Source: Curvibacter delicatus NBRC 14919 (GTDB lineage Bacteria > Pseudomonadota > Gammaproteobacteria > Burkholderiales > Burkholderiaceae_C). Taken from it: DNA of 64,000 nt. The notes beneath the pieces were generated by a model that was not told the DNA's origin, ran no database searches, and saw only the letters and a list, made by a program, of their open reading frames with translations. The stretch is from positions 124,001 to 188,000 of the forward strand of contig NZ_BCWP01000001.1 of NCBI RefSeq assembly GCF_001592265.1, in the 5' to 3' direction. Each line of letters starts with the position of its first letter. The first letter of the stretch is position 1. This document shows, piece after piece, positions 1 through 64,000 of this stretch. A program made the position numbers and the translations under genes.

Positions 1-396
1 ACGGGCCGTGGCGCACTGATCCAGACGCGCAGCATGGAAGAGGCCTGCGCCATTTCCAACCGCATCGCACCGGAGCACCTGGAGGTGTCGAGCCGTGAGC
101 CGCACCAGTGGGAGCCGCTGTTGAAACACGCCGGCGCCATCTTCCTCGGTGCCTACACCAGCGAATCGCTCGGTGACTACTGTGCCGGTCCGAACCACGT
201 GCTGCCTACCAGCGGCACGGCACGTTTCAGCTCGCCGCTGGGCGTCTACGACTTCCAGAAGCGCAGCAGCCTGATCGAAGTCAGCGAAGCCGGCGCGCAG
301 AGCCTGGGCCAGATCGCCTCCGTGCTGGCGCACGGCGAAGGCCTGCAAGCGCATGCCCGTGCCGCAGAAATGCGCCTGAAAGACAGCAAGAAATGA
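1..396 (+). CDS. hisD: Histidinol dehydrogenase, C-terminal part (cut by window start)
   Basis: The reading frame is open from base 1 and ends at a TGA at 394-396, so only the last 131 codons are present. HisD carries out the two NAD-dependent oxidations that turn histidinol into histidine in the cytoplasm. The visible part contains the segment RIAPEHLEV, with the conserved Glu-His pair, and later GPNHVLPT, both typical of the HisD C-terminal half. The stop overlaps the hisC start (ATGA at 393-396), which implies translational coupling in the his operon. The identification is secure; the true start lies outside the window. Confidence 0.95.
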
Positions 397-1490
397 CAGC
401 ACTCGATTCGAAACTGCAACGCCTGATCCGCCAGGACATCCAGGGAATGCACGCCTATGCCATCCAGGACTCGGTGGGCATGGTCAAGCTCGACGCCATG
501 GAGAACCCCTATGGCCTGCCGCCCGCGCTGCAGGCCGAGCTGGGTCAGCGCCTGGGCAAGCTGGCGCTCAACCGCTACCCGGACGGCCGCGTCAACGACC
601 TGCGAGCTGCCCTGGCGCGCTACGCCGACATGCCGGCCGGCTACGACCTGATGCTGGGCAATGGCTCGGACGAGCTGATCTCGCTGCTGGCCCTGGCCTG
701 CGACGTGCCGGGTGCTTCCATCCTGGCGCCGGTGCCGGGCTTCGTGATGTATGCCATGAGCGCACAGCTGCAGGGCCTGGCCTTCCACGGCGTGCCGCTC
801 ACCGCCGACTTCGAGCTCGACGAGGCCGCCATGCTGGCCGCCATCCGCCAGCACAAGCCGACGCTCACCTACATCGCCTATCCGAACAACCCGACCGCCA
901 ACCTGTGGGACGAGGCCGTGATTGCCAGGATCATCGCCGCCGTGGGCGAGCAGGGCGGCCTGGTGGTGATGGACGAGGCCTACCAGCCGTTTTCCTCGCG
1001 CAGCTGGCTGGACAAGATACGCGCCAACCCGGCTGCGCACGGCCATGTGCTGCTGATGCGCACGCTCTCCAAGTTCGGCCTGGCCGGTGTGCGGCTGGGC
1101 TACATGATCGGTCCGCAGGCCCTGGTGGCTGAGATCGACAAGGTGCGCCCGCCCTACAACATCAGCGTGCTGAACTACGAGTGTGCCTTGTTCGCGCTCG
1201 AACATGCCGATGTATTTGCGGCACAGGCCCTTGAGATCAAAGCGCAGCGTGCTATGATTTTGGAAGCGTTGTCGGCGTGGCCGCAGGTGCGGGCCTGGAA
1301 CAGCGATGCCAACATGATCCTCGTGCGCGTGCCGGATGCGGCCAAGGCCTTCGAGGGCATGAAGGCGCGCAAGGTGCTGGTGAAGAATGTGTCCAAGCTG
1401 CATCCCTCGCTGGCCAACTGCCTGCGTTTGACGGTCGGCACACCGGACGAGAACCGGTTGATGCTGGCAGCGCTGAAAGAATCACTATGA
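393..1490 (+). CDS. hisC: Histidinol-phosphate aminotransferase
   Basis: A 365-residue class I/II PLP-dependent aminotransferase that converts imidazole-acetol phosphate and glutamate to histidinol phosphate. Visible motifs are YPNNPT (about residues 163-168), DEAY (about 194-197) and SKFGLAG, with Lys227 as the likely PLP Schiff-base lysine. The length matches the family. It overlaps hisD by 4 bp at its start and hisB by 4 bp at its end (ATGA at 1487-1490). A short stretch at about 1222-1262 (residues 277-290) resembles a degraded copy of the CR1 repeat, but this is uncertain. Confidence 0.96.
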
Positions 1491-2083
1491 GCACACCACG
1501 CATTGCCGAAGTTACCCGCAATACCGCCGAGACCCAGATCACCGTCAAGGTCAACCTCGACGGCACCGGCCAGGCGCGCCTCGCCACCGGCATCGGTTTC
1601 TTCGACCACATGCTGGACCAGATCGCGCGCCACGGCCTGATCGATCTCGACATCCAGGCCAAGGGCGATCTGCACATCGACGGCCACCACACGGTGGAAG
1701 ACGTCGGCATCACCCTGGGCCAGGCGGTGGCCAAGGCGGTGGGTGACAAGAAGGGCATCCGCCGTTACGGCCACGCCTACGTGCCGCTGGACGAAGCGCT
1801 GTCGCGCGTGGTGGTCGACTTCTCCGGCCGTCCGGGGCTGGTGATGCACGTGCCGTTCAAGAGCGGCATGATCGGCACCTTCGACAGCCAGCTGGCCTAC
1901 GAGTTTTTCCAGGGCTTCGTCAACCACGCCTTTGTCACGCTGCACATCGACAACCTGCGCGGCGAGAACGCCCACCATCAGGCCGAGACCGTGTTCAAGG
2001 CCTTCGCCCGCGCCTTGCGCGCCGCGCTGGAGCTTGACCCGCGTGCCGCGGGTACCATCCCATCCACCAAAGGTTCGCTTTAG
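1487..2083 (+). CDS. hisB: Imidazoleglycerol-phosphate dehydratase (monofunctional)
   Basis: A 198-residue manganese enzyme that dehydrates imidazole glycerol phosphate to imidazole acetol phosphate. The metal-binding His/Glu clusters are visible: GFFDHML near residue 38, HHTVED at 67-72, and ENAHHQAET near residue 165. There is no fused histidinol-phosphate phosphatase domain, unlike the bifunctional HisB of Escherichia coli. The ATG at 1487 is chosen because it overlaps the hisC stop and gives the expected N-terminus. The next 50 bp carry a CR1 repeat before hisH. Confidence 0.96.
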
Positions 2084-2085
2084 TC

Positions 2086-2150
2086 ATGTGCCAAAAAGGC
2101 CTCTGGACCTTGTCAATTCTGCGCAATCAGCTATGAATTCGATAGCAAAT
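2086..2150 (-). repeat. CR1 dispersed repeat, hisB-hisH junction
   Basis: On the minus strand this reads GCTAT-N7-ATAGC, then a GCGC core, GACAAGG and a GGCC end. It aligns along its length with the copies at 29683-29740 and 9646-9709. It fills the gap between the hisB stop and hisH, and the first possible hisH ATG (2133) lies inside its palindrome. Confidence 0.75.
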
Positions 2151-2816
2151 GGGGTGACTGCCAAGACCGTGGCGGTGGTCGACTACGGCATGGGCAATCT
2201 GCGCTCGGTGTCGCAGGCGGTGCAGGCCGCTGCAGCCGACACCGGCTGGCACGTGCTCATCACTTCCCGGCCCGACGATGTGCGCGCCGCCGAGCGTGTG
2301 GTGCTGCCCGGCCAGGGCGCCATGCCCGACTGCATGCGTGAGCTGCGCGACTCCGGCCTGCGCGACGCGGTGCTGGAAGCGGCCGTGAACAAGCCGCTGT
2401 TCGGCGTTTGCGTTGGCATGCAGATGATGCTGGACCACAGCGCCGAGGGCGACACGCCCGGCCTGGGCCTGATCCACGGCGAGGTGCTCAAGTTCGACTT
2501 GGCGAACCAACGCCAGCCCGACGGCAGCCGCTACAAGGTACCGCAGATGGGCTGGAATCAGGTTTACCAGATGGACCACGGCCAGGGCCGTCACCCGGTC
2601 TGGGGCGAGGTGCCGGACGGCAGCTACTTCTACTTCGTGCACAGCTTCTATGCCCGACCGTCGGATGCGCGCCACAGCGCAGGCGAGGCCGACTACGGTG
2701 GCCGCTTTGCGGCGGCGATTGCGCGCGATAATATTTTCGCGACCCAATTCCACCCCGAGAAAAGTGCTGCCCACGGCTTGGCCCTTTACCGCAACTTCCT
2801 TTCTTGGAAGCCCTGA
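2133..2816 (+). CDS. hisH: Imidazole glycerol phosphate synthase, glutamine amidotransferase subunit
   Basis: A class I glutamine amidotransferase that supplies ammonia to HisF for the step that closes the imidazole ring. VVDYGMGNL near the N-terminus, the nucleophile Cys in GVCVGMQ (Cys93 when counted from this ATG) and QFHPEKS near the C-terminus complete the catalytic set. The start is ambiguous. ATG 2133 lies inside a CR1 repeat, while GTG 2154, just past the repeat, would give a protein beginning [12 protein letters not shown], closer to the usual HisH N-terminus. Neither has a strong Shine-Dalgarno sequence. Length is 227 residues from the ATG or 220 from the GTG. Confidence 0.93.
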
Positions 2817-2870
2817 TCCATTTCCCTTTGTCCCGGCTGAATCCCTAGCCCTATTCTTCTTCGAAGCACC

Positions 2871-3611
2871 ATGCTTTTAATTCCTGCCATCGATTTGAAA
2901 GACGGTCACTGCGTTCGCCTGAAACAGGGCGACATGGATCAATCGACCACCTTCGGGGAAAACCCGGCGCTCATGGCGCGCAGCTGGGTGGACAAGGGCG
3001 CACGCCGTCTGCACTTGGTGGACCTGAACGGCGCCTTTGCGGGCCAGCCGAAGAATGAGCAGGCGATCCGCAGCATCCTGAAGGAAGTCGGCAGCGAAAT
3101 CGACGTGCAGCTCGGCGGCGGCATCCGCGACCTCGATACCATCGAGCGCTACCTCGACGCCGGCCTGCGCTACGTCATCATTGGCACCGCCGCGGTCAAG
3201 AACCCGGGCTTCCTGCAGGACGCCTGTACCGCTTTCGGTGGCCACATCATCGTCGGTCTGGATGCCAAGGACGGCAAGGTGGCGACCGATGGCTGGAGCA
3301 AGCTGACGCGCCACGAAGTGGTGGACCTGGGCAAGAAGTTCGAGGACTACGGCGTCGAGTCCATCATCTACACCGACATCGGCCGCGACGGCATGCTCTC
3401 GGGCATCAACATCGAGGCCACGGTCCGGCTGGCGCAGGCGCTGACCATTCCCGTCATCGCCTCCGGCGGCCTGAGCAACATGGCCGACATCGAAGCGCTG
3501 TGTGCGGTGGAGGACGAGGGCATCGAGGGCGTGATCTGTGGCCGTGCCATCTACACCGGCGATCTCGACTTCCAGGCGGCCCAGATCCGGGCCGATGAAC
3601 TCAGCGCCTGA
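2871..3611 (+). CDS. hisA: ProFAR isomerase
   Basis: A 246-residue (beta/alpha)8 barrel that performs the Amadori isomerisation of ProFAR to PRFAR in histidine synthesis. The N-terminal [11 protein letters not shown] holds the catalytic Asp8, and a second Asp lies in TDIGRDGM at the start of the second half-barrel. LGGGIRD and ASGGL are phosphate-binding loops. It lies 54 bp after hisH and 11 bp before hisF, with which it shares an ancestral fold. Confidence 0.96.
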
Positions 3612-3622
3612 AAGTAATCTGC

Positions 3623-4414
<792 letters not shown>

Positions 4415-4433
4415 TTCCCCTGCCAAATCGGGC

Positions 4434-4439
4434 GACAAT
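4434..4439 (+). promoter_or_regulatory. Candidate -10 element just upstream of hisI
   Basis: GACAAT ends 6 nt before the hisI ATG, and there is no Shine-Dalgarno sequence between them. If active, transcription would begin at or very near the ATG, giving a leaderless internal hisIE transcript. No convincing -35 is visible. Confidence 0.35.
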
Positions 4440-4445
4440 AGCGCC

Positions 4446-4835
4446 ATGAACTGGTTGGACGAAGTGAAATGGGATGCGCAGGGCCTGGTGCCGGTGATCG
4501 CGCAGGAGCAGGGCAGCAACGATGTCCTGATGTTTGCCTGGATGAACCGCGAGGCGCTGCAGAAGACGGCCGAGCTTGGCCGCGCCGTGTATTTCAGCCG
4601 TTCGCGCGGCAAACTGTGGTTCAAGGGCGAGGAATCTGGCCATGTTCAGACGGTGCACGAGATCCGCCTGGATTGCGACAACGACGTGGTGCTGCTCAAG
4701 GTGACTCAGCTTGGCCATGAGCCCGGCATTGCCTGCCACACCGGGCGCCACAGCTGCTTTTTCAGCATCTACAAGGACGGGAGCTGGCAGGCCGTCGACC
4801 CGGTCTTGAAAGACCCTGAAACCATCTACAAATAA
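4446..4835 (+). CDS. hisI: Phosphoribosyl-AMP cyclohydrolase
   Basis: A 129-residue zinc enzyme that opens the adenine ring of phosphoribosyl-AMP. The conserved [12 protein letters not shown] and [10 protein letters not shown] segments carry the metal-binding Asp and Cys residues. It is separate from HisE here, whereas many enterobacteria have a HisIE fusion. The ATG at 4446 is selected by protein alignment and lacks a Shine-Dalgarno sequence; a -10-like hexamer precedes it closely. Confidence 0.95.
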
Positions 4836-4839
4836 CGCC

Positions 4840-5223
4840 ATGTCCGATACGCGTACGAATTCCGCCGATGCCTTGGCCCGCCTGGCGGCCGTGGTCGAGA
4901 GCCGCCTGCCTGCCAACGGCGGCGACCCCGACAAGAGCTATGTCGCTCGTTTGCTGCACAAGGGGCCGGATGCCTTTCTGAAGAAGATCGGCGAGGAAGC
5001 CACGGAAGTGGTGATGGCGGCCAAGGATGCGGACCACGGCGGCGATCGCGGCAAGATCCTCTACGAGGTGGCCGATCTCTGGTTCCATTCCATGATTGCC
5101 CTGGCGCATTACGGCCTGACACCGGCGGACGTGATCGCCGAACTGGAGCGCCGCGAGGGCACCAGCGGCATCGAGGAAAAGGCGCTGCGCAAGGCACTGG
5201 CGCGCGAGGGCGGCGAGCAGTGA
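4840..5223 (+). CDS. hisE: Phosphoribosyl-ATP pyrophosphatase
   Basis: A 127-residue all-alpha NTP pyrophosphohydrolase of the MazG-like fold that removes pyrophosphate from phosphoribosyl-ATP. The conserved [14 protein letters not shown] segment supplies the metal-binding Glu residues, followed by EVADLWFH. It starts 4 bp after hisI and its TGA overlaps the GTG of the next gene, so it is part of the same coupled operon. Confidence 0.95.
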
Positions 5224-5609
5224 GCCTGAACCCGGACCGGAGCGAAGCCGAGCGGCTGCAGTCCCTCACCACGCTGGGGACGGTCAGCTACGTGCTGCAC
5301 CTGATCGTGGCGGTCGGCGCCCTGGTGCCGGGGGCGCAGATCAGCCCGGTGCTGCTGGTCGTGGCCTTGGTGCTCGACCTGGTCAAGCGCCCGGACGCCG
5401 AAGGCAGCTGGCATGCTTCGCATTTCCGCTGGCGCATCCGCACCGTGCTGATCGCTGCCGCACTTTACGTGCTGACGGCACCGCTGTGGTTCTTCTTTTT
5501 CGTGCCGGGCTGGCTGGCCTGGCTCGCTATCTCGGTCTGGTTCCTCTACCGCATCATCAGCGGCATGGTGAACATGAACAAAGGTCTTCCCATGGAGTTT
5601 TCTGCATGA
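5220..5609 (+). CDS. Small membrane protein in the his operon (DUF4870-like)
   Basis: A 129-residue protein with three predicted membrane segments (about residues 18-36, 38-55 and 78-110). It contains [11 protein letters not shown] between the second and third helices, a pattern resembling small DUF4870-type integral membrane proteins. Its function is not known. It overlaps hisE by 4 bp (GTGA) and the following HIT gene by 4 bp (ATGA), so it is translationally coupled on both sides and very likely expressed. The GTG start follows from that overlap. Confidence 0.75.
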
Positions 5610-5974
5610 CAGCCGTGCCACACGATCCGAACTGCATTTTCTGCAAGATCATTGCAGGCCAGATTCCTTCCAAGAAGGTCTACGAGGACGAGGAGATCTT
5701 CGCCTTCCATGACATCCATCCCTGGGCGCCGGTGCATTTCCTCATGGTGCCCAAGCTGCACATTCCGTCCATGGCGCAGGTAGGCACGGAACATGCTGCA
5801 TTGCTCGGGCGCATGATGGCGCTGGCACCGAAGCTGGCCTTGCAGGAGGGCTGCCGTCCTTATCCGGAGGGGGGCTTTCGCATCGTTTGCAACACCGGCG
5901 AGGACGGCGGGCAGGAAGTCCACCACCTGCATGTGCACGTGATCGGCGGGCCGCGTCCCTGGCTCAAAGGCTAA
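5606..5974 (+). CDS. HIT-family nucleotide-binding protein (HinT-like)
   Basis: A 122-residue histidine-triad protein. CIFCKIIAGQIPSKKVYED marks the N-terminus, and HHLHVHVIGG contains the His-x-His-x-His active site. Family members hydrolyse purine nucleoside phosphoramidates such as AMP-lysine. It is the last gene of the his transcription unit, beginning at an ATGA overlap, and lies just upstream of tatA. A second, more distant HIT protein is encoded at 53819-54262. Confidence 0.92.
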   Translation: MTAVPHDPNCIFCKIIAGQIPSKKVYEDEEIFAFHDIHPWAPVHFLMVPKLHIPSMAQVGTEHAALLGRMMALAPKLALQEGCRPYPEGGFRIVCNTGEDGGQEVHHLHVHVIGGPRPWLKG

Positions 5975-6040
5975 TTTGGGTTGGGCCGTGCGGCCGCCCA
6001 CTGTGAAGATTAGAATCGTCAAATTCTTGAGGAGTGATAT

Positions 6041-6277
6041 ATGGGTTCGTTTTCTATCTGGCACTGGCTGATCGTGCTGCTGATCGTGGTGATGGTGTTC
6101 GGCACCAAGAAGCTCAAGAATCTGGGCAGCGACCTCGGTGGCGCCGTCAAGGGTTTCAAGGACGGCATGAAAGACGGTGCTTCCACTGAGGAAAAGCCGG
6201 CTGCGCCCGCCGCCCAGGTGTCTGCTCCGGCTGCGGACAAGACCACCATCGACGTCGAAGCCAAGACCAAATCCTGA
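6041..6277 (+). CDS. tatA: Twin-arginine translocase subunit TatA
   Basis: A 78-residue protein with one N-terminal membrane helix (about residues 4-20), the [10 protein letters not shown] hinge and an amphipathic helix, then a soluble Ala-rich tail. TatA oligomerises to form the conduit for folded proteins. A strong Shine-Dalgarno sequence (GAGGAG) precedes the ATG, and a TAGAAT hexamer at 6011-6016 could be a -10 element, suggesting tat transcription separate from the his operon. Confidence 0.94.
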
Positions 6278-6294
6278 TTGCCGCCTAGGCAGAC

Positions 6295-6756
6295 ATGATC
6301 GATCTCGGCATTTCCAAGATGGCGCTGATCGGCGCGGTGGCACTCATTGTCATCGGGCCGGAGAAGCTGCCGCGCGTGGCCCGCACCGTCGGCACCCTGC
6401 TGGGCAAGGCGCAGCGTTATGTGGCCGATGTCAAGGCCGAGGTCAACCGGTCCATGGAGCTCGACGAGCTCAAGAAGATGAAGGACACGGTCGAAGGTGC
6501 GGCGCGCGATGTCGAGAGCTCGATCCAGACCACCACCAGCGATTTCGAGAAGAGCTGGTCCGAGGCGACTTCGGGGCTGGAGTCCAGCGGTCTGGACGTG
6601 CCGATCGGCTATCCCGAGTACAAGCATCCCGGCAAGAACTGGCGCCTCAAGCGCGGTGCCACGCCGGTCTGGTACAAGGCCCGGCATGGGGTGCGTACCC
6701 GGGCGCAGTCCGGTGCTGCCCGGGTGGCCCGTTTCCGGCCGCAAAGACTGAGCTGA
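6295..6756 (+). CDS. tatB: Sec-independent translocase subunit TatB
   Basis: A 153-residue protein with an N-terminal membrane helix (about residues 7-21) followed by the diagnostic [15 protein letters not shown] long amphipathic and charged helix (about 25-90) follows, then a basic tail. With TatC it forms the signal-peptide receptor of the Tat pathway. It lies 17 bp after tatA and before tatC. Confidence 0.94.
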
Positions 6757-6832
6757 AGATCCTCTGACCCCCTATCCATCGGGCTGCAGCCGCTGATCGC
6801 GGCGGGCGGTTCGAGTACCGAGCAAACAACGC

Positions 6833-7624
6833 ATGGCAGACGATCAATCCAAAGAAGACGAGTTGGCAGGGACCGAGCAGCCGTTTGTTCAGCACCTGAT
6901 GGAGCTGCGCGACCGCTTGGTCAAGTCCATGATCGCGATGGCGGTGGTCACTGTGGTGCTGGCGCTCTACCCGGGCCCGGCTGCGCTGTACGACATCCTG
7001 GCGGCGCCGCTGGTGGCGCACCTGCCCAAGGGCGCCACACTGATCGCCACCTCGGTGATCTCACCCTTCATGGTGCCGCTCAAGATCATGCTGATGACGG
7101 CCTTCCTGGTAGCACTGCCGGTCATCCTGTACCAGGCCTGGGCCTTTGTGGCGCCCGGCCTCTACACCCATGAGAAGAAGCTGGTGTTGCCGCTGGTGAT
7201 CTCCAGCTCCATCCTGTTCTTCATTGGCGTGGCCTTCTGCTATTTCTTCGTGTTCGGCCAGGTGTTTGCCTTCATCCAGGGCTTTGCACCCAAGAGCATC
7301 ACGGCCGCGCCGGACATCGAGGCCTATCTGAGCTTCGTGCTGACCATGTTCCTGGCCTTCGGTCTGGCCTTTGAGGTGCCGATCGTGGTCATCGTGCTGG
7401 CGCGCATGGGCATTGTCAGCGTGCAGAAGCTCAAGGAGTTCCGCGGCTATTTCGTGGTGCTGGCCTTCATCATCGCCGCCATCGTGACGCCACCGGACGT
7501 GGTATCGCAGCTGGCGCTGGCCATCCCGATGGTGCTGCTGTACGAGTTGGGCCTGTGGGCAGCCCAGATCTTCATCAAGCACACCCAGGCGCCTGCCGAG
7601 GACGCCGAGGCACCGCAGCCCTGA
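6833..7624 (+). CDS. tatC: Sec-independent translocase subunit TatC
   Basis: A 263-residue polytopic protein with six predicted membrane helices. The N-terminal FVQHLMELRDRLVKS is the conserved cytoplasmic motif that contacts the twin-arginine signal. The C-terminus is short and acidic. tatA, tatB and tatC form a complete core Tat system. Likely substrates in this window are the lytic transglycosylase at 33840, with an RRSFG motif, and possibly the Rieske protein at 11256. Confidence 0.95.
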   Translation: MADDQSKEDELAGTEQPFVQHLMELRDRLVKSMIAMAVVTVVLALYPGPAALYDILAAPLVAHLPKGATLIATSVISPFMVPLKIMLMTAFLVALPVILYQAWAFVAPGLYTHEKKLVLPLVISSSILFFIGVAFCYFFVFGQVFAFIQGFAPKSITAAPDIEAYLSFVLTMFLAFGLAFEVPIVVIVLARMGIVSVQKLKEFRGYFVVLAFIIAAIVTPPDVVSQLALAIPMVLLYELGLWAAQIFIKHTQAPAEDAEAPQP

Positions 7625-7645
7625 ACGGCTGCGGACGGTCGCCGT

Positions 7646-8788
<1,143 letters not shown>

Positions 8789-8794
8789 GGGGAA

Positions 8795-8800
8795 ATTGTA
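8795..8800 (-). promoter_or_regulatory. Candidate -10 element of the Deg protease gene
   Basis: TACAAT on the minus strand ends 6 nt before the protease ATG (8786-8788), with no Shine-Dalgarno sequence between. This fits a leaderless transcript. It lies inside the 14-bp gap shared with the divergent cysteine-cluster gene. Confidence 0.35.
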
Positions 8801-8802
8801 GA

Positions 8803-9192
8803 GTGCTGGCTGTGAAACCGTCGTTCGTGATCCACATTCAGCCCCAGGCGGCGCCTAAACCGGCCAGCGGCGCGCCTTGCAATGGCTGCGGCGTCTGCTG
8901 CCTGAGCGAGCCTTGTCCGCTGGGGATGCTGCTGTCGCACCGGCGAACCGGGGCTTGTGCGGCCGTGCGCTGGGATGCGGTGGCAAACCAATACCGCTGT
9001 GGTGCCATGGTGGATGCGACGACCGTGTTGCACCAGGCGCTGCCACCGGGCCTGCGTTGGCTGGCATCGGCCACAGCGCCGCTGCTGCGCCGTCTGGCGC
9101 GCCGCTGGATTGCTGCCGGCCAGGGCTGCGACAGCGACCTGGCGGTGCAGGGCCCGGCCGGCAGCCAATCTGACCGACAATCACCGTCATGA
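8803..9192 (+). CDS. Conserved cysteine-cluster protein (YkgJ-like)
   Basis: A 129-residue protein with an N-terminal cysteine cluster, CNGCGVCC at about residues 26-33, followed by Cys38 and two further cysteines downstream. The pattern resembles YkgJ/UPF0153-type proteins thought to bind zinc or an Fe-S cluster. The enzymatic role is unknown. The GTG at 8803 is the most upstream start; GTG codons at 8812 and 8827 are alternatives. The stop overlaps the Nif3-family gene start (ATGA at 9189-9192), implying co-translation. Confidence 0.65.
   Translation: MLAVKPSFVIHIQPQAAPKPASGAPCNGCGVCCLSEPCPLGMLLSHRRTGACAAVRWDAVANQYRCGAMVDATTVLHQALPPGLRWLASATAPLLRRLARRWIAAGQGCDSDLAVQGPAGSQSDRQSPS
9176..9181 (+). 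promoter_or_regulatory. Candidate -10 element before the Nif3-family gene
   Basis: GACAAT ends 7 nt before the ATG at 9189, with no Shine-Dalgarno sequence. It lies in the end of the upstream gene and could drive a leaderless transcript. Confidence 0.3.
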
Positions 9193-9947
9193 CAGACCGC
9201 CAACAGCTCCTCCAGGCTTTCGATGCCTTGCTGCAGCCTGAGCGTTTCCGCGATTACGGCCCCAACGGCCTGCAGGTCGAGGGTCGTTCCGAGATCCGCA
9301 AGATCGTCTCCGGCGTCACCGCCAGCCGCGCCCTGATCGAGGCCGCCATCGCCGCACAGGCTGACGCCATCTTCGTGCACCACGGCCTGTTCTGGCGCGG
9401 CCAGGACGGGCGGGTGACCGGCTGGATGAAGCAGCGCCTGGCTTTGCTGCTGGCGCACGACATCAACCTGTTGGCCTACCACCTGCCGCTGGATGCACAT
9501 CCTGAATTCGGCAACAACGCCCAACTGGGTCTGCAACTGGGCTTGCGGGCGGAAGGGCGCTTTGGCGAGCAGGACCTGGGTTTTCTGGGGACGCGGATGC
9601 AGGGTACTGACTTCGCGACGGCTGGCGATCTGGCTGCCCATGTGGAAAAAGCACTAAATCGGCCAGTGACCATTGTCAATACAGCGCAAGACGCTATTAA
9701 AAATATAGCATGGTGCACAGGCGGGGCGCAAGGTTATTTCGAGGCGGCGATTGCCGCCGGGGCCGATGCCTTCATCACTGGCGAGATTTCCGAGCCGCAG
9801 GCGCACTATGCGCGCGAATGCGGCGTCGCCTACATCGCGTGCGGCCACCATGCGAGCGAGCGTTATGGTGCGCCGGCGGCGGCCGCGCATGTGGCCGCGC
9901 AATTGGGGTTGACCCATGAATTCATCGAGATCGACAACCCCGCCTGA
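9189..9947 (+). CDS. Nif3-like dinuclear metal-centre protein
   Basis: A 252-residue NIF3/YbgI-family protein. Metal-ligand motifs are visible: FVHHGLFWRG (about residues 57-66), AYHLPLDAHPEFGNN (about 95-109) and GHHASERYG near residue 220. Some family members act as GTP cyclohydrolase-like or other metal-dependent hydrolases, but the cellular role is not settled. A CR1 repeat is translated in frame at about residues 153-174, just before the conserved AWCTGGAQGYFE. That makes the segment between the two metal-binding halves repeat-derived in this strain. Confidence 0.9.
   Translation: MTDRQQLLQAFDALLQPERFRDYGPNGLQVEGRSEIRKIVSGVTASRALIEAAIAAQADAIFVHHGLFWRGQDGRVTGWMKQRLALLLAHDINLLAYHLPLDAHPEFGNNAQLGLQLGLRAEGRFGEQDLGFLGTRMQGTDFATAGDLAAHVEKALNRPVTIVNTAQDAIKNIAWCTGGAQGYFEAAIAAGADAFITGEISEPQAHYARECGVAYIACGHHASERYGAPAAAAHVAAQLGLTHEFIEIDNPA
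9646..9709 (-). repeat. CR1 dispersed repeat inside the Nif3-family gene
   Basis: On the minus strand it reads GCTATATTTTTAATAGC, then TTGCGC, TTGACA and GGCC. It matches the copies at 2086-2150 and 29683-29740 element by element. It is read in frame by the host gene without introducing a stop. Confidence 0.7.
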
Positions 9948-9953
9948 GAATAT

Positions 9954-10046
9954 GGAACACCCCCAGGCTTTGCGCACTGCGTGTCGCTACGCCCCCCCCC
10001 TTGCAGGGGGCAACGCCAGTGACCCGGCAAAGCCGGATTCACGGCG
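9954..10046 (-). repeat. CR2 GC-rich dispersed repeat between the Nif3-family gene and pdxA
   Basis: On the minus strand it has the CCCCCTGCAAGGGGG core, then GCGTAGCGACACGCAGTG and a TGGGGGTGTTC end, matching the other CR2 copies. It fills most of the 159-bp gap before pdxA. The C and G runs may form a stem-loop. Confidence 0.7.
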
Positions 10047-10106
10047 TTTCCCGGTTGGGTGGTTTCAGACGCCGCGGATGGTGCGATGCGTGCTGGAGCA
10101 ACAGGC

Positions 10107-11153
10107 ATGGTGATCGAGAAGCCCCTTGCCATCACCATGGGCGATGCCGCCGGCATCGGGCCGGAAATCATCGCCAAGGCCTTTCGCGATGCGCCGGAGG
10201 TGACGCGCGGCTGTTTTGTGGTGGGCGATGTCGTCACGCTGCGGCGCGCCACCCAGCTGATCCGGCGCGAAGGCGAACCCGTTCAGCCGCTGCTGCAACT
10301 CGATCAGGCCGCCGAGGCGCTGGCGGTGCCGCCGAACTGTGTGCCGGTGCTACAGGTTGAGGCGCTGGCGGCGCCGGCGCCTTTTGGTCACATCAGTGCG
10401 GAGGCGGGACGGCTGGCAGGCCGTTGCGTGGTGTGGGCGGCGCAGGCGGCGTTGCGGGGGGAGATCGCCGGCCTGGTGACGGCACCCTTGCACAAGGAGG
10501 CGTTGTCGGCGGCCGGGGCGCCTTTTGATGCCTTTCCGGGCCATACCGAGCTGTTGCAGGCCGAAGCAGCGGCGTACCAGGGCAAGACCGTGGCCGAGCT
10601 GCCTGTACGCATGATGTTGGCCAATGACGAATTGCGTACGGTGCTGGTCAGCATCCATGTGTCGCTACGCCAGGCGATCGAGGCGGTCACGCACGACAAC
10701 GTGTTGCAGACCTTGCGCATCACGCATGCTGCGCTGCGGCCGGTGCTCGGCCGCGTGCCGCGCATCGGCGTGGCGGGCCTGAACCCGCATGCCGGCGAGG
10801 GGGGGCTGTTCGGCCGCGAGGAAATCGAGATCATCATGCCGGCCCTGGCACAGGCACGTGGCGAGGGGCTGGATGTGCACGGCCCCCTGGCGCCGGACAC
10901 GGTGTTCATGCGTGCCCGGGCCCACGACGGGCAGCCCGGCGAGTTCGATGTGGTGGTGGCCATGTACCACGACCAGGGCCTGATTCCGGTCAAGTACCTG
11001 GGGGTGGACAAGGGCGTCAATGTGACGCTGGGGCTGCCGCTGGTGCGTACCAGTCCGGATCATGGCACGGCGTTTGACGTGGCCGGCACGGGCCGGGCCG
11101 ACGCCGCCAGCCTGATCGAGGCCATCCGCATGGCGCGGCGCTTGCTTGACTGA
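10107..11153 (+). CDS. pdxA: 4-hydroxythreonine-4-phosphate dehydrogenase
   Basis: A 348-residue NAD-dependent enzyme of pyridoxal phosphate synthesis that oxidises 4-phospho-hydroxy-L-threonine. The N-terminus contains LAITMGDAAGIGPEI, and the signature AMYHDQGLIPVKYLG, with metal and substrate ligands, lies near residue 290. The frame is open upstream to 10059, but the ATG at 10107 places the conserved motif at the usual distance. GTG 10110 is an alternative. It follows a CR2 repeat and has no clear operon partner. Confidence 0.94.
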   Translation: MVIEKPLAITMGDAAGIGPEIIAKAFRDAPEVTRGCFVVGDVVTLRRATQLIRREGEPVQPLLQLDQAAEALAVPPNCVPVLQVEALAAPAPFGHISAEAGRLAGRCVVWAAQAALRGEIAGLVTAPLHKEALSAAGAPFDAFPGHTELLQAEAAAYQGKTVAELPVRMMLANDELRTVLVSIHVSLRQAIEAVTHDNVLQTLRITHAALRPVLGRVPRIGVAGLNPHAGEGGLFGREEIEIIMPALAQARGEGLDVHGPLAPDTVFMRARAHDGQPGEFDVVVAMYHDQGLIPVKYLGVDKGVNVTLGLPLVRTSPDHGTAFDVAGTGRADAASLIEAIRMARRLLD

Positions 11154-11191
11154 GCGGGCCGCCGCACGTCGATGGATGCTGGAGGGTCGGC

Positions 11192-11197
11192 TACAAT
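11192..11197 (+). promoter_or_regulatory. Candidate -10 element of the petABC operon
   Basis: TACAAT (5 of 6 to consensus) lies 59 nt before the petA ATG in a non-coding gap. A TTGACC at 11204-11209 could instead be a -35 for a weaker downstream -10. Assignment is tentative. Confidence 0.35.
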
Positions 11198-11255
11198 CCC
11201 GCGTTGACCACAGCAGTCAAACAAATAAATCCCGTTGTTTTCATTGAGGCTTCCC

Positions 11256-11870
11256 ATGAGCGACACGCTTGCCGATAAAAGTCAGATGGATCCCAGCAAA
11301 CGGACGTGGCTGATCGCCACCGGTTGCGCTGGCACCGTGGGTGGCGTTGCAGCCGCCATTCCCTTCGTCAGCACTTTCCAGCCCTCGGAAAAGGCCAAGG
11401 CGGCCGGCGCGGCCGTCGAGGTGGACATTTCCGCCCTCAAGCCGGGTGAAAAGGTCACGGTGGAGTGGCGCGGCAAGCCGGTGTGGATCGTCAAGCGCAC
11501 GCCCGAGCAACTGGAAAGCCTGAAAAAGACCGAAGGCCAGCTGGCGGACCCGAAGTCCGAGCGCAAGCCCGCCGAACTCACGCCTGAATACGCGCGCAAC
11601 CAGTACCGCTCCATCAAGCCGGAGTTGCTGGTGGCCGTCGGCATCTGCTCGCACCTGGGTTGCTCGCCGAGCGACAAGTTCCAGCCCGGCGCCCAGCCCT
11701 CGCTGCCGGACGACTGGCAAGGCGGCTTCCTCTGCCCCTGCCACGGCTCCACCTTTGACATGGCGGGCCGTGTGTTCAAGAACAAGCCGGCACCGGACAA
11801 CCTCGAGGTGCCGCCGCACATGTACCTGTCCGACAGCAAACTGCTGATCGGTGAAGACAAGAAGGCTTGA
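11256..11870 (+). CDS. petA: Ubiquinol-cytochrome c reductase, Rieske iron-sulfur subunit
   Basis: A 204-residue membrane-anchored 2Fe-2S subunit of the cytochrome bc1 complex. The Rieske ligands are visible in CSHLGCSP and CPCHGSTFD, and an N-terminal hydrophobic anchor spans about residues 20-38. Rieske proteins are commonly exported by Tat. The pre-anchor sequence here is SKRTWLIA, a Lys-Arg variant rather than the classical Arg-Arg. The ATG at 11256 follows a GAGG. It heads petABC. Confidence 0.95.
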   Translation: MSDTLADKSQMDPSKRTWLIATGCAGTVGGVAAAIPFVSTFQPSEKAKAAGAAVEVDISALKPGEKVTVEWRGKPVWIVKRTPEQLESLKKTEGQLADPKSERKPAELTPEYARNQYRSIKPELLVAVGICSHLGCSPSDKFQPGAQPSLPDDWQGGFLCPCHGSTFDMAGRVFKNKPAPDNLEVPPHMYLSDSKLLIGEDKKA

Positions 11871-11881
11871 GGAAGACGAAC

Positions 11882-13294
11882 ATGGCTGAATTCAAGGAAA
11901 TCTCGCCCAACGCCTCCGCAGGCGCCAAACTCACGAACTGGTTCGAGAACCGGTTCCCGACCATGTTCGACGCCTACCGCGTCCACATGGCTGACTACTA
12001 CGCCCCGAAGAACTTCAACTTCTGGTACATCTTCGGCTCGCTGGCCATGCTGGTGCTGGTGATCCAGATCGTGACCGGCATCTTCCTGGTCATGCATTAC
12101 AAGCCCGATGCGGCCTTGGCCTTCGGCTCGGTCGAGTACATCATGCGCGATGTGCCGTGGGGCTGGCTGATCCGCTACATGCACTCCACCGGTGCTTCCG
12201 CCTTCTTTGTGGTGGTCTACCTGCACATGTTCCGCGGCCTGATCTACGGCAGCTACCGCAAACCGCGTGAGCTGGTCTGGATCTTCGGTTGCGCGATCTT
12301 CCTGTGCCTGATGGCCGAGGCCTTCATGGGCTACCTGCTGCCCTGGGGTCAGATGAGCTATTGGGGCGCCCAGGTGATCGTGAACCTGTTTGCCGCCATT
12401 CCCTTTGTCGGCCCTGACCTGGCGCTGCTGATCCGCGGCGACTACGTGGTGGGCGATGCCACCCTGAACCGCTTCTTCAGCTTCCACGTGATTGCCGTGC
12501 CGCTGGTGCTGCTGGGCCTGGTCGTGGCGCACCTGCTGGCGCTGCATGATGTCGGCTCCAACAACCCGGATGGCATTGAAATCAAGGGCCCGAACGCTCC
12601 GAAGGATGCTCAGGGCCACCCGCTCGACGGCGTGCCGTTCCACCCCTACTACACGGTGCATGACATCTTCGGTGTCAGCGTGTTCCTGATGGTGTTCACC
12701 GCCATCATCTTCTTCGCGCCTGAATTCGGTGGTTACTTCCTCGAGTACAACAACTTCATTCCGGCTGACCCGCTGCAGACGCCTGCGCACATTGCGCCGG
12801 TCTGGTACTTCACGCCGTTCTATTCCATGCTGCGTGCCATCACCAGCGAGATGATGTACGCCCTGATTGCCTGTGTGCTGCTCGCTGCCGTGCTGGCTGC
12901 GGTCAAGCTCAAGCTGTCCTCGCTGTTCAAGGCGGTGGTGCTGGGTGGTGCCGTGGTGGTGACGGCCCTGATGCTGGCGATCGATGCCAAGTTCTGGGGT
13001 GTGGTGGTGATGGGCGGTGCCGTCGTCATCCTGTTCTTCCTGCCCTGGCTGGACAACAGCGCGGTCAAGTCGATCCGCTACCGTCCGGACTGGCACAAAT
13101 ACCTGTACGGCATCTTCGTGATCAACTTCGTCGTGCTGGCCTATCTGGGCGTGCAGCCGCCGTCGCCGATCGGCGAGCGGGTGTCCCAGGTTGGCACACT
13201 GTTCTACTTCGGTTTCTTCCTGTTGATGCCGTGGTGGAGTCGTATTGGTCAGACCAAGCCTGTGCCTGACCGCGTTACCTTTGCTGCCCACTGA
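11882..13294 (+). CDS. petB: Ubiquinol-cytochrome c reductase, cytochrome b subunit
   Basis: A 470-residue polytopic protein carrying two b hemes and the quinone sites. Conserved features include FMGYLLPWGQMSYWGAQVI and the heme-ligand histidines in the second and fourth helices. The Qo-site loop reads PVWY (in AHIAPVWYFTPFY) instead of the PEWY best known from mitochondrial enzymes. The length exceeds the roughly 400 residues typical of mitochondrial forms, with extra C-terminal membrane segments. The ATG at 11882 follows GAGGA and begins 11 bp after petA. Confidence 0.95.
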   Translation: MAEFKEISPNASAGAKLTNWFENRFPTMFDAYRVHMADYYAPKNFNFWYIFGSLAMLVLVIQIVTGIFLVMHYKPDAALAFGSVEYIMRDVPWGWLIRYMHSTGASAFFVVVYLHMFRGLIYGSYRKPRELVWIFGCAIFLCLMAEAFMGYLLPWGQMSYWGAQVIVNLFAAIPFVGPDLALLIRGDYVVGDATLNRFFSFHVIAVPLVLLGLVVAHLLALHDVGSNNPDGIEIKGPNAPKDAQGHPLDGVPFHPYYTVHDIFGVSVFLMVFTAIIFFAPEFGGYFLEYNNFIPADPLQTPAHIAPVWYFTPFYSMLRAITSEMMYALIACVLLAAVLAAVKLKLSSLFKAVVLGGAVVVTALMLAIDAKFWGVVVMGGAVVILFFLPWLDNSAVKSIRYRPDWHKYLYGIFVINFVVLAYLGVQPPSPIGERVSQVGTLFYFGFFLLMPWWSRIGQTKPVPDRVTFAAH

Positions 13295-13311
13295 GCTGGA
13301 GATAACAAAAA

Positions 13312-14070
13312 ATGAAGAAACTCATTCTCGGCCTGATCACGGCACTCGGTCTGCTCGGCGGTGCCCATGCGTCCAGTGGCGGTGGCATTTCTTGGGACAA
13401 GGCGCCCGTCAACACCAGCGACGTGGCTTCGCTGCAGAACGGCGCCAAGCTGTTCGTCAACTACTGCCTGAGCTGCCATTCGGCTGCCTTCATGCGCTAC
13501 AACCGTCTGCAGGACCTTGGTTTCACCAATGAACAGATCAAGGACAACCTGCTGTTCGCCACCGACAAGGTCGGCGAGACCATGAAGTCGGCCATTGATC
13601 CGAAGCAGGCCAAGGAATGGTTCGGCGCCAACCCGCCTGACCTGACCCTGATTGCACGTTCACGCGCCGGCCATGGCGGCACGGGTGCTGATTACCTCTA
13701 CACCTTCCTGCGTACTTTCTACGTGGATGAGACCAAGGCCACCGGCTGGAACAACCTGGTCTTCCCGAGCGTGGGCATGCCGCATGCGCTGTGGGAGCTG
13801 CAGGGCAAGCGTCGCCCGATCTACGAGACCAAGGAAGAACATGGCCATGAAGTCCATGTCTTCAAGGGCTGGGAGCAGCTGACGCCGGGCACCATGACGC
13901 CGCTCCAGTATGATCAAGCCATTGGCGACCTGGTCAACTTCCTGCAATGGATGGGTGAGCCGGCTCAGAAGACCCGTGTTCGCGTGGGCGTCTGGGTCTT
14001 GCTGTTCCTGTTGATGTTCACCGTGATCACCTGGCGCCTCAATGCCGCGTACTGGAAAGACGTCAAGTAA
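13312..14070 (+). CDS. petC: Ubiquinol-cytochrome c reductase, cytochrome c1
   Basis: A 252-residue protein with an N-terminal signal peptide ending near AHASSG, a single heme-binding CLSCH motif at about residues 49-53, and a C-terminal membrane anchor followed by the short basic tail WKDVK. It takes electrons from the Rieske protein and passes them to soluble cytochrome c on the periplasmic side. It ends the petABC operon and is followed by a clear terminator-like hairpin. Confidence 0.95.
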   Translation: MKKLILGLITALGLLGGAHASSGGGISWDKAPVNTSDVASLQNGAKLFVNYCLSCHSAAFMRYNRLQDLGFTNEQIKDNLLFATDKVGETMKSAIDPKQAKEWFGANPPDLTLIARSRAGHGGTGADYLYTFLRTFYVDETKATGWNNLVFPSVGMPHALWELQGKRRPIYETKEEHGHEVHVFKGWEQLTPGTMTPLQYDQAIGDLVNFLQWMGEPAQKTRVRVGVWVLLFLLMFTVITWRLNAAYWKDVK

Positions 14071-14089
14071 CGTCTAACAGCCTCAACGG

Positions 14090-14118
14090 GCCACATCCAC
14101 CGGATGTGGCTTGCGTTT
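14090..14118 (+). terminator. Terminator-like hairpin after petC
   Basis: Perfect 9-bp stem GCCACATCC/GGATGTGGC with a 3-nt loop (14090-14110), followed by TTGCGTTTTG. It separates petABC from sspAB. The T run is interrupted, so termination strength is uncertain. Confidence 0.65.
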
Positions 14119-14176
14119 TGCGGAGTGGGTTTGCAAAAATGCATCCCACTCTTTTTGATTTTTAGGAGTCTCCACC

Positions 14177-14788
14177 ATGATGGTGCTGTATTCGGGAACC
14201 ACCTGCCCCTTTTCCCACCGCTGCCGTTTTGTCCTGTTCGAAAAAGGGATGGACTTTGAGATCCGCGATGTGGACCTCTACAACAAGCCGGAAGACATCA
14301 ATGTCATGAATCCCTACGGCCAGGTGCCGATCCTAGTGGAGCGTGACCTGATCCTGTACGAGTCGAACATCATTAACGAGTACATCGACGAGCGCTTCCC
14401 GCATCCGCAGCTGATGCCTGGCGATCCGGTGGATCGCGCGCGCGTGCGTCTGTTCCTGCTCAATTTCGAGAAGGAGCTGTTCGTCCATGTTTCGACACTG
14501 GAATCCCGTGCTTCCAAAGGCAATGAAAAGGCCCTGGAAAAAGCGCGTTCCCATATCCGCGACCGTCTGACGCAGCTTGCCCCGGTGTTCCTGAAGAACA
14601 AGTACATGCTGGGCGAGAACTTCTCCATGCTCGATGTGGCGATCGCGCCGCTGCTGTGGCGCCTCGACTACTACGGCATCGAACTGAGCAAGAATGCGGC
14701 GCCGCTGCTGAAGTACGCTGAGCGCATCTTCTCGCGTCCGGCCTACATTGAAGCGTTGACGCCGTCTGAAAAAGTGATGCGCAAGTAA
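14177..14788 (+). CDS. sspA: Stringent starvation protein A
   Basis: A 203-residue glutathione-S-transferase-fold protein. SspA binds RNA polymerase and modulates transcription under starvation and acid stress in studied proteobacteria. The N-terminal thioredoxin-like half has YSGTTCPFSHRCRFVLFEKG and the usual NPYGQVPILVE. The start is ATG 14177 or the adjacent ATG 14180, preceded by AGGAG. It pairs with sspB downstream, as in many proteobacteria. Confidence 0.93.
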   Translation: MMVLYSGTTCPFSHRCRFVLFEKGMDFEIRDVDLYNKPEDINVMNPYGQVPILVERDLILYESNIINEYIDERFPHPQLMPGDPVDRARVRLFLLNFEKELFVHVSTLESRASKGNEKALEKARSHIRDRLTQLAPVFLKNKYMLGENFSMLDVAIAPLLWRLDYYGIELSKNAAPLLKYAERIFSRPAYIEALTPSEKVMRK

Positions 14789-14806
14789 ACAACGGGTCGC
14801 TGTTCC

Positions 14807-15304
14807 ATGATGAATGCTCCGAGCACCACGTCGACCCGTCCCTATCTGATCCGTGCCCTGTACGAATGGTGCACCGACAATGGCTTTACGCCGTATGTGG
14901 CGGTGCGGGTTGACGAGACCGTGCAGGTGCCGCGCGAGTATGTGAAGAACGGCGAGATTGTGCTCAACGTCAGCATGGATGCGACCAGTTCGCTCAAGCT
15001 GGGCAATGAGTTCATCGAGTTCAAGGCCCGCTTCGCGGGCACTGCGCGTGACATCATGGTGCCGGTGAGTCGGGTCATCGCCATCTATGCCCGTGAAAAC
15101 GGGCAAGGCATGGCGTTCCCGCTGGATGAGGCCGGCGCGTCTGCGGCACAGGCGGACGAGGTGGCATCAGAATTGCCCGCCGAACGCGATGCTGAGGCGA
15201 AGACGGTCCAGCTGACGCGGGTCGATTCGGCACGCAGCAGCGACGAGCCCGAACCACCCAGGCCGCCAAGCGGCAATCGGCCGGCACTCAAGCGGGTCAA
15301 ATGA
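14807..15304 (+). CDS. sspB: ClpXP protease specificity-enhancing factor
   Basis: A 165-residue adaptor that delivers ssrA-tagged and other substrates to ClpXP. The N-terminal domain (about residues 1-95) shows TRPYLIRALYEWC, the Sm-like fold segment and IYARENGQGMAFP. The C-terminal part is disordered and low complexity and ends in a basic ALKRVK tail of the kind that contacts the ClpX zinc domain. It lies 18 bp after sspA. Confidence 0.93.
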   Translation: MMNAPSTTSTRPYLIRALYEWCTDNGFTPYVAVRVDETVQVPREYVKNGEIVLNVSMDATSSLKLGNEFIEFKARFAGTARDIMVPVSRVIAIYARENGQGMAFPLDEAGASAAQADEVASELPAERDAEAKTVQLTRVDSARSSDEPEPPRPPSGNRPALKRVK

Positions 15305-15318
15305 GGCTTGTGGCCTCA
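15302..15318 (+). terminator. Small hairpin at the sspB stop
   Basis: Six-bp perfect stem TGAGGC/GCCTCA with a 5-nt loop, beginning at the sspB stop codon. There is no following T run, so it may be a weak terminator or an mRNA end-stabilising structure. Confidence 0.3.
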
Positions 15319-15352
15319 GGTCGCCACGAGAGCACGGTAGAATAAAACCTGT

Positions 15353-15428
15353 GCCGATTTAGCTCAGTTGGTAGAGCACCCGCCTTGTAAGCGGTAGGTC
15401 GTCAGTTCGAATCCGACAATCGGCACCA
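15353..15428 (+). tRNA. tRNA-Thr (anticodon TGT)
   Basis: A 76-nt cloverleaf. The acceptor stem GCCGATT pairs with AATCGGC, the D-loop contains AGCTCAGTTGGTAGAGC, the anticodon loop is CTTGTAA (anticodon TGT), and the T arm is GTTCGAATC. CCA is encoded at 15426-15428. A TAGAAT hexamer at 15338-15343 could be its -10. Confidence 0.96.
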
Positions 15429-15461
15429 TCTTTTCCCTGCACGCACCCTGCCCGCCCGCAT

Positions 15462-15773
15462 TCAGCGATCGCGGGAAATTTGGACCTTGAGCCGAATTGA
15501 GGTAATCTCCCAACCCTTGGTACGCAAGTGGGCTTCCAGTGCGGGCAGGAACTGCCGGAGCTTGGCCGCAACCGCGTTGCTGCTGACAATCAGGCACCAG
15601 ACAGAGCCGTCGATGGGGCCAGCCTGGATGGCCGGACGCAAGGGGCCGGGGATCAGTGGTTCGATGGCCTTGAGCCGTGCCGACGAATCCCGGGTCAGCT
15701 CGGTCAGCCGGGCCAAGGTGGGAGAATCCTGTGTGGCCTGCAGCAGGGTCACAGGATGGTGGCGTCGGTTCAT
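15462..15773 (-). CDS. dciA: DciA-like protein (DUF721)
   Basis: A 103-residue basic protein. The central pattern, SVWCLIVSSNAVAAKLRQF followed by LPALEAHLRTKGW, matches the compact DUF721 domain of DciA, which loads the replicative helicase in bacteria lacking DnaC. Position supports this: DUF721 genes commonly lie near secA, which is 1.3 kb away. It is divergent from the M23 peptidase gene with 26 bp between starts. Confidence 0.72.
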   Translation of the reverse strand: MNRRHHPVTLLQATQDSPTLARLTELTRDSSARLKAIEPLIPGPLRPAIQAGPIDGSVWCLIVSSNAVAAKLRQFLPALEAHLRTKGWEITSIRLKVQISRDR

Positions 15774-15799
15774 GGCGTTGGGTTGGAGCGGAGAGACGA

Positions 15800-16888
15800 A
15801 TGCATTTGATTATCACGGATGCTTGGCTGGCAAAGAGCCGAGCCATCTACCTGAGCGGAACCAAGCTGCTGGTGGCCGTGCTGGCCCTGTCCTTCACCTT
15901 GATGCTGGTCGCTGCCGGCCTGTACCACTGGGTTTTTCTCAAGGGTGCGCGCGAAGGCTGGCCGGTGGTGGGGACGCTCGTCCGCCTGGTGATCAAGGAC
16001 GAATTTGCGCAGCGCGACCGCTTCATGCGCGAAAACCTGGATGTGATGGCCAAGCGGCTGGGCGAGATGCAGGCCAAGATGATGCAGCTTGAATCGCTGG
16101 GCGAGCGCGTCTCGGGCCTGGCGGGCATCAATCCGAATGACATCAAGATCAAACCGGGGCAAGGCGGTGCGCTGGTGTCGGGCCGTCCGCTCACCATGGA
16201 AGAGCTGAACGCGACACTGGCGGATCTGGACCGGCTGACGGATCAGCGTTCGGACCTGATGGCGGTCATGGAGTCGCGTCTGTTTGAGCAGAAGGTCCGG
16301 ACCATGATGGTGCCCACCCAGCAACCGGTGGTCGGCAACCTGGGATCCAGCTTCGGTTGGCGCATCGATCCGTTCACAGGGCGTTCCGCGCTGCATACCG
16401 GTCTGGACTTTCAGGCCAATACAGGCACGCCCATCCTGGCGGCGGCTGGCGGCGTGGTGGTGACCCAGGAATTTCACCCCGAATATGGCAACATGATCGA
16501 AGTCGATCACGGCAAGGACTTGATGACCCGTTACGCCCATACCTCCAGGGCTTACGTCAAGAAGGGTGATCTCATCAAGCGCGGGCAGCGGATTGCCGAT
16601 GTCGGCAATACCGGCCGTTCGACCGGACCGCACCTGCATTTCGAGGTGCTGGTGCGCGGCGTGCCGCAGGATCCGCAGAAATTCCTGACGGCGGGTCGCA
16701 ACCTGCCGGTGCAGCAGGTTGCCATGGCACCCGCTGGCGCCGCGACGGGGTCGAGCCCGCAGCCTGCGGCGCCCACGCCGGGGCTGGCACAACAGCCGGC
16801 AGCTCGGCCAGCTCCGGTGCCGGTTGCCGCCGCACCCGCGGCGCCAGCCCCCGCGCCGGCTCCCCAGCCGGCGGCGGTGCAAAGGTAG
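15800..16888 (+). CDS. M23-family peptidoglycan endopeptidase
   Basis: A 362-residue membrane-anchored zinc metallopeptidase with a TM helix at about residues 23-46, then a helical region. The LytM domain has the His and Asp ligands in ALHTGLDF (about 197-204) and the HLHFEV motif (about 278-283), so the catalytic set looks intact. The last 60 residues are Ala/Pro-rich and low complexity. The frame is open upstream, but ATG 15800 gives the natural N-terminus before the anchor. It lies directly upstream of secA, as in related genomes. Confidence 0.9.
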   Translation: MHLIITDAWLAKSRAIYLSGTKLLVAVLALSFTLMLVAAGLYHWVFLKGAREGWPVVGTLVRLVIKDEFAQRDRFMRENLDVMAKRLGEMQAKMMQLESLGERVSGLAGINPNDIKIKPGQGGALVSGRPLTMEELNATLADLDRLTDQRSDLMAVMESRLFEQKVRTMMVPTQQPVVGNLGSSFGWRIDPFTGRSALHTGLDFQANTGTPILAAAGGVVVTQEFHPEYGNMIEVDHGKDLMTRYAHTSRAYVKKGDLIKRGQRIADVGNTGRSTGPHLHFEVLVRGVPQDPQKFLTAGRNLPVQQVAMAPAGAATGSSPQPAAPTPGLAQQPAARPAPVPVAAAPAAPAPAPAPQPAAVQR

Positions 16889-17028
16889 AATCAGACACTT
16901 GGTTTTCCTGCTGTCTGACGGGCCGCGCTGGCGGCTGTCTGGCCTTGGGAAGACTCGTTCCATCTTGATTGAAAAAGGATTGCGCTGCCCTGCAGGCCTC
17001 TTTGGGCTGGCGGGTCGGTAGGGCATTC

Positions 17029-19773
17029 ATGGTCACCAACATCCTCACCAAAATTTTCGGCAGCCGCAATGATCGGCTGCTCAAGCAGTACCGCACCATC
17101 GTGGCCCGCATCAATGCGTTGGAGCCGCAGTTCGAGAAACTGAACGATGACGAACTGCGCGGCAAGACCCAGGAGTTCCGCGACCGGCTTGCCAAGGGGG
17201 AAACGCTCGATGCCTTGCTGCCGGAGGCGTTTGCCGTGGTGCGCGAGGGCTCCAAGCGCGTCATGAAGATGCGGCATTTCGATGCACAGCTGATCGGCGG
17301 CATTGCCCTGCACCAGGGCAAGATTGCGGAAATGCGGACGGGTGAAGGCAAGACGCTGACGGCCACGTTGCCGGTGTATCTCAATGCGCTGGGCGGGCAG
17401 GGTGTGCATGTGGTGACGGTCAACGATTACCTGGCCAACCGCGATGCGCAGTGGATGGGCAAGCTCTACAACTTCCTGGGCCTGTCGGTCGGCATCAACC
17501 TGCCGCAGATGCCCCGTGAAGACAAGCAGGCCGCCTACCAGGCCGATATCACGTACGGCACCAACAACGAATACGGCTTCGACTACCTGCGTGACAACAT
17601 GGTGTACGAGGTGGCCGACCGGGTGCAGCGCGGTCTGAACTACGCCATCGTTGACGAGGTTGACTCCATCCTGATCGACGAGGCGCGCACGCCGCTCATC
17701 ATCAGCGGCCAGGCCGAGGACCACACTGCACTGTATGTCGCCATCAATAAGGTGGTGCCGCATCTGACGCGCCAGGAGGGCGAGGCCGATCCGCGCACCG
17801 GGGAAGGCGTGACCAAACCGGGTGACTTCACGCTGGATGAAAAGAGCCACCAAGTCTTCCTGACCGAGCAGGGCCATGAGAATGCCGAGCGCATTCTCAG
17901 CCAGGCGGGCTTGCTGCCCGAGGGCGCCAGCCTCTATGACCCGGCCAACATCTCGCTGATGCATCACCTGTATGCCGCCTTGCGGGCCAACAACCTGTAC
18001 CACCGCGACCAGCATTACGTGGTGCAGAACGGCGAGATCGTCATCGTGGACGAGTTCACCGGCCGCCTGATGACGGGCCGGCGCTGGAGTGACGGCTTGC
18101 ACCAGGCGGTGGAAGCCAAGGAAGGCGTGGCCATCCAGGCCGAGAACCAGACACTGGCTTCCATCACCTTCCAGAACTACTTCCGCCTCTACAACAAGCT
18201 GGCGGGCATGACGGGCACGGCCGATACCGAAGCCTATGAATTCCAGGAGATCTACGGTCTGGAGACCGTGATCATCCCGCCGAACCGTCCGAGCCGGCGT
18301 GACGACCAGCTGGACCGTGTCTACAAGACCACGCGCGAGAAATACCAGGCGGCCATCCAGGACATCCGTGAATGCCATGAGCGTGGCCAGCCGGTGCTGG
18401 TCGGCACGACCTCGATCGAGAATTCAGAGTTCATCGCCGAACTGCTGCAGAAGGAAAAACTGCCGCACCAGGTGCTCAACGCCAAGCAGCATGCGCGCGA
18501 GGCCGACATCATTGCCCAGGCCGGCCGTCCCGGTGTAATCACGATCGCCACCAACATGGCGGGCCGCGGTACCGACATCGTGCTCGGTGGCAACATCGAA
18601 AAGTCGATCGAGGCGATTGAAGCCGATGCCACGCTGGATGCCGCGACCAAGGCCAAGCAGGTGGCGGCGCTGCGTGCGCAGTGGAACCAGGACCATGAGA
18701 AGGTCAAGGCGCTGGGCGGTCTGCGCATCATCGCCACCGAACGCCATGAGTCGCGCCGCATCGACAACCAGCTGCGTGGCCGCTCCGGTCGTCAGGGTGA
18801 CCCGGGTTCGTCACGTTTCTACCTGAGTCTGGACGATGCGTTGATGCGTATCTTTGCCGGCGACCGGGTGCGGGCCATCATGGACCGGCTCAAGATGCCC
18901 GATGGCGAGGCCATTGAAGCCGGCATCGTGACGCGCAGCATCGAGAGTGCACAGCGCAAGGTCGAGGCGCGCAACTTCGACATCCGCAAGCAGCTGCTCG
19001 AATACGACGATGTGTCCAACGACCAACGCAAGGTGATCTACCAGCAGCGCAACGCCATTCTGGATGCGGTCGACCTGTCGGCTCAGATTGCCTCTTTGCG
19101 GGAGGGCTGTTTCACCGATCTCGTGCACCAGCATGTGCCGCCGGAGTCGGTGGAAGAACAGTGGGACATTGCCGGGTTGGAGAAGGTGCTGCACGATGAG
19201 TGGCAGATCGAGCTGCCGCTGCGCCAGCTGGTGCAGGACGCCAGTGCCATCACCGACGAGGATGTGCTTGAGAAGGTGCTGGCGGCTGCCAATGCCGCGT
19301 TCGACGCCAAGCTGGCCCAGATCGGTGCCGAGAACTTCACCCAGTTCGAACGCGTCGTGCTGCTGCAGAGCATCGATACCCATTGGCGCGAGCACTTGAG
19401 TGCGCTGGATTACCTGCGTCAGGGTATCCACCTGCGTGGTTATGCGCAGAAGCAGCCCAAACAGGAATACAAGCGCGAGGCATTCGAGTTGTTCGGCCAG
19501 TTGCTGGATTCGGTGAAAAACGAAGTCACCCGTGTCCTGATGACGGTACGCGTGCAGTCGGGCGAGCAGATCGAAGAGGCTGCCGATGCACTGGAAAGCC
19601 GCGCCGAGCACATTGCCAACGTGACCTATACCGCCCCGACCGAAACGGGGGAGGTGGAAACCACGGTCGATGCGGCAACACAGGTGGCTGCCGTCCCTCG
19701 CGTCGGCCGCAACGATCCTTGCCCTTGCGGCAGCGGCAAGAAATACAAGCATTGCCACGGCAAGCTGAGTTGA
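17029..19773 (+). CDS. secA: Preprotein translocase ATPase SecA
   Basis: A 914-residue motor of the Sec pathway. Walker A is [14 protein letters not shown] (near residue 105), and the DEAD-like motif is [14 protein letters not shown] (near 207). The helicase C-terminal half has [13 protein letters not shown]. The extreme C-terminus [14 protein letters not shown] is the zinc site that binds SecB. ATG 17029 is preferred over an in-frame upstream start because [16 protein letters not shown] is the conserved N-terminus. A palindrome (TCAGACA/TGTCTGA) lies in the leader at 16891-16918. Confidence 0.97.
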
Positions 19774-19797
19774 ACTTTTTGAATTCCGAGTTGCACC

Positions 19798-21036
19798 ATG
19801 CCAGTCAACCTGTCCGCTCCCAACGCTTCTGAACTTCTGCCCATCGCCGGGGTGCGCATCGGCGTGGCCGAAGCCGGTATACGCAAGGCCAACCGCAAGG
19901 ATCTGACGGTTGTGCTGCTGGACGAAGGCGCCTCGGTGGCAGGTGTCTTCACGCAGAACCGTTTCTGCGCTGCGCCGGTTCAGGTGTGCCGCGAGCATCT
20001 GGCACAACAGTCCACCGGACGCGGCATCCGGGCCATGGTCATCAACACCGGCAACGCCAATGCCGGTACCGGACAGGACGGCCTGGCGCGCGCGCGCAGC
20101 ACCTGCGCCGCGTTGGCCAAGCATTTGAATCTGCACGCAGAACAGGTGTTGCCGTTTTCCACCGGTGTGATCATGGAGCCGCTGCCGCATGAACGCATCG
20201 AAGCCGGTCTGCCGGCGGCATTGGCCGATGCGCGTGAGGACAACTGGTTGCGTGCAGCGGAAGGTATCATGACCACCGACACCGTGCCCAAGGCCTTTGG
20301 CGCGCAGGTCGTGATCGGTGGTGTCACGGTGAGCGTGACCGGCATCAGCAAGGGCGCCGGCATGATCCGGCCCAACATGGCGACCATGCTCGGTTTCATG
20401 GCCACCGATGCGCGTGTCAGCCAAGCAGTCATGCAGCAGCTGGCGCGTGAGTTGGCCGAGGGCTCGTTCAATCGCGTCACAGTCGATGGCGATACCTCGA
20501 CCAACGACTCCTTTGTTGTCATTGCCAGCAACAAGGCCGCGCATGCACCGATCGAGTCGCTGGACAGTCCCGAGGGCCGGGCCCTCAAGGCCGCCATGCT
20601 GGGGGTGGCGCGCCAACTGGCCCAAGCCATCGTGCGCGATGGTGAAGGCGCGACCAAATTCATTGCCATCCAGGTGCAAGGCGGCAAGACCGCCGACGAA
20701 TGCCGCCAGGTCGCCTATGCCATTGCGCACTCACCGCTGGTGAAGACGGCGTTTTACGCCAGCGATCCGAACCTGGGTCGCATCCTGGCGGCGGTTGGTT
20801 ATGCGGGCATCGCCGATCTTGACCAGACCGGCATCGATCTGTTCCTGGACGATGTGCACGTGGCCGTGCAGGGCGGGCGCAACCCGGCCTACCGCGAGGA
20901 GGATGGCCAGCGCGTGATGAAACAAAGCGAGATCACGGTGCGTGTGGTGCTGGGCCGTGGCCAGGCTGAAGACACGGTCTGGACCTGCGACCTTAGCCAC
21001 GACTACGTGTCCATCAACGCTGATTACAGAAGTTAA
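19798..21036 (+). CDS. argJ: Glutamate N-acetyltransferase / amino-acid acetyltransferase
   Basis: A 412-residue Ntn-type enzyme that transfers acetyl from N-acetylornithine to glutamate in the cyclic arginine pathway. The self-cleavage site is visible in NMATMLGF, where Thr196 becomes the nucleophile after cleavage between Ala and Thr, preceded by KGAGMIRP. The full-length alpha and beta parts are present, so the precursor looks functional. It is followed by a CR2 repeat. Confidence 0.95.
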
Positions 21037-21037
21037 G

Positions 21038-21127
21038 CACCCCCGACTCTCGCTCACTTCGTGTAGCTCGCATCCCCCCTCAAGGGGGCGCACCCAGCGG
21101 CCCGGCGAAGCCGGTTCCACGGGTGCT
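21038..21127 (-). repeat. CR2 GC-rich dispersed repeat after argJ
   Basis: On the minus strand it reads GGGCCGCTGGGTGCG, then CCCCCTTGAGGGGGG, a CACGAAGTGAGCGA stretch and GGGGGTGC. The first 30 bases are nearly identical to the copy between ugpA and ugpE. It occupies most of the gap between argJ and the DUF815 gene. Confidence 0.75.
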
Positions 21128-21161
21128 TGCGAAGGGAGTCAGGCGATCACCGAGTAGAGAC

Positions 21162-22037
21162 ATGAACGAGAAATTTGACCGTCTGATCGATCGTGCCGAG
21201 CAGCTGATGGCGCGCATCGAATCCATCCTGCCGCAACCGCTGGCCCAGCCCGACTGGACGGCTTCCATCGCTTTTCGTTACCGCAAGCGCAGCTCAGGCC
21301 ATGGCGTCATCGAGCCGGTGCGTCATGTAGGGGCAATGCATCTGGATCAGCTCAAGGAAATTGAGCAGCAGAAAGAGAAGATCCAGCGCAACACCGAGCA
21401 GTTCGTGCGCGGCCTGCCGGCCAACAATGTGTTGCTGACCGGCGCGCGCGGCACCGGCAAGTCATCGCTGATCCGGGCCTGTCTGCACACCTATGCCGAT
21501 CAGGGGCTGCGTCTGATCGAGGTCGACAAGGCCGACATGGTTGATCTGCCGGATATCGTTGAGGTGGTGTCGCAGCGGCCCGAGAAGTTCATCGTCTTCT
21601 GTGATGACCTGAGTTTCGAGGAGGGTGAGCCGGGCTACAAGGCGCTCAAGTCCATCCTCGACGGTTCGGTGGCCGCCACCACGCCCAATGTGCTGATCTA
21701 CGTCACCAGCAACCGGCGCCACCTGTTGCCCGAGTACATGAAGGACAACCTCAGCTATGCGCCGAGTGACGATGGCGAGATCCATCCGGGCGAGGTGGTG
21801 GAGGAGAAGATTTCCCTCTCTGAGCGTTTTGGTCTGTGGGTGAGTTTCTACCCGTTCAGCCAGGATGAGTACCTAACCATCGTCGCGCAGTGGCTGTCGT
21901 CTTTCCAGGTCGACGCTGCCGCCATCGAGGCCGCCAAACCCGAAGCCCTGGTGTGGGCCCTGGAACGCGGTTCGCGCAGTGGCCGGGTGGCCTTCCAGTT
22001 TGCCCGCGACTACGCCGGCAAGCACGCGCAGGCATGA
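21162..22037 (+). CDS. DUF815 AAA-type ATPase
   Basis: A 291-residue P-loop protein. The Walker A motif LLTGARGTGKSSLIRA lies near residue 95. A Walker B-like FIVFCDDLSFEEGEPGYK and a sensor-like VLIYVTSNRRHLLPE follow, which is the DUF815 pattern. The function is unknown; related proteins are AAA+ ATPases without an assigned substrate. ATG 21162 is chosen because the region before it is CR2 repeat. The stop overlaps the MutT start by 4 bp (ATGA). Confidence 0.88.
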   Translation: MNEKFDRLIDRAEQLMARIESILPQPLAQPDWTASIAFRYRKRSSGHGVIEPVRHVGAMHLDQLKEIEQQKEKIQRNTEQFVRGLPANNVLLTGARGTGKSSLIRACLHTYADQGLRLIEVDKADMVDLPDIVEVVSQRPEKFIVFCDDLSFEEGEPGYKALKSILDGSVAATTPNVLIYVTSNRRHLLPEYMKDNLSYAPSDDGEIHPGEVVEEKISLSERFGLWVSFYPFSQDEYLTIVAQWLSSFQVDAAAIEAAKPEALVWALERGSRSGRVAFQFARDYAGKHAQA

Positions 22038-22525
22038 CACAACGCCCGTTGATGGCCGATGCCGACCGCCCGCGCGAAGGCGGCGCAGACCGGCCTGTGA
22101 CCGAGGTTGCCGTGGGCGTGCTGATCCGGCCCGATGGCAGTTTTCTTCTGACCTCGCGCCCGCAGGGCAAGGTCTATGAGGGCTACTGGGAATTCCCGGG
22201 TGGCAAGCTGGAAGCCGGTGAAACGGTGGAGCAGGCCTTGCGGCGCGAGCTGGAGGAGGAACTTGGCATTCATATCGGTGCCGTTCACCCTTGGAAGTCG
22301 GAAGTTGTTGACTATCCCCATGCCTTGGTGCGCTTGAATTTCTGCAAGGTGTTCGAGTGGCTAGGCGAATTGCAGATGCGTGAGAGCCAGTCGTTCGCCT
22401 GGCAGCAGTTGCCGGTTCAGGTGGTGCCCGTGTTACCCGGGACGGTGCCGCTGCTGCAATGGCTGGCCGAGGAGCGCGGCTTTCAGGGTGCTACACATTC
22501 GATAGCGTCTGGCGCAGATAAATAA
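22034..22525 (+). CDS. mutT: MutT-like Nudix hydrolase (8-oxo-dGTPase candidate)
   Basis: A 163-residue Nudix protein. The Nudix box begins at GGKLEAGE and continues through RRELEEELG, matching the GX5EX7REUXEEXGU pattern. MutT sanitises 8-oxo-dGTP; specificity here is inferred from overall similarity only. The C-terminal tail ATHSIASGADK and the stop codon fall within a CR1 repeat, so the tail is probably not ancestral. It is co-translated with the DUF815 ATPase. Confidence 0.85.
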   Translation: MTQRPLMADADRPREGGADRPVTEVAVGVLIRPDGSFLLTSRPQGKVYEGYWEFPGGKLEAGETVEQALRRELEEELGIHIGAVHPWKSEVVDYPHALVRLNFCKVFEWLGELQMRESQSFAWQQLPVQVVPVLPGTVPLLQWLAEERGFQGATHSIASGADK

Positions 22526-22548
22526 AGGTCTGGGGTCGGATTCCGCTT
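22490..22548 (+). repeat. CR1 dispersed repeat forming the MutT gene end
   Basis: GCTACACATTCGATAGC is followed by TGGCGCA, AATAAAGG and CTGGGGTCGGATT. The second half is closely similar to the copy at 41653-41710, which has TGGCGCA, AATAAGGG and CTGGAGTCAGATT. It provides the last codons and stop of the MutT gene. Confidence 0.7.
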
Positions 22549-22552
22549 CGAA

Positions 22553-22771
22553 TCACTGGAGCTTGGGGTCGCCGAACTCCTGATCGTCCGGCGGTGCCTC
22601 GGCGGGCATGCGGAAGTCTTCGCTGGCCCAGGCGCCGAAGTCGATCTGCTTGCAGCGTTCGCTGCAGAAGGGGCGGTAGGGGTTGCTGGGCGCGTAGATG
22701 CTGTCGCCGCCACAGGTTGGGCAGACGACGATTCTGGGCTGGCGGGGGGCGTTGTTGACGGAATCGCTCAT
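22553..22771 (-). CDS. yacG: DNA gyrase inhibitor / zinc-binding protein YacG
   Basis: A 72-residue protein with a four-cysteine zinc site, [10 protein letters not shown] and [14 protein letters not shown], exactly the YacG pattern. In E. coli YacG binds GyrB and inhibits gyrase. ATG 22771 gives the standard length; a longer frame continues upstream but lacks conserved sequence. It ends the coaE-zapD-yacG group common in proteobacteria. Confidence 0.92.
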
Positions 22772-22806
22772 GCTGTGCCGGAAAGAAAAGGCCGGATGCT
22801 CCCGCC

Positions 22807-23562
22807 TCAGGAACACAGGGTCAATTCGAAGGCCGCATCTTCATTGCTGGCGTGCAGCCGGTCGTCGTCTTCGAGCCGCATCAGCCGGATGGATACCATC
22901 AGTCGGTTGCCGCTGATTTCGGGGATCAGTCCGAGTGCCGGATCGAGTGCGAGACGCAGCAGCTGGAAGGTGCGACCTTGCGGCAGGTTCTGCTGGTACT
23001 GGCCGCCTGTGGCCATGACTTTCTGGGGTGAGCCCGAATCACGCAACAACTTGAGCAGCAGATGGATGGAGTCGGCCAGCGGTGCCAGCGTGGCTGACCA
23101 GCGTTCCAGGTCGGCCCGGCGATGGGCGCCGGATTCGTGCTGCCAGGCGTAGTAGGCCGGCAGATCGAATTCGCAGGTGCCACCAGGAATGCCGATGCGG
23201 CTGCGGATGCTCATGAGCCAGTCGTTTTCGGTCAAGGCATGGCCGGCCTTGCCGGGCAGGTTGTTGAGGTCGGTGAAACCGCGCTCGATCTGCTGCAGGA
23301 CGCCGTCCAGCACGGTCTGATCGATGGCAGGATTGCCGCGGTAGGCCAGCAGCGCTTGTTTCTGCTTGTCCAGATCCTTGAGCACATCCGATTTCAGATC
23401 GGCACGTGCGCCCACATCCATGACTTCAAAGATGGTGGCCAGGGCGTAGTGGTGATCCAGCGGCTCTTCGCGTGAAACCAGTTCTGTCAGCCGGTGGAAC
23501 AGATGTTCCAGCCGCAGGTAGGTGCGGATGCGCTCGTTGAAGGGGTATTCGTAGATGATCAC
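22807..23562 (-). CDS. zapD: Cell division protein ZapD
   Basis: A 251-residue FtsZ-associated protein that bundles and stabilises FtsZ polymers. The N-terminus [20 protein letters not shown] is the diagnostic start of ZapD, and the C-terminal half holds the beta-rich domain. The start is a GTG at 23562, since the conserved sequence begins there even though the frame is open far upstream. A TATGAT hexamer at 23584-23589 (minus) may be a -10. It lies between coaE and yacG. Confidence 0.92.
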
Positions 23563-23584
23563 GCTGATATTTCCGGACCCTGAA

Positions 23585-24193
23585 TCATAGCCCGAAGCGT
23601 ACAGCGATTTGCTTGACTTCCATGGCCAGTTCATCGAGTGTGAGGCCGTCGTTGCAGAGCACCAGGTCGGCCGCGCGCAGCCGAGCGGACCGGCTGGCCT
23701 GGCTGGCCATGATGTCCAGGACGGTTTCGCGGGGCAGGCCGTTGCGCTGCATGACGCGCTCGATCTGCAGCTCAGGGCGGCAGTCCACGACCAGCACCTG
23801 GTCCAGCCGGGCCCGCCAGTGACTGGATTCCACCAGCAGCGGCACATCGAACACGATGCAGCGTCGGCCATCCGCCACCGCAGCCTCGGTCTGGCGCGCG
23901 GTCTCCAGGCCCACCAAGGGGTGAACGATGTGCTCCAGTTGCCGGCGAGACTCCGGGGCGCGGAAGACGCGTTCGCGCATGCGCTCGCGGTCCAGTGCCC
24001 CGTCGGGGGTGATGAATTCGGGGCCGAAGGTCTGACGGATCGCCTCGATGGCTGCGCCACCTGCTGCCGTGGTCTGGCGCGAAATCGCATCGGCGTCGAT
24101 CACGGCAGCGCCATGGCGGGACAGCATGGCCGCCACCGTGCTCTTGCCGCTGCCGATGCCACCGGTAAGCCCGAGACGGATGACGGCCTGCAT
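23585..24193 (-). CDS. coaE: Dephospho-CoA kinase
   Basis: A 202-residue P-loop kinase for the last step of coenzyme A synthesis. The nucleotide-binding loop GLTGGIGSGKSTVAAM lies at residues 8-23, and DADAISRQ and HPLVGLE follow at the usual positions. It lies 3 bp after pilD in the pilC-pilD-coaE unit, an order common in type IV pilus-bearing gamma- and betaproteobacteria. Confidence 0.94.
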   Translation of the reverse strand: MQAVIRLGLTGGIGSGKSTVAAMLSRHGAAVIDADAISRQTTAAGGAAIEAIRQTFGPEFITPDGALDRERMRERVFRAPESRRQLEHIVHPLVGLETARQTEAAVADGRRCIVFDVPLLVESSHWRARLDQVLVVDCRPELQIERVMQRNGLPRETVLDIMASQASRSARLRAADLVLCNDGLTLDELAMEVKQIAVRFGL

Positions 24194-24196
24194 CGT

Positions 24197-25039
24197 TTAC
24201 AGCCCGATGAGGCGCAGGATGCTTTGCGGGCCGAAAATCATGGCAGTGAGGCCTGCCATGGCCAGAAAGGGGCCGAAGGGGACGTAGCCGCCTTCACGCA
24301 GCCCGCTGCTGAACTTCATGGCGATGCCGATGATGGCACCGATGACGGAGGCCATCAGAATGATGGGGATCAGGGCCGACCAACCGAACCAGGCACCCAG
24401 GGCGGCGAACAGTTTGAAATCACCGTAGCCCATGCCTTCCTTGCCGGTCAGCAGCTTGAAGGCCCAGTAGATCAGCCAGAGTGAGAGGTAGCCCGCCACG
24501 GCACCCCACAGCGCCGTGCTCAGCGGTATGGGGGTCCATTGCAGGGCGGACGCGATCAGGCCGCCCCAGAGCAGCGGCAGGGTGATGTCGTCGGGCAGCA
24601 GCGTCGTATCCCAGTCGATCAGGCCGAGTGCCAGGATGGCGGCGGCAAAGGCGCTCCAGGCCAAGGCGGCGGGTGTGGCGCCCCAGCGCCAGACGCTGAA
24701 GGCAAACAGGGCAGCGGTCGCAAGTTCCACCAGCGGATAGCGCAGGCTGATGGGGGTGCCGCAAACCGAGCATTTGCCGCGCAGTCCCAGATAGCTCAGG
24801 ACGGGAATGTTTTCATACCAGCGGATGGGGTGGCCGCACTTCTGGCAACGCGAACGCGGCATCATGAGATTGAAGGGCTCGGCTTCCGGCATTTCCCGGT
24901 TGTTCAATTCGGCACATTCGGCCGCCCACTGTCGCTCCATCATCTTGGGCAGGCGGTAGATCACGACATTGAGGAAGCTGCCGATCAACAGGCCCAGAAG
25001 ACCGGCCAGGGTGATATCGAAGAGGGGGGATACCAGCAT
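24197..25039 (-). CDS. pilD: Prepilin leader peptidase / N-methyltransferase
   Basis: A 280-residue inner-membrane aspartyl peptidase that cleaves and N-methylates type IV prepilins and pseudopilins. The tetracysteine zinc domain (CQKCG and CSVCG) lies near residues 60-85. The catalytic aspartates are in LIDWDTTLLPD and GYGDFKLF, and about eight hydrophobic segments are present. Its ATG overlaps the pilC stop by one base. Confidence 0.93.
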   Translation of the reverse strand: MLVSPLFDITLAGLLGLLIGSFLNVVIYRLPKMMERQWAAECAELNNREMPEAEPFNLMMPRSRCQKCGHPIRWYENIPVLSYLGLRGKCSVCGTPISLRYPLVELATAALFAFSVWRWGATPAALAWSAFAAAILALGLIDWDTTLLPDDITLPLLWGGLIASALQWTPIPLSTALWGAVAGYLSLWLIYWAFKLLTGKEGMGYGDFKLFAALGAWFGWSALIPIILMASVIGAIIGIAMKFSSGLREGGYVPFGPFLAMAGLTAMIFGPQSILRLIGL

Positions 25040-26256
25040 CAGACCACCTGACCCAGCTTGAAGATGGGCAGGTACATCGATACCACGATGCCGCCGATCA
25101 GGCTGCCGAGAAACACGATGATGATGGGCTCCATCAGGCTGGACAGGCCAGCCACCATGTCGTCAACTTCGGCTTCGTAGAAATCGGCCGCCTTGCCCAG
25201 CATGTGGTCGATCGAACCTGATTCCTCGCCGATCGAGCACATCTGCAGCACCATGGTGGGGAACAGGTTGGCATTGGTCATGGCGGCTGTCAGGCTGGTG
25301 CCGGTGGAGACCTCGTGCTGGATTCTTTCGGTGGCTTCCAGGTAGATCGAGTTGCCGGCGGCGCCGCCAACCGAATCCAAGGCCTCGACCAGTGGCACGC
25401 CAGCCGCGAACATGGTGGACAGAGTGCGGGTCCAGCGTGCAATGATGGACTTTTCAATCAGGGTGCCGAAGACTGGCACCTTGAGCAGCAGACGGTCCAT
25501 GAATTTCTGCATTTTTTCGTTTCGCTTCCAGGCCTGAAAGAAGAAATACAGACCGCCGCCAATGCTGCCGAAGATCAGCCACCAGTAAGCGACAAAGAAC
25601 TCACTCATGCCGATCACGAACAGGGTCGGCGCCGGCAGGTCGGCACCGAAGGACGAGAACACCTCCTTGAAGGCTGGGATCACGAAGATCATGATCACCG
25701 CGACGACGACGAAGGCGACGACAACGACGGAAATCGGGTACATCAGGGCCGATTTGATCTTGGACTTGATGGCCTCGGTCTTTTCCATGTAGACCGCCAG
25801 CCGGTCAAGCAGCTGGTCCAGAATACCGGCCTGTTCCCCCGCCTCGACCAGGTTGCAGTAGAGGTTGTCGAAGTACATCGGGTATTTGCGGAAAGCGGTA
25901 CTCAACGAGGTGCCGGTCTCCACATCGGTGCGGATGTCGTTGAGCAGCCGAGTGACGCTGGGGTTGGAATTGCCGCGCCCGACAATGTCGAATGCCTGCA
26001 GCAGCGGGACGCCCGCCTTCATCATGGTGGCGAGCTGGCGCGTGAAGATGGCAAGGTCCTTGGCCTTGATGGGCTTGCCTGAGCGCATGCGCCGTTTCTT
26101 GATCTTCGCCGGCAGAACGCCTTGGCGCCGCAAGGCCGCCTGCACCTGATTCTCCCCACCCGCGCGCATTTCGCCGCGCATCATCTTGCCGTTGCGATCC
26201 TTGCCTTCCCATTCAAAGACAAATTCTTTAACGGCTTTGGATTTTGCTGTCGCCAT
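25039..26256 (-). CDS. pilC: Type IV pilus inner-membrane platform protein
   Basis: A 405-residue protein with two repeated GspF/T2SF domains (about residues 70-195 and 275-395), each followed by membrane helices. PilC couples the assembly ATPases to pilin polymerisation. FTRQLATMMKAGVPLLQAF and WTRTLSTMFAAGVPLVEAL are the matching starts of the two halves. The expected upstream partner, assembly ATPase pilB, is not present here; about 457 bp without a gene precede it. Confidence 0.93.
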   Translation of the reverse strand: MATAKSKAVKEFVFEWEGKDRNGKMMRGEMRAGGENQVQAALRRQGVLPAKIKKRRMRSGKPIKAKDLAIFTRQLATMMKAGVPLLQAFDIVGRGNSNPSVTRLLNDIRTDVETGTSLSTAFRKYPMYFDNLYCNLVEAGEQAGILDQLLDRLAVYMEKTEAIKSKIKSALMYPISVVVVAFVVVAVIMIFVIPAFKEVFSSFGADLPAPTLFVIGMSEFFVAYWWLIFGSIGGGLYFFFQAWKRNEKMQKFMDRLLLKVPVFGTLIEKSIIARWTRTLSTMFAAGVPLVEALDSVGGAAGNSIYLEATERIQHEVSTGTSLTAAMTNANLFPTMVLQMCSIGEESGSIDHMLGKAADFYEAEVDDMVAGLSSLMEPIIIVFLGSLIGGIVVSMYLPIFKLGQVV

Positions 26257-26713
26257 GCGGTTCCCCGGGTTTCTTGTCAGTTATTTGTTGTGGATGACCT
26301 GGACTTCATTGACATGGAGTCGGCCAATTGTCGTTGTCATTGGGTACAGAGGGGGTGATGCGGCGTCCGACGGCCGGGGAGCGGGCGCCAGATGAGGAAC
26401 CGATCGTTTCGGCGGCCATCAACGGCCTCGGCAGGCCGGCCCGAGTTGGCGCAGGACTCTGCCCAAGAAGGGCATGGGTAAGGGGTCGTTGTTGAGTGGC
26501 GGAGTCAGTGGCTGCCATGAGGCGGGAATGTACGGGGCCAAAGAAGACCCGTGGATCATCGCCGATTGCCCGCCTGATGTAAATCTGGGGCGGGCAGGCA
26601 AATTGCAAGCAGACGTTGCAAAGCAACAGGCCGGGCGCAGATGGGGGGATGGCGCGGGGTGATGGGTTTCGACCCCGCTTTGTGATTTCTACGTTGAGTC
26701 GTAGAAGGAAAAC
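26257..26713. other. Intergenic region with no recognised gene
   Basis: About 457 bp between the pilC start and tRNA-Pro. I see only short reading frames without recognisable motifs, including one of 106 codons on the minus strand (26306-26626) that looks spurious. A small inverted repeat (CGGCCT-CGGC-AGGCCG) lies near 26423-26438. The pilC promoter must lie here, but no convincing -35/-10 or sigma-54 site was found. A decayed or moved gene, such as pilB, is possible but not shown. Confidence 0.5.
26687..26706 (-). terminator. Hairpin after tRNA-Pro
   Basis: A 7-bp stem TTCTACG/CGTAGAA with a 6-nt loop lies 7 bp past the tRNA 3' end on the minus strand. No T run follows, so it may be a processing or weak termination structure. 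Confidence 0.3.
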
Positions 26714-26790
<77 letters not shown>

Positions 26791-26812
26791 ATATCGTTGC
26801 CGCGGCGGCCTG

Positions 26813-27790
26813 TTAAGACTGACGCTCCAGCAACTGAGCCGCCAATTGTAGCAGACTGTCGGCATGGGCTCCGGCTGGCAGACGTTGCGCTGCGGCTACG
26901 GCACGTTCGGCTTCCCGTGCGGCGGCTTGGCGCGATACCTCCAGTGCACCGGTTTCCCGGACGATGGCGATCACTGCCTCGAGTTGTTCTGTGGCTCCGT
27001 TTTCGATGGCATGACGAATCAGCTCGCGTTGGCTGCCGTTGCCGCGTTGCATGGCGGCGATCAAGGGCAGGGTGGCTTTGCCCTCGCGCAGGTCATCGCC
27101 CAGGCTCTTGCCCATGACGGCCGCATCGCCGGCGTAATCCAGCACATCGTCAATGACCTGGAAGGCCGTGCCCAGTGCCTGGCCGTATTCGGCGCAGGCC
27201 TCCTCAAGCGCGGGCTCGGCGCCGGCCAGAATGGCGCCGACACGGGCGCTGGCTTCGAACAGTTTGGCGGTCTTGGAGCGGATCACCTGCAGGTAGCCGG
27301 CTTCGTCAAGACCGGCGTTGTGCATGTTCATCAACTGCATGACCTCGCCTTCGGCGATCACGTTGGTGGCATCGGCCAGCACCTGCATGATGCGCATGTT
27401 TTGCGCTTCCACCATCATCTGGAAGGCACGGGAATAAAGGAAGTCGCCCACCAACACACTGGCAGGGTTGCCGAAGGTCTCGTTGGCGGTGGGGTTGCCG
27501 CGACGCAGAACCGATTCGTCCACGACATCGTCGTGCAGCAAGGTGGCGGTATGGATGAATTCCACGACCGCAGCCAGATTGAAGCGTTGCGCGCTCTGAT
27601 AACCGAGGGCGCCGCAGGTCATCAGCAACAGGGCCGGCCGCAGGCGTTTGCCGCCGGCCGCGATGATGTACTGTGAGACTTGACCGACCAGGGGGACGCC
27701 TGAGTTCAGGCGCTGGGAGATCACTTGATCCACGGCACGCATGTCATCGGCGATGAGCGCGAGCGGGTTGGCTGGACGAGTTGGGTTCAC
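26813..27790 (-). CDS. ispB: Octaprenyl/polyprenyl diphosphate synthase
   Basis: A 325-residue long-chain trans-prenyl transferase that makes the side chain of ubiquinone. The two aspartate-rich motifs are HDDVVDE (near residue 87) and [12 protein letters not shown] (near 215). The start is a GTG at 27790. A TATAAT on the minus strand at 27826-27831 is a candidate -10. Chain length is inferred from family, not sequence. It is divergent from rplU, as in many proteobacteria. Confidence 0.93.
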
Positions 27791-27880
27791 TGTGGCAGGG
27801 CTTCAAAGCCGGTAGGAGGTGGCCGATTATAGGAAGCACTGCCAAGTCGGGTGGGCGGGTATGTTAGTAATCCCAAACTA

Positions 27881-27889
27881 TGCTATACT
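27881..27889 (+). promoter_or_regulatory. Extended -10 promoter of rplU-rpmA-obgE
   Basis: TGC followed by TATACT forms an extended -10 element, 51 nt before the rplU ATG in an AT-rich patch. The -35 region (ATGTTA about 17 bp upstream) is poor, as expected for extended -10 promoters. Confidence 0.6.
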
Positions 27890-27940
27890 TATTGGCTCTG
27901 CGGAATCCGTCCGTAGGGATCATTCACAAATGAGGTCAAC

Positions 27941-28252
27941 ATGTACGCGGTCATAAAAACCGGCGGCAAACAATATCGTGTTGCTGCTGGCGAAAAAATT
28001 AAAGTAGAACAGATTGCTGCGGACGTAGGCCAAGAGATCGTCATCGACCAGGTTCTGGCAGTCGGCAACGGCGCTGAACTGAAGGTCGGTACGCCCTTGG
28101 TGTCCGGCGCGACTGTCAAAGCCACGGTGGTGGCTCACGGCAAACACGACAAGGTTCGCATCTTCAAGATGCGCCGTCGTAAGCACTATCAGAAACGTCA
28201 AGGTCACCGTCAGCAGTTCACTGAGCTGCAAATCGGCGCAATTTCTGCTTAA
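27941..28252 (+). CDS. rplU: 50S ribosomal protein L21
   Basis: A 103-residue ribosomal protein. [14 protein letters not shown] at the N-terminus and [14 protein letters not shown] near the C-terminus are the L21 signature. L21 binds 23S rRNA and contacts L20. First gene of the rplU-rpmA-obgE unit, with a strong extended -10 promoter. Confidence 0.98.
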
Positions 28253-28264
28253 GGGGCATCAGTC

Positions 28265-28525
28265 ATGGCACAGAAAAAAGGCGGCGGCTCTACGCGAAAC
28301 GGGCGCGATTCCAAGCCCAAGATGCTCGGTGTGAAGGCTTTCGGCGGCCAGCAGATCAGCGCCGGCTCCATCATCGTGCGCCAGCGCGGTACCAAGTTCC
28401 ATCCCGGCACCAATGTCGGCGTGGGCAAGGACCACACCCTGTTTGCCCTGGTCGACGGCCAAGTGTCGTTTGCCGTCAAAGGCGCGCTCAACAAGCACAC
28501 GGTGAATGTGACCGCCGCAGCTTAA
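28265..28525 (+). CDS. rpmA: 50S ribosomal protein L27
   Basis: An 86-residue ribosomal protein. [19 protein letters not shown] is the flexible N-terminus that reaches the peptidyl-transferase centre, and [19 protein letters not shown] is the family core. It begins with AQKKGG directly after the Met, so no N-terminal prosequence is present. It lies 12 bp after rplU and is followed by a strong terminator. Confidence 0.98.
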
Positions 28526-29677
<1,152 letters not shown>

Positions 29678-29682
29678 AATCC

Positions 29683-29740
29683 GCTATTTAATTCATAGCT
29701 ATTCACGCCTGGATGACAAGGGCGAAAAGCCAAAATGACC
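29683..29740 (+). repeat. CR1 dispersed repeat between obgE and proB
   Basis: GCTATTTAATTCATAGC, then CACGCCTGG, ATGACAAGG and AAAGCCAAAATGACC. Aligns base for base over most of its length with the minus-strand copy at 2086-2150. The last bases contain the ATG at 29735 used here as the proB start. Confidence 0.78.
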
Positions 29741-30871
29741 CATCAAACAGCTTCAGGCGTCATGCGCGATGCGCGACGCATTGTCGTCAAGGTCGGCTCC
29801 AGTCTGGTGACCAACGAGGGGCGCGGTCTGGACCAAGTGGCCATCGGCGAATGGTGCCGCCAGCTGTCGACGCTGGTGCGCGAGGGACGTGAAGTCATCA
29901 TGGTCTCCAGCGGCGCCATTGCCGAAGGCATGAAGCGTCTGGGCTGGAGCAGCCGTCCGCACGAGATCCACGAACTGCAGGCCGCGGCCGCGGTGGGCCA
30001 GATGGGCCTGGCGCAGATGTACGAAACCCGGCTGCGCGAACACGGCCTGGGCAGTGCCCAGGTGCTGTTGACCCATGCCGACCTAGCCGACCGTGAGCGT
30101 TACCTCAATGCGCGCTCCACCCTGCTGACGCTGCTCAAGCTCGGCGTGGTGCCGGTGATCAACGAGAACGACACGGTGGTGACCGACGAGATCAAATTCG
30201 GCGACAACGACACGCTGGGCGCCTTGGTGGCCAACCTGGTCGAAGCCGATGCCCTGATCATCCTGACCGACCAGAAAGGCCTGTACACGGCCGACCCGCG
30301 CAAGGACCCGGCCGCTCAGTTCGTGCACGAAGCCCAGGCCGGCGATCCGACGCTGGAGACCATGGCCGGTGGCGCCGGCTCCAGCCTTGGCAAGGGCGGC
30401 ATGATCACCAAGATCCTGGCGGCCAAACGTGCGGCCGGCTCCGGTGCCTCCACCGTGATTGCCTGGGGACGCGAACCTGATGCCCTGCTCCGCTTGGCGC
30501 GCGGCGAGGCGATCGGCACCCTGCTGGTGGCGCAAACGCAGAAGAACCAGGCACGCAAGCAATGGATGGCCGACCACCTGCAACTGCGGGGTGCTGTGGT
30601 GGTCGATGCCGGCGCCGCGGTCAAGCTGCTGGAAGAGGGCAAGAGCCTGCTGCCCATCGGCATGACCGCGGTGGAGGGGGAGTTCTCGCGTGGCGACGTG
30701 ATCGCGGTGCGGGACGAAAGTGGGACCGAGATCGCGCGCGGCTTGGCCAATTACGCCAGTTCCGAGGCGCGGTTGCTGTGCCGCAAGCCTTCGGCTGAAT
30801 TCGAAAAGCTGCTGGGTTATACCGCCGAGCCGGAGATGCTGCACCGGGACAACCTGGTGCTCGCTCGCTGA
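29735..30871 (+). CDS. proB: Glutamate 5-kinase
   Basis: A 378-residue kinase that phosphorylates glutamate in proline synthesis. The amino-acid kinase domain covers about residues 10-260 ([32 protein letters not shown] in part). A C-terminal PUA domain covers about 285-365. The ATG at 29735 lies in the end of a CR1 repeat; ATG 29762 ([10 protein letters not shown]) is an equally plausible start and would remove the nine repeat-proximal residues. No proA is adjacent. Confidence 0.94.
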
Positions 30872-30875
30872 AGCA

Positions 30876-31382
30876 TCACGGGTCCTGGCGCGGATTTTTC
30901 AGTCGCCGGATCAGTTCTGCCACCGTTCGGGCGCCGATGCCATGGCTCTCGCAAGCGCCTTGACGTGCGAGGGCAAGGGCGTGCCGGGTCGCGCTCTGGG
31001 TGTTGTCCAGTTCGCGCCAGACCGGGGCCGCGACCATGTTCCAATGTCCGGGCTCACTGGCACGGGCATAAGTCTTGAACTCACCCGTGTCGCAACGCAG
31101 GCCTTCGTACATGGCATTCACACTGCCGGTCGGGTTGTAGGCGACCATGACATAACGCACCACCCAGTCGGGGCCAATGGTCAGGGTGCTGGGGTCGACG
31201 CCAAAAATCAGGCTGGTACGGATCGGCAACTCGATCACGATCAGGCCCTCTTTGCGCCAAGACGGTGGCGGAGGCGCCTCGGCCTCCTGCCAGTCTTCAT
31301 CGGCAGCGTGTGCCGGCACGGTGATGACACTGGCAATCAGCAGAACCATCCATGTGAGTGCACGCTTGAATTTAGCCGGCAT
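30876..31382 (-). CDS. CNP1-like exported protein
   Basis: A 168-residue protein with an N-terminal signal peptide (about residues 1-26, ending VPAHA-AD). The mature part contains [12 protein letters not shown] and [12 protein letters not shown] and resembles the CNP1 family of uncharacterised beta-proteobacterial periplasmic proteins. Function unknown. Its ATG at 31382 lies inside the end of rppH (11-bp overlap), so the two are probably co-expressed. It converges on proB with a 4-bp gap. Confidence 0.75.
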
Positions 31383-31998
31383 GTGATCCTCGGCTGGTTT
31401 GCGGATCGGGGTCAAAGGTTGCACCGGGTGGCAATTCAATCATGTTTTTTGGTGGGGCGGACGCAGCGACCTGCTCCAGGTCGCGCCCACGGTTGCCCTG
31501 ACGCAAAAAGCCGCTGCGGTGATCGTGACGGGGCAAAAAACGCGCCAACTCGGTCAGCGCCATCTCGTAGACACCGCGCTTGAACTCGACCACCATGTCG
31601 AGCGGAACCCAGTAGTCGTTCCAGCGCCAGGCGTCGAATTCAGGGTGGTCGGTGGCGCGCAGATTCAGATGCCAGTCCTGCCCGAGCAACTGGAGCAGGA
31701 ACCAGATCTGTTTCTGGCCTTTGTAGTGGCCGCGTGCCTCACGGCGGATGTAGCGGTCCGGCACCTCATAACGCAACCAGTCCCGGGTCCGGGCCACGAT
31801 GCGCACGTGATCGGGCTGAAGCCCGACCTCCTCGCCCAACTCGCGGTACATGGCCTGTTCCGGGGTCTCGCCCCGATCAATGCCACCCTGCGGGAACTGC
31901 CACGAGTGGGTGCGTATGCGTTTGCCCCAGAAAACCTGATTCTTCTGGTTGAGCAGAATGATGCCGACGTTGGGCCGAAAACCGTCCCGGTCAAGCAT
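31372..31998 (-). CDS. rppH: RNA pyrophosphohydrolase
   Basis: A 208-residue Nudix hydrolase that removes pyrophosphate from mRNA 5' ends to start decay. The N-terminus [13 protein letters not shown] and the Nudix box GGIDRGET...RELGEEVG are standard, as is the [14 protein letters not shown] region. It is about 30 residues longer than the E. coli protein at the C-terminus, where the sequence is low complexity. ATG 31998 is set by the conserved N-terminus; the frame is open upstream. Confidence 0.94.
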
Positions 31999-32028
31999 AA
32001 TCAAACCCCAAATTTTTAAACTGAGTCC

Positions 32029-32056
32029 ATTATGCACGGCCGACGTCGTGCATCAA
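32029..32056 (-). promoter_or_regulatory. Candidate promoter of rppH
   Basis: Minus-strand -35 TTGATG (32051-32056) and -10 CATAAT (32029-32034) separated by 16 bp, about 30 nt before the rppH ATG. The -10 matches 5 of 6 and the -35 matches 4 of 6. It lies in the divergent gap with proS. Confidence 0.5.
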
Positions 32057-32091
32057 GGTCTGCAGCCCGTTTCCCCTCGAAAAATCAGCTC

Positions 32092-33837
32092 ATGAAAGCC
32101 TCCCAATTTCTCGTCTCCACCCTCAAGGAAGCACCGGCCGACGCCGAGGTGGTGAGCCACAAGCTCATGATGCGCGCCGGCATGATCAAGAAGCTGGGTG
32201 CCGGCATCTACAACTACATGCCGATGGGCCTGCGCGTGATCCGCAAGGTGGAGTCCATCGTGCGTGAGGAGATGAACCGCGCCGGCGCGGTGGAGTTGAC
32301 CATGCCGGTGGTCCAGCCGGCTGAGTTGTGGCAGGAGACGGGCCGCTTCGACAAGATGGGCCCCGAGCTGCTGCGCATCAAGGACCGGCACGACCGTGAC
32401 TTCGTGGTGCAGCCGACCAGCGAAGAAGTGGTGACTGACATCGCGCGCCAGGAAATCCGCAGCTACAAGCAGCTGCCGAAGAATTTCTACCAGATCCAGA
32501 CCAAGTTCCGTGACGAACGCCGCCCGCGCTTCGGCCTGATGCGCGGCCGAGAGTTCATCATGAAGGACGCCTACAGCTTCGACCGTGATCAGGCGTCCGC
32601 CAAGGCTAGCTACCAGGTGATGGCGCAGGCCTACCGCAAGATCTTCGACCGCTTCGGCCTGAGCTACCGTGCGGTGGCGGCCGACAGCGGTGCCATCGGC
32701 GGCGACCTGAGCGAGGAGTTCCAGGTGATTGCCGCCACCGGCGAGGACGCGATCGTCTACTGTCCGGCCAGCGAGTACGCGGCCAACATCGAGAAGGCCG
32801 AGGCGCTGGCGCCGCAAGCCCCGCGTCCGACCGCCAGCCAGACCCTGACCAAGGTGCCGACGCCGGGCAAGAGTACCTGCCCGGACGTGGCCGAGCTGCT
32901 GGGCCTGCCACTGTCACGAACCGTCAAATCCATCGTGCTGGCGACCGACGAACTCAACGACTACGAGCAGGTGACCAAGACCGCGGTCTGGCTGCTGCTG
33001 TTGCGCGGCGACCATGACATGAACGAAGTCAAGGTGGGCAAGTTGCCGGGCATGGAAGGCGGTTTCCGTTTTGCCACCGAGGCAGAGATCCTGGCGCACT
33101 TTGGCTGCAAACCGGGTTACCTGGGCCCGGTAGGTCTGAAGCAGCCCTTGAACGTGATTGCCGACCGCGAGGTGGCGGTGATGGCAGACTGGGTCTGCGG
33201 TGCGAATGAAGTTGATGCCCACATCACCGGCGTCAACTGGGGCCGTGACCTGCCCGAGCCCGACCTGGTGGCTGACATCCGCAACGTGGTGGCTGGTGAC
33301 CTGTCGCCGGATGGCAAAGGTGAGCTGGCGATTGAGCGTGGTATCGAGGTCGGCCATGTGTTCTACCTCGGCACCAAGTACAGCCGCGCCATGAACGCGA
33401 CCTTCCTCGACGAGAACGGCAAGCCGCAATTCATGGAGATGGGTTGCTATGGCATCGGCATCACGCGCCTGCCGGCGGCTGCCATCGAGCAGAACCACGA
33501 TGAGCGCGGCATCATCTGGCCGGATGCGATTGCCCCCTTCACGGTGGTGGTGTGTCCGATCAACCCGGACCGCAGCCCGGAAGTGAAGACGGCGGCCGAG
33601 CAGTTGTATGCCGGGCTGCTGGCGGCTGGCGTGGACGTTCTGCTGGACGACCGCGGTGAGCGCCCCGGCGCCATGTTCGCCGACTGGGAGCTGATCGGCG
33701 TGCCGCACCGCATCACCATCGGCGACAAGGCCCTCAAGGACGGCGTGGTGGAGTACCAGCATCGGCGCGATGCGGCCGCTACCAAGGTGCCCGCGAACGA
33801 GGCCCTGGCCTTTGTGACATCCAAGCTGGGGATTTGA
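32092..33837 (+). CDS. proS: Prolyl-tRNA synthetase
   Basis: A 581-residue class II synthetase of the bacterial type, with the catalytic core carrying an inserted editing domain (about residues 225-390) and a C-terminal anticodon-binding domain. Motif 2 is [21 protein letters not shown] in part, and motif 3 is [13 protein letters not shown] 32092 gives the [13 protein letters not shown] start expected for the family; the frame extends a little further upstream. Confidence 0.96.
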
Positions 33838-33839
33838 GC

Positions 33840-34484
33840 ATGGCCGTGGCGGCCGGCCTGCCGGGGGTCAATCGACGGTCTTTCGGCCTTCTGTCCCTGC
33901 TGGCCGGCGCGGGTCTGCTATCGACTCTGGAGCAGGCGTGGGCCGGGGCCCAGATCGAGGAGCCCTTGGCCGATGCCGTTCGCACCGCCTTGAGCGCGGC
34001 CATTGCCAACAATGCACCGCCGGTGCCGGAGTTTGCCAACACCGAAGCCCGGTTGCACTATTTGCGTTGGCTTGGGGCCATGAGCGAGCGTCTGAAGAAG
34101 AAAAAACACGAGTGGCAGGTGCGCAAGGAGTTCCTGCAGACGGTCTGGTATGAGAGCAAGCGTGCTGGCCTGGACACCTCGCTGGTGTTGGGACTGATCC
34201 AGGTCGAAAGCAATTTCCGCAAGTTCGCGGTGTCCAGCGTCGGGGCACGCGGTTACATGCAGGTCATGCCGTTCTGGACGCGTGTCATTGGCGACGGTGA
34301 TGCCGGCAAACTGTTTCACATGCAGACCAACCTGCGGTTTGGCTGTGTCATCCTGCGCCACTATCTGGAGCGCGAACGTGGTGACCTGTTCATGGCCTTG
34401 GGGCGCTACAACGGTTCGCGTGGCAAGGCGCCCTATCCCGATGCCGTACTGGCAGCCCGACGCCAGTGGGAGTTTGCAGGTTAA
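33840..34484 (+). CDS. Lytic transglycosylase (SLT domain) with Tat-like signal
   Basis: A 214-residue exported protein. The N-terminus has NRRSFGLL followed by a hydrophobic segment and AWA, fitting a twin-arginine signal peptide cleaved near residue 32. The SLT domain has the catalytic Glu in VESNF, with GYMQVMPFW and the tail ALGRYNGS. Such enzymes cleave peptidoglycan glycan chains. It begins 2 bp after proS, and tatABC is encoded in the same window. The start ATG 33840 fits the signal; a TTG at 33834 is less likely. Confidence 0.88.
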   Translation: MAVAAGLPGVNRRSFGLLSLLAGAGLLSTLEQAWAGAQIEEPLADAVRTALSAAIANNAPPVPEFANTEARLHYLRWLGAMSERLKKKKHEWQVRKEFLQTVWYESKRAGLDTSLVLGLIQVESNFRKFAVSSVGARGYMQVMPFWTRVIGDGDAGKLFHMQTNLRFGCVILRHYLERERGDLFMALGRYNGSRGKAPYPDAVLAARRQWEFAG

Positions 34485-34504
34485 GGCCCTTGGGCGCCCG
34501 CCAT

Positions 34505-34539
34505 GAAAAAACCACTGGCGACGTGTGCCGCCAGTGGTT
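34505..34539 (-). terminator. Rho-independent terminator of grxD
   Basis: An 11-bp perfect stem (AACCACTGGCG/CGCCAGTGGTT) with an 8-nt loop. Read on the minus strand it is followed by TTTTT. It lies in the convergent gap with the lytic transglycosylase gene and may also end that transcript. Confidence 0.85.
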
Positions 34540-34560
34540 GTCGTGGGGACGCTGGAGGGG

Positions 34561-34884
34561 TCAGGCCTGGGTGCCCAGCACCTTCTGCAGCTCGCCGGAC
34601 TCGTACATCTCCATCATGATGTCGGAGCCGCCGATGAATTCGCCCTTGATGTAGAGCTGCGGGATGGTGGGCCAGTTGCTGTATTCCTTGATGCCCTGGC
34701 GGATGCCGTCATCTTCCAGCACATTGACGGTCTTCACGCTTTTCGGATCAACGCCGCAGGCCTTCAGAACCTGGATGGCGCGGCCGGAAAAACCGCACAT
34801 CGGGAAGCTGGCACTGCCTTTCATGAACAGCAGGATGTCGTTGGATTTGACGAGGTCGTCAATGCGTTGTTGTGCGTCACTCAT
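34561..34884 (-). CDS. grxD: Monothiol glutaredoxin
   Basis: A 107-residue Grx4-type protein with the monothiol CGFS active site (MCGFSGRAIQ) and the WPTIPQLYIKGEFIGGSD segment that binds glutathione. Such proteins carry 2Fe-2S clusters and take part in Fe-S trafficking. In many Burkholderiales it follows prmC directly; here 5.9 kb of signalling genes separate them. It ends at a strong terminator. Confidence 0.95.
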   Translation of the reverse strand: MSDAQQRIDDLVKSNDILLFMKGSASFPMCGFSGRAIQVLKACGVDPKSVKTVNVLEDDGIRQGIKEYSNWPTIPQLYIKGEFIGGSDIMMEMYESGELQKVLGTQA

Positions 34885-35011
34885 GGCGTGGGTCCTGTAG
34901 GAATCTGATAACGAATACGCGATTATTTCATTTCTGCCGCGATGTTGCCGGCCGTTGCCGCCGGGGCATGTGGTCGGTGGGGTTTCCTGGGGTGGGACAC
35001 GCCAACCCGCT

Positions 35012-37828
35012 TCAGGCGTGGGGCAGCCACAAGGTCACCGTGGTGCCGCTTCCCACCGCGCTGGCGATTTCGATTTCGCCGCCGTGCAGTTCGACAATTT
35101 CCTTGACGATGCTCATGCCCAGTCCGGTGCCCGGAATCTTGCCGGAGGCATCAGCCCGGTAGAAGCGTTCACAGACGCGGCTGAGCTGCTCGGCGTTCAT
35201 GCCGATGCCGTGATCACGGATTTCGACGCCGACCCGGCGCAGGCGTTCTTCTCCCCCGGACACGCGGTAGCGCACGCTTACTTCGCCGCCTTGGGGCGAG
35301 TATTTGTAGGCATTGGACAGGATGTTGAGCAAGGCCTGCTGTATCTTCTTGCGGTCGACATGGACGAACAGCGCTTCACCGTGCGGTGGCAGCACAGGGG
35401 CAGGACGCTCGGATGGCGGCTTGAAGCCGGACACGGCATCGGCCACCAGGTCCTGCAAGGTGATCTGTTCGAGCACGAAGTCCTTGCCACGCCGTGACTC
35501 GATGCGCGCCAGATCCAGCAACTCATTGATGATGGATGACATCAGCCCGGACTGGCGGGAGATGGTGGCCAGGATCTCCTGTCGTTTGGCGGTATCGAAT
35601 TCCTTCATGCGCAGCAATTCGGAATAGCCGTAGATGCTGGCCATCGGCGTGCGCAGTTCATGCGCGGCAGTCGAGAGGAACTCGCTTTTCATGCGGTCCA
35701 CTTCCGTTTCATGGGTTACGTCGCGAAAATAGAGGATCTGCGAGACGCTGGCGGTTTCCGACATGCGGATGCCGACTTCGAGCACGCGGCTGGCCGGGGC
35801 GGCCAGTTCGAACAGTTGCCGTCGGTTGCTTCCCGGCTCCACCTCGACGCCGGACTCGCTGATATTTTTTCTGGCGGCACGCAGCGTTGCCAGGTTGGGG
35901 AAGCTGCTGTGGGCCAGGCATTTGCGGGCCAGCAGATCGCAGAAGCTGTTTTCTTCCAGCCCGATCACGTCGTTGGCGTCCAGACCGGTCATGCGCAGGA
36001 ACGCCAGGTTGGCGAACACCACTTTGTGGCTGCGGTCGAACGACACAAAACCGTCCGGGCTCAGGGCGAAGAGGGTGTCGAGCTGTTCCGAGCGCTCATG
36101 CAACTCCTTGGTGCGCTGGTCCACCAGTTTTTCCAGATTCAGCCGGTAGGTTTCCAGTTCGGCGGCGACCGCCTTGCGCTCGCTGATGTCGCGCAGCAAA
36201 CCGACAACAAAAGTCTTGTCGCCCCATTCGGCACGGCTCAGTGACACTTCGGCCTCAAAGAGGTTGCCATCCTTGTGGCGCAGGGTGGTCTCAAAGAACT
36301 TGCCCTCCGACCCCACCGAGGCGAGCAGGTCGCTTGCCCGACTTGAATCGACATGGCTGTCCCAGTCACTCACGCGCAGTTGCAGCAGTTCGGAGGGCGT
36401 GTAGCCCAGCATGGCGGCGCATTTCGGATTGGCTTCGAAGACACTGCCGTCCAGGTTCAGGATCACGACACCGTCGCGCTCGTGCTCGAACAGCGCGCGG
36501 CGGCGCGATGCCTCATCGGCAATGGTCTGCTGGGACGCCCTCTGCCGCTCGTCCTGGCGGGTGATCGTGTCCAGCAAACCATTGAAGTGCTGGGCCAGGC
36601 GGCCGAGTTCGTCCTGGCGCGGCAACGCGCTGACACGTGCGGTGCGGTCGCCTTGTCCAACCGCGGACATCGTGGCACCGATGATGCCCAATTGCTGGGT
36701 CAGCTCCCGGCCGGCCCGCAGGAACACGAAAGACAGGGCCAGCATGGCCAGTGCGAGCAGCCCGGCCACCATGCCCAGCAGCAACAACATGGCCCGCTGG
36801 TAAGGGGCATGCGGGAAGGCCACACCGATCATGCCGACGCGCCGGCCGTCGCCGTCCACCAGGGCCTCATAAGCCGCCATGTGCTTCTGGTCGGCCAACT
36901 GGAGTTGGCCAAGCCAGGAATGGCCCTGCCCGATCACGGCCTCCACGACGTCGGCGTCGGCGGGCCCTGCGACCGTGCGTTGTCCGTGGTGGCGCTGGCG
37001 GCTGACGGCGATGCGCACGCCGTCAATGAACAGGGAGGTGATGCCCTCCGCGTCGTCCGGCAGCATGCCTATGGGAAAGATGATTTCCCGCATGTGCTCG
37101 ATCAGCGGGGCATTCTTGTTGAGCAGAATGCCGCCCACCAGGATCGCGTCCGGGTTGTTGACCGCCAGAGGAAAGTGGGCCGCCGCATTGATCAGCAGGC
37201 CGCGTGTTTCAACGGCGGGGCCCGAGGAGGACGGCGATGCCGGGGCGATGAGGGCCTGGCGGGGGAATTCGGGTGAAAACGCCCGCAACTGGTCGGCCTC
37301 GAAGCGTTCGTAGGCCACGTTGGCGACCCCGATCTGGGCCTGGCGAATCACATAGGAATCCGGCAGCCGGCTGCCGGGGGGGACGCCGGTGCTGGAGCCG
37401 ATCACGGTGCCATCTGCCAAGGCAATGACCAGGAAGTCCAATCCACCGCCCTCGGCGGCCGTGCCCAGCAGCTGATTGAGTTCCCGGGAGGCCGATTGTG
37501 TGCCGAGCAGATGGGTCAAGCGTTCCGACTTGGCGAGTTGGGTGACCCGCAGCCGGGCATCCGCCTTGAGCTGGTCCAGGTAGTTGTTGCTGCCGGCCAG
37601 GTGGCCGCGCAGGTTCGATTGCAACAGACGGTCGGTCCGTTCCCCGCCAACCAGCATCAGCACGGCAATCACGATGGGGAAGACCACCAGCAAGGGCATC
37701 AAACCCAGCGCCAGCAGGCGAAAGCGCAACGAGCCATCCCATGCCCGGCGCCAGCGCGTCAGCAGCGGCAAAGCGTGCCCGACCGGTGGGTCATCCGGCT
37801 TGGCCAGTGGGGAGGCGAGATCTTGCAT
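35012..37828 (-). CDS. Large membrane sensor histidine kinase (HAMP-PAS-PAS-HisKA-HATPase)
   Basis: A 938-residue sensor kinase. There are two membrane segments (about residues 37-60 and 345-369) flanking a periplasmic sensing region of about 285 residues. Then follow a HAMP linker, two PAS domains (about 455-570 and 590-705), HisKA with the phospho-acceptor His723 in AAHELRTP, and a HATPase domain with N-box NILSNAYKYSP and G boxes DHGIGM and GTGLGMSIVKEI. No REC-domain response regulator is adjacent, so it is an orphan kinase here. It is divergent from a periplasmic-binding lipoprotein, which may act as its ligand receptor. Confidence 0.92.
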   Translation of the reverse strand: MQDLASPLAKPDDPPVGHALPLLTRWRRAWDGSLRFRLLALGLMPLLVVFPIVIAVLMLVGGERTDRLLQSNLRGHLAGSNNYLDQLKADARLRVTQLAKSERLTHLLGTQSASRELNQLLGTAAEGGGLDFLVIALADGTVIGSSTGVPPGSRLPDSYVIRQAQIGVANVAYERFEADQLRAFSPEFPRQALIAPASPSSSGPAVETRGLLINAAAHFPLAVNNPDAILVGGILLNKNAPLIEHMREIIFPIGMLPDDAEGITSLFIDGVRIAVSRQRHHGQRTVAGPADADVVEAVIGQGHSWLGQLQLADQKHMAAYEALVDGDGRRVGMIGVAFPHAPYQRAMLLLLGMVAGLLALAMLALSFVFLRAGRELTQQLGIIGATMSAVGQGDRTARVSALPRQDELGRLAQHFNGLLDTITRQDERQRASQQTIADEASRRRALFEHERDGVVILNLDGSVFEANPKCAAMLGYTPSELLQLRVSDWDSHVDSSRASDLLASVGSEGKFFETTLRHKDGNLFEAEVSLSRAEWGDKTFVVGLLRDISERKAVAAELETYRLNLEKLVDQRTKELHERSEQLDTLFALSPDGFVSFDRSHKVVFANLAFLRMTGLDANDVIGLEENSFCDLLARKCLAHSSFPNLATLRAARKNISESGVEVEPGSNRRQLFELAAPASRVLEVGIRMSETASVSQILYFRDVTHETEVDRMKSEFLSTAAHELRTPMASIYGYSELLRMKEFDTAKRQEILATISRQSGLMSSIINELLDLARIESRRGKDFVLEQITLQDLVADAVSGFKPPSERPAPVLPPHGEALFVHVDRKKIQQALLNILSNAYKYSPQGGEVSVRYRVSGGEERLRRVGVEIRDHGIGMNAEQLSRVCERFYRADASGKIPGTGLGMSIVKEIVELHGGEIEIASAVGSGTTVTLWLPHA

Positions 37829-37842
37829 GGCTATTATCGGAA

Positions 37843-37848
37843 ATTATA
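37843..37848 (-). promoter_or_regulatory. Candidate extended -10 of the sensor kinase gene
   Basis: Minus-strand TGC followed by TATAAT, 14 nt before the kinase ATG, in a 78-bp AT-rich divergent gap. No Shine-Dalgarno sequence precedes the ATG. A plus-strand TATGAT at 37855-37860 may serve the divergent gene. Confidence 0.45.
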
Positions 37849-37906
37849 GCAAATATGATAAAATAAATAACATCTGCATATATTCCGGGACTGTAAGGAG
37901 CCCCCC

Positions 37907-39010
37907 ATGAGAAAACGCCTTTGCCTGTTCGTCGGCCTTGTCAGCCTGTTGCTGTCCGCTTGTGGTCCTCAACAACCGGTTCAGATCGGGTTCATCGGGG
38001 GACTGAGCGACCGCAATTCCGACAACGGCCAGTCGGGGCTCAATGGCGTGATTCTGGCGGTGGAGCAGTTCAACCGGGCCGGTGGGCTGAACGGCCGCAT
38101 GGTCGAGCTGATTGCCCGTGACGATGCCCAGAACAAGGAAACCGCGGCCAAGTCTGCCACGGAGCTGGTGGGCGCCAAGGTGGAGGCCGTGATCGGCCCG
38201 TTCACCAGCGCCATGGCGGAGGTGATCGTGCCCATCACCGGCAAGGCCGGCATCTTCCAGATCAGCCCGACCATCACGTCGATGGCCTTTTACGGCAAGG
38301 ACGACAACCTGTTCCGCATCAACCGGACCACGCGCGACAACGCGCGGGACTATGCCCGGGTCATGCTCGGCCGCGGCCAGCAGCAGATCGCCGTGGCCTA
38401 CGACACCCGCAACCGCAACTTCACCGAGTCCTGGCTCAAGGAGTTCCGCGAGGCGGTGAGCGCCGGTGGCGGTTCAGTGGTTGGCGAAGTGCCTTACGAG
38501 TCGAGTCCGGATGTCGATTTCGAGGCGGTGGTGCATCAGATGTTGCGCAGCAAGCCCGACAGTCTGTTTTACATTGCCGGCGCGCTGGACGTGGCGCGCC
38601 TCGCCCAGCAGTCCCGCAAACAGGCCCCCAAGCTGCCGATCGGCGCGTCGGAGTGGGCGGCCACCGAACAGCTGATCGAACTTGGCGGCGACGTGGTCCA
38701 GGGGCTGATGATCGTGCAGAACTTCAATCGCGACGACGAAACGCAACGTTTCAAGGAGTTCAGCGAGGCGTACTTCAAGCGCTTCCAGCGCAATCCAGGC
38801 TACAGCTCGGTTTCCGCCTACGACGCCGCAACCGTGGTGCTGACGGCACTGAAAAAGCGCGGTCATGGCGAGAGCCTGAAGAGCTCGGCGCTGAAGAATG
38901 GTCCCTACCAGGGCCTGCAACAACAGATCGTGTTTGACGTCAACGGCGATACGCAGCGCAAGGTCTTCTTCACCGAGATCCGGGACGGGCGCTACGTCCA
39001 GCTGAAATAA
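37907..39010 (+). CDS. Orphan periplasmic-binding lipoprotein (type I, branched-chain amino-acid-like)
   Basis: A 367-residue protein. The N-terminus MRKRLCLFVGLVSLLLSACG carries a lipobox (LSAC), so it is likely lipid-anchored. The rest matches the Peripla_BP_6 fold: VQIGFIGGLSDRNSDNG, ELVGAKVEAVIGPFTSAM and SAYDAATVV. No permease or ATPase genes are near, so a transport role is unsupported. It lies back to back with a sensor kinase and tail to tail (6 bp) with a diguanylate cyclase, suggesting a sensory role. The ATG is preceded by AAGGAG. Confidence 0.88.
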   Translation: MRKRLCLFVGLVSLLLSACGPQQPVQIGFIGGLSDRNSDNGQSGLNGVILAVEQFNRAGGLNGRMVELIARDDAQNKETAAKSATELVGAKVEAVIGPFTSAMAEVIVPITGKAGIFQISPTITSMAFYGKDDNLFRINRTTRDNARDYARVMLGRGQQQIAVAYDTRNRNFTESWLKEFREAVSAGGGSVVGEVPYESSPDVDFEAVVHQMLRSKPDSLFYIAGALDVARLAQQSRKQAPKLPIGASEWAATEQLIELGGDVVQGLMIVQNFNRDDETQRFKEFSEAYFKRFQRNPGYSSVSAYDAATVVLTALKKRGHGESLKSSALKNGPYQGLQQQIVFDVNGDTQRKVFFTEIRDGRYVQLK

Positions 39011-39016
39011 GGACCG

Positions 39017-40759
39017 TCAGGCGGCAACCGGTCGTTCCGAGACCAGTTGCTTCATGTCAGCCGTGAAAAACCGGTAGTTGTTGCGGCCGCCTTTTTTGCT
39101 CATGTACATCGCCATGTCTGCGTGCCGGATCAGATCCTCCGCGTGTTCGCTGTCGATGGGGTAGAGGCTGAGGCCGACGCTGACGGTGGTGGTGATGTCA
39201 TGCCCGTCGATCCGCATCGGCTGCGAGACGGTGTCGACAATCTTCTGCGCAACCAGTGGCACATCGCCGGCATCGGCAATCGACTCCAGGATGATCGTGA
39301 ATTCGTCGCCGCCCAGGCGCGCCACGGTATCGGCCTCGCGCACACTGGCCACCAGACGCTGCGCCACGGTCTGCAGCAACTGGTCGCCAATGTGATGCCC
39401 CAGGGTGTCGTTGATCGGCTTGAAGTTGTCGACGTCAATGAACATTACCGCCACGATGGTGTGGTTGCGATGGGCATGGGAGACCGCGTGGTGCAGACGG
39501 TCGAGGAACAGACCTCGGTTGGGCAGGCCGGTGAGGCCGTCGTGGTAGGCGAGGAACTGCATCTGTTCTTCCGCCGCCTTGCGTTTGGTGATGTCCGCGA
39601 ACACACCGACGTAGTTGACGATCTCGCCCTCTTCATTCCGGACGGTGTTGATGGTGAGCCACTCGGGATAGACCTCGCCGCTGCGACGCCGGTTCCAGAT
39701 CTCACCCTGCCAATGGCCGTTGACCGCGAGCTCGTCGAACATCTTCTGGTAGAAGGTGGCGTCGTGCCGGCCGGATGACAGCATGGCCGGCGTCTGGCCG
39801 ATCACCTCGTGCGCCTTGTAGCCGGTGATCTGGGTGAAGGCCGGATTGACGGATTCGATGATGCGCTGTGCATTGGTGACGACGATGCCCTCAAGCGTGC
39901 TCTCGAACACCTTGGTGGCCAGACGCTGGTGCTGCAGGGACAGCGCCAGGCTGTGCTCACGATCCTTCAGCGTCTCACGCAGCTGGTGCACGTAATCGTG
40001 TTCGATGCTGGCGAGGATGTCGGAGAACGTGACCAGGCCCAGCAACTCGCCGTCGGTGCCGGTCACACCGAGATGACGGATGTGCCGTGCCGTGAACTCC
40101 GAGCGCGCGTGGTACAGGCTCGCGTTGACGGCCACGGTGATGAGGGGGCGGCTGGCCAGTTCACCGACATTGGTGCTGGGCTTGTTGGCCCCGACCAGGC
40201 GCATCACATCGCGTTCGGTGAGGATGCCGTGACTGCCATCCGGGTAGACCACCACGATGGCATCGGTACGGCTGTCGCGCATCGTGTGAACGGCCTCGCC
40301 CAAGGACAGGTGGCTGGCAACCAGCGGCACGCGACGGTTCAGCACCGCGTTGACCTCCCGCAGGGACAGGTAGTATTCGATCCCCTGGTTGAGCACGATG
40401 TCGGTCTGGGTCACGATGCCCTTGCAGGCGCCGGTATCGTCCACCGCCAGGAAATGGCGCACCTTCTCTTCGCGAAAACGCAGGGCCGCTTCACCCAGGC
40501 CGGTCGCGACATGGATGGTCTTGACCGGCGAGGTCATGTGCTTGGAAATCGGCGCCAGGAAGGTTGACGGGTCGGAGGCGTCCAGTGCCAGCACGTCGTG
40601 TTCGGTCCAGATGCCGACGATCGCACCCTTGTCCATCACCAGGATGGAACTGCAGCGTGCCGCCACCATGCGTTGCGCGGCCACAGACAAGGGGGTGTCC
40701 GGGGCACAGCTCAGAATGTCGGGATGGACAATGCGCTCGATGGTGACGTCGGCCGTCAT
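39017..40759 (-). CDS. CBS-PAS-GGDEF diguanylate cyclase
   Basis: A 580-residue cytoplasmic protein. The N-terminal 265 residues hold what look like four CBS motifs arranged as two pairs, then a PAS domain (about 285-400) and a GGDEF domain (about 405-570). The active site GGDEF is at residues 483-487. An inhibitory RxxD site (READ, 474-477) lies the standard five residues before it, so product inhibition by cyclic di-GMP is expected. No EAL domain or REC domain is present. CBS pairs commonly bind adenine nucleotides, so it may link energy state or a ligand to c-di-GMP. Confidence 0.9.
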   Translation of the reverse strand: MTADVTIERIVHPDILSCAPDTPLSVAAQRMVAARCSSILVMDKGAIVGIWTEHDVLALDASDPSTFLAPISKHMTSPVKTIHVATGLGEAALRFREEKVRHFLAVDDTGACKGIVTQTDIVLNQGIEYYLSLREVNAVLNRRVPLVASHLSLGEAVHTMRDSRTDAIVVVYPDGSHGILTERDVMRLVGANKPSTNVGELASRPLITVAVNASLYHARSEFTARHIRHLGVTGTDGELLGLVTFSDILASIEHDYVHQLRETLKDREHSLALSLQHQRLATKVFESTLEGIVVTNAQRIIESVNPAFTQITGYKAHEVIGQTPAMLSSGRHDATFYQKMFDELAVNGHWQGEIWNRRRSGEVYPEWLTINTVRNEEGEIVNYVGVFADITKRKAAEEQMQFLAYHDGLTGLPNRGLFLDRLHHAVSHAHRNHTIVAVMFIDVDNFKPINDTLGHHIGDQLLQTVAQRLVASVREADTVARLGGDEFTIILESIADAGDVPLVAQKIVDTVSQPMRIDGHDITTTVSVGLSLYPIDSEHAEDLIRHADMAMYMSKKGGRNNYRFFTADMKQLVSERPVAA

Positions 40760-40825
40760 GGTGCTCCTGAATGAATTATTTGCTCTCCACCATATCGTCG
40801 CGCGGCGGCCATGTCTTGAGTTACG

Positions 40826-41650
40826 TCAAGAATTGGGCAGGCAAGCCCCGCTACAGCGCGCAATGCCCGCCAGATCGGCGCGCGATTGTGTCTCGTGCAG
40901 CCCGGCTCTGCTCAGCAGGCCGCGCACGGCATCGGCCTGGTCCCAGCCGTGCTCCAGCAGCAGCCAGCCACCCGGTTGCAGATGGGCCGACGCCTGGGCG
41001 GTGATGGTGCGGATGTCATCCAGACCGTCGCGGCCGGCGGTCAGCGCCTGGCGCGGTTCATGGCCGAGGGCGGCCAGGTGCGGGTCACCCTCGGCGATGT
41101 AGGGCGGGTTGGAGACGATCAGGTCGAAGCGGCCTTCCAGCCCAGCCAGCCAGTTGCCCTGCCGGAACGTCACATCCAGTCCCAGGCGTTGTGCATTGGC
41201 ACGCGCCACCGCCAGCGCATCGGCACTGGCATCCACCGCACTCACTTGCGCATCGGGGCGGGCATGCTTGAGTGCCAGGGCGATGGCGCCGCTGCCGGTG
41301 CCCAGATCGACCACACGCGGCGCTGGCAACCCTGCCAGACGTTCCAGTGCCCATTCCACCAGTGTTTCGGTGTCGGGGCGCGGGTCGAGCACACGCGCAT
41401 CCACCTGCAGCGGCAGGCCGTAGAACTCCTTGACGCCGGTCAGGTAGGCGAGTGGCTCGCCACCGGCACGGCGTCGTGCCAGTGCCAGGAAGCGCTCCAT
41501 GGCCTCAGGGTCCAGCGCGTCGCTGTCATGTGCCAGCAGCCAGGCGCGATCGTGTGCCGACCGGCCCAGGGTGTGCAGCAGCAGGAGCTGGGCATCGAGC
41601 CGGGGCAGGCCGAGGGTACGGGCAGCAGCGAGGGCTTGGCTGAGCTGCAT
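40826..41650 (-). CDS. prmC: Peptide chain release factor N5-glutamine methyltransferase
   Basis: A 274-residue SAM-dependent enzyme that methylates the GGQ glutamine of release factors. The catalytic NPPY is present ([12 protein letters not shown]), and the SAM-binding [13 protein letters not shown] is visible. It is encoded just downstream of its substrate gene prfA, the standard arrangement. A CR1 repeat lies in the 69-bp gap before it. Confidence 0.95.
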
Positions 41651-41652
41651 TT

Positions 41653-41710
41653 GCTATGAAAAAGAGAGTGCCTGGCGCATATTGAATAAGGGCTGGAGTC
41701 AGATTTCTTG
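41653..41710 (+). repeat. CR1 dispersed repeat between prfA and prmC
   Basis: GCTATGAAAAAGAGAG, then TGGCGCA, TTGAATAAGGG and CTGGAGTCAGATT. The second half matches the copy at 22490-22548 closely, while the palindrome arm is degraded. It fills the gap between the prfA stop and prmC start. Confidence 0.6.
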
Positions 41711-41719
41711 CTGATTCAA

Positions 41720-42805
41720 TCAGACGTTGCCCACTTCCAGCTCAGCCAGCTGTTGCGCCGCTTCATAGGCCTGCAGCGCCTCCACCACGTCGTCCAGCTC
41801 GCCTTCCATGACGTAGAGCAGTTTGTACAGCGTGAGGTTGATGCGGTGATCGGTCAGGCGGCCCTGCGGGAAGTTGTAGGTGCGGATGCGGTCGCTGCGG
41901 TCGCCGCTGCCGATCAGGCTCTTGCGCTGGGCCGCATCCTTGGCGGCGCGTTCGGCGCGGTCTTTTTCCTGGATGCGGGCGGTGAGCACCTTCAGCGCCT
42001 GGGCCTTGTTGCTGTGCTGGCTGCGGCCGTCCTGGCACTCGGCCACGATGCCGGTGGGAATGTGCGTGATGCGCACCGCCGAGTCGGTCTTGTTGATGTG
42101 CTGGCCGCCGGCGCCGCTGGCACGAAAGGTGTCGATGCGCAGGTCGGCCGGGTTGATCTGGATCGCCTGCGCCTCGTCCGGTTCCGGCAGCACGGCCACG
42201 GTGCAGGCACTGGTGTGGATGCGGCCTTGGGTTTCGGTGGCCGGCACGCGCTGCACGCGATGGCCACCGGATTCGAACTTGAGCGCGCCGTAGACGTTGT
42301 CGCCCTCGACGCGCAGCACCACCTCCTTGTAGCCGCCCAGCTCGCTGGGTGACTCGCTGATGATCTCGGTCTTCCAGCCGCGACGCTCGCAATAGCGCGT
42401 GTACATGCGCAGCAGGTCGCCGGCGAACAGGGCCGACTCGTCGCCGCCGGTGCCGGCACGGATTTCCACGAAGGCATTGCGCGCATCGTCCGGGTCCTTG
42501 GGCAGCAGCATGCGCTGCAGTTCGGTCTCCAGTTGGGCGAGCTCGGTGCTCGCGCTGTCCACTTCCTCCTGCGCCATCTCCGCCATGTCCGGGTCGGCCA
42601 GCATCTCGCGGGCGCTGGCCAGGTCGGCCTCGCGCTGCTGGTAGCGGGCCCAGCGGCTGGCCACGGCGGCCACCTCGGTGTGCTCGCGCGAGAGCGTGAG
42701 GAACTGGGCCATGTCCTTCATGATGTCTTCGCGCGAGAGCAGGAATTCCAGCTCGGCCAGGCGGTCGGCGTAGCGTGCGAGTTGTTGGCGGAGAAAGGGT
42801 TTCAT
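41720..42805 (-). CDS. prfA: Peptide chain release factor 1
   Basis: A 361-residue class I release factor that recognises UAA and [21 protein letters not shown] contains the GGQ peptidyl-hydrolase motif, and the PxT-type anticodon region lies upstream. The N-terminus [16 protein letters not shown] sets the ATG at 42805; the frame is open further but without conserved sequence. Middle gene of hemA-prfA-prmC. Confidence 0.96.
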
Positions 42806-42907
42806 GAGAACACGGTACAAGAGAAGGGCGGCGGATCGGGGCTCCCGGCCGGGGGAGGCGCAGGGCGGCAACGCGCACCCTGGCGGGCGCGCGGAAGGCG
42901 GCCGTCG

Positions 42908-44167
42908 CTAACGCTCTTTGCGCAAGAAGAAGTGCTGAATGGCGTCGCTGGCACGTTCGCGTGCAGCCGCGTCGCCGGCATGCAGTTCGGCCAGCGCGCC
43001 GTGCAGCATTTTTTGCGTCAGGCCCTTGGCCATGGCTTCCAGCACGGCATCCACGTCCTCGCCCTTGGCCAGTTGCCGGCGCGCGCGCGCGATCTCGGCG
43101 TTGCGCCATTCATCGGCCTGGGCGTTGAGCTGCTGGATCAGCGGCACGCTGCGGCGCTGGTCCATCCAGTGCAGGAAGCTCTGCACACCGGCGTCGATGA
43201 TGACTTCGGCCTCGGCCACGGCGGCCTGGCGGTTGGCCTGCGCGGTCTGCACCACGGCGGCCAGGTCATCCACGGTGTAGAGGTAGACGTCGGACAGCGC
43301 CTTGACCTCGGGTTCGATGTCGCGCGGCACCGCCAGGTCGACCATGAACATGGGGCGGTGGCGGCGTAATTTCAGGGCGCGTTCCACCGCACCCAGGCCG
43401 ATCAGCGGCAGCGTGCTGGCGGTGCAGCTCACCACGGCGTCGAATTCGTGCAGGCGGCTGGGCAGGTCGGCCAGGCGCATGACCTCGGCACCGAAGCGGG
43501 AAGCGAGTTTTTCACCGCGGTCGAGCGAGCGGTTGGCAATCACCATCGCCTTCGGGTTCTTCGCCGCGAAGTGGGTGGCGGCCAGCTCGATCATCTCGCC
43601 GGCACCGACGAACAGCACCCGGATGTCGCTCAGGTCTTCGAACAGCTGGCCGGCCAGGCGCACGCTGGCAGCCGCCATGCTGATGGAGTGGGCGCCGATC
43701 TCGGTCGAGGTGCGCACTTCCTTGGCCACGGCAAAGGAGCGCTGGAATAACTGGTTGAGCGTGGTGCCCAGGGCGCCGGCTTCTTCGGCGGCGCGCACCG
43801 CGTCCTTCATCTGGCCCAGGATCTGCGGCTCGCCCAGCACCATGGAGTCCAGCCCACTGGCCACGCGGAAGGCATGGCGCGCCACCTGGCCGTCTTCCAG
43901 TGCGTAGGTGTGTGAGCGCAGGAGCGCGGGCGAAACGCCGCCGCTGTGGGCCAGCCAGTCCAGGGTGGGAACGATTTCCAGCTGGTCGCCGGCACAGTAG
44001 ATCTCGGTGCGGTTGCAGGTGGAGATGATGGCGGCCTCGGGCGGACGCGGCAGGGCGCCGCGCAGGCCGTGCAGGGTGGGGCCGATCTGGTCGAGGGCGA
44101 ACGCAAAACGGCCGCGCAGATCGAGCGGCGCGGTCGTGTGATTGATGCCTAATGCCCAGACTGCCAT
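42908..44167 (-). CDS. hemA: Glutamyl-tRNA reductase
   Basis: A 419-residue enzyme that starts tetrapyrrole synthesis by reducing glutamyl-tRNA to glutamate-1-semialdehyde. The catalytic cysteine is in STCNRTEIY (about residues 48-56), with the NADPH-binding [17 protein letters not shown] near 195. It heads hemA-prfA-prmC. A TATAAT on the minus strand ends 6 nt before the ATG. Confidence 0.95.
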
Positions 44168-44173
44168 CGCCCG

Positions 44174-44179
44174 ATTATA
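44174..44179 (-). promoter_or_regulatory. Candidate -10 element of hemA
   Basis: Perfect TATAAT on the minus strand ending 6 nt before the hemA ATG, with no Shine-Dalgarno sequence between. Transcription from it would begin at or next to the start codon. No good -35 at 17 bp. Confidence 0.45.
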
Positions 44180-44236
44180 AAATTTGCCGATGCCTCAAGC
44201 TTTTGCCCTCTTTTTGGCCTTGTCAGGCCGGCTGCC

Positions 44237-44515
44237 ATGAGCCCGCTGGATATGCTGCTGCACTTGGCCAACTTTGCTGCGCCGGCGCTGGTGCTGGCCT
44301 TGTTGCTGCCTCTGATTGCCCACTTCTTCATCAAAAAACAGGCGCCAGCGCTTGCCTGGTGGGCGCAAGCAGCTATCAATTTTGTAGTGGGTGTGGTCGT
44401 GCTGCTCGTCGGCCTGTGGCTGTGGAGCCGCGACGGCAAGATGGTCACCTATGCCCTGCTGGTGCTGGCGCTGGCCAGCAGCCAGTGGCTGTTGTCACGC
44501 GGCTGGCGCAAATAG
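44237..44515 (+). CDS. Small membrane protein containing an in-frame CR1 repeat
   Basis: A 92-residue protein with three hydrophobic segments (about residues 11-30, 47-63 and 74-85). No family recognised. Codons 32-51, including HFFIKKQAPALAWW in part, coincide with a CR1 repeat that introduces no stop. Its 3' end overlaps the 3' end of ugpQ on the other strand by 21 bp. Position next to hemA and the predicted helices support a real gene, but the repeat content weakens this. Confidence 0.6.
   Translation: MSPLDMLLHLANFAAPALVLALLLPLIAHFFIKKQAPALAWWAQAAINFVVGVVVLLVGLWLWSRDGKMVTYALLVLALASSQWLLSRGWRK
44331..44387 (-). repeat. CR1 dispersed repeat inside a small membrane protein gene
   Basis: On the minus strand it reads CTACAAAATTGATAGCTGC, then TTGCGC, GGCAAGCGC and GCCTGTTTTTTG. 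It shows the fullest form of the second half, with a TTGCGC/GCAAGCGC inverted pair. It is translated in frame by the host gene. Confidence 0.72.
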
Positions 44516-45250
44516 GTCGACCCGGTCGGTGATGATGCCGTCCACGCCCAAGGCGATCAGGCGCTCGGCGGCCCATTCGTCGTTCACCGTGTAGCTCAGG
44601 CAGCGCAGGCCCGCGCTTTTCGCCTGCATCACGCTCGAGGCGTCCCACAGGGTCTGGTTGCAGACCACGGCCACGCAGCCCAGCGCGCGGGCGGTTTCCA
44701 GCCAGCCGGTCCACAGTGTGTCGAGCAGCAGGCCGCGTGGCAGTTCCGGCGCGGCGGCCAGGGCGCCTTGCAGTGCCTCGGGCTGGAAGGAGGTCAGCAG
44801 TGGCGGCACGGCCTGGCCCTGCCACAGGCGCGCTGCCGTGGCCGCGACCACCTCACCGGTAGGGCGCTCGGTGCCGGGTGTGGGTTTGATTTCGATGTTG
44901 AGCAGATAACCGTTGTGCTGGCAGAAGCGCGTTACCGCTTCGAGTGTGGGCAGTGGTTCGCCCGCGAAGGCGCGCGAGTGCCAGCTGCCGGCATCGAGCT
45001 GCGACAGGGCCTGCCAGCTGTGTGCACCGGCCATGCCCTGGCCGTTGGTGGTGCGCTCGAGTGTGCTGTCGTGCAGCAGGAAGGGCACACCATCGCTGGA
45101 GAGTTTCACATCGCATTCGAACATGCGGTAGCCGTGGGTGGCGCCGGTGCGAAAGGCCGCCAGGGTGTTTTCGGGCGCCAGTTTGCCGGCGCCGCGGTGG
45201 GCGATCCAACGTGGATAGGGCCAGGCCGTGATGCAGTCTGGCGGGTTCAC
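44495..45250 (-). CDS. ugpQ: Glycerophosphodiester phosphodiesterase
   Basis: A 251-residue GDPD enzyme that releases glycerol-3-phosphate from glycerophosphodiesters. The N-terminal [16 protein letters not shown] and [18 protein letters not shown] carry the metal-binding His, Glu and Asp. There is no signal peptide, so it acts in the cytoplasm on imported diesters, as in E. coli. Its start overlaps the ugpC stop by 4 bp. Confidence 0.94.
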
Positions 45251-46266
45251 AGGCGTTTCCCGGTGGCTTCGTCGAACCAGTGCAGGCGTTCGGGCTGTGG
45301 CGAGACAAACAGGCGGGTACCGATGGCCGGTGCCGAGTCCTGTTCTTCGTTGACGCGAATAATCAGTTGCTCACTGTCCAGCCGCGTGTAGATCAGTCGT
45401 TCGGCGCCCAGCATTTCCACCGCCTCCACCTGCACCGACCAGCCCGTGTCAACGGGTTGCGGCACGATCTGCAGGTGCTCGGGGCGGATGCCCAGGATGG
45501 TGCCGGGTTTCACATGCGGGGCGCTGCTGAGCAGGTTCATGGGTGGCGAGCCGATGAAGCTGGCGACGAAGGTGGAGGCAGGCCGGTGGTAGACCTCCTC
45601 CGGCGTGCCGAACTGTTCCATCCGGCCGGCGTTCATGACAATCATGCGCTGCGCCAGTGTCATGGCCTCGACCTGGTCGTGCGTGACGAACAACGAGGTG
45701 ATGCCGAGTTCTCGGTGTAGCTTCTGGATTTCGAGCCGGGTCTGTGCGCGCAGCTTGGCGTCCAGGTTGGACAGCGGTTCGTCGAACAGGAAAACCTGCG
45801 GCTGGCGCACGATGGCGCGGCCCATGGCGACACGCTGGCGTTGCCCGCCGGAGAGCTGGCGCGGCTTGCGCTCCAGAAAGGGGCCGAGCTCCAGAATCGC
45901 GGCAGCCTTGGCCACGCGGGCGCGGATCTCGTCCTTCGGCACCTTGGCGATCTTCAGGCCGTAGGCCATGTTGTCGAACACGCTCATGTGCGGGTAGAGC
46001 GCGTAGTTCTGGAACACCATGGCGATGTCGCGCTCGGCCGGCTCCAGGTCGTTGACGACCCGGTTGCCGATGGCAATGCTGCCGCCGGAGATCGCCTCCA
46101 ATCCGGCCACCATGCGCAGCAGGGTGGACTTGCCGCAGCCCGAGGGGCCGACGATGACGATGAACTCGCCGTCGGCGATGTCGGCGTTCACGCCATGGAT
46201 GACCTGCAGCTCGTGCCGGCCCTTGCCGTAGCGCTTGATGACGTTGTTGAATGTGATGGCAGCCAT
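45247..46266 (-). CDS. ugpC: Glycerol-3-phosphate ABC transporter ATP-binding protein
   Basis: A 339-residue ABC ATPase of the MalK/UgpC type. Walker A is GPSGCGKST, the signature is [14 protein letters not shown], and Walker B is [13 protein letters not shown]-terminal regulatory OB-like domain covers about residues 240-335. It energises Ugp import of glycerol-3-phosphate and glycerophosphodiesters. It shares one base with the ugpE stop. Confidence 0.94.
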
Positions 46267-47120
46267 TATTTTTCCGTGTCAACCAGACCTTTGACAAACC
46301 ACTTCTGCATCAGGATCACGACCAGTGCCGGCGGCAGCATGGCCAGGATCGCCGTGGCCATGACCACGTTCCATTCGATGTAGACCTCGCCGAAGATGGC
46401 GCGCTTGATGCCCAGCACGATTGGGTACATGTCTTCGCTGGTGGTGACCATCAGCGGCCACAGGTACTGGTTCCAGCCGTAGATGAACTGGATCACGAAC
46501 AGCGCGGCCATCGACGTTTTCGACAGCGGCAGCAGCACGTCAAAGAAAAAGCGCATGGGGCCGGCACCGTCGATGCGCGTCGCCTCCACCAGTTCGTCGG
46601 GCACGGTCAGGAAGAACTGGCGGAACAGGAAGGTGGCGGTGGCCGAGGCGATCAGCGGCACGGTCAGGCCGGCGTAGCTGTTGAGCATGCCCAGATTGGC
46701 AATGACCTCGTAGGTCGGGCCGATGCGCACCTCCACCGGCAGCATCAGCGTGATGAAGATCATCCAGAACACGGCGCCCTTGAAGGGGAAACGGAAGTAG
46801 ACGATGGCGAAGGCCGACAGGAGCGAGATGGCGATCTTGCCGACCGTGATGGCCAGGGCCACCACCAGGCTGACCCACATCATCGGCCAGCCCGCCGCGA
46901 TGGTGGCGCCGCCATAGGTCTTGCCGCCGAACAGGGCCAGCCGGTAGGTGTCCAGCAAGTGGCTGCCGGGCAAGAGGGACAGCGGGTGGCTGGAGGCGAT
47001 CTGCTCGGCCGACTGCGTGGACGCAATGAAAGCCAGGTAGACCGGAAAGGCGATGACGATGACGCCCGCCAGCAGGATGACGTGGGTGAAGAAATCAAGA
47101 ATAGGGCGACGTTCGATCAT
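46266..47120 (-). CDS. ugpE: Glycerol-3-phosphate ABC transporter permease UgpE
   Basis: A 284-residue permease with six predicted helices and the MalG-type EAA loop ([20 protein letters not shown]). ATG 47120 gives [14 protein letters not shown], the expected N-terminus; a longer frame upstream runs into repeat DNA. A CR2 repeat occupies most of the 223-bp gap separating it from ugpA, an unusual interruption for an ABC operon. Confidence 0.93.
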
Positions 47121-47182
47121 CGTGGCTTCCGCCTTATTGCATAGTGCGTGACCCACAAGGTGTGAGCCCTCCAGTCAGATGC

Positions 47183-47342
47183 GCAGGCACCCGCGGAACC
47201 GGCAGTGCCGGGCCGCTGGGTGCGCCCCCTTGAGGGGTTGAGGGCTGCGGCTCCCAGCCTGCCTGCGCAGGCTGGGACAGCCTGAAGGGCCACGACCTCT
47301 GGTCGTCGGCATCGGGCGCCAAAGGCGCTTCGGGGGTGTTCC
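47183..47342 (+). repeat. CR2 dispersed repeat, long form, between ugpA and ugpE
   Basis: Begins CCGCGGAACCGG, GGGCCGCTGGGTGCG and CCCCCTTGAGGGG, then an extra internal part with two hairpins: CCCAGCCTGC/GCAGGCTGGG (47252-47275) and ACGACC/GGTCGT (about 47292-47306). It ends CGCTTCGGGGGTGTTCC. It is longer than the other copies and lies within the ugp operon. Confidence 0.75.
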
Positions 47343-47343
47343 A

Positions 47344-48225
47344 TCAGTACTCAATCTTGCGTTCGACAAAGCGGAACTGGACCACGGTGAGCGCAATCAC
47401 GATGAGCATCAGCACCACCGACTGCGCGGCCGAGCCGCCCATGTCGAGCGCCTTGAAACCGTCGTAATAGACCTTGTAGACCAGGATGGCGGTTTCCTTG
47501 CCCGGGCCACCATGGGTGGCCGCGTCCACCGTGCCGAAGGTATCGAAGAAGGCGTAGATCACGTTCATGACCAGCAGGAAAAAGCTGGTAGGCGCCAGCA
47601 GCGGGAAGACAATGGTCCAGAAGCGCCGCCAGGGCGAGGCGCCATCGATGGCGGCGGCCTCGATCAGCGAGTGGGGGATCGACTGCAGTCCCGCCAGGAA
47701 GAACAGGAAGTTGTAGGACACCTGTTTCCAGGCTGCGGCCATCACGATCAGGGCCATGGCGTGGTCGGCGTCGAGCAGATGGTTCCAGGGCAGGCCCAGG
47801 GCCTGCAGGGCGTAGGCAATCACGCCGTAGGGCGAGGCGAACAGCATCAGCCACAGGACACCGGCTACCACCGGGGCCACCGCGTAGGGCCAGATCAGCA
47901 GGGTCTTGTAGAAGCCGGCCAGCCGGTTGACGCGGTTGGCCATGACCGCCAGCAGCAGTGCCAGCGACATCGATGAGGCCGCAACCCACAGCGAAAAGAC
48001 GGCCGTGGTCTTGAAGGAGGCGAGGTAGCTGGCGTCGTCGAACAGGCGCTGGAAGTTCTCCCAGCCCACAAACTCCCGGCTGGTGCCGAAGGCGTCCTCC
48101 TGCAGCACGCTCTGGTACAGCGCCTGGCCGGCAGGCCAGAAGAAGAACACCAGGACGATGATCAGCTGGGGTGCCAGCAGAACCCAGGGCAACCAGGATG
48201 ATTTGAAGAGGACGCGCTTTTCCAT
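47344..48225 (-). CDS. ugpA: Glycerol-3-phosphate ABC transporter permease UgpA
   Basis: A 293-residue permease with six predicted helices and an EAA loop ([19 protein letters not shown]). It pairs with UgpE to form the membrane channel. It lies 90 bp after ugpB, a gap holding a strong stem-loop, and is followed by a CR2 repeat. Confidence 0.94.
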
Positions 48226-48251
48226 GGTGTGATTGTGTGCCTCCAGAAATC

Positions 48252-48276
48252 ACCCTCCCCGTTTGGCGGGGAGGGT
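48252..48276 (-). other. Stem-loop between ugpB and ugpA
   Basis: A perfect 10-bp GC-rich inverted repeat (ACCCTCCCCG/CGGGGAGGGT) with a 5-nt loop. On the ugp transcript it lies after ugpB without a T run. A hairpin there could protect the binding-protein mRNA from 3' decay and raise its ratio to the permease. The CCCTCCCC/GGGGAGGG form is also a common dispersed repeat in proteobacteria. Confidence 0.7.
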
Positions 48277-48315
48277 TGGGGAGGGGCCGTCAGTACAGCC
48301 GGGGCGAAAAGTCGG

Positions 48316-49626
48316 TCAGGACTTGTTGGCTTTCTGGAAGCGCTCCAGCTGCTCGTTGCCGCGTTTGACGGCCACATCCAGCGCCTCTTTCGGTGCCTTC
48401 TTGCCGGCCCACACGCCTTCGAGTTCCTCGTCGATGATGGTGCGGATCTGCACGAAGTTGCCCAGGCGCACGCCGCGCGACTTGTCGGTGGTCTTGCGGA
48501 TCATCTGCGTCACCGACACATCGGTGCCGGGGTTCTTCTTGTAGAAACCCGATTTGTCGGTCAGCTCGAAGGAAGCCTTGGTGACGGGCAGGTAGCCGGT
48601 GCGCTGGTGGCTTTTCGCGGCCACTTCGGGTTGCGACAGGTAGCTGAAGAAAGCGGCCACACCCTTGTAGTCGGCGGCTTTTTTGCCGTTCATCACCCAC
48701 AGGCTGGCACCGCCGATCACCGTGTTCTGCGGTGCGCCCTGCACGTCGGGGTAGTAGGGCAGGGTGCCGATGCCGTAGCCGAACTTGCCGTTGCGCACGA
48801 CGTTGCCGTACAGCGCCGAGGAGCCGGTCATCATGGCGCATTCGCCCGAGACGAAGGTGGCATCGGCGGCATTGCCGCGGCCCTTGTAGACAAACAGGCC
48901 GGACTTGGCCATGTTGGCCAGGTTTTCGATGTGGCGCACGTGCAGCGGCGAGTTGAACTCCAGGCGCGTGTCCAGGCCACCAAAGCCGTTGTTCTTGCTG
49001 GCGAACAGCACGTTGTGCCAGGCCGAGAAGCTCTCCAGCTGGGTCCAGCTGATCCAGCTGGTGGTGTACGGGCACTTGTGGCCGCTGGCCTTGAGCTTGG
49101 CGGCTGCCAGGGCCACCTCGGGCCAGGTGGTCGGCGGCTTCTCGGGGTCGAGGCCGGCGGCCTTGAAGGCGTCCTTGTTGTAGTGGAAGACCGGTGTCGA
49201 ACTGTTGAAGGGGAAGCTCAGCATCTGGCCGTTGGGGGCGGTGTAGTAGCCGGCGACGGCGGGCACGTAGGCGTTCTGGTCGAATTTCTGGCCGCCTTCC
49301 TTCATGACCTCGGCCACCGGCTTGATGGCGCCCTTGGAGGCCATCATGGTGGCGGTGCCGACCTCGAAGACCTGGAGAATGTGCGGGGCATTGCCGGCAC
49401 GGAAGGCCGCAATGGCGGCTGTCATCGACTCGTCATAGCTGCCCTTGAAGGTCGGGGTGACCTTGTAATCCTTCTGGCTGGCGTTGAAGTCGCGGGCCAG
49501 ATCGTTGACCCATTCGCCCAGGGCGCCGCCCATGGAATGCCACCACTGGATCTCGGTCTGGGCCTGGGCGGGGGCCAGCAACAGGGTGGAGAGGGCGGCA
49601 AGCGCCAGTTTCGTTTTCAAACGCAT
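48316..49626 (-). CDS. ugpB: Glycerol-3-phosphate-binding periplasmic protein
   Basis: A 436-residue extracellular solute-binding protein (family 1). The signal peptide is about residues 1-22, ending PAQAQ. The mature start TEIQWWHSMGG and GGASLWVMNGK are typical of UgpB. It captures glycerol-3-phosphate and glycerophosphodiesters in the periplasm. First gene of ugpBAECQ, preceded by AAGGAG and a candidate PhoB box. Confidence 0.95.
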   Translation of the reverse strand: MRLKTKLALAALSTLLLAPAQAQTEIQWWHSMGGALGEWVNDLARDFNASQKDYKVTPTFKGSYDESMTAAIAAFRAGNAPHILQVFEVGTATMMASKGAIKPVAEVMKEGGQKFDQNAYVPAVAGYYTAPNGQMLSFPFNSSTPVFHYNKDAFKAAGLDPEKPPTTWPEVALAAAKLKASGHKCPYTTSWISWTQLESFSAWHNVLFASKNNGFGGLDTRLEFNSPLHVRHIENLANMAKSGLFVYKGRGNAADATFVSGECAMMTGSSALYGNVVRNGKFGYGIGTLPYYPDVQGAPQNTVIGGASLWVMNGKKAADYKGVAAFFSYLSQPEVAAKSHQRTGYLPVTKASFELTDKSGFYKKNPGTDVSVTQMIRKTTDKSRGVRLGNFVQIRTIIDEELEGVWAGKKAPKEALDVAVKRGNEQLERFQKANKS

Positions 49627-49654
49627 GGGTTAACTCCTTGAAGACAAGATGCCG

Positions 49655-49688
49655 AGCCTAGTCGGGTGATATGTCAGTCTTGTTACGG
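49655..49688 (-). promoter_or_regulatory. Candidate PhoB box and -10 of the ugp operon
   Basis: On the minus strand, 49688-49671 reads CCGTAACAAGACTGACAT, matching about 13 of 18 positions of the CTGTCAT-AWAW-CTGTCAY Pho box. Exactly 10 bp further is a weak -10 (TAGGCT, 49655-49660), the spacing expected when PhoB replaces the -35. The ugp operon is Pho-regulated in E. coli. Confidence 0.6.
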
Positions 49689-49818
49689 TTTGATTAAACC
49701 TCGGGCGGCAGTCCCTGGGGACCCGGGGTTACCATGAGGCGAACAGGTGAATGCTGCGCTGCGGTAACATCACCCCTCAGCCGGGTTCTACCGTTCTGGC
49801 TGAAATTCCAGATTTCCC

Positions 49819-52800
49819 ATGAACGCACCGACTCCGCTTGATCAGCTTGTGAATGCGCCCGGCGTTGCGCCGCACGGCCACGAACGCATCCGCGAAATTC
49901 CCTACAACTACACCTCGTTCTCCGACCGCGAGATCGTGATCCGCCTGCTCGGCATGCGTGCCTGGGAGGTGCTCAACCAACTGCGCGAGGAGCGTCGTAC
50001 CGGCCGTTCGGCCCGCATGCTGTACGAGGTGCTGGGCGATGTCTGGGTGGTGCAGCGCAACCCCTACCTGCAGGATGACCTGTTGGACAACCCGAAGCGC
50101 CGCGCCCAGTTGGTGGAGGCCTTGCGCCATCGCCTGGGCGAAGTTCAGAAACGCCGCACGCCGCAGGACGACCCGCAGCGTGATGCCTTGGTCGGTGAGT
50201 TGCTGGTGGCGGCCAGCCAGGCGGTCACATCCTTCGACGCCGCGTTCCAGGAGATTGCCGCCCTGCGCCGCAAGGCCCAGCGCAGCCTGAGCCGTCTGAC
50301 CGCGAAAGACAATGTCAAGTTCGACGGCCTGAGCCGCGTGTCCCATGTGACCGATGCCACCGACTGGCGTGTCGAGTACCCCTTTGTCGTGCTGACGCCC
50401 GACACCGAAGCCGAAATGGCCCATCTGGTCAAAGGCTGTATTGAGCTCGGTCTGACCATCATCCCGCGTGGCGGCGGCACCGGCTACACCGGCGGCGCCG
50501 TGCCGCTGACCTGGAAGAGCGCGGTCATCAACACCGAGAAGCTCGAGGCCATGACCGAGGTCGAGATGGTGCAGCTGCCCGGCCTGGACCGGCCGGTGCC
50601 GACCATCTGGACCGAAGCCGGTGTGGTGACGCAGCGCGTGGCCGATGCGGCCGAACGCGCCGGTTTTGTCTTTGCGGTCGACCCGACCTCGGCCGAGGCT
50701 TCCTGCGTGGGCGGCAACATCGCCATGAACGCCGGCGGCAAGAAGGCCGTGCTGTGGGGCACGGCGCTGGACAACCTGGCCTCGTGGCGCATGGTGACGC
50801 CTGATGCCGGCTGGCTGGAAGTCACGCGCATCAACCACAACCTGGGCAAGATCCACGACGCCGAGCTGGCCAGTTTTGAGCTGAAATACTTCGAGGCCGA
50901 CGGCAAGACGCTGGTGAAGACCGAGCGCCTGGACATCCCGGGCCCGAGTTTCCGCAAGGAGGGCCTGGGCAAGGACGTGACCGACAAGTTCTTGAGCGGC
51001 CTGCCCGGCATCCAGAAGGAAGGTTGCGACGGCCTGATCACCAGCGGCCGCTGGGTGGTGCACCGCATGCCGGCGCACACCCGCACCGTCTGCCTGGAGT
51101 TCTTCGGCAATGCGCGCGACGCCGTGCCCAGCATCGTCGAGATCAAGGACTTCATGTTCGCCGAGCAAAAGCGCAGCGGTGTGTTGCTGGCGGGGCTGGA
51201 GCACCTGGACGACCGTTACCTGAAGGCAGTCGGCTACGCCACCAAGAGCAAGCGCGGCGGCCTGCCCAAGATGGTGCTGTTCGGCGACATCTCCGGGGAC
51301 GATGCCGATGCTGTGGCGCGTGTTACGTCCGAGGTGGTGCGCATCGCCAATTCGCGCAGCGGCGAGGGCTTCATTGCCATCAGCCCGGAAGCGCGCAAGA
51401 AATTCTGGCTTGACCGCAAGCGCACCGCGGCCATCAGCAAACACACCAACGCCTTCAAGATCAACGAAGACGTGGTGATTCCGCTGCCCCGTATGGCCGA
51501 GTACACCGACGGCATCGAGCGCATCAACATCGAACTCTCGCTGCGCAACAAGATCAAGCTGTGCGATGAGCTTGAGGCCTTTTTCAGCCAGGGCGATCTG
51601 CCGCTGGGCAAGCAGGACGACGCCAACGAGATTCCCTCGGCCGAACTGCTGGAAGACCGTGTGGCGCAGGGCCTGGCCCTGGTCGGCGAGGTGCGCACGC
51701 AGTGGCAGGGCTGGCTGCGCGATGTGGATGCGCTGTTCCCTCAGTTGCAGGACCACAGCCTGCGCGCCAGCTGGAAGACGCAGATCCGCGCCCAGCTGCA
51801 AAACATCTTTGCCGGCAGCGCGTTCGACGCCATCCTGGCCGAGTGCAATGCCATCCATCAGCGCGTGCTCAAGGGCCGGGTCTGGGTGGCGCTGCACATG
51901 CACGCCGGCGACGGCAATGTGCACACCAACATCCCGGTCAACAGCGACGACTACGAGATGCTGCAGGCCGCCCACGAGGCAGTCAAGCGCATCATGGCGC
52001 TGGCGCGCTCGCTCGACGGCGTGATTTCGGGCGAGCACGGCATCGGCATCACCAAGCTGGAGTTCCTGAGCGACGACGAGCTGCGCCCGTTTGCCGACTA
52101 CAAGCACCGTGTTGACCCCGAGGGGCGTTTCAACAAGGGCAAGTTGCTACGAAATCAGGAGCTGTCGGCGCAGAAGGATCGGGCATCAGAGGCCGATTCG
52201 CCGCTGGGCCGCCCCGAGGCGAATCAGCCCCCCGGGGGGGCAGCGACCCGCGAAGCGGCGGAGCGTGGGGGCATCCTGTATGCCGATTTGACCAATGCCT
52301 ACACACCGAGCTTCGGCCTCATGGGGCATGAGTCGTTGATCATGCAGCAGTCCGATATCGGCGCCATCGCCGACAGCGTCAAGGACTGCCTGCGCTGCGG
52401 CAAGTGCAAGCCGGTGTGCTCCACGCACGTGCCGCGCGCCAACCTGCTGTACAGCCCACGCAACAAGATCCTGGCGACCTCGCTGCTGGTGGAGGCTTTC
52501 CTGTACGAGGAGCAGACCCGCCGCGGCATCTCGATCCGCCACTGGCAGGAGTTTGAGGACGTGGCCGACCACTGCACGGTCTGCCACAAATGCCTGTCGC
52601 CCTGCCCGGTGAAGATCGACTTCGGCGACGTGTCGATGAACATGCGCAATCTGCTGCGCAAGATGGGGCAGAAGACCTGGCGCCCGGGCAATGCGGCGGC
52701 CATGTTCTTCCTCAATGCCACCAACCCCGAGACCATCAAGCTGATGCGCTCGGCCATGGTGGGGGTGGGCTTCAAGGCGCAGCGCCTGGCCAACCAGCTG

Positions 52801-53814
52801 CTGCGCACGCTGGCGCGCCGCCAGACGGCCAAGCCGCCGGCCACCGTGGGTGCGGCACCGGTGAAAGAGCAGGTGATCCACTTCATCAACAAGAAGATGC
52901 CTGGCGGCCTGCCCAAGAAGACGGCGCGCGCGCTGCTGGATATCGAGGACCCGAACTACGTCCCCATCATCCGCGACCCGCAGGCCACCAATTCGGAAAC
53001 CGAGGCGGTGTTCTATTTCCCGGGCTGCGGTTCGGAACGCCTGTTCAGCCAGGTCGGGCTGGCAACGCAAGCCATGCTCTGGCATGCCGGCGTGCAGACC
53101 GTGCTGCCGCCGGGATACCTGTGCTGCGGTTACCCGCAGCGAGGCAGTGGTCAGTTCGACAAAGCGGAGAAGATGATCACCGACAACCGGGTGCTGTTCC
53201 ACCGCGTGGCCAACACGCTGAACTACCTGGACATCAAGACCGTGGTGGTGAGCTGCGGTACCTGCTACGACCAGCTGCAGGGCTACAAGTTCGAGGACAT
53301 CTTCCCGGGCTGCCGCATCATCGACATCCACGAGTATTTGCTGGAGAAGGGCATCAAGCTCAGTGGCGAGCAGGGCGGTTACCTGTACCACGAGCCCTGC
53401 CACAACCCGATGAAGCTGGGCGACTCGATGAAGACCGTCAAGGCACTGCTGGCCGGCGATACCGGTGGCAATGTGCTCAAGAGCGAGCGCTGCTGCGGCG
53501 AGTCCGGCACGCTGGGCGTGACACGGCCCGACATCTCGACCCAGGTGCGCTTCCGCAAGGAAGAGGAAATCCGCAAGGGCGAGGCGGCGCTGCGCGCCGC
53601 CGGCCAGGTGGGCGAGAAGGACAACGTCAAGATTCTGACCAGCTGCCCGAGCTGTCTGCAAGGTTTGACGCGGTACGGCAACGACCTGCAGAACGGTCTG
53701 CTGGAAGCCGACTACATCGTGATCGAGATGGCACGCCAGATCATCGGCGAAGACTGGTTGCCGCAGTATGTGGCGTCGGCCAATGCCGGCGGCATCGAAC
53801 GCGTGCTGGTCTGA
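49819..53814 (+). CDS. DUF3683-type FAD-linked oxidase / Fe-S dehydrogenase fusion
   Basis: A 1331-residue protein. Layout: an N-terminal DUF3683-like region (about 1-165), an FAD_binding_4 domain (about 190-330, with [15 protein letters not shown]), and a D-lactate-dehydrogenase-type FAD C-terminal domain (about 480-770). After a linker come two Fe-S cysteine clusters ([11 protein letters not shown] at about 857 and CTVCHKC at about 919) and two CCG domains as in GlcF/heterodisulfide reductase. It is probably an oxidase of D-2-hydroxy acids, substrate unknown. Linker residues about 776-819 are encoded by adjacent CR1 and CR2 repeats. No Shine-Dalgarno sequence precedes the ATG. Confidence 0.9.
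52146..52194 (+). repeat. CR1 dispersed repeat inside the DUF3683 dehydrogenase
   Basis: GCTACGAAATCAGGAGCTG, then GGCGCAG, CGGGCATC and AGAGGCC. It is a diverged copy that keeps the order of elements. It is translated in frame and abuts a CR2 copy. Confidence 0.62.
52196..52273 (+). repeat. CR2 dispersed repeat inside the DUF3683 dehydrogenase
   Basis: GGGCCGCCCCGAGGCG, then CCCCCCGGGGGGG, CAGCGACCCGCGAAG and GGAGCGTGGGGGC. It matches the copy at 56496-56586 well. It is translated as a Pro/Gly/Ala/Arg-rich linker between the flavin and Fe-S halves. Confidence 0.75.
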
Positions 53815-53818
53815 GCTC

Positions 53819-54262
53819 ATGACGCTGGCCGGCTGTGCGCTGTGCGAGACGGAAGGCGGCGTGGCCGTTTTCCGTGCTGACAAGTTCCGTGCCATCCGGG
53901 CCGAGGAGGCCGGCTTCCCGGCCTTCTACCGCCTGGTCTGGAATGCCCATGTGGCCGAGTTTTCGGATCTTTCCGCGGCCGACCGCCACCTATGCATGGA
54001 GGCGGTCACGCTGATCGAGGCCGTATTGCGCCGTCAGCTGCAGCCGACCAAGGTCAATCTGGCCACGCTGGGCAATGTGGTGCCGCACCTGCACTGGCAT
54101 GTGATTGCGCGCTTCGACTGGGACAGCCACTTTCCGGCGCCGGTCTGGGGCGCGGCCGTGCGGCCCGACAATGCCGCGGCGCTGGCGCGTGTGCGCAGTG
54201 AGTTGCCGACATTGGATGGGGCCATCCGGGCTGCGTTGGCAACCTTGCCGGATGCCTTGTGA
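53819..54262 (+). CDS. HIT-family protein (second, diverged)
   Basis: A 147-residue histidine-triad protein. The triad is in NVVPHLHWHVIARF, with a Trp inside the HxHxH, and CALCETEGG opens the chain. It is distinct from the HinT-like protein at 5606. The substrate is unknown. It starts 4 bp after the DUF3683 dehydrogenase stop, so the two are probably co-transcribed, together with the following DUF971 gene. Confidence 0.88.
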   Translation: MTLAGCALCETEGGVAVFRADKFRAIRAEEAGFPAFYRLVWNAHVAEFSDLSAADRHLCMEAVTLIEAVLRRQLQPTKVNLATLGNVVPHLHWHVIARFDWDSHFPAPVWGAAVRPDNAAALARVRSELPTLDGAIRAALATLPDAL

Positions 54263-54293
54263 TAATCGAGTTTTTAAGCAGCAGGTGATTCCC

Positions 54294-54707
54294 ATGGCAG
54301 GTTTGCAATCCGGTTCCCCGACGCCCCAGGATCTGACGGTGCACGGCCAGTCCCGTGTGCTGGAGGTGAGTTTTTCCGATGGCCAGACCTTCCGCATCCC
54401 GTTCGAGTTGATGCGCGTGTACTCGCCCTCGGCCGAGGTGCAGGGCCATGGCCCGGGGCAGGAAGTGCTGCAGACCGGCAAGCGCGAGGTGGATCTGGTG
54501 GGACTGGAGCCGGTGGGCAACTACGCGGTGCAACCCACCTTCTCCGACGGCCATGACAGTGGCATCTACTCCTGGGATTTTCTTTATTTTCTCGGTTCGC
54601 AGCAGGACCAATTGTGGGCCGACTACGAGGCGCGCCTGCAGGCCGCTGGTGTGGACCGCGATGCGCCCATGCCTGAAAAAGCTGGCCACAGCTGTGGTGG
54701 CCACTGA
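54294..54707 (+). CDS. DUF971 protein
   Basis: A 137-residue protein. The core [19 protein letters not shown], followed by [18 protein letters not shown], is the DUF971 (gamma-butyrobetaine hydroxylase N-terminal-like) fold. The C-terminus has a His/Cys-containing tail, KAGHSCGGH. Function unknown; it lies immediately upstream of ubiE, a common arrangement in betaproteobacteria. Confidence 0.88.
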
Positions 54708-54718
54708 GACCCATTGCC

Positions 54719-55450
54719 ATGACTCAAACTCATTTCGGATTCGAAACCGTTGACGAGGCGGAGAAAGCCAAGCGCGTGCGCGGCGTGTTCGACTCGGTCG
54801 CCTCCAAGTACGACGTGATGAACGACCTCATGTCGGTCGGGTTGCACCGCGTCTGGAAGGCCTATACCGTCACGGTCGCCAACCTCAAAGAGGGTGACCG
54901 CGTGCTCGACATTGCCGGCGGCACCGGCGATCTGGCCCTGGCCTTCTCCAAAAAGGTCGGCAAGACCGGCCAGGTGGTGCATACCGACATCAACGAGGCC
55001 ATGCTGCGCGTCGGACGCGACCGCCTGCTCGACGCCGGCGTGGTGTTGCCCACCCTGGTGTGTGATGCCGAGAAGCTGCCCTTCCCGGACCAGTATTTCG
55101 ACGTGGTGAGCGTGGCCTTCGGCCTGCGCAACATGACACACAAGGATGTGGCGTTGGCCGAAATGTGCCGGGTCCTCAAGCCCGGCGGCAAATTGCTGGT
55201 GCTGGAGTTTTCCAAGGTGGCACCGCCACTGGAAAAACTCTACGACTGGTATTCCTTCAAGGTGCTGCCCAAGCTGGGGCAACTGGTGGCGGGCGATGCC
55301 CACAGCTACCAGTACCTGGCGGAGTCGATCCGCATGCACCCCGGGCAGGAGGAACTCAAGGCCCTGATGCACAAATCCGGATTCGGTCATGTGGATTTTC
55401 ACAACATGTCGGGCGGTGTTGTGGCCTTGCATGTTGGAATCAGGTGCTGA
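54719..55450 (+). CDS. ubiE: Ubiquinone/menaquinone C-methyltransferase
   Basis: A 243-residue SAM-dependent methyltransferase of ubiquinone synthesis. [19 protein letters not shown] near the N-terminus and the SAM-binding [15 protein letters not shown] (about residues 62-76) are standard UbiE motifs, as is [16 protein letters not shown]. It groups with ubiJ and ubiB downstream. Confidence 0.95.
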
Positions 55451-55515
55451 CACGCCTGTTTTGCGGTAATTTAGGGGTGTCGACCCACTCACTGGATCAA
55501 TCGGAGACCTGACCT

Positions 55516-56487
55516 ATGAAATTCTGGACGTTAGCCTTGTTGTTGGCCCTGGCCCTTGGGGGCGTGAATGCAGAGGCCAAACGCTTGGGCGGCGGCACAT
55601 CGGTCGGCAAGCAGTCGAGCAACGTGACGCAGCGCCAGGCCGCGCCCGCAGCCCCTGCCGCGCCGGCGCAAAATGCCGCCACAGCACCCAAACCGGCACC
55701 TGCTGCCGCACCGGCTGCGGCTCCGAAACGGCCCTGGGGTGCCATGCTCGGTGGCTTGGCCGCCGGCCTGGGGCTGGCTTGGCTGGCCCATTCGCTGGGC
55801 ATGGGTGAGGCGTTCGGCCAGTTCATGCTGATCGGCTTGGTGGTGTTGCTGGCCATGATGGCGTTTGGCTGGTTCATGCGCAACCGTCGCCCGGCGGTCT
55901 CATCCGCGGGGCCATATGCCTTCCAGGGAGCGACTGCTGGTGACGCAGTGGCCCCGCGCCCGGCCTATCGCCCGGAAAACGTCGGCAACGATGCCTCGGC
56001 CCGTCCGTGGGAACGTAACACCGCGTCGTTCGACGCTTCTGCGCCAGCCAGCTCCGGCATCGTGATCGGCTCGGCTCTGGCCGGCTCGCAGTCCTGGGGG
56101 GTGCCGGCCGGTTTTGATGCGGAGGGTTTCCTCAAGGCCGCCAAGACCAATTTCGCCACCCTGCAGGCAGCTTGGGACCGTTCCGACCTGACCACGCTGC
56201 GTTCCATGATGACCGACGAGATGCTGGCCGAAATCCGCCAGCAACTGACCGAGCGCGAGGCCCATACCGGTGGCCCGGCCAACCAGACCGATGTGGTGAT
56301 GCTCGAAGCCCAACTGCTCGGCATCGAGGACTTGGGTGACGCCTACATGGCCAGCGTCGAGTTCTCCGGCATGATCCGCGAAGAGCCTTCGGCTGGCCCG
56401 AGCCCCTTCCGCGAGGTCTGGAACATGACCAAGTCCAAGGCCGGTGCCAGCGGCTGGCTGGTGGCGGGGGTCCAGGCGCTTCAGTAA
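55516..56487 (+). CDS. Tim44-like domain membrane protein
   Basis: A 323-residue protein. An N-terminal signal peptide (about residues 1-22) leads into an Ala/Pro-rich segment, two hydrophobic stretches (about 75-95 and 98-117), and a C-terminal Tim44-like domain (about 200-320) with FLKAAKTNFATLQAAWD. Related bacterial proteins lie beside ubi genes; function is unknown. A CR2 repeat follows the stop. Confidence 0.87.
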   Translation: MKFWTLALLLALALGGVNAEAKRLGGGTSVGKQSSNVTQRQAAPAAPAAPAQNAATAPKPAPAAAPAAAPKRPWGAMLGGLAAGLGLAWLAHSLGMGEAFGQFMLIGLVVLLAMMAFGWFMRNRRPAVSSAGPYAFQGATAGDAVAPRPAYRPENVGNDASARPWERNTASFDASAPASSGIVIGSALAGSQSWGVPAGFDAEGFLKAAKTNFATLQAAWDRSDLTTLRSMMTDEMLAEIRQQLTEREAHTGGPANQTDVVMLEAQLLGIEDLGDAYMASVEFSGMIREEPSAGPSPFREVWNMTKSKAGASGWLVAGVQALQ

Positions 56488-56495
56488 TTCATTGG

Positions 56496-56586
56496 CGAAC
56501 CCCGGCGAGCGCCGCCGGGCCGTCCCAAGGCGCGAAGGGCCCCCTCGGGGGGCAGCGCAGCACACGCAGTGGCAAGCGTGGGGGCC
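56496..56586 (+). repeat. CR2 GC-rich dispersed repeat after the Tim44-like gene
   Basis: GGGCCGTCCCAAGGCG, then GGGCCCCCTCGGGGGGC, AGCACACGCAGTGG and AAGCGTGGGGGC. Closest to the copy inside the DUF3683 gene. It fills the gap before ubiJ. Confidence 0.75.
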
Positions 56587-56613
56587 TGATGACTTGGGGA
56601 ATAATCGGGGGCT

Positions 56614-57156
56614 ATGGCAACACAGTCCCCGTTTTCTTTTCTGGAAGATGTCTTCCAGCAGCTCACCACCACCTTGCAGCCACCCGCCTGGGCGGTGCAG
56701 GAGGCACAGCGTCGCATCGTACTGCTGCTCAACCATGTGCTGATGCAGGAACCGGAGGCGACCGCACGGCTGGTGCGGCAGAAGGGCCGGGTGGTGCTGT
56801 TTCACTGGCGCAATGTCCATTTCAAGCTCTTGCTGACGCCGGCCGGCCTGCTTGATCTGGCCGCGGCGGATGCCCCGTCCGACCTGACGCTGTCGGTGAC
56901 GGAGGAGTCACCCGTGGCCCTGGTGCAGTCGGCCTTGAGCGGGGCCAAGCCATCGGTGCGCATCGAAGGCGATGTGCAGCTGGCGGCCGAGGTCAACTGG
57001 CTGGTGGACCATGTGCGCTGGGATATCGAAGAGGACTTGGCGCGCATCATCGGTGATGCGCCGGCGCATGCCCTGGGGCAAGTGGCACGGCGCGTAGCCG
57101 AGGCGGTGCGTCAGTTCTTGACCACCCGCGCAGGCGGGACAGGTGGCCCAGCATGA
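56614..57156 (+). CDS. ubiJ: Ubiquinone biosynthesis accessory factor UbiJ (SCP2-like)
   Basis: A 180-residue protein with an SCP2-like lipid-binding domain (about 20-120) and a C-terminal helical region with [21 protein letters not shown]. This and its place between ubiE and ubiB identify UbiJ, a lipid-binding organiser of the ubiquinone metabolon. A -10-like AATAAT ends 8 nt before the ATG. Its stop overlaps ubiB by 4 bp (ATGA). Confidence 0.88.
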
Positions 57157-58718
57157 GGCGCCTGTTCCGAGGGGCCTTCATCGTCTGGACTGCCTTGCGT
57201 TATGGTCTGGATGAACTGGTTCTGACCAGTTTCCAGAAACCCTGGTTGCGGGTGATCGCCCGTATCGTGTCGATTGGTCGCAACCTGGATGCGCCGCGCG
57301 GCCAGCGTCTGCGTGAGGCGCTGGAGCGTCTGGGGCCGATCTTCGTCAAGTTCGGTCAGGTGCTGTCGACCCGGCGCGACCTGATGCCGCCCGATGTGGC
57401 CGATGAACTGGCCAAGCTGCAGGACCGGGTGCCGCCGTTCAGCTCCGACGTGGCTGTGGCGACCATCGAACGGGCTTTCCGCAAGCCGTTGGCGGAGATC
57501 TTCAGCGAGTTCGAGCGCGAGCCGGTGGCCAGTGCTTCCATTGCCCAGGTGCATTTCGCCAAGCTGCGCGACCGTGACGGCCGCGAACGCGAGGTGGCGG
57601 TCAAGGTGCTACGCCCGGGCATGCGGCCGGCGATTGAAAAAGACCTGAGCCTGATGCGCATGATGGCGGGCTGGGTCGAAAGCCTCTCGGCTGACGGCAA
57701 GCGCCTCAAGCCGCGCGAGGTGGTGGCCGAGTTCGACAAGTACCTGCACGACGAGCTCGATCTGGTGCGCGAGGCCGCCAGCGCCGCCCAGTTGCGCCGC
57801 AACATGGAAGGCCTCAACCTGGTGCTGATCCCCGAGATGTTCTGGGACTATTGCCAGAGCGAAGTGATCGTGATGGAGCGCATGAAGGGCATCCCGATCA
57901 GCCAGACGGCGCGCTTGCGCGACGCCGGCATCGACATGAAAAAACTGGCGCGCGACGGCGTCACCATCTTCTTCACCCAGGTGTTTCGTGACGGTTTCTT
58001 CCATGCCGACATGCACCCGGGCAACATCTTCATCAGCACCGATCCGGCCACCTTCGGGCGCTACATCTCGCTCGATTTCGGCATCGTCGGTACGCTCACC
58101 GAGTACGACAAGGAATACCTGGCGCAGAACTTCACCGCCTTCTTCCGACGCGACTACAAACGTGTGGCCGAGCTGCACATCGAATCGGGCTGGGTGCCAC
58201 CGCAAACGCGCGTGGACGAACTGGAGTCGGCCATCCGAGCCGTGTGTGAGCCGTACTTTGACCGGCCGCTGAAGGAAATTTCGCTCGGCATGGTGCTGCT
58301 GCGCCTGTTCCAGACCTCGCGCCGTTTCCAGGTCGAAATCCAGCCGCAACTGGTGCTGTTGCAGAAGACCTTGCTCAACATCGAGGGCCTGGGGCGCGAA
58401 CTCGACCCGGAGCTGGACCTGTGGAGCACGGCCAAGCCCTTCCTGGAAAAGTGGATGGCCGACCAGATCGGCCCACGCCGTTTGTGGGAAGAACTCAAGA
58501 ACCAGGCGCCGCGTTATGCCAAGCTGCTGCCCGAACTGCCGCGCCTGCTGCATGACTACCTGGCGCAGCGCCCGGGTTTGCAGCGCCGCGAGTTCGAGGA
58601 ACTGCTGGCCGAGCAGCGCCGCACCAACCGGCTGCTGCAAGGCCTGATCTATGCCGGCATCGGTTTTGCCCTGGGGCTGGTGGTCATGCAGCTCGTGGTC
58701 CGGGTCCAGCTTTTCTGA
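57153..58718 (+). CDS. ubiB: Ubiquinone biosynthesis kinase-like protein
   Basis: A 521-residue atypical protein-kinase-like ATPase. The family motif is [17 protein letters not shown] (about residues 67-83), with ADMHPGNIF and DFGIVG as the catalytic-like loop and metal site. Two C-terminal membrane helices lie at about residues 490-518. It supports ubiquinone synthesis in the membrane and is translationally coupled to ubiJ. Confidence 0.95.
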
Positions 58719-58754
58719 CGCGATAATCCGGGCCAAATTTCCAAGGAGCATGAG

Positions 58755-60200
58755 GTGCTGCTGACCCTGGTTATCGTCTATCTGCTGGTTACCATCGCCA
58801 TCGGCCTGGTGGCAGCCAAGCGCGTCAAGAATTCGGCGGACTTCGCCATTGCCGGGCGCAAGTTGCCGCTGATGATGATCGTCACCACCACCTTTGCCAC
58901 CTGGTTCGGTTCGGAGACCGTGCTGGGCATTCCGGCCAAGTTCGTCAACGGCGGCCTGCACACGGTGGTGGAAGACCCCTTCGGTGCCGGCTTCTGCCTG
59001 ATCCTGGTCGGCCTCTTCTTTGCCGCCCGGCTGTACCGCATGACGCTGCTGACCATCAGCGACTATTTCCGCGAGCGTTATGGCCGCAGTGTCGAAGTGG
59101 TGTGCTCGCTCATCATCATGGTCAGCTACCTGGGCTGGGTCTCGGCGCAGGTGACGGCGCTGGGCCTGGTGTTTCACGTGCTGTCGGGGCAGGCGATCAG
59201 CATCCCGATGGGCATGGTGATCGGCGTGGTCTCGATCCTGGCCTACACCCTGTTTGGCGGCATGTGGTCGGTGGCGATCACTGATTTCATCCAGATGATC
59301 ATCCTGGTCGGCGGCCTGGCCATCCTGGCGGTGTTTGCCAGCCACATGGCCGGCGGCGCCGACAAGGTGGTCAATCTGGCGCTGAGCCGCGACATGTTCC
59401 GTTTCCTGCCCGAGCCGAATTTCAAGGACATCGTGTTCTTCATCGCGGCCGCCATCACCATGATGCTGGGCTCTATTCCGCAGCAGGACGTGTTCCAGCG
59501 CGTGATGTCGGCCGACAGCACGAAGTCGGCCACGCGTGGCCCGGTGATCGGCGGCATCTTCTACATCCTGTTCGCTTTCGTTCCCATGTTCCTGGTGACC
59601 AGCGCGCTGGTCATCATGCCGGAGCAGGCCGAGGCGCTGCTGCAGGATGACCCGCAGAAGGTGCTGCCCACCCTGGTGCTGGAGAAGATGCCTTTCATCA
59701 TGCAGGTGCTGTTTTTCGGCGCCTTGCTGTCAGCCATCAAGTCCTGCGCCTCGGCCACCCTGCTGGCGCCGAGCGTGACCTTTGTGGAAAACATCTGGCG
59801 CCAGTTCCGTCCGCACCTGGGTGACCAGCAGGAGCTCAAGACCATGCGCATCACGGTGCTGGTGTTCAGCGCGCTGGTGCTGCTTTACGCCATCAAGATG
59901 CAAGGCACGTCGATCTACGAGATGGTCTCCGGTGCCTACCAGGTGACGCTGGTGGGGGCTTTTGTGCCGCTGGTGTTCGGTCTGTACTGGAAAAAGGCCA
60001 GCACCCAGGGGGCGATCTTCGCCATCGTGCTGGGCCTGCTGACCTGGGGGCTGTTCCTGGCCACACCGGCGGGCGAAGAGTTTCCGGCACAACTGGCGGG
60101 TGTGCTGGCCTCGCTGACGGGCATGCTGGTGGGCTCGCTCGATCCGCAGGCGATTGCCAACCGGCATGCCTCGCACCACAAGCTGGTGGGCGCGGACTGA
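58755..60200 (+). CDS. Sodium:solute symporter (SSS family)
   Basis: A 481-residue polytopic protein with about 13 hydrophobic segments and SSS-type motifs (FATWFGSETVLGIPAKF; YTLFGGMWSVAITDFIQM). It probably couples Na+ to uptake of an organic solute that cannot be named from sequence. The GTG at 58755 is chosen because AAGGAG lies 6 bp upstream; a nearby ATG is out of frame. It stands alone between ubiB and the fmdB-aspS group. Confidence 0.88.
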   Translation: MLLTLVIVYLLVTIAIGLVAAKRVKNSADFAIAGRKLPLMMIVTTTFATWFGSETVLGIPAKFVNGGLHTVVEDPFGAGFCLILVGLFFAARLYRMTLLTISDYFRERYGRSVEVVCSLIIMVSYLGWVSAQVTALGLVFHVLSGQAISIPMGMVIGVVSILAYTLFGGMWSVAITDFIQMIILVGGLAILAVFASHMAGGADKVVNLALSRDMFRFLPEPNFKDIVFFIAAAITMMLGSIPQQDVFQRVMSADSTKSATRGPVIGGIFYILFAFVPMFLVTSALVIMPEQAEALLQDDPQKVLPTLVLEKMPFIMQVLFFGALLSAIKSCASATLLAPSVTFVENIWRQFRPHLGDQQELKTMRITVLVFSALVLLYAIKMQGTSIYEMVSGAYQVTLVGAFVPLVFGLYWKKASTQGAIFAIVLGLLTWGLFLATPAGEEFPAQLAGVLASLTGMLVGSLDPQAIANRHASHHKLVGAD

Positions 60201-60213
60201 AGCTGCCGTCTCG

Positions 60214-60231
60214 GGCGCTTGCGCCTTGTTT
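60214..60231 (+). terminator. Weak hairpin after the symporter gene
   Basis: GGCG-CTTG-CGCC followed by TTGTTTT. The stem is short; it could be a weak terminator before the fmdB-aspS unit. Confidence 0.35.
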
Positions 60232-60245
60232 TCCGGCTGGCTGCC

Positions 60246-60251
60246 TATAAT
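60246..60251 (+). promoter_or_regulatory. Candidate -10 of the fmdB-DUF502-aspS unit
   Basis: Consensus TATAAT 42 nt before the FmdB-type ATG. No clear -35 at the standard spacing (TTGTTT is 14 bp away). Confidence 0.5.
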
Positions 60252-60293
60252 TGAGGGTTTTGCACCAACCTCTCACCTGTAACCCTTCGAGCC

Positions 60294-60563
60294 ATGCCAA
60301 TCTACGCCTACAAGTGTGAATCCTGCGGCCTCGCCAAGGATGTCCTGCAAAAAATTTCCGACCCGGTCCTGACCGACTGCCCGGCCTGCGGCAAAGCCAC
60401 GTTCAAGAAACAGCTGACCGCGGCAGGTTTCCAGCTCAAGGGCTCGGGTTGGTACGAAACCGATTTCAAGGGCGGCAACAGCTGCGCTGCACCGTCCGGC
60501 GCGTCCGAGGGCGCTGCCTGTGCGGCTTGCCCGGCCGCCGCCAGTGCCGCTGACGCCAGCTGA
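60294..60563 (+). CDS. FmdB-family zinc-ribbon regulator
   Basis: An 89-residue protein with a CxxC...CxxC zinc ribbon (CESCG and CPACG, about residues 8-35) and the family start PIYAYKCESCG. The C-terminus is Ala/Cys-rich and low complexity. FmdB-type proteins are putative regulators; the target is unknown. First gene of a unit with DUF502, aspS and nudB. Confidence 0.9.
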   Translation: MPIYAYKCESCGLAKDVLQKISDPVLTDCPACGKATFKKQLTAAGFQLKGSGWYETDFKGGNSCAAPSGASEGAACAACPAAASAADAS

Positions 60564-60574
60564 GCCGATATCCC

Positions 60575-61225
60575 ATGGGCAAATTCCGCAAATGGCTGTT
60601 CTCGGGCCTGCTGGTGCTAGCGCCGCTCGGCATCACCGTCTGGGTGCTGGAGTGGGTCGTGTCCACGCTGGACAAGACCTTGCAGATCCTGCCGAATGCC
60701 TGGCAGCCGGACCAGTTGCTGGGATTGCACATCCCCGGGCTGGGCGTGATCTTTGCCTTGGCCGTGGTGCTGGCCATCGGCGCCATGGCGTCCAATTTCG
60801 TCGGCAACAAGCTGGTGACCTGGTGGCATGCGCTGCTGCACCGCATTCCTGTGGTGCGCTCGATCTATTCGGGCGTCAAGCAGGTGTCCGACACCCTGTT
60901 CTCCGAGAAAGGCAATGCCTTTCGCCAAGCCCTGCTGGTGCAGTGGCCGCGCGAGGGCATGTGGACCATCGGCTTCCTCACCGGTACGCCGGGCGGTGAC
61001 CTGCTCAACCACCTCGACGGCGAGTACCTGAGCGTGTACGTGCCCACCACCCCCAACCCCACCGGCGGCTACTTCGTCATGCTCAAGAAGAGCGACTGCA
61101 TCGAACTCGAGATGAGCGTCGACGAGGCGCTGACCTATGTCATTTCCATGGGCGTGATCGTGCCCGGTGGACCGAAAAACCCGCATCTGAAGCAGGCCGT
61201 GAACGGCCCGCTCACCCACAGCTGA
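60575..61225 (+). CDS. DUF502 membrane protein
   Basis: A 216-residue protein with two membrane helices (about residues 8-30 and 56-76) and a conserved soluble domain, [18 protein letters not shown], followed by [14 protein letters not shown] and [14 protein letters not shown]. This is the DUF502 pattern; function unknown. It lies between the FmdB-like gene and aspS, a widely kept order in Burkholderiales. Confidence 0.9.
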
Positions 61226-61238
61226 AAGAGAACTTGTT

Positions 61239-63053
<1,815 letters not shown>

Positions 63054-63080
63054 GCTCCCGAGGCTTGAGGCAGAATCAAA

Positions 63081-63104
63081 GGGCGCTGTTACAGCGCCCT
63101 TTTT
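63081..63104 (+). terminator. Rho-independent terminator after aspS
   Basis: An 8-bp stem GGGCGCTG/CAGCGCCC with loop TTA and a T run at 63100-63104. The ATG of nudB begins at 63106, so the hairpin occupies the place of that gene's ribosome-binding site. Confidence 0.85.
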
Positions 63105-63105
63105 C

Positions 63106-63561
63106 ATGAGCAAGCCGTACAAGATTCCCCAATCCGTGCTGGTGGTGATCCACACCCCAGCACTGGAGGTGTTGCTGATCAAGCGCGCCGATGCCGAGGA
63201 GTTCTGGCAGTCGGTCACGGGTTCCAAGGACCATGTGGACGAGAGTTACGCCGACACCGTCGTGCGCGAGGTGGCCGAGGAGACCGGCATCAACGCCCTG
63301 GCTCCCGGTCACCAGCTGCGCGACTGGGGACTGGAAAACGTCTACGACATCTACCCACGCTGGCGCCATCGTTATGCGCCGGGCGTGACGCGCAACACCG
63401 AGCATCTGTTCGGCCTGCAGGTGCCCGCTGGCACAGTGGTTCGGCTCGATCCGCGTGAGCACACGGACTGGCGCTGGCTGCCCTGGCGCGAGGCGGCCGA
63501 AGCCTGCTACTCGCCCAGCAATGCCGAAGCCTGCCTGATGCTGCCAAAATTCACCCCATGA
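63106..63561 (+). CDS. nudB: Dihydroneopterin triphosphate diphosphatase (Nudix)
   Basis: A 151-residue Nudix hydrolase of the NudB type, which removes pyrophosphate from dihydroneopterin triphosphate in folate synthesis. The N-terminus YKIPQSVLVVIHTPALEVL and the Nudix box ending REVAEETG are present. The box has one extra residue between the first Gly and Glu (GSKDHVDE) compared with GX5E. No Shine-Dalgarno sequence is seen because a terminator hairpin abuts the ATG. The stop overlaps the next gene by 4 bp. Confidence 0.88.
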   Translation: MSKPYKIPQSVLVVIHTPALEVLLIKRADAEEFWQSVTGSKDHVDESYADTVVREVAEETGINALAPGHQLRDWGLENVYDIYPRWRHRYAPGVTRNTEHLFGLQVPAGTVVRLDPREHTDWRWLPWREAAEACYSPSNAEACLMLPKFTP

Positions 63562-64000
63562 AGACCTTGCGCGTTGCCACCTACAACATCCACAAGGGCG
63601 TGCAGGGCCTGGGGCCGCAGCGCCGGCTGGAGATCCACAACCTGGGCTTGGCGGTGGAGCAGCTCGATGCCGACATCGTCTGCCTGCAGGAAGTGCGCAA
63701 GATGAACCGGCGCGAGGCGCAGTATTTCGCGCGCTGGCCCGAACAGCCGCAGGCTGATTTCCTGGCGCCCGAAGGTTACGAGGCGGTTTACCGGACCAAC
63801 GCCTACACACGCCATGGCGAACATGGCAATGCCATGCTGACGCGCTGGCCGGTGCTGGGGCATCAGCATGAAGACATGTCGGACCATCGTTTTGAGCAGC
63901 GTGGCCTGCTGCACAGCGAGGTCATGGTCAATGGGCAGTCCATCCATGTGCTGGTGGTGCATCTGGGCCTGATCCGCGCCAGTCGCGTGCGCCAGGCCGC
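63558..64000 (+). CDS. Endonuclease/exonuclease/phosphatase family protein, N-terminal part (cut by window end)
   Basis: The frame is open from ATG 63558 to the window end, 147 codons. The N-terminus LRVATYNIHKGVQGLG and VCLQEVRKMN carry the Asn and Glu metal-site motifs of the EEP (DNase I-like) superfamily. A related gene commonly follows nudB in Burkholderiales, often before a cardiolipin synthase gene. It is coupled to nudB by an ATGA overlap. The rest lies outside the window. Confidence 0.88.
   Translation, partial: MKTLRVATYNIHKGVQGLGPQRRLEIHNLGLAVEQLDADIVCLQEVRKMNRREAQYFARWPEQPQADFLAPEGYEAVYRTNAYTRHGEHGNAMLTRWPVLGHQHEDMSDHRFEQRGLLHSEVMVNGQSIHVLVVHLGLIRASRVRQA

Follow-up and report, generated by a model that had tools for sequence, protein, structure and literature searches.

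Rickettsia palindromic elements (RPE) are short palindromic repeats that lie in frame within genes, as inserts that lengthen the protein. REP and REPIN sequences, which go with REP-associated tyrosine transposases (RAYT), are short, high-copy, imperfect palindromes with an RTAG/GGAG-like tetranucleotide, and a copy is often found beside the RAYT gene. The element studied here, CR1, has the form of REP/REPIN, with a CR1-like stretch beside the RAYT gene in many of the CR1-rich loci scored, and, like RPE, is a short palindromic repeat found in frame in genes. Unlike RPE, most of its checked copies do not lengthen the protein. Unlike REP/REPIN, it lies over coding sequence with no indels in most of the cases checked, holds orthologous positions in different genera, and does not appear tied to the presence of RAYT.

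The description of BRE used here, part of Hot et al. (2011, PMC3110155), gives a tandem repeat of ~90 bp with 69% GC and variable copy number, found across Bordetella and Comamonadaceae between genes, at their ends, and within them. CR1 is likewise dispersed in Comamonadaceae in these three settings; we rejected it as a BRE because it differs in size, GC content, and tandem habit (the CR1 copies analyzed below are single and 41 to 60% GC), and the two are set apart by the description of BRE and not by its letters. For the uptake sequences of Neisseriaceae (DUS) and Pasteurellaceae (USS), passages of PMC2397512, PMC3630211, and PMC1939737 describe motifs with many unlinked copies, both genic and in spacers, that are considered to form within existing sequence and not by insertion of the motif; these copies are better conserved than their flanks, differ in dialect between genera, are missing from genes acquired recently, and show even spacing and degenerate A/T tracts; PMC2397512 ascribes many new DUS to recombination rather than point mutation. 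As so described, they resemble CR1 in their unlinked copies, in-place origin, conservation above flanks, dialects, scarcity in acquired DNA, even spacing, and degenerate A/T tracts. CR1 differs in its length of ~65 bp, against cores of 9 to 10 bp (16 to 29 bp extended), and in its inner inverted repeat. It exceeds known uptake sequences severalfold in length and, on genome sizes that we assume, is ~10-fold sparser.

CR1 is a gap-free motif of about 65 bp with seven copies in the window

The window analyzed here is the whole 64,000-nucleotide stretch of the Curvibacter delicatus NBRC 14919 genome. An earlier note on it had described seven copies of a dispersed repeat of 50 to 65 bp with an ordered pattern, in both orientations. 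The copies are real, as an independent profile, R1, made from 117 copies of other genomes and including none from the window, found exactly those seven (E values from 6.5e-14 to 7.5e-7), four on the plus strand and three on the minus strand, and a search of the window to an E value of 10 found no CR1 beyond them. The seven copies are as follows.

2086..2149, minus strand: CR1 copy 1 (R1 47.8 bits, E 6.5e-14), occupying the gap from the hisB stop (2083) to the hisH start (hisB and hisH by NCBIfam)
9650..9710, minus strand: CR1 copy 2 (R1 26.8 bits, E 2.4e-7), in frame within a Nif3/YbgI family gene (9189-9947, plus strand)
22488..22553, plus strand: CR1 copy 3 (R1 27.6 bits, E 1.4e-7), ending a Nudix-like ORF (21890-22525), whose C-terminal residues and stop codon it forms, and reaching into the 3' flank
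29681..29745, plus strand: CR1 copy 4 (R1 33.5 bits, E 1.9e-9), between obgE (28607-29677) and proB
41650..41714, plus strand: CR1 copy 5 (R1 25.3 bits, E 7.5e-7), upstream of prmC (40826-41650, minus strand)
44334..44388, minus strand: CR1 copy 6 (R1 43 bits, E 2e-12), in frame within a small membrane-protein ORF (~44153-44515, plus strand)
52143..52202, plus strand: CR1 copy 7 (R1 30.2 bits, E 2.1e-8), in frame within a 1331-aa FAD-oxidase/Fe-S fusion ORF (49819-53814, plus strand), its 3' half interrupted by a second repeat of ~90 bp

At least three copies are thus in coding frames (copies 2, 6, and 7) and one is a gene end (copy 3), as had been claimed. The further claim that start codons may come from two copies holds only in part: the tail of copy 4 may supply a possible proB ATG at 29735, but in copy 5 the GCTAT starts 2 nt past the start codon of prmC. 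In size and GC content, the ~90-bp GC-rich repeat beside copy 7 matches the published description of BRE.

Aligned copies define a motif of ~65 to 67 bp whose spacing has no gaps, with the pattern TTGCTAT-N7-ATAGCTGCTnGCGC-N11-GsGCTAGAGGCCnATTTGnCynnAAA, an inner inverted repeat GCTAY-N7-RTAGC, and ~50 bits of information (0.709 per position in the profile). The ordered motif of the earlier description stands, at this longer, gap-free length. Folding of the palindromes is little supported by compensatory changes. Base-pair covariation was not above expectation except for a weak excess between 27/28 and 36/37, and a second hairpin, proposed as RNA structure, was not upheld. Rfam at gathering thresholds gave nothing at CR1.

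The possibility that CR1 reflects chance matches or look-alikes due to coding constraint, made more numerous by a loose consensus, draws on the fact that the first consensus was shaped partly by prior expectation of the family and on the existence of weak sites, such as one at 1202 in the window (score 13.6). For the former reason, a 39-position consensus scan is weak evidence alone; in it six window copies scored 27 to 34 and the seventh (52146) scored 25, and the maximum in five Markov-shuffled windows was 25. The independent recovery of exactly the seven copies speaks against chance, as does the reversed-sequence control, with 0 matches above score 18 compared to 230 in the real sequence, 123 of which were pattern matches that recruited loci. 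In addition, 12 sites were found in 154 kb of the source contig, compared to 0 in 245 kb of CR1-poor relatives. The look-alike reading is refuted and has practically no probability left. Patterns with the wrong loop length or excess mismatches gave chance-level matches and were rejected. Recruited loci are those among the matches listed in the contig scan; the recruiting pattern fixes 18 bases, and profile statistics at these bases use non-pattern copies.

CR1 is over-represented in its host taxon, with many unlinked copies, as uptake sequences are. The source genome has at least 150 copies, and ~330 by density (78 to 88 per Mb in the stretches scanned). The earlier claim of a repeat dispersed in both orientations, within genes and at their edges, is supported. 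No description of CR1 was met in the literature, including genus-name searches within PMC2817692, PMC3733652, and PMC12306157, which does not prove that it is unpublished.

CR1 overlays pre-existing sequence at the sites tested

The earlier note had treated CR1 as a mobile palindrome tolerated within genes. In its MITE-like form, this reading has CR1 inserting in frame. Its dispersal, high copy number, and presence on both strands fit that reading. We found, though, no clean empty site of 60 to 70 bp at any of the five sites readable in CR1-poor relatives of the same genus, once the separate 90-bp repeat in copy 7 is left aside. At copy 5, the region differs in length by +12 (G263), -6 (G293), +16 (G305), +30 (G289), and +34 nt (G288), so that none of these CR1-poor relatives is shorter by 60 to 70 nt. 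The copy 6 site lacks CR1 but aligns without gaps in two CR1-poor genomes of the genus (G263 and G305), and is one codon shorter in a third (G293). At copy 7, G297 and G294, which have whole copies, equal G288 and G289 in length and are 23 to 24 nt longer than G263, G293, and G305.

Residue-level alignments of six proteins picked by hand were gap-free or had a one-residue gap in four. PurK and TrpD align without gaps to distant homologues through the CR1 residues, and an ABC ATPase aligns there with a one-residue gap. For the Nif3 family protein at copy 2, the alignment to Escherichia coli YbgI (1nmo) is interrupted at CR1 by a single gap of one residue; 3 residues are missing relative to Thermus TTHA1606, and net length is +4 and +1 relative to NCBIfam models. 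SrkA has ~12 extra residues at CR1. The earlier note had named ancestral protein sequence at in-gene copies as one result that would speak against it, and the alignments at copies 2 and 6 show this in part.

We also compared 30 proteins picked by hand from 63 in-ORF CR1 rows (some ORFs repeated; genes called by codon GC bias, with no gene finder). The top NCBIfam model spans CR1 in 25 of them, with no model over CR1 in the other 5. Net length was within 8 aa of the model in 15 of the 25; 10 were longer (+10 to +53), and no protein fell short of its model by over 8 aa. Some in-gene copies may thus occupy added sequence. These 10 proteins, and SrkA with its extra residues at CR1, favor insertion; the lack of empty sites and the alignments of four of the six proteins do not. 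The in-gene copies examined mostly overlay pre-existing protein sequence, and at the sites tested, coding and spacer, CR1 is shown to overlay sequence that was already there. It arises in place, as held for uptake sequences, the longer proteins being exceptions. Neither the movement of copies as insertions proper to REP/RAYT nor the added length and empty sites in relatives proper to MITE and RPE insertion was found, with SrkA a partial exception to the latter.

CR1 sites are fixed and constrained

The source contig gave 19 CR1 sites, one of which was left out because the sequences used contained no G297 orthologue for it; CR1 is present in G297 at all 18 readable sites, with ~91% identity and one weak match (13.1). 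Within the window, copies 1 (at the same place) and 3 occur also in G297, copy 4 in G297 and G294, copy 5 in G297 and G309 (it was not found in G294, where the region is rearranged), copy 6 in G297, G294, and G309, and copy 7, whole and at the same codons, in G297 and G294. Of 12 genomes used for comparison across genera, the gpsA start codon was readable in 10, site C1b:1519 in 10, and C1b:2846, a weak third site in the same stretch, in 6. CR1 is carried in 7 of 10 other genera at gpsA, where the protein start M-[KH]-I-[VIA]-V-[IL]-GAGAWG is preserved, in 7 of 10 at C1b:1519, and in only 2 of 6 at C1b:2846. CR1 is therefore shown to be kept at fixed places across genera.

At 15 of the 18 sites shared with G297, differences numbered 22/300 at informative CR1 positions, compared to 124/750 elsewhere in the motif (p = 7e-5) and 243/1800 in the flanks (p = 0.0025; gap shifts raise the count in two or more of the flanks). 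As with uptake sequences, CR1 is more conserved than its flanks. Copies within a genome are not near-duplicates: the best pair among 98 copies of the source genome is identical at 56/70 positions, with shuffled maxima of 49 to 55, and similarity is spread slightly more widely than in shuffled copies (standard deviation, 4.43 compared to 3.73).

CR1 is nearly confined to one family, mostly Comamonadaceae going by the titles of the records, which bears out a suggestion in the earlier note. Per-genome counts, for which up to 150, 126, or 20 candidates were scored and which are lower bounds, are bimodal, being at or near that ceiling in 13 of 40 family genomes and zero in 20. Among acquired DNA, CR1 is scarce in phage contigs: in 21 viral contigs (199 kb), we found 2 non-anchor copies where ~23 were expected, ~12-fold fewer. 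Scarcity in phage contigs, orthologous positions across genera, the 18 of 18 sites in common with G297, and the lack of near-identical pairs all run against the MITE-like reading, which is largely refuted and which we consider very improbable.

Two genera, the only ones compared in this way with the source genome, have their own CR1 spelling, as in uptake-sequence dialects. Position 24 is C in 98/98 source copies and A in 24/26 rows of G283 (24/24 above score 25), and GGCAATAAATAC occurs in 13/28 rows of G279 and 0/98 of the source; the G283 and G279 rows include a few low-scoring stretches. Spacing is slightly even (CV, 0.67; p = 0.04). Plus-strand copies are in excess in the genome-search lists (100/150 among the matches listed for the source genome, 80/127 for G264), same-strand runs per contig in the source list are above chance (1 of 5000), and a direct scan of the source contig and window gave 11 plus and 6 minus. 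We suspect that the search method produced this plus excess, as it spans arbitrarily oriented contigs. In G264 no strand-switch arc was found (235 of 300 permutations were as good).

CR1 could instead be selected as the binding site of a chromosomal protein that acts on DNA in the nucleoid, in regulation, in repair, or in recombination and has no relation to uptake. Fixed sites, constraint, both orientations, and dialects fit this equally, and a dimeric reader is suggested because CR1 has the inner inverted repeat. Presence of comEC failed as a discriminator of CR1 status: it was found in 60/64 genomes irrespective of their CR1 counts, and in G252, which is CR1-rich, the gene is broken up across three frames. 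Such failure to track CR1 also suits a chromosomal protein. Within the genus of the source, however, 13 of 26 genomes have no CR1 match and 9 have only 2 to 18, which would be odd for a core function, and no replication-linked arrangement was found in G264. We regard this alternative as somewhat unlikely.

CR1 and RAYT genes

A search for a mobiliser had been advised in the earlier note. The gene for a REP-associated transposase is found irrespective of CR1: Y1_Tnp is present in 15/15 CR1-rich and 19/25 CR1-poor genomes (p = 0.07). In 9 of 14 CR1-rich loci scored, the RAYT stop codon coincides with a minus-strand CR1-like stretch (score of at least 5), three of these stretches being weak (5.3, 7.5, and 12.6); this is so in 1 of 14 CR1-poor loci scored (6.2). 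There were 35 loci, of which 8 gave no RAYT ORF by regular expression; one of these 8 (L199, in G287) was scored separately. On the RAYT tree, genomes cluster by CR1 status (4 changes compared to 9.5 in shuffles). The tree also joins rich with poor genomes (G259 with G267, and G261 with G257, which is 65% complete), so the clustering may only mirror species descent. We gave less weight to RAYT as the obvious mobiliser of CR1, since other sites are equally kept across genera and RAYTs are common to rich and poor genomes.

CR1 might still be an old REP-type family tied to a single-copy RAYT, in which transposition ceased and copies are kept or homogenized by RAYT binding or short single-stranded DNA conversion tracts. 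An RTAG/GGAG tetranucleotide precedes an imperfect palindrome in CR1, which we take to be RAYT-like under the presumed REP rule, and the stretches at RAYT stops, the Y1_Tnp genes of all CR1-rich genomes, the clustered tree, and a partly uniform core in G279 are consistent with such a family. Against it are the Y1_Tnp genes of CR1-poor genomes, the rich/poor pairs on the tree, retention at the RAYT stop that is no higher than at gpsA, and gap-free overlays unlike REP insertion. We judge this origin unlikely.

Discussion

We tentatively favor, at a probability a little short of even, the reading that CR1 is an ancient, constrained DNA recognition motif of ~65 bp that does not transpose and would most likely be a self-DNA tag resembling DUS. 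The lack of clean empty sites, the fixed and constrained positions, the dialects, the scarcity in phage contigs, the bimodal counts, and the slightly even spacing favor it. A trans-acting DNA-binding factor would read it, a shift in the specificity of that factor would re-spell many unlinked sites together, and its loss would let the sites decay. As a self-DNA tag in DNA exchange, CR1 could have become widespread through uptake bias with recombination, or through selection; its role in uptake we infer from these comparisons of sequence. The fuller proposal, that CR1 is a third, independent genome-wide self-DNA tag and the first in its family, long, sparse, and two-part, with a putative receptor, re-spelled in concert upon receptor change and lost whole in some lineages, is possible but rather doubtful.

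Several findings weigh against the tag reading. A motif of ~50 bits would take a great deal of point mutation to evolve, and the shared core of G279 would also fit homogenization by copying. In addition, comEC does not follow CR1, CR1 is sparser and longer than known uptake sequences, 10 of the 25 proteins compared exceed their model in length, C1b:2846 is kept in only 2 of 6 genera, and the source copies are slightly more spread in similarity than shuffled ones. Short-patch double illegitimate recombination is a known process, on which our literature search found no paper; nor did the search find one joining a DNA uptake sequence with Comamonadaceae. In favor of the tag reading, natural transformation is described in PMC4212676 for Verminephrobacter eiseniae, which Table 2 of PMC3110155 lists among Comamonadaceae, and the authors of the former suspected that sequence specificity for DNA is involved.

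Short repeats scattered over a genome are usually taken to be mobile. CR1 has hundreds of copies, some at orthologous places across genera, lying over gpsA, trpD, purK, and nif3, and is a natural case for testing how a long word is installed and re-spelled genome-wide without transposition, whether by selection, biased-uptake drive, or short-tract conversion. Because CR1 is absent from whole lineages, the missing factor should be findable by comparative genomics. If CR1 is an uptake tag, self-DNA recognition would extend to a large environmental family, and the motif would be a practical handle for transformation.

Properties of the CR1 motif

The earlier note had described seven copies of CR1, a dispersed repeat of 50 to 65 bp, in the window. 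A gap-free profile built from 117 copies, all from genomes other than that of Curvibacter delicatus NBRC 14919 (here, the own genome), recovered the same seven (E 6.5e-14 to 7.5e-7) and no eighth copy in the window up to E=10. Counting from the first G of GCTAT, CR1 spans positions of about -1 to 64; its boundaries are sharp, and the sequence sets behind the profile contain no indels. A reversed-sequence control gave 0 matches above score 18, versus 230 in real sequence, recruiting matches included. At 15 sites aligned between the own genome and G297, a carrier of the same genus, there were 22/300 differences at informative positions versus 124/750 at other motif positions (p 7e-5); the flanks had 243/1800, where gap shifts at no fewer than two sites inflate the count. 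The closest pair among 98 own copies agrees at 56/70 positions, with column-shuffled sets reaching 49 to 55, and the spread of similarity is slightly wider than in shuffled sets (sd, 4.43 versus 3.73). As judged from sequence, CR1 is constrained and its copies are not recently duplicated.

Among 260 unique sites, 63 were inside coding-like open reading frames (ORFs). The remaining sites comprised 89 located at the 5' edge of such an ORF, 30 that span a stop, 1 close to a 3' end, and 77 outside any coding-like ORF. For the in-ORF copies, two phases predominate, sense 0 (22) and antisense 1 (24).

Comparison of CR1 sites with orthologues

The reading of CR1 as a mobile insertion was not supported where it could be tested: at five sites compared by synteny with same-genus genomes (copies 5, 6, and 7 of the window and C1b:1519 and C1b:10573 on the own contig), no CR1-poor orthologue, from genomes with few or no copies, showed a clean gap of 60 to 70 bp, with the separate ~90-bp repeat in copy 7 left aside. 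At copy 6, in a membrane-protein ORF, G263 and G305 were gap-free and G293 was one codon shorter, all three without CR1; CR1-poor relatives differed by -6 to +34 nt at copy 5, 0 or -1 nt at C1b:1519, and -8 or -11 nt at C1b:10573. At copy 7, in an FAD-oxidase/Fe-S fusion ORF, the carriers G297 and G294 have a whole CR1 on a run of codons equal in length to that of CR1-poor G288 and G289, 23 to 24 nt longer than that of G263, G293, and G305. The gene at C1b:10573 is gpsA by NCBIfam, and CR1 covers its start codon along with the first few codons; the N terminus of the protein reads MKIVVIGAG with CR1 versus MKILVLGAG in CR1-poor G263 and G293; at C1b:1519 these two genomes keep the inner inverted repeat and not the rest of CR1. 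At the copy-5 position, upstream of prmC, three CR1-poor loci (L218, L219, and L220) have an inverted repeat of another sequence, GCTACnGAAAATGTAGCTGCATTC.

The alternative that in-gene copies are ancestral protein sequence held in part against distant homologues: PurK and TrpD aligned gap-free through CR1, and Nif3 and an ABC ATPase did so with one-residue gaps, whereas SrkA had ~12 extra residues at CR1 and in GluQRS the motif fell in an unaligned loop. In 25 proteins, the best NCBIfam model extends over CR1. Of these, 15 were within 8 amino acids of the model length and 10 exceeded it by 10 to 53; no protein fell short by more than 7. This whole-protein comparison cannot place extra residues relative to CR1, and locus L037, one of the 10 longer proteins (+28), has only a one-residue gap there by residue alignment. 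Together with the same-genus alignments, and allowing for SrkA, GluQRS, and the length exceptions, these results argue that CR1 overlays preexisting sequence in most checked cases, and that other copies may occupy stretches that are permissive or were added.

Other repeat-like stretches in the window are as follows.
~52197-52285: GC-rich ~90-bp repeat that interrupts CR1 copy 7 and leaves the ORF open
21076-21131 / 47182-47237: two inverted copies of a 56-nt GC-rich repeat (91% complementary)
1202-1271, minus strand: weak CR1-like stretch inside a coding region, score 13.6 (G297 counterpart, 17.7)

The ~90-bp repeat splits copy 7 in the window genome and in G309, is absent from G297, G294, and CR1-poor relatives, and has many matches genome-wide; unlike CR1, it looks like a true recent insertion, and by size and GC only it fits BRE, a known GC-rich repeat. 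The inverted pair has many relatives in same-genus genomes (query 6680-6840). The CR1-like stretch may be a site that is just arising or one that has decayed.

Distribution, site sharing, and dialects

A 26-base CR1 pattern matched at least 119 stretches in 84,980 species genomes; the 80 among the matches listed were mostly named Polaromonas, Rhodoferax, Acidovorax, Simplicispira, or other Comamonadaceae, the remainder being metagenome-assembled genomes with vaguer titles. Matches occurred in 11/250 genomes of the order, 5/7 in the family of the window genome and 6/243 outside it, the latter with one or two apiece. Within the family, 20/40 genomes had a match, with counts, all lower bounds, of at least 126 in 11, of 123, 121, 47, and 35 in four, of 12 in one, and of 1 in four; the 15 with at least 35, own genome included, are termed CR1-rich. 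Among 26 genomes of the genus, 4 had at least 150 matches, 9 had 2 to 18, and 13 had none. Density was 78 to 88 per Mb in contiguous stretches of the own contig and G297, and 245 kb of contiguous sequence from CR1-poor relatives contained no CR1.

G297 has an orthologue for 18 of 19 own-contig sites and CR1 at all 18 (17 scoring at least 29, one 13.1); in G294, copy 5 is missing and the region is rearranged. The gpsA start codon carries CR1 in 7 of 10 readable genera (G252, G253, G259, G261 [weak, 19.3], G264, G271, and G283) and lacks it in G251, G279, and G287, with a copy just upstream in G279. C1b:1519 likewise has CR1 in 7 of 10 (G251, G252, G253, G259, G264, G271, and G283; absent from G258, G261, and G287), and the weak site C1b:2846 in 2 of 6 (G261 and G283). 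Since sites are shared between distant genera, loss of CR1 is more likely than its original absence in the CR1-poor genomes of the genus.

Spelling differs between genomes. Position 24 is A in 24/26 G283 copies, including the copy at the gpsA start, which has the G283 spelling, versus C in 98/98 own copies. In G279, position 23 is A in 25/28 copies, AATAAATACGCC is favoured at positions 27 to 38 (17 to 25 of 28 at each), and exact GGCAATAAATAC occurs in 13/28 copies versus 0/98 own. Such concerted re-spelling at many unlinked fixed sites suggests a common reader, drive, or conversion that homogenises the copies.

Candidate mobiliser and function

Viral contigs (21, totalling 199 kb), each recruited by one pattern match that was excluded as the anchor, held 2 further CR1 copies versus ~23 expected from host contigs. 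As a candidate mobiliser, we checked for a REP-associated tyrosine transposase (RAYT). Y1_Tnp, its family, was found in 34/40 family genomes, usually as a single RAYT-like gene (~240 amino acids), and in 15/15 CR1-rich versus 19/25 other genomes (p 0.07). Of 14 CR1-rich loci scored, 9 (G253, G255, G261, G264, G268, G271, G279, G283, and G287) have a minus-strand CR1-like stretch with a score of 5 or more at the stop codon of RAYT, and it is lacking in the other five (own, G251, G252, G259, and G275); among 14 CR1-poor loci, one reaches 6.2 (G262). CR1 status is clustered on the RAYT tree (4 changes versus 9.5 shuffled), where rich and poor genomes also pair, and CR1 is retained no more often at the RAYT stop than at gpsA.

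Short repeats, (A/G)AATCTGACCCNNATTATT and GTCCCTAATTATT, lie 3' of the RAYT stop in loci from several genera (L188, L192, L194, L195, and L199) and are possibly the cognate repeats of RAYT itself. CR1-rich G264:C1 (e.g., 2422373, L180) has 20 Y1_Tnp matches, four of which are full-length, nearly identical copies in 153-amino-acid ORFs that we take to be IS200-like.

The findings on CR1 are of the same kind as those described for DNA uptake sequences, the short self-DNA tags of Neisseriaceae and Pasteurellaceae, namely, an origin in place, conservation, dialects, few copies in acquired DNA, and even spacing (PMC2397512, PMC1939737, and PMC3630211). Verminephrobacter eiseniae, of the same family, is naturally transformable via type IV pili, and its authors inferred that DNA binding may be sequence-specific (PMC4212676). 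Against an uptake tag, comEC is nearly universal in the genome sample, and in one CR1-rich single-contig genome its match is broken up among three frames (G252:C1:1836740-1837544), whether by real loss or by sequencing error; in addition, CR1 is a long, sparse motif that lacks a known receptor. Weighing that likeness against these points, we hold firmly that CR1 is a recognition motif under selection or drive, and we tentatively regard an uptake tag, at a likelihood just short of even, as its most likely single function.
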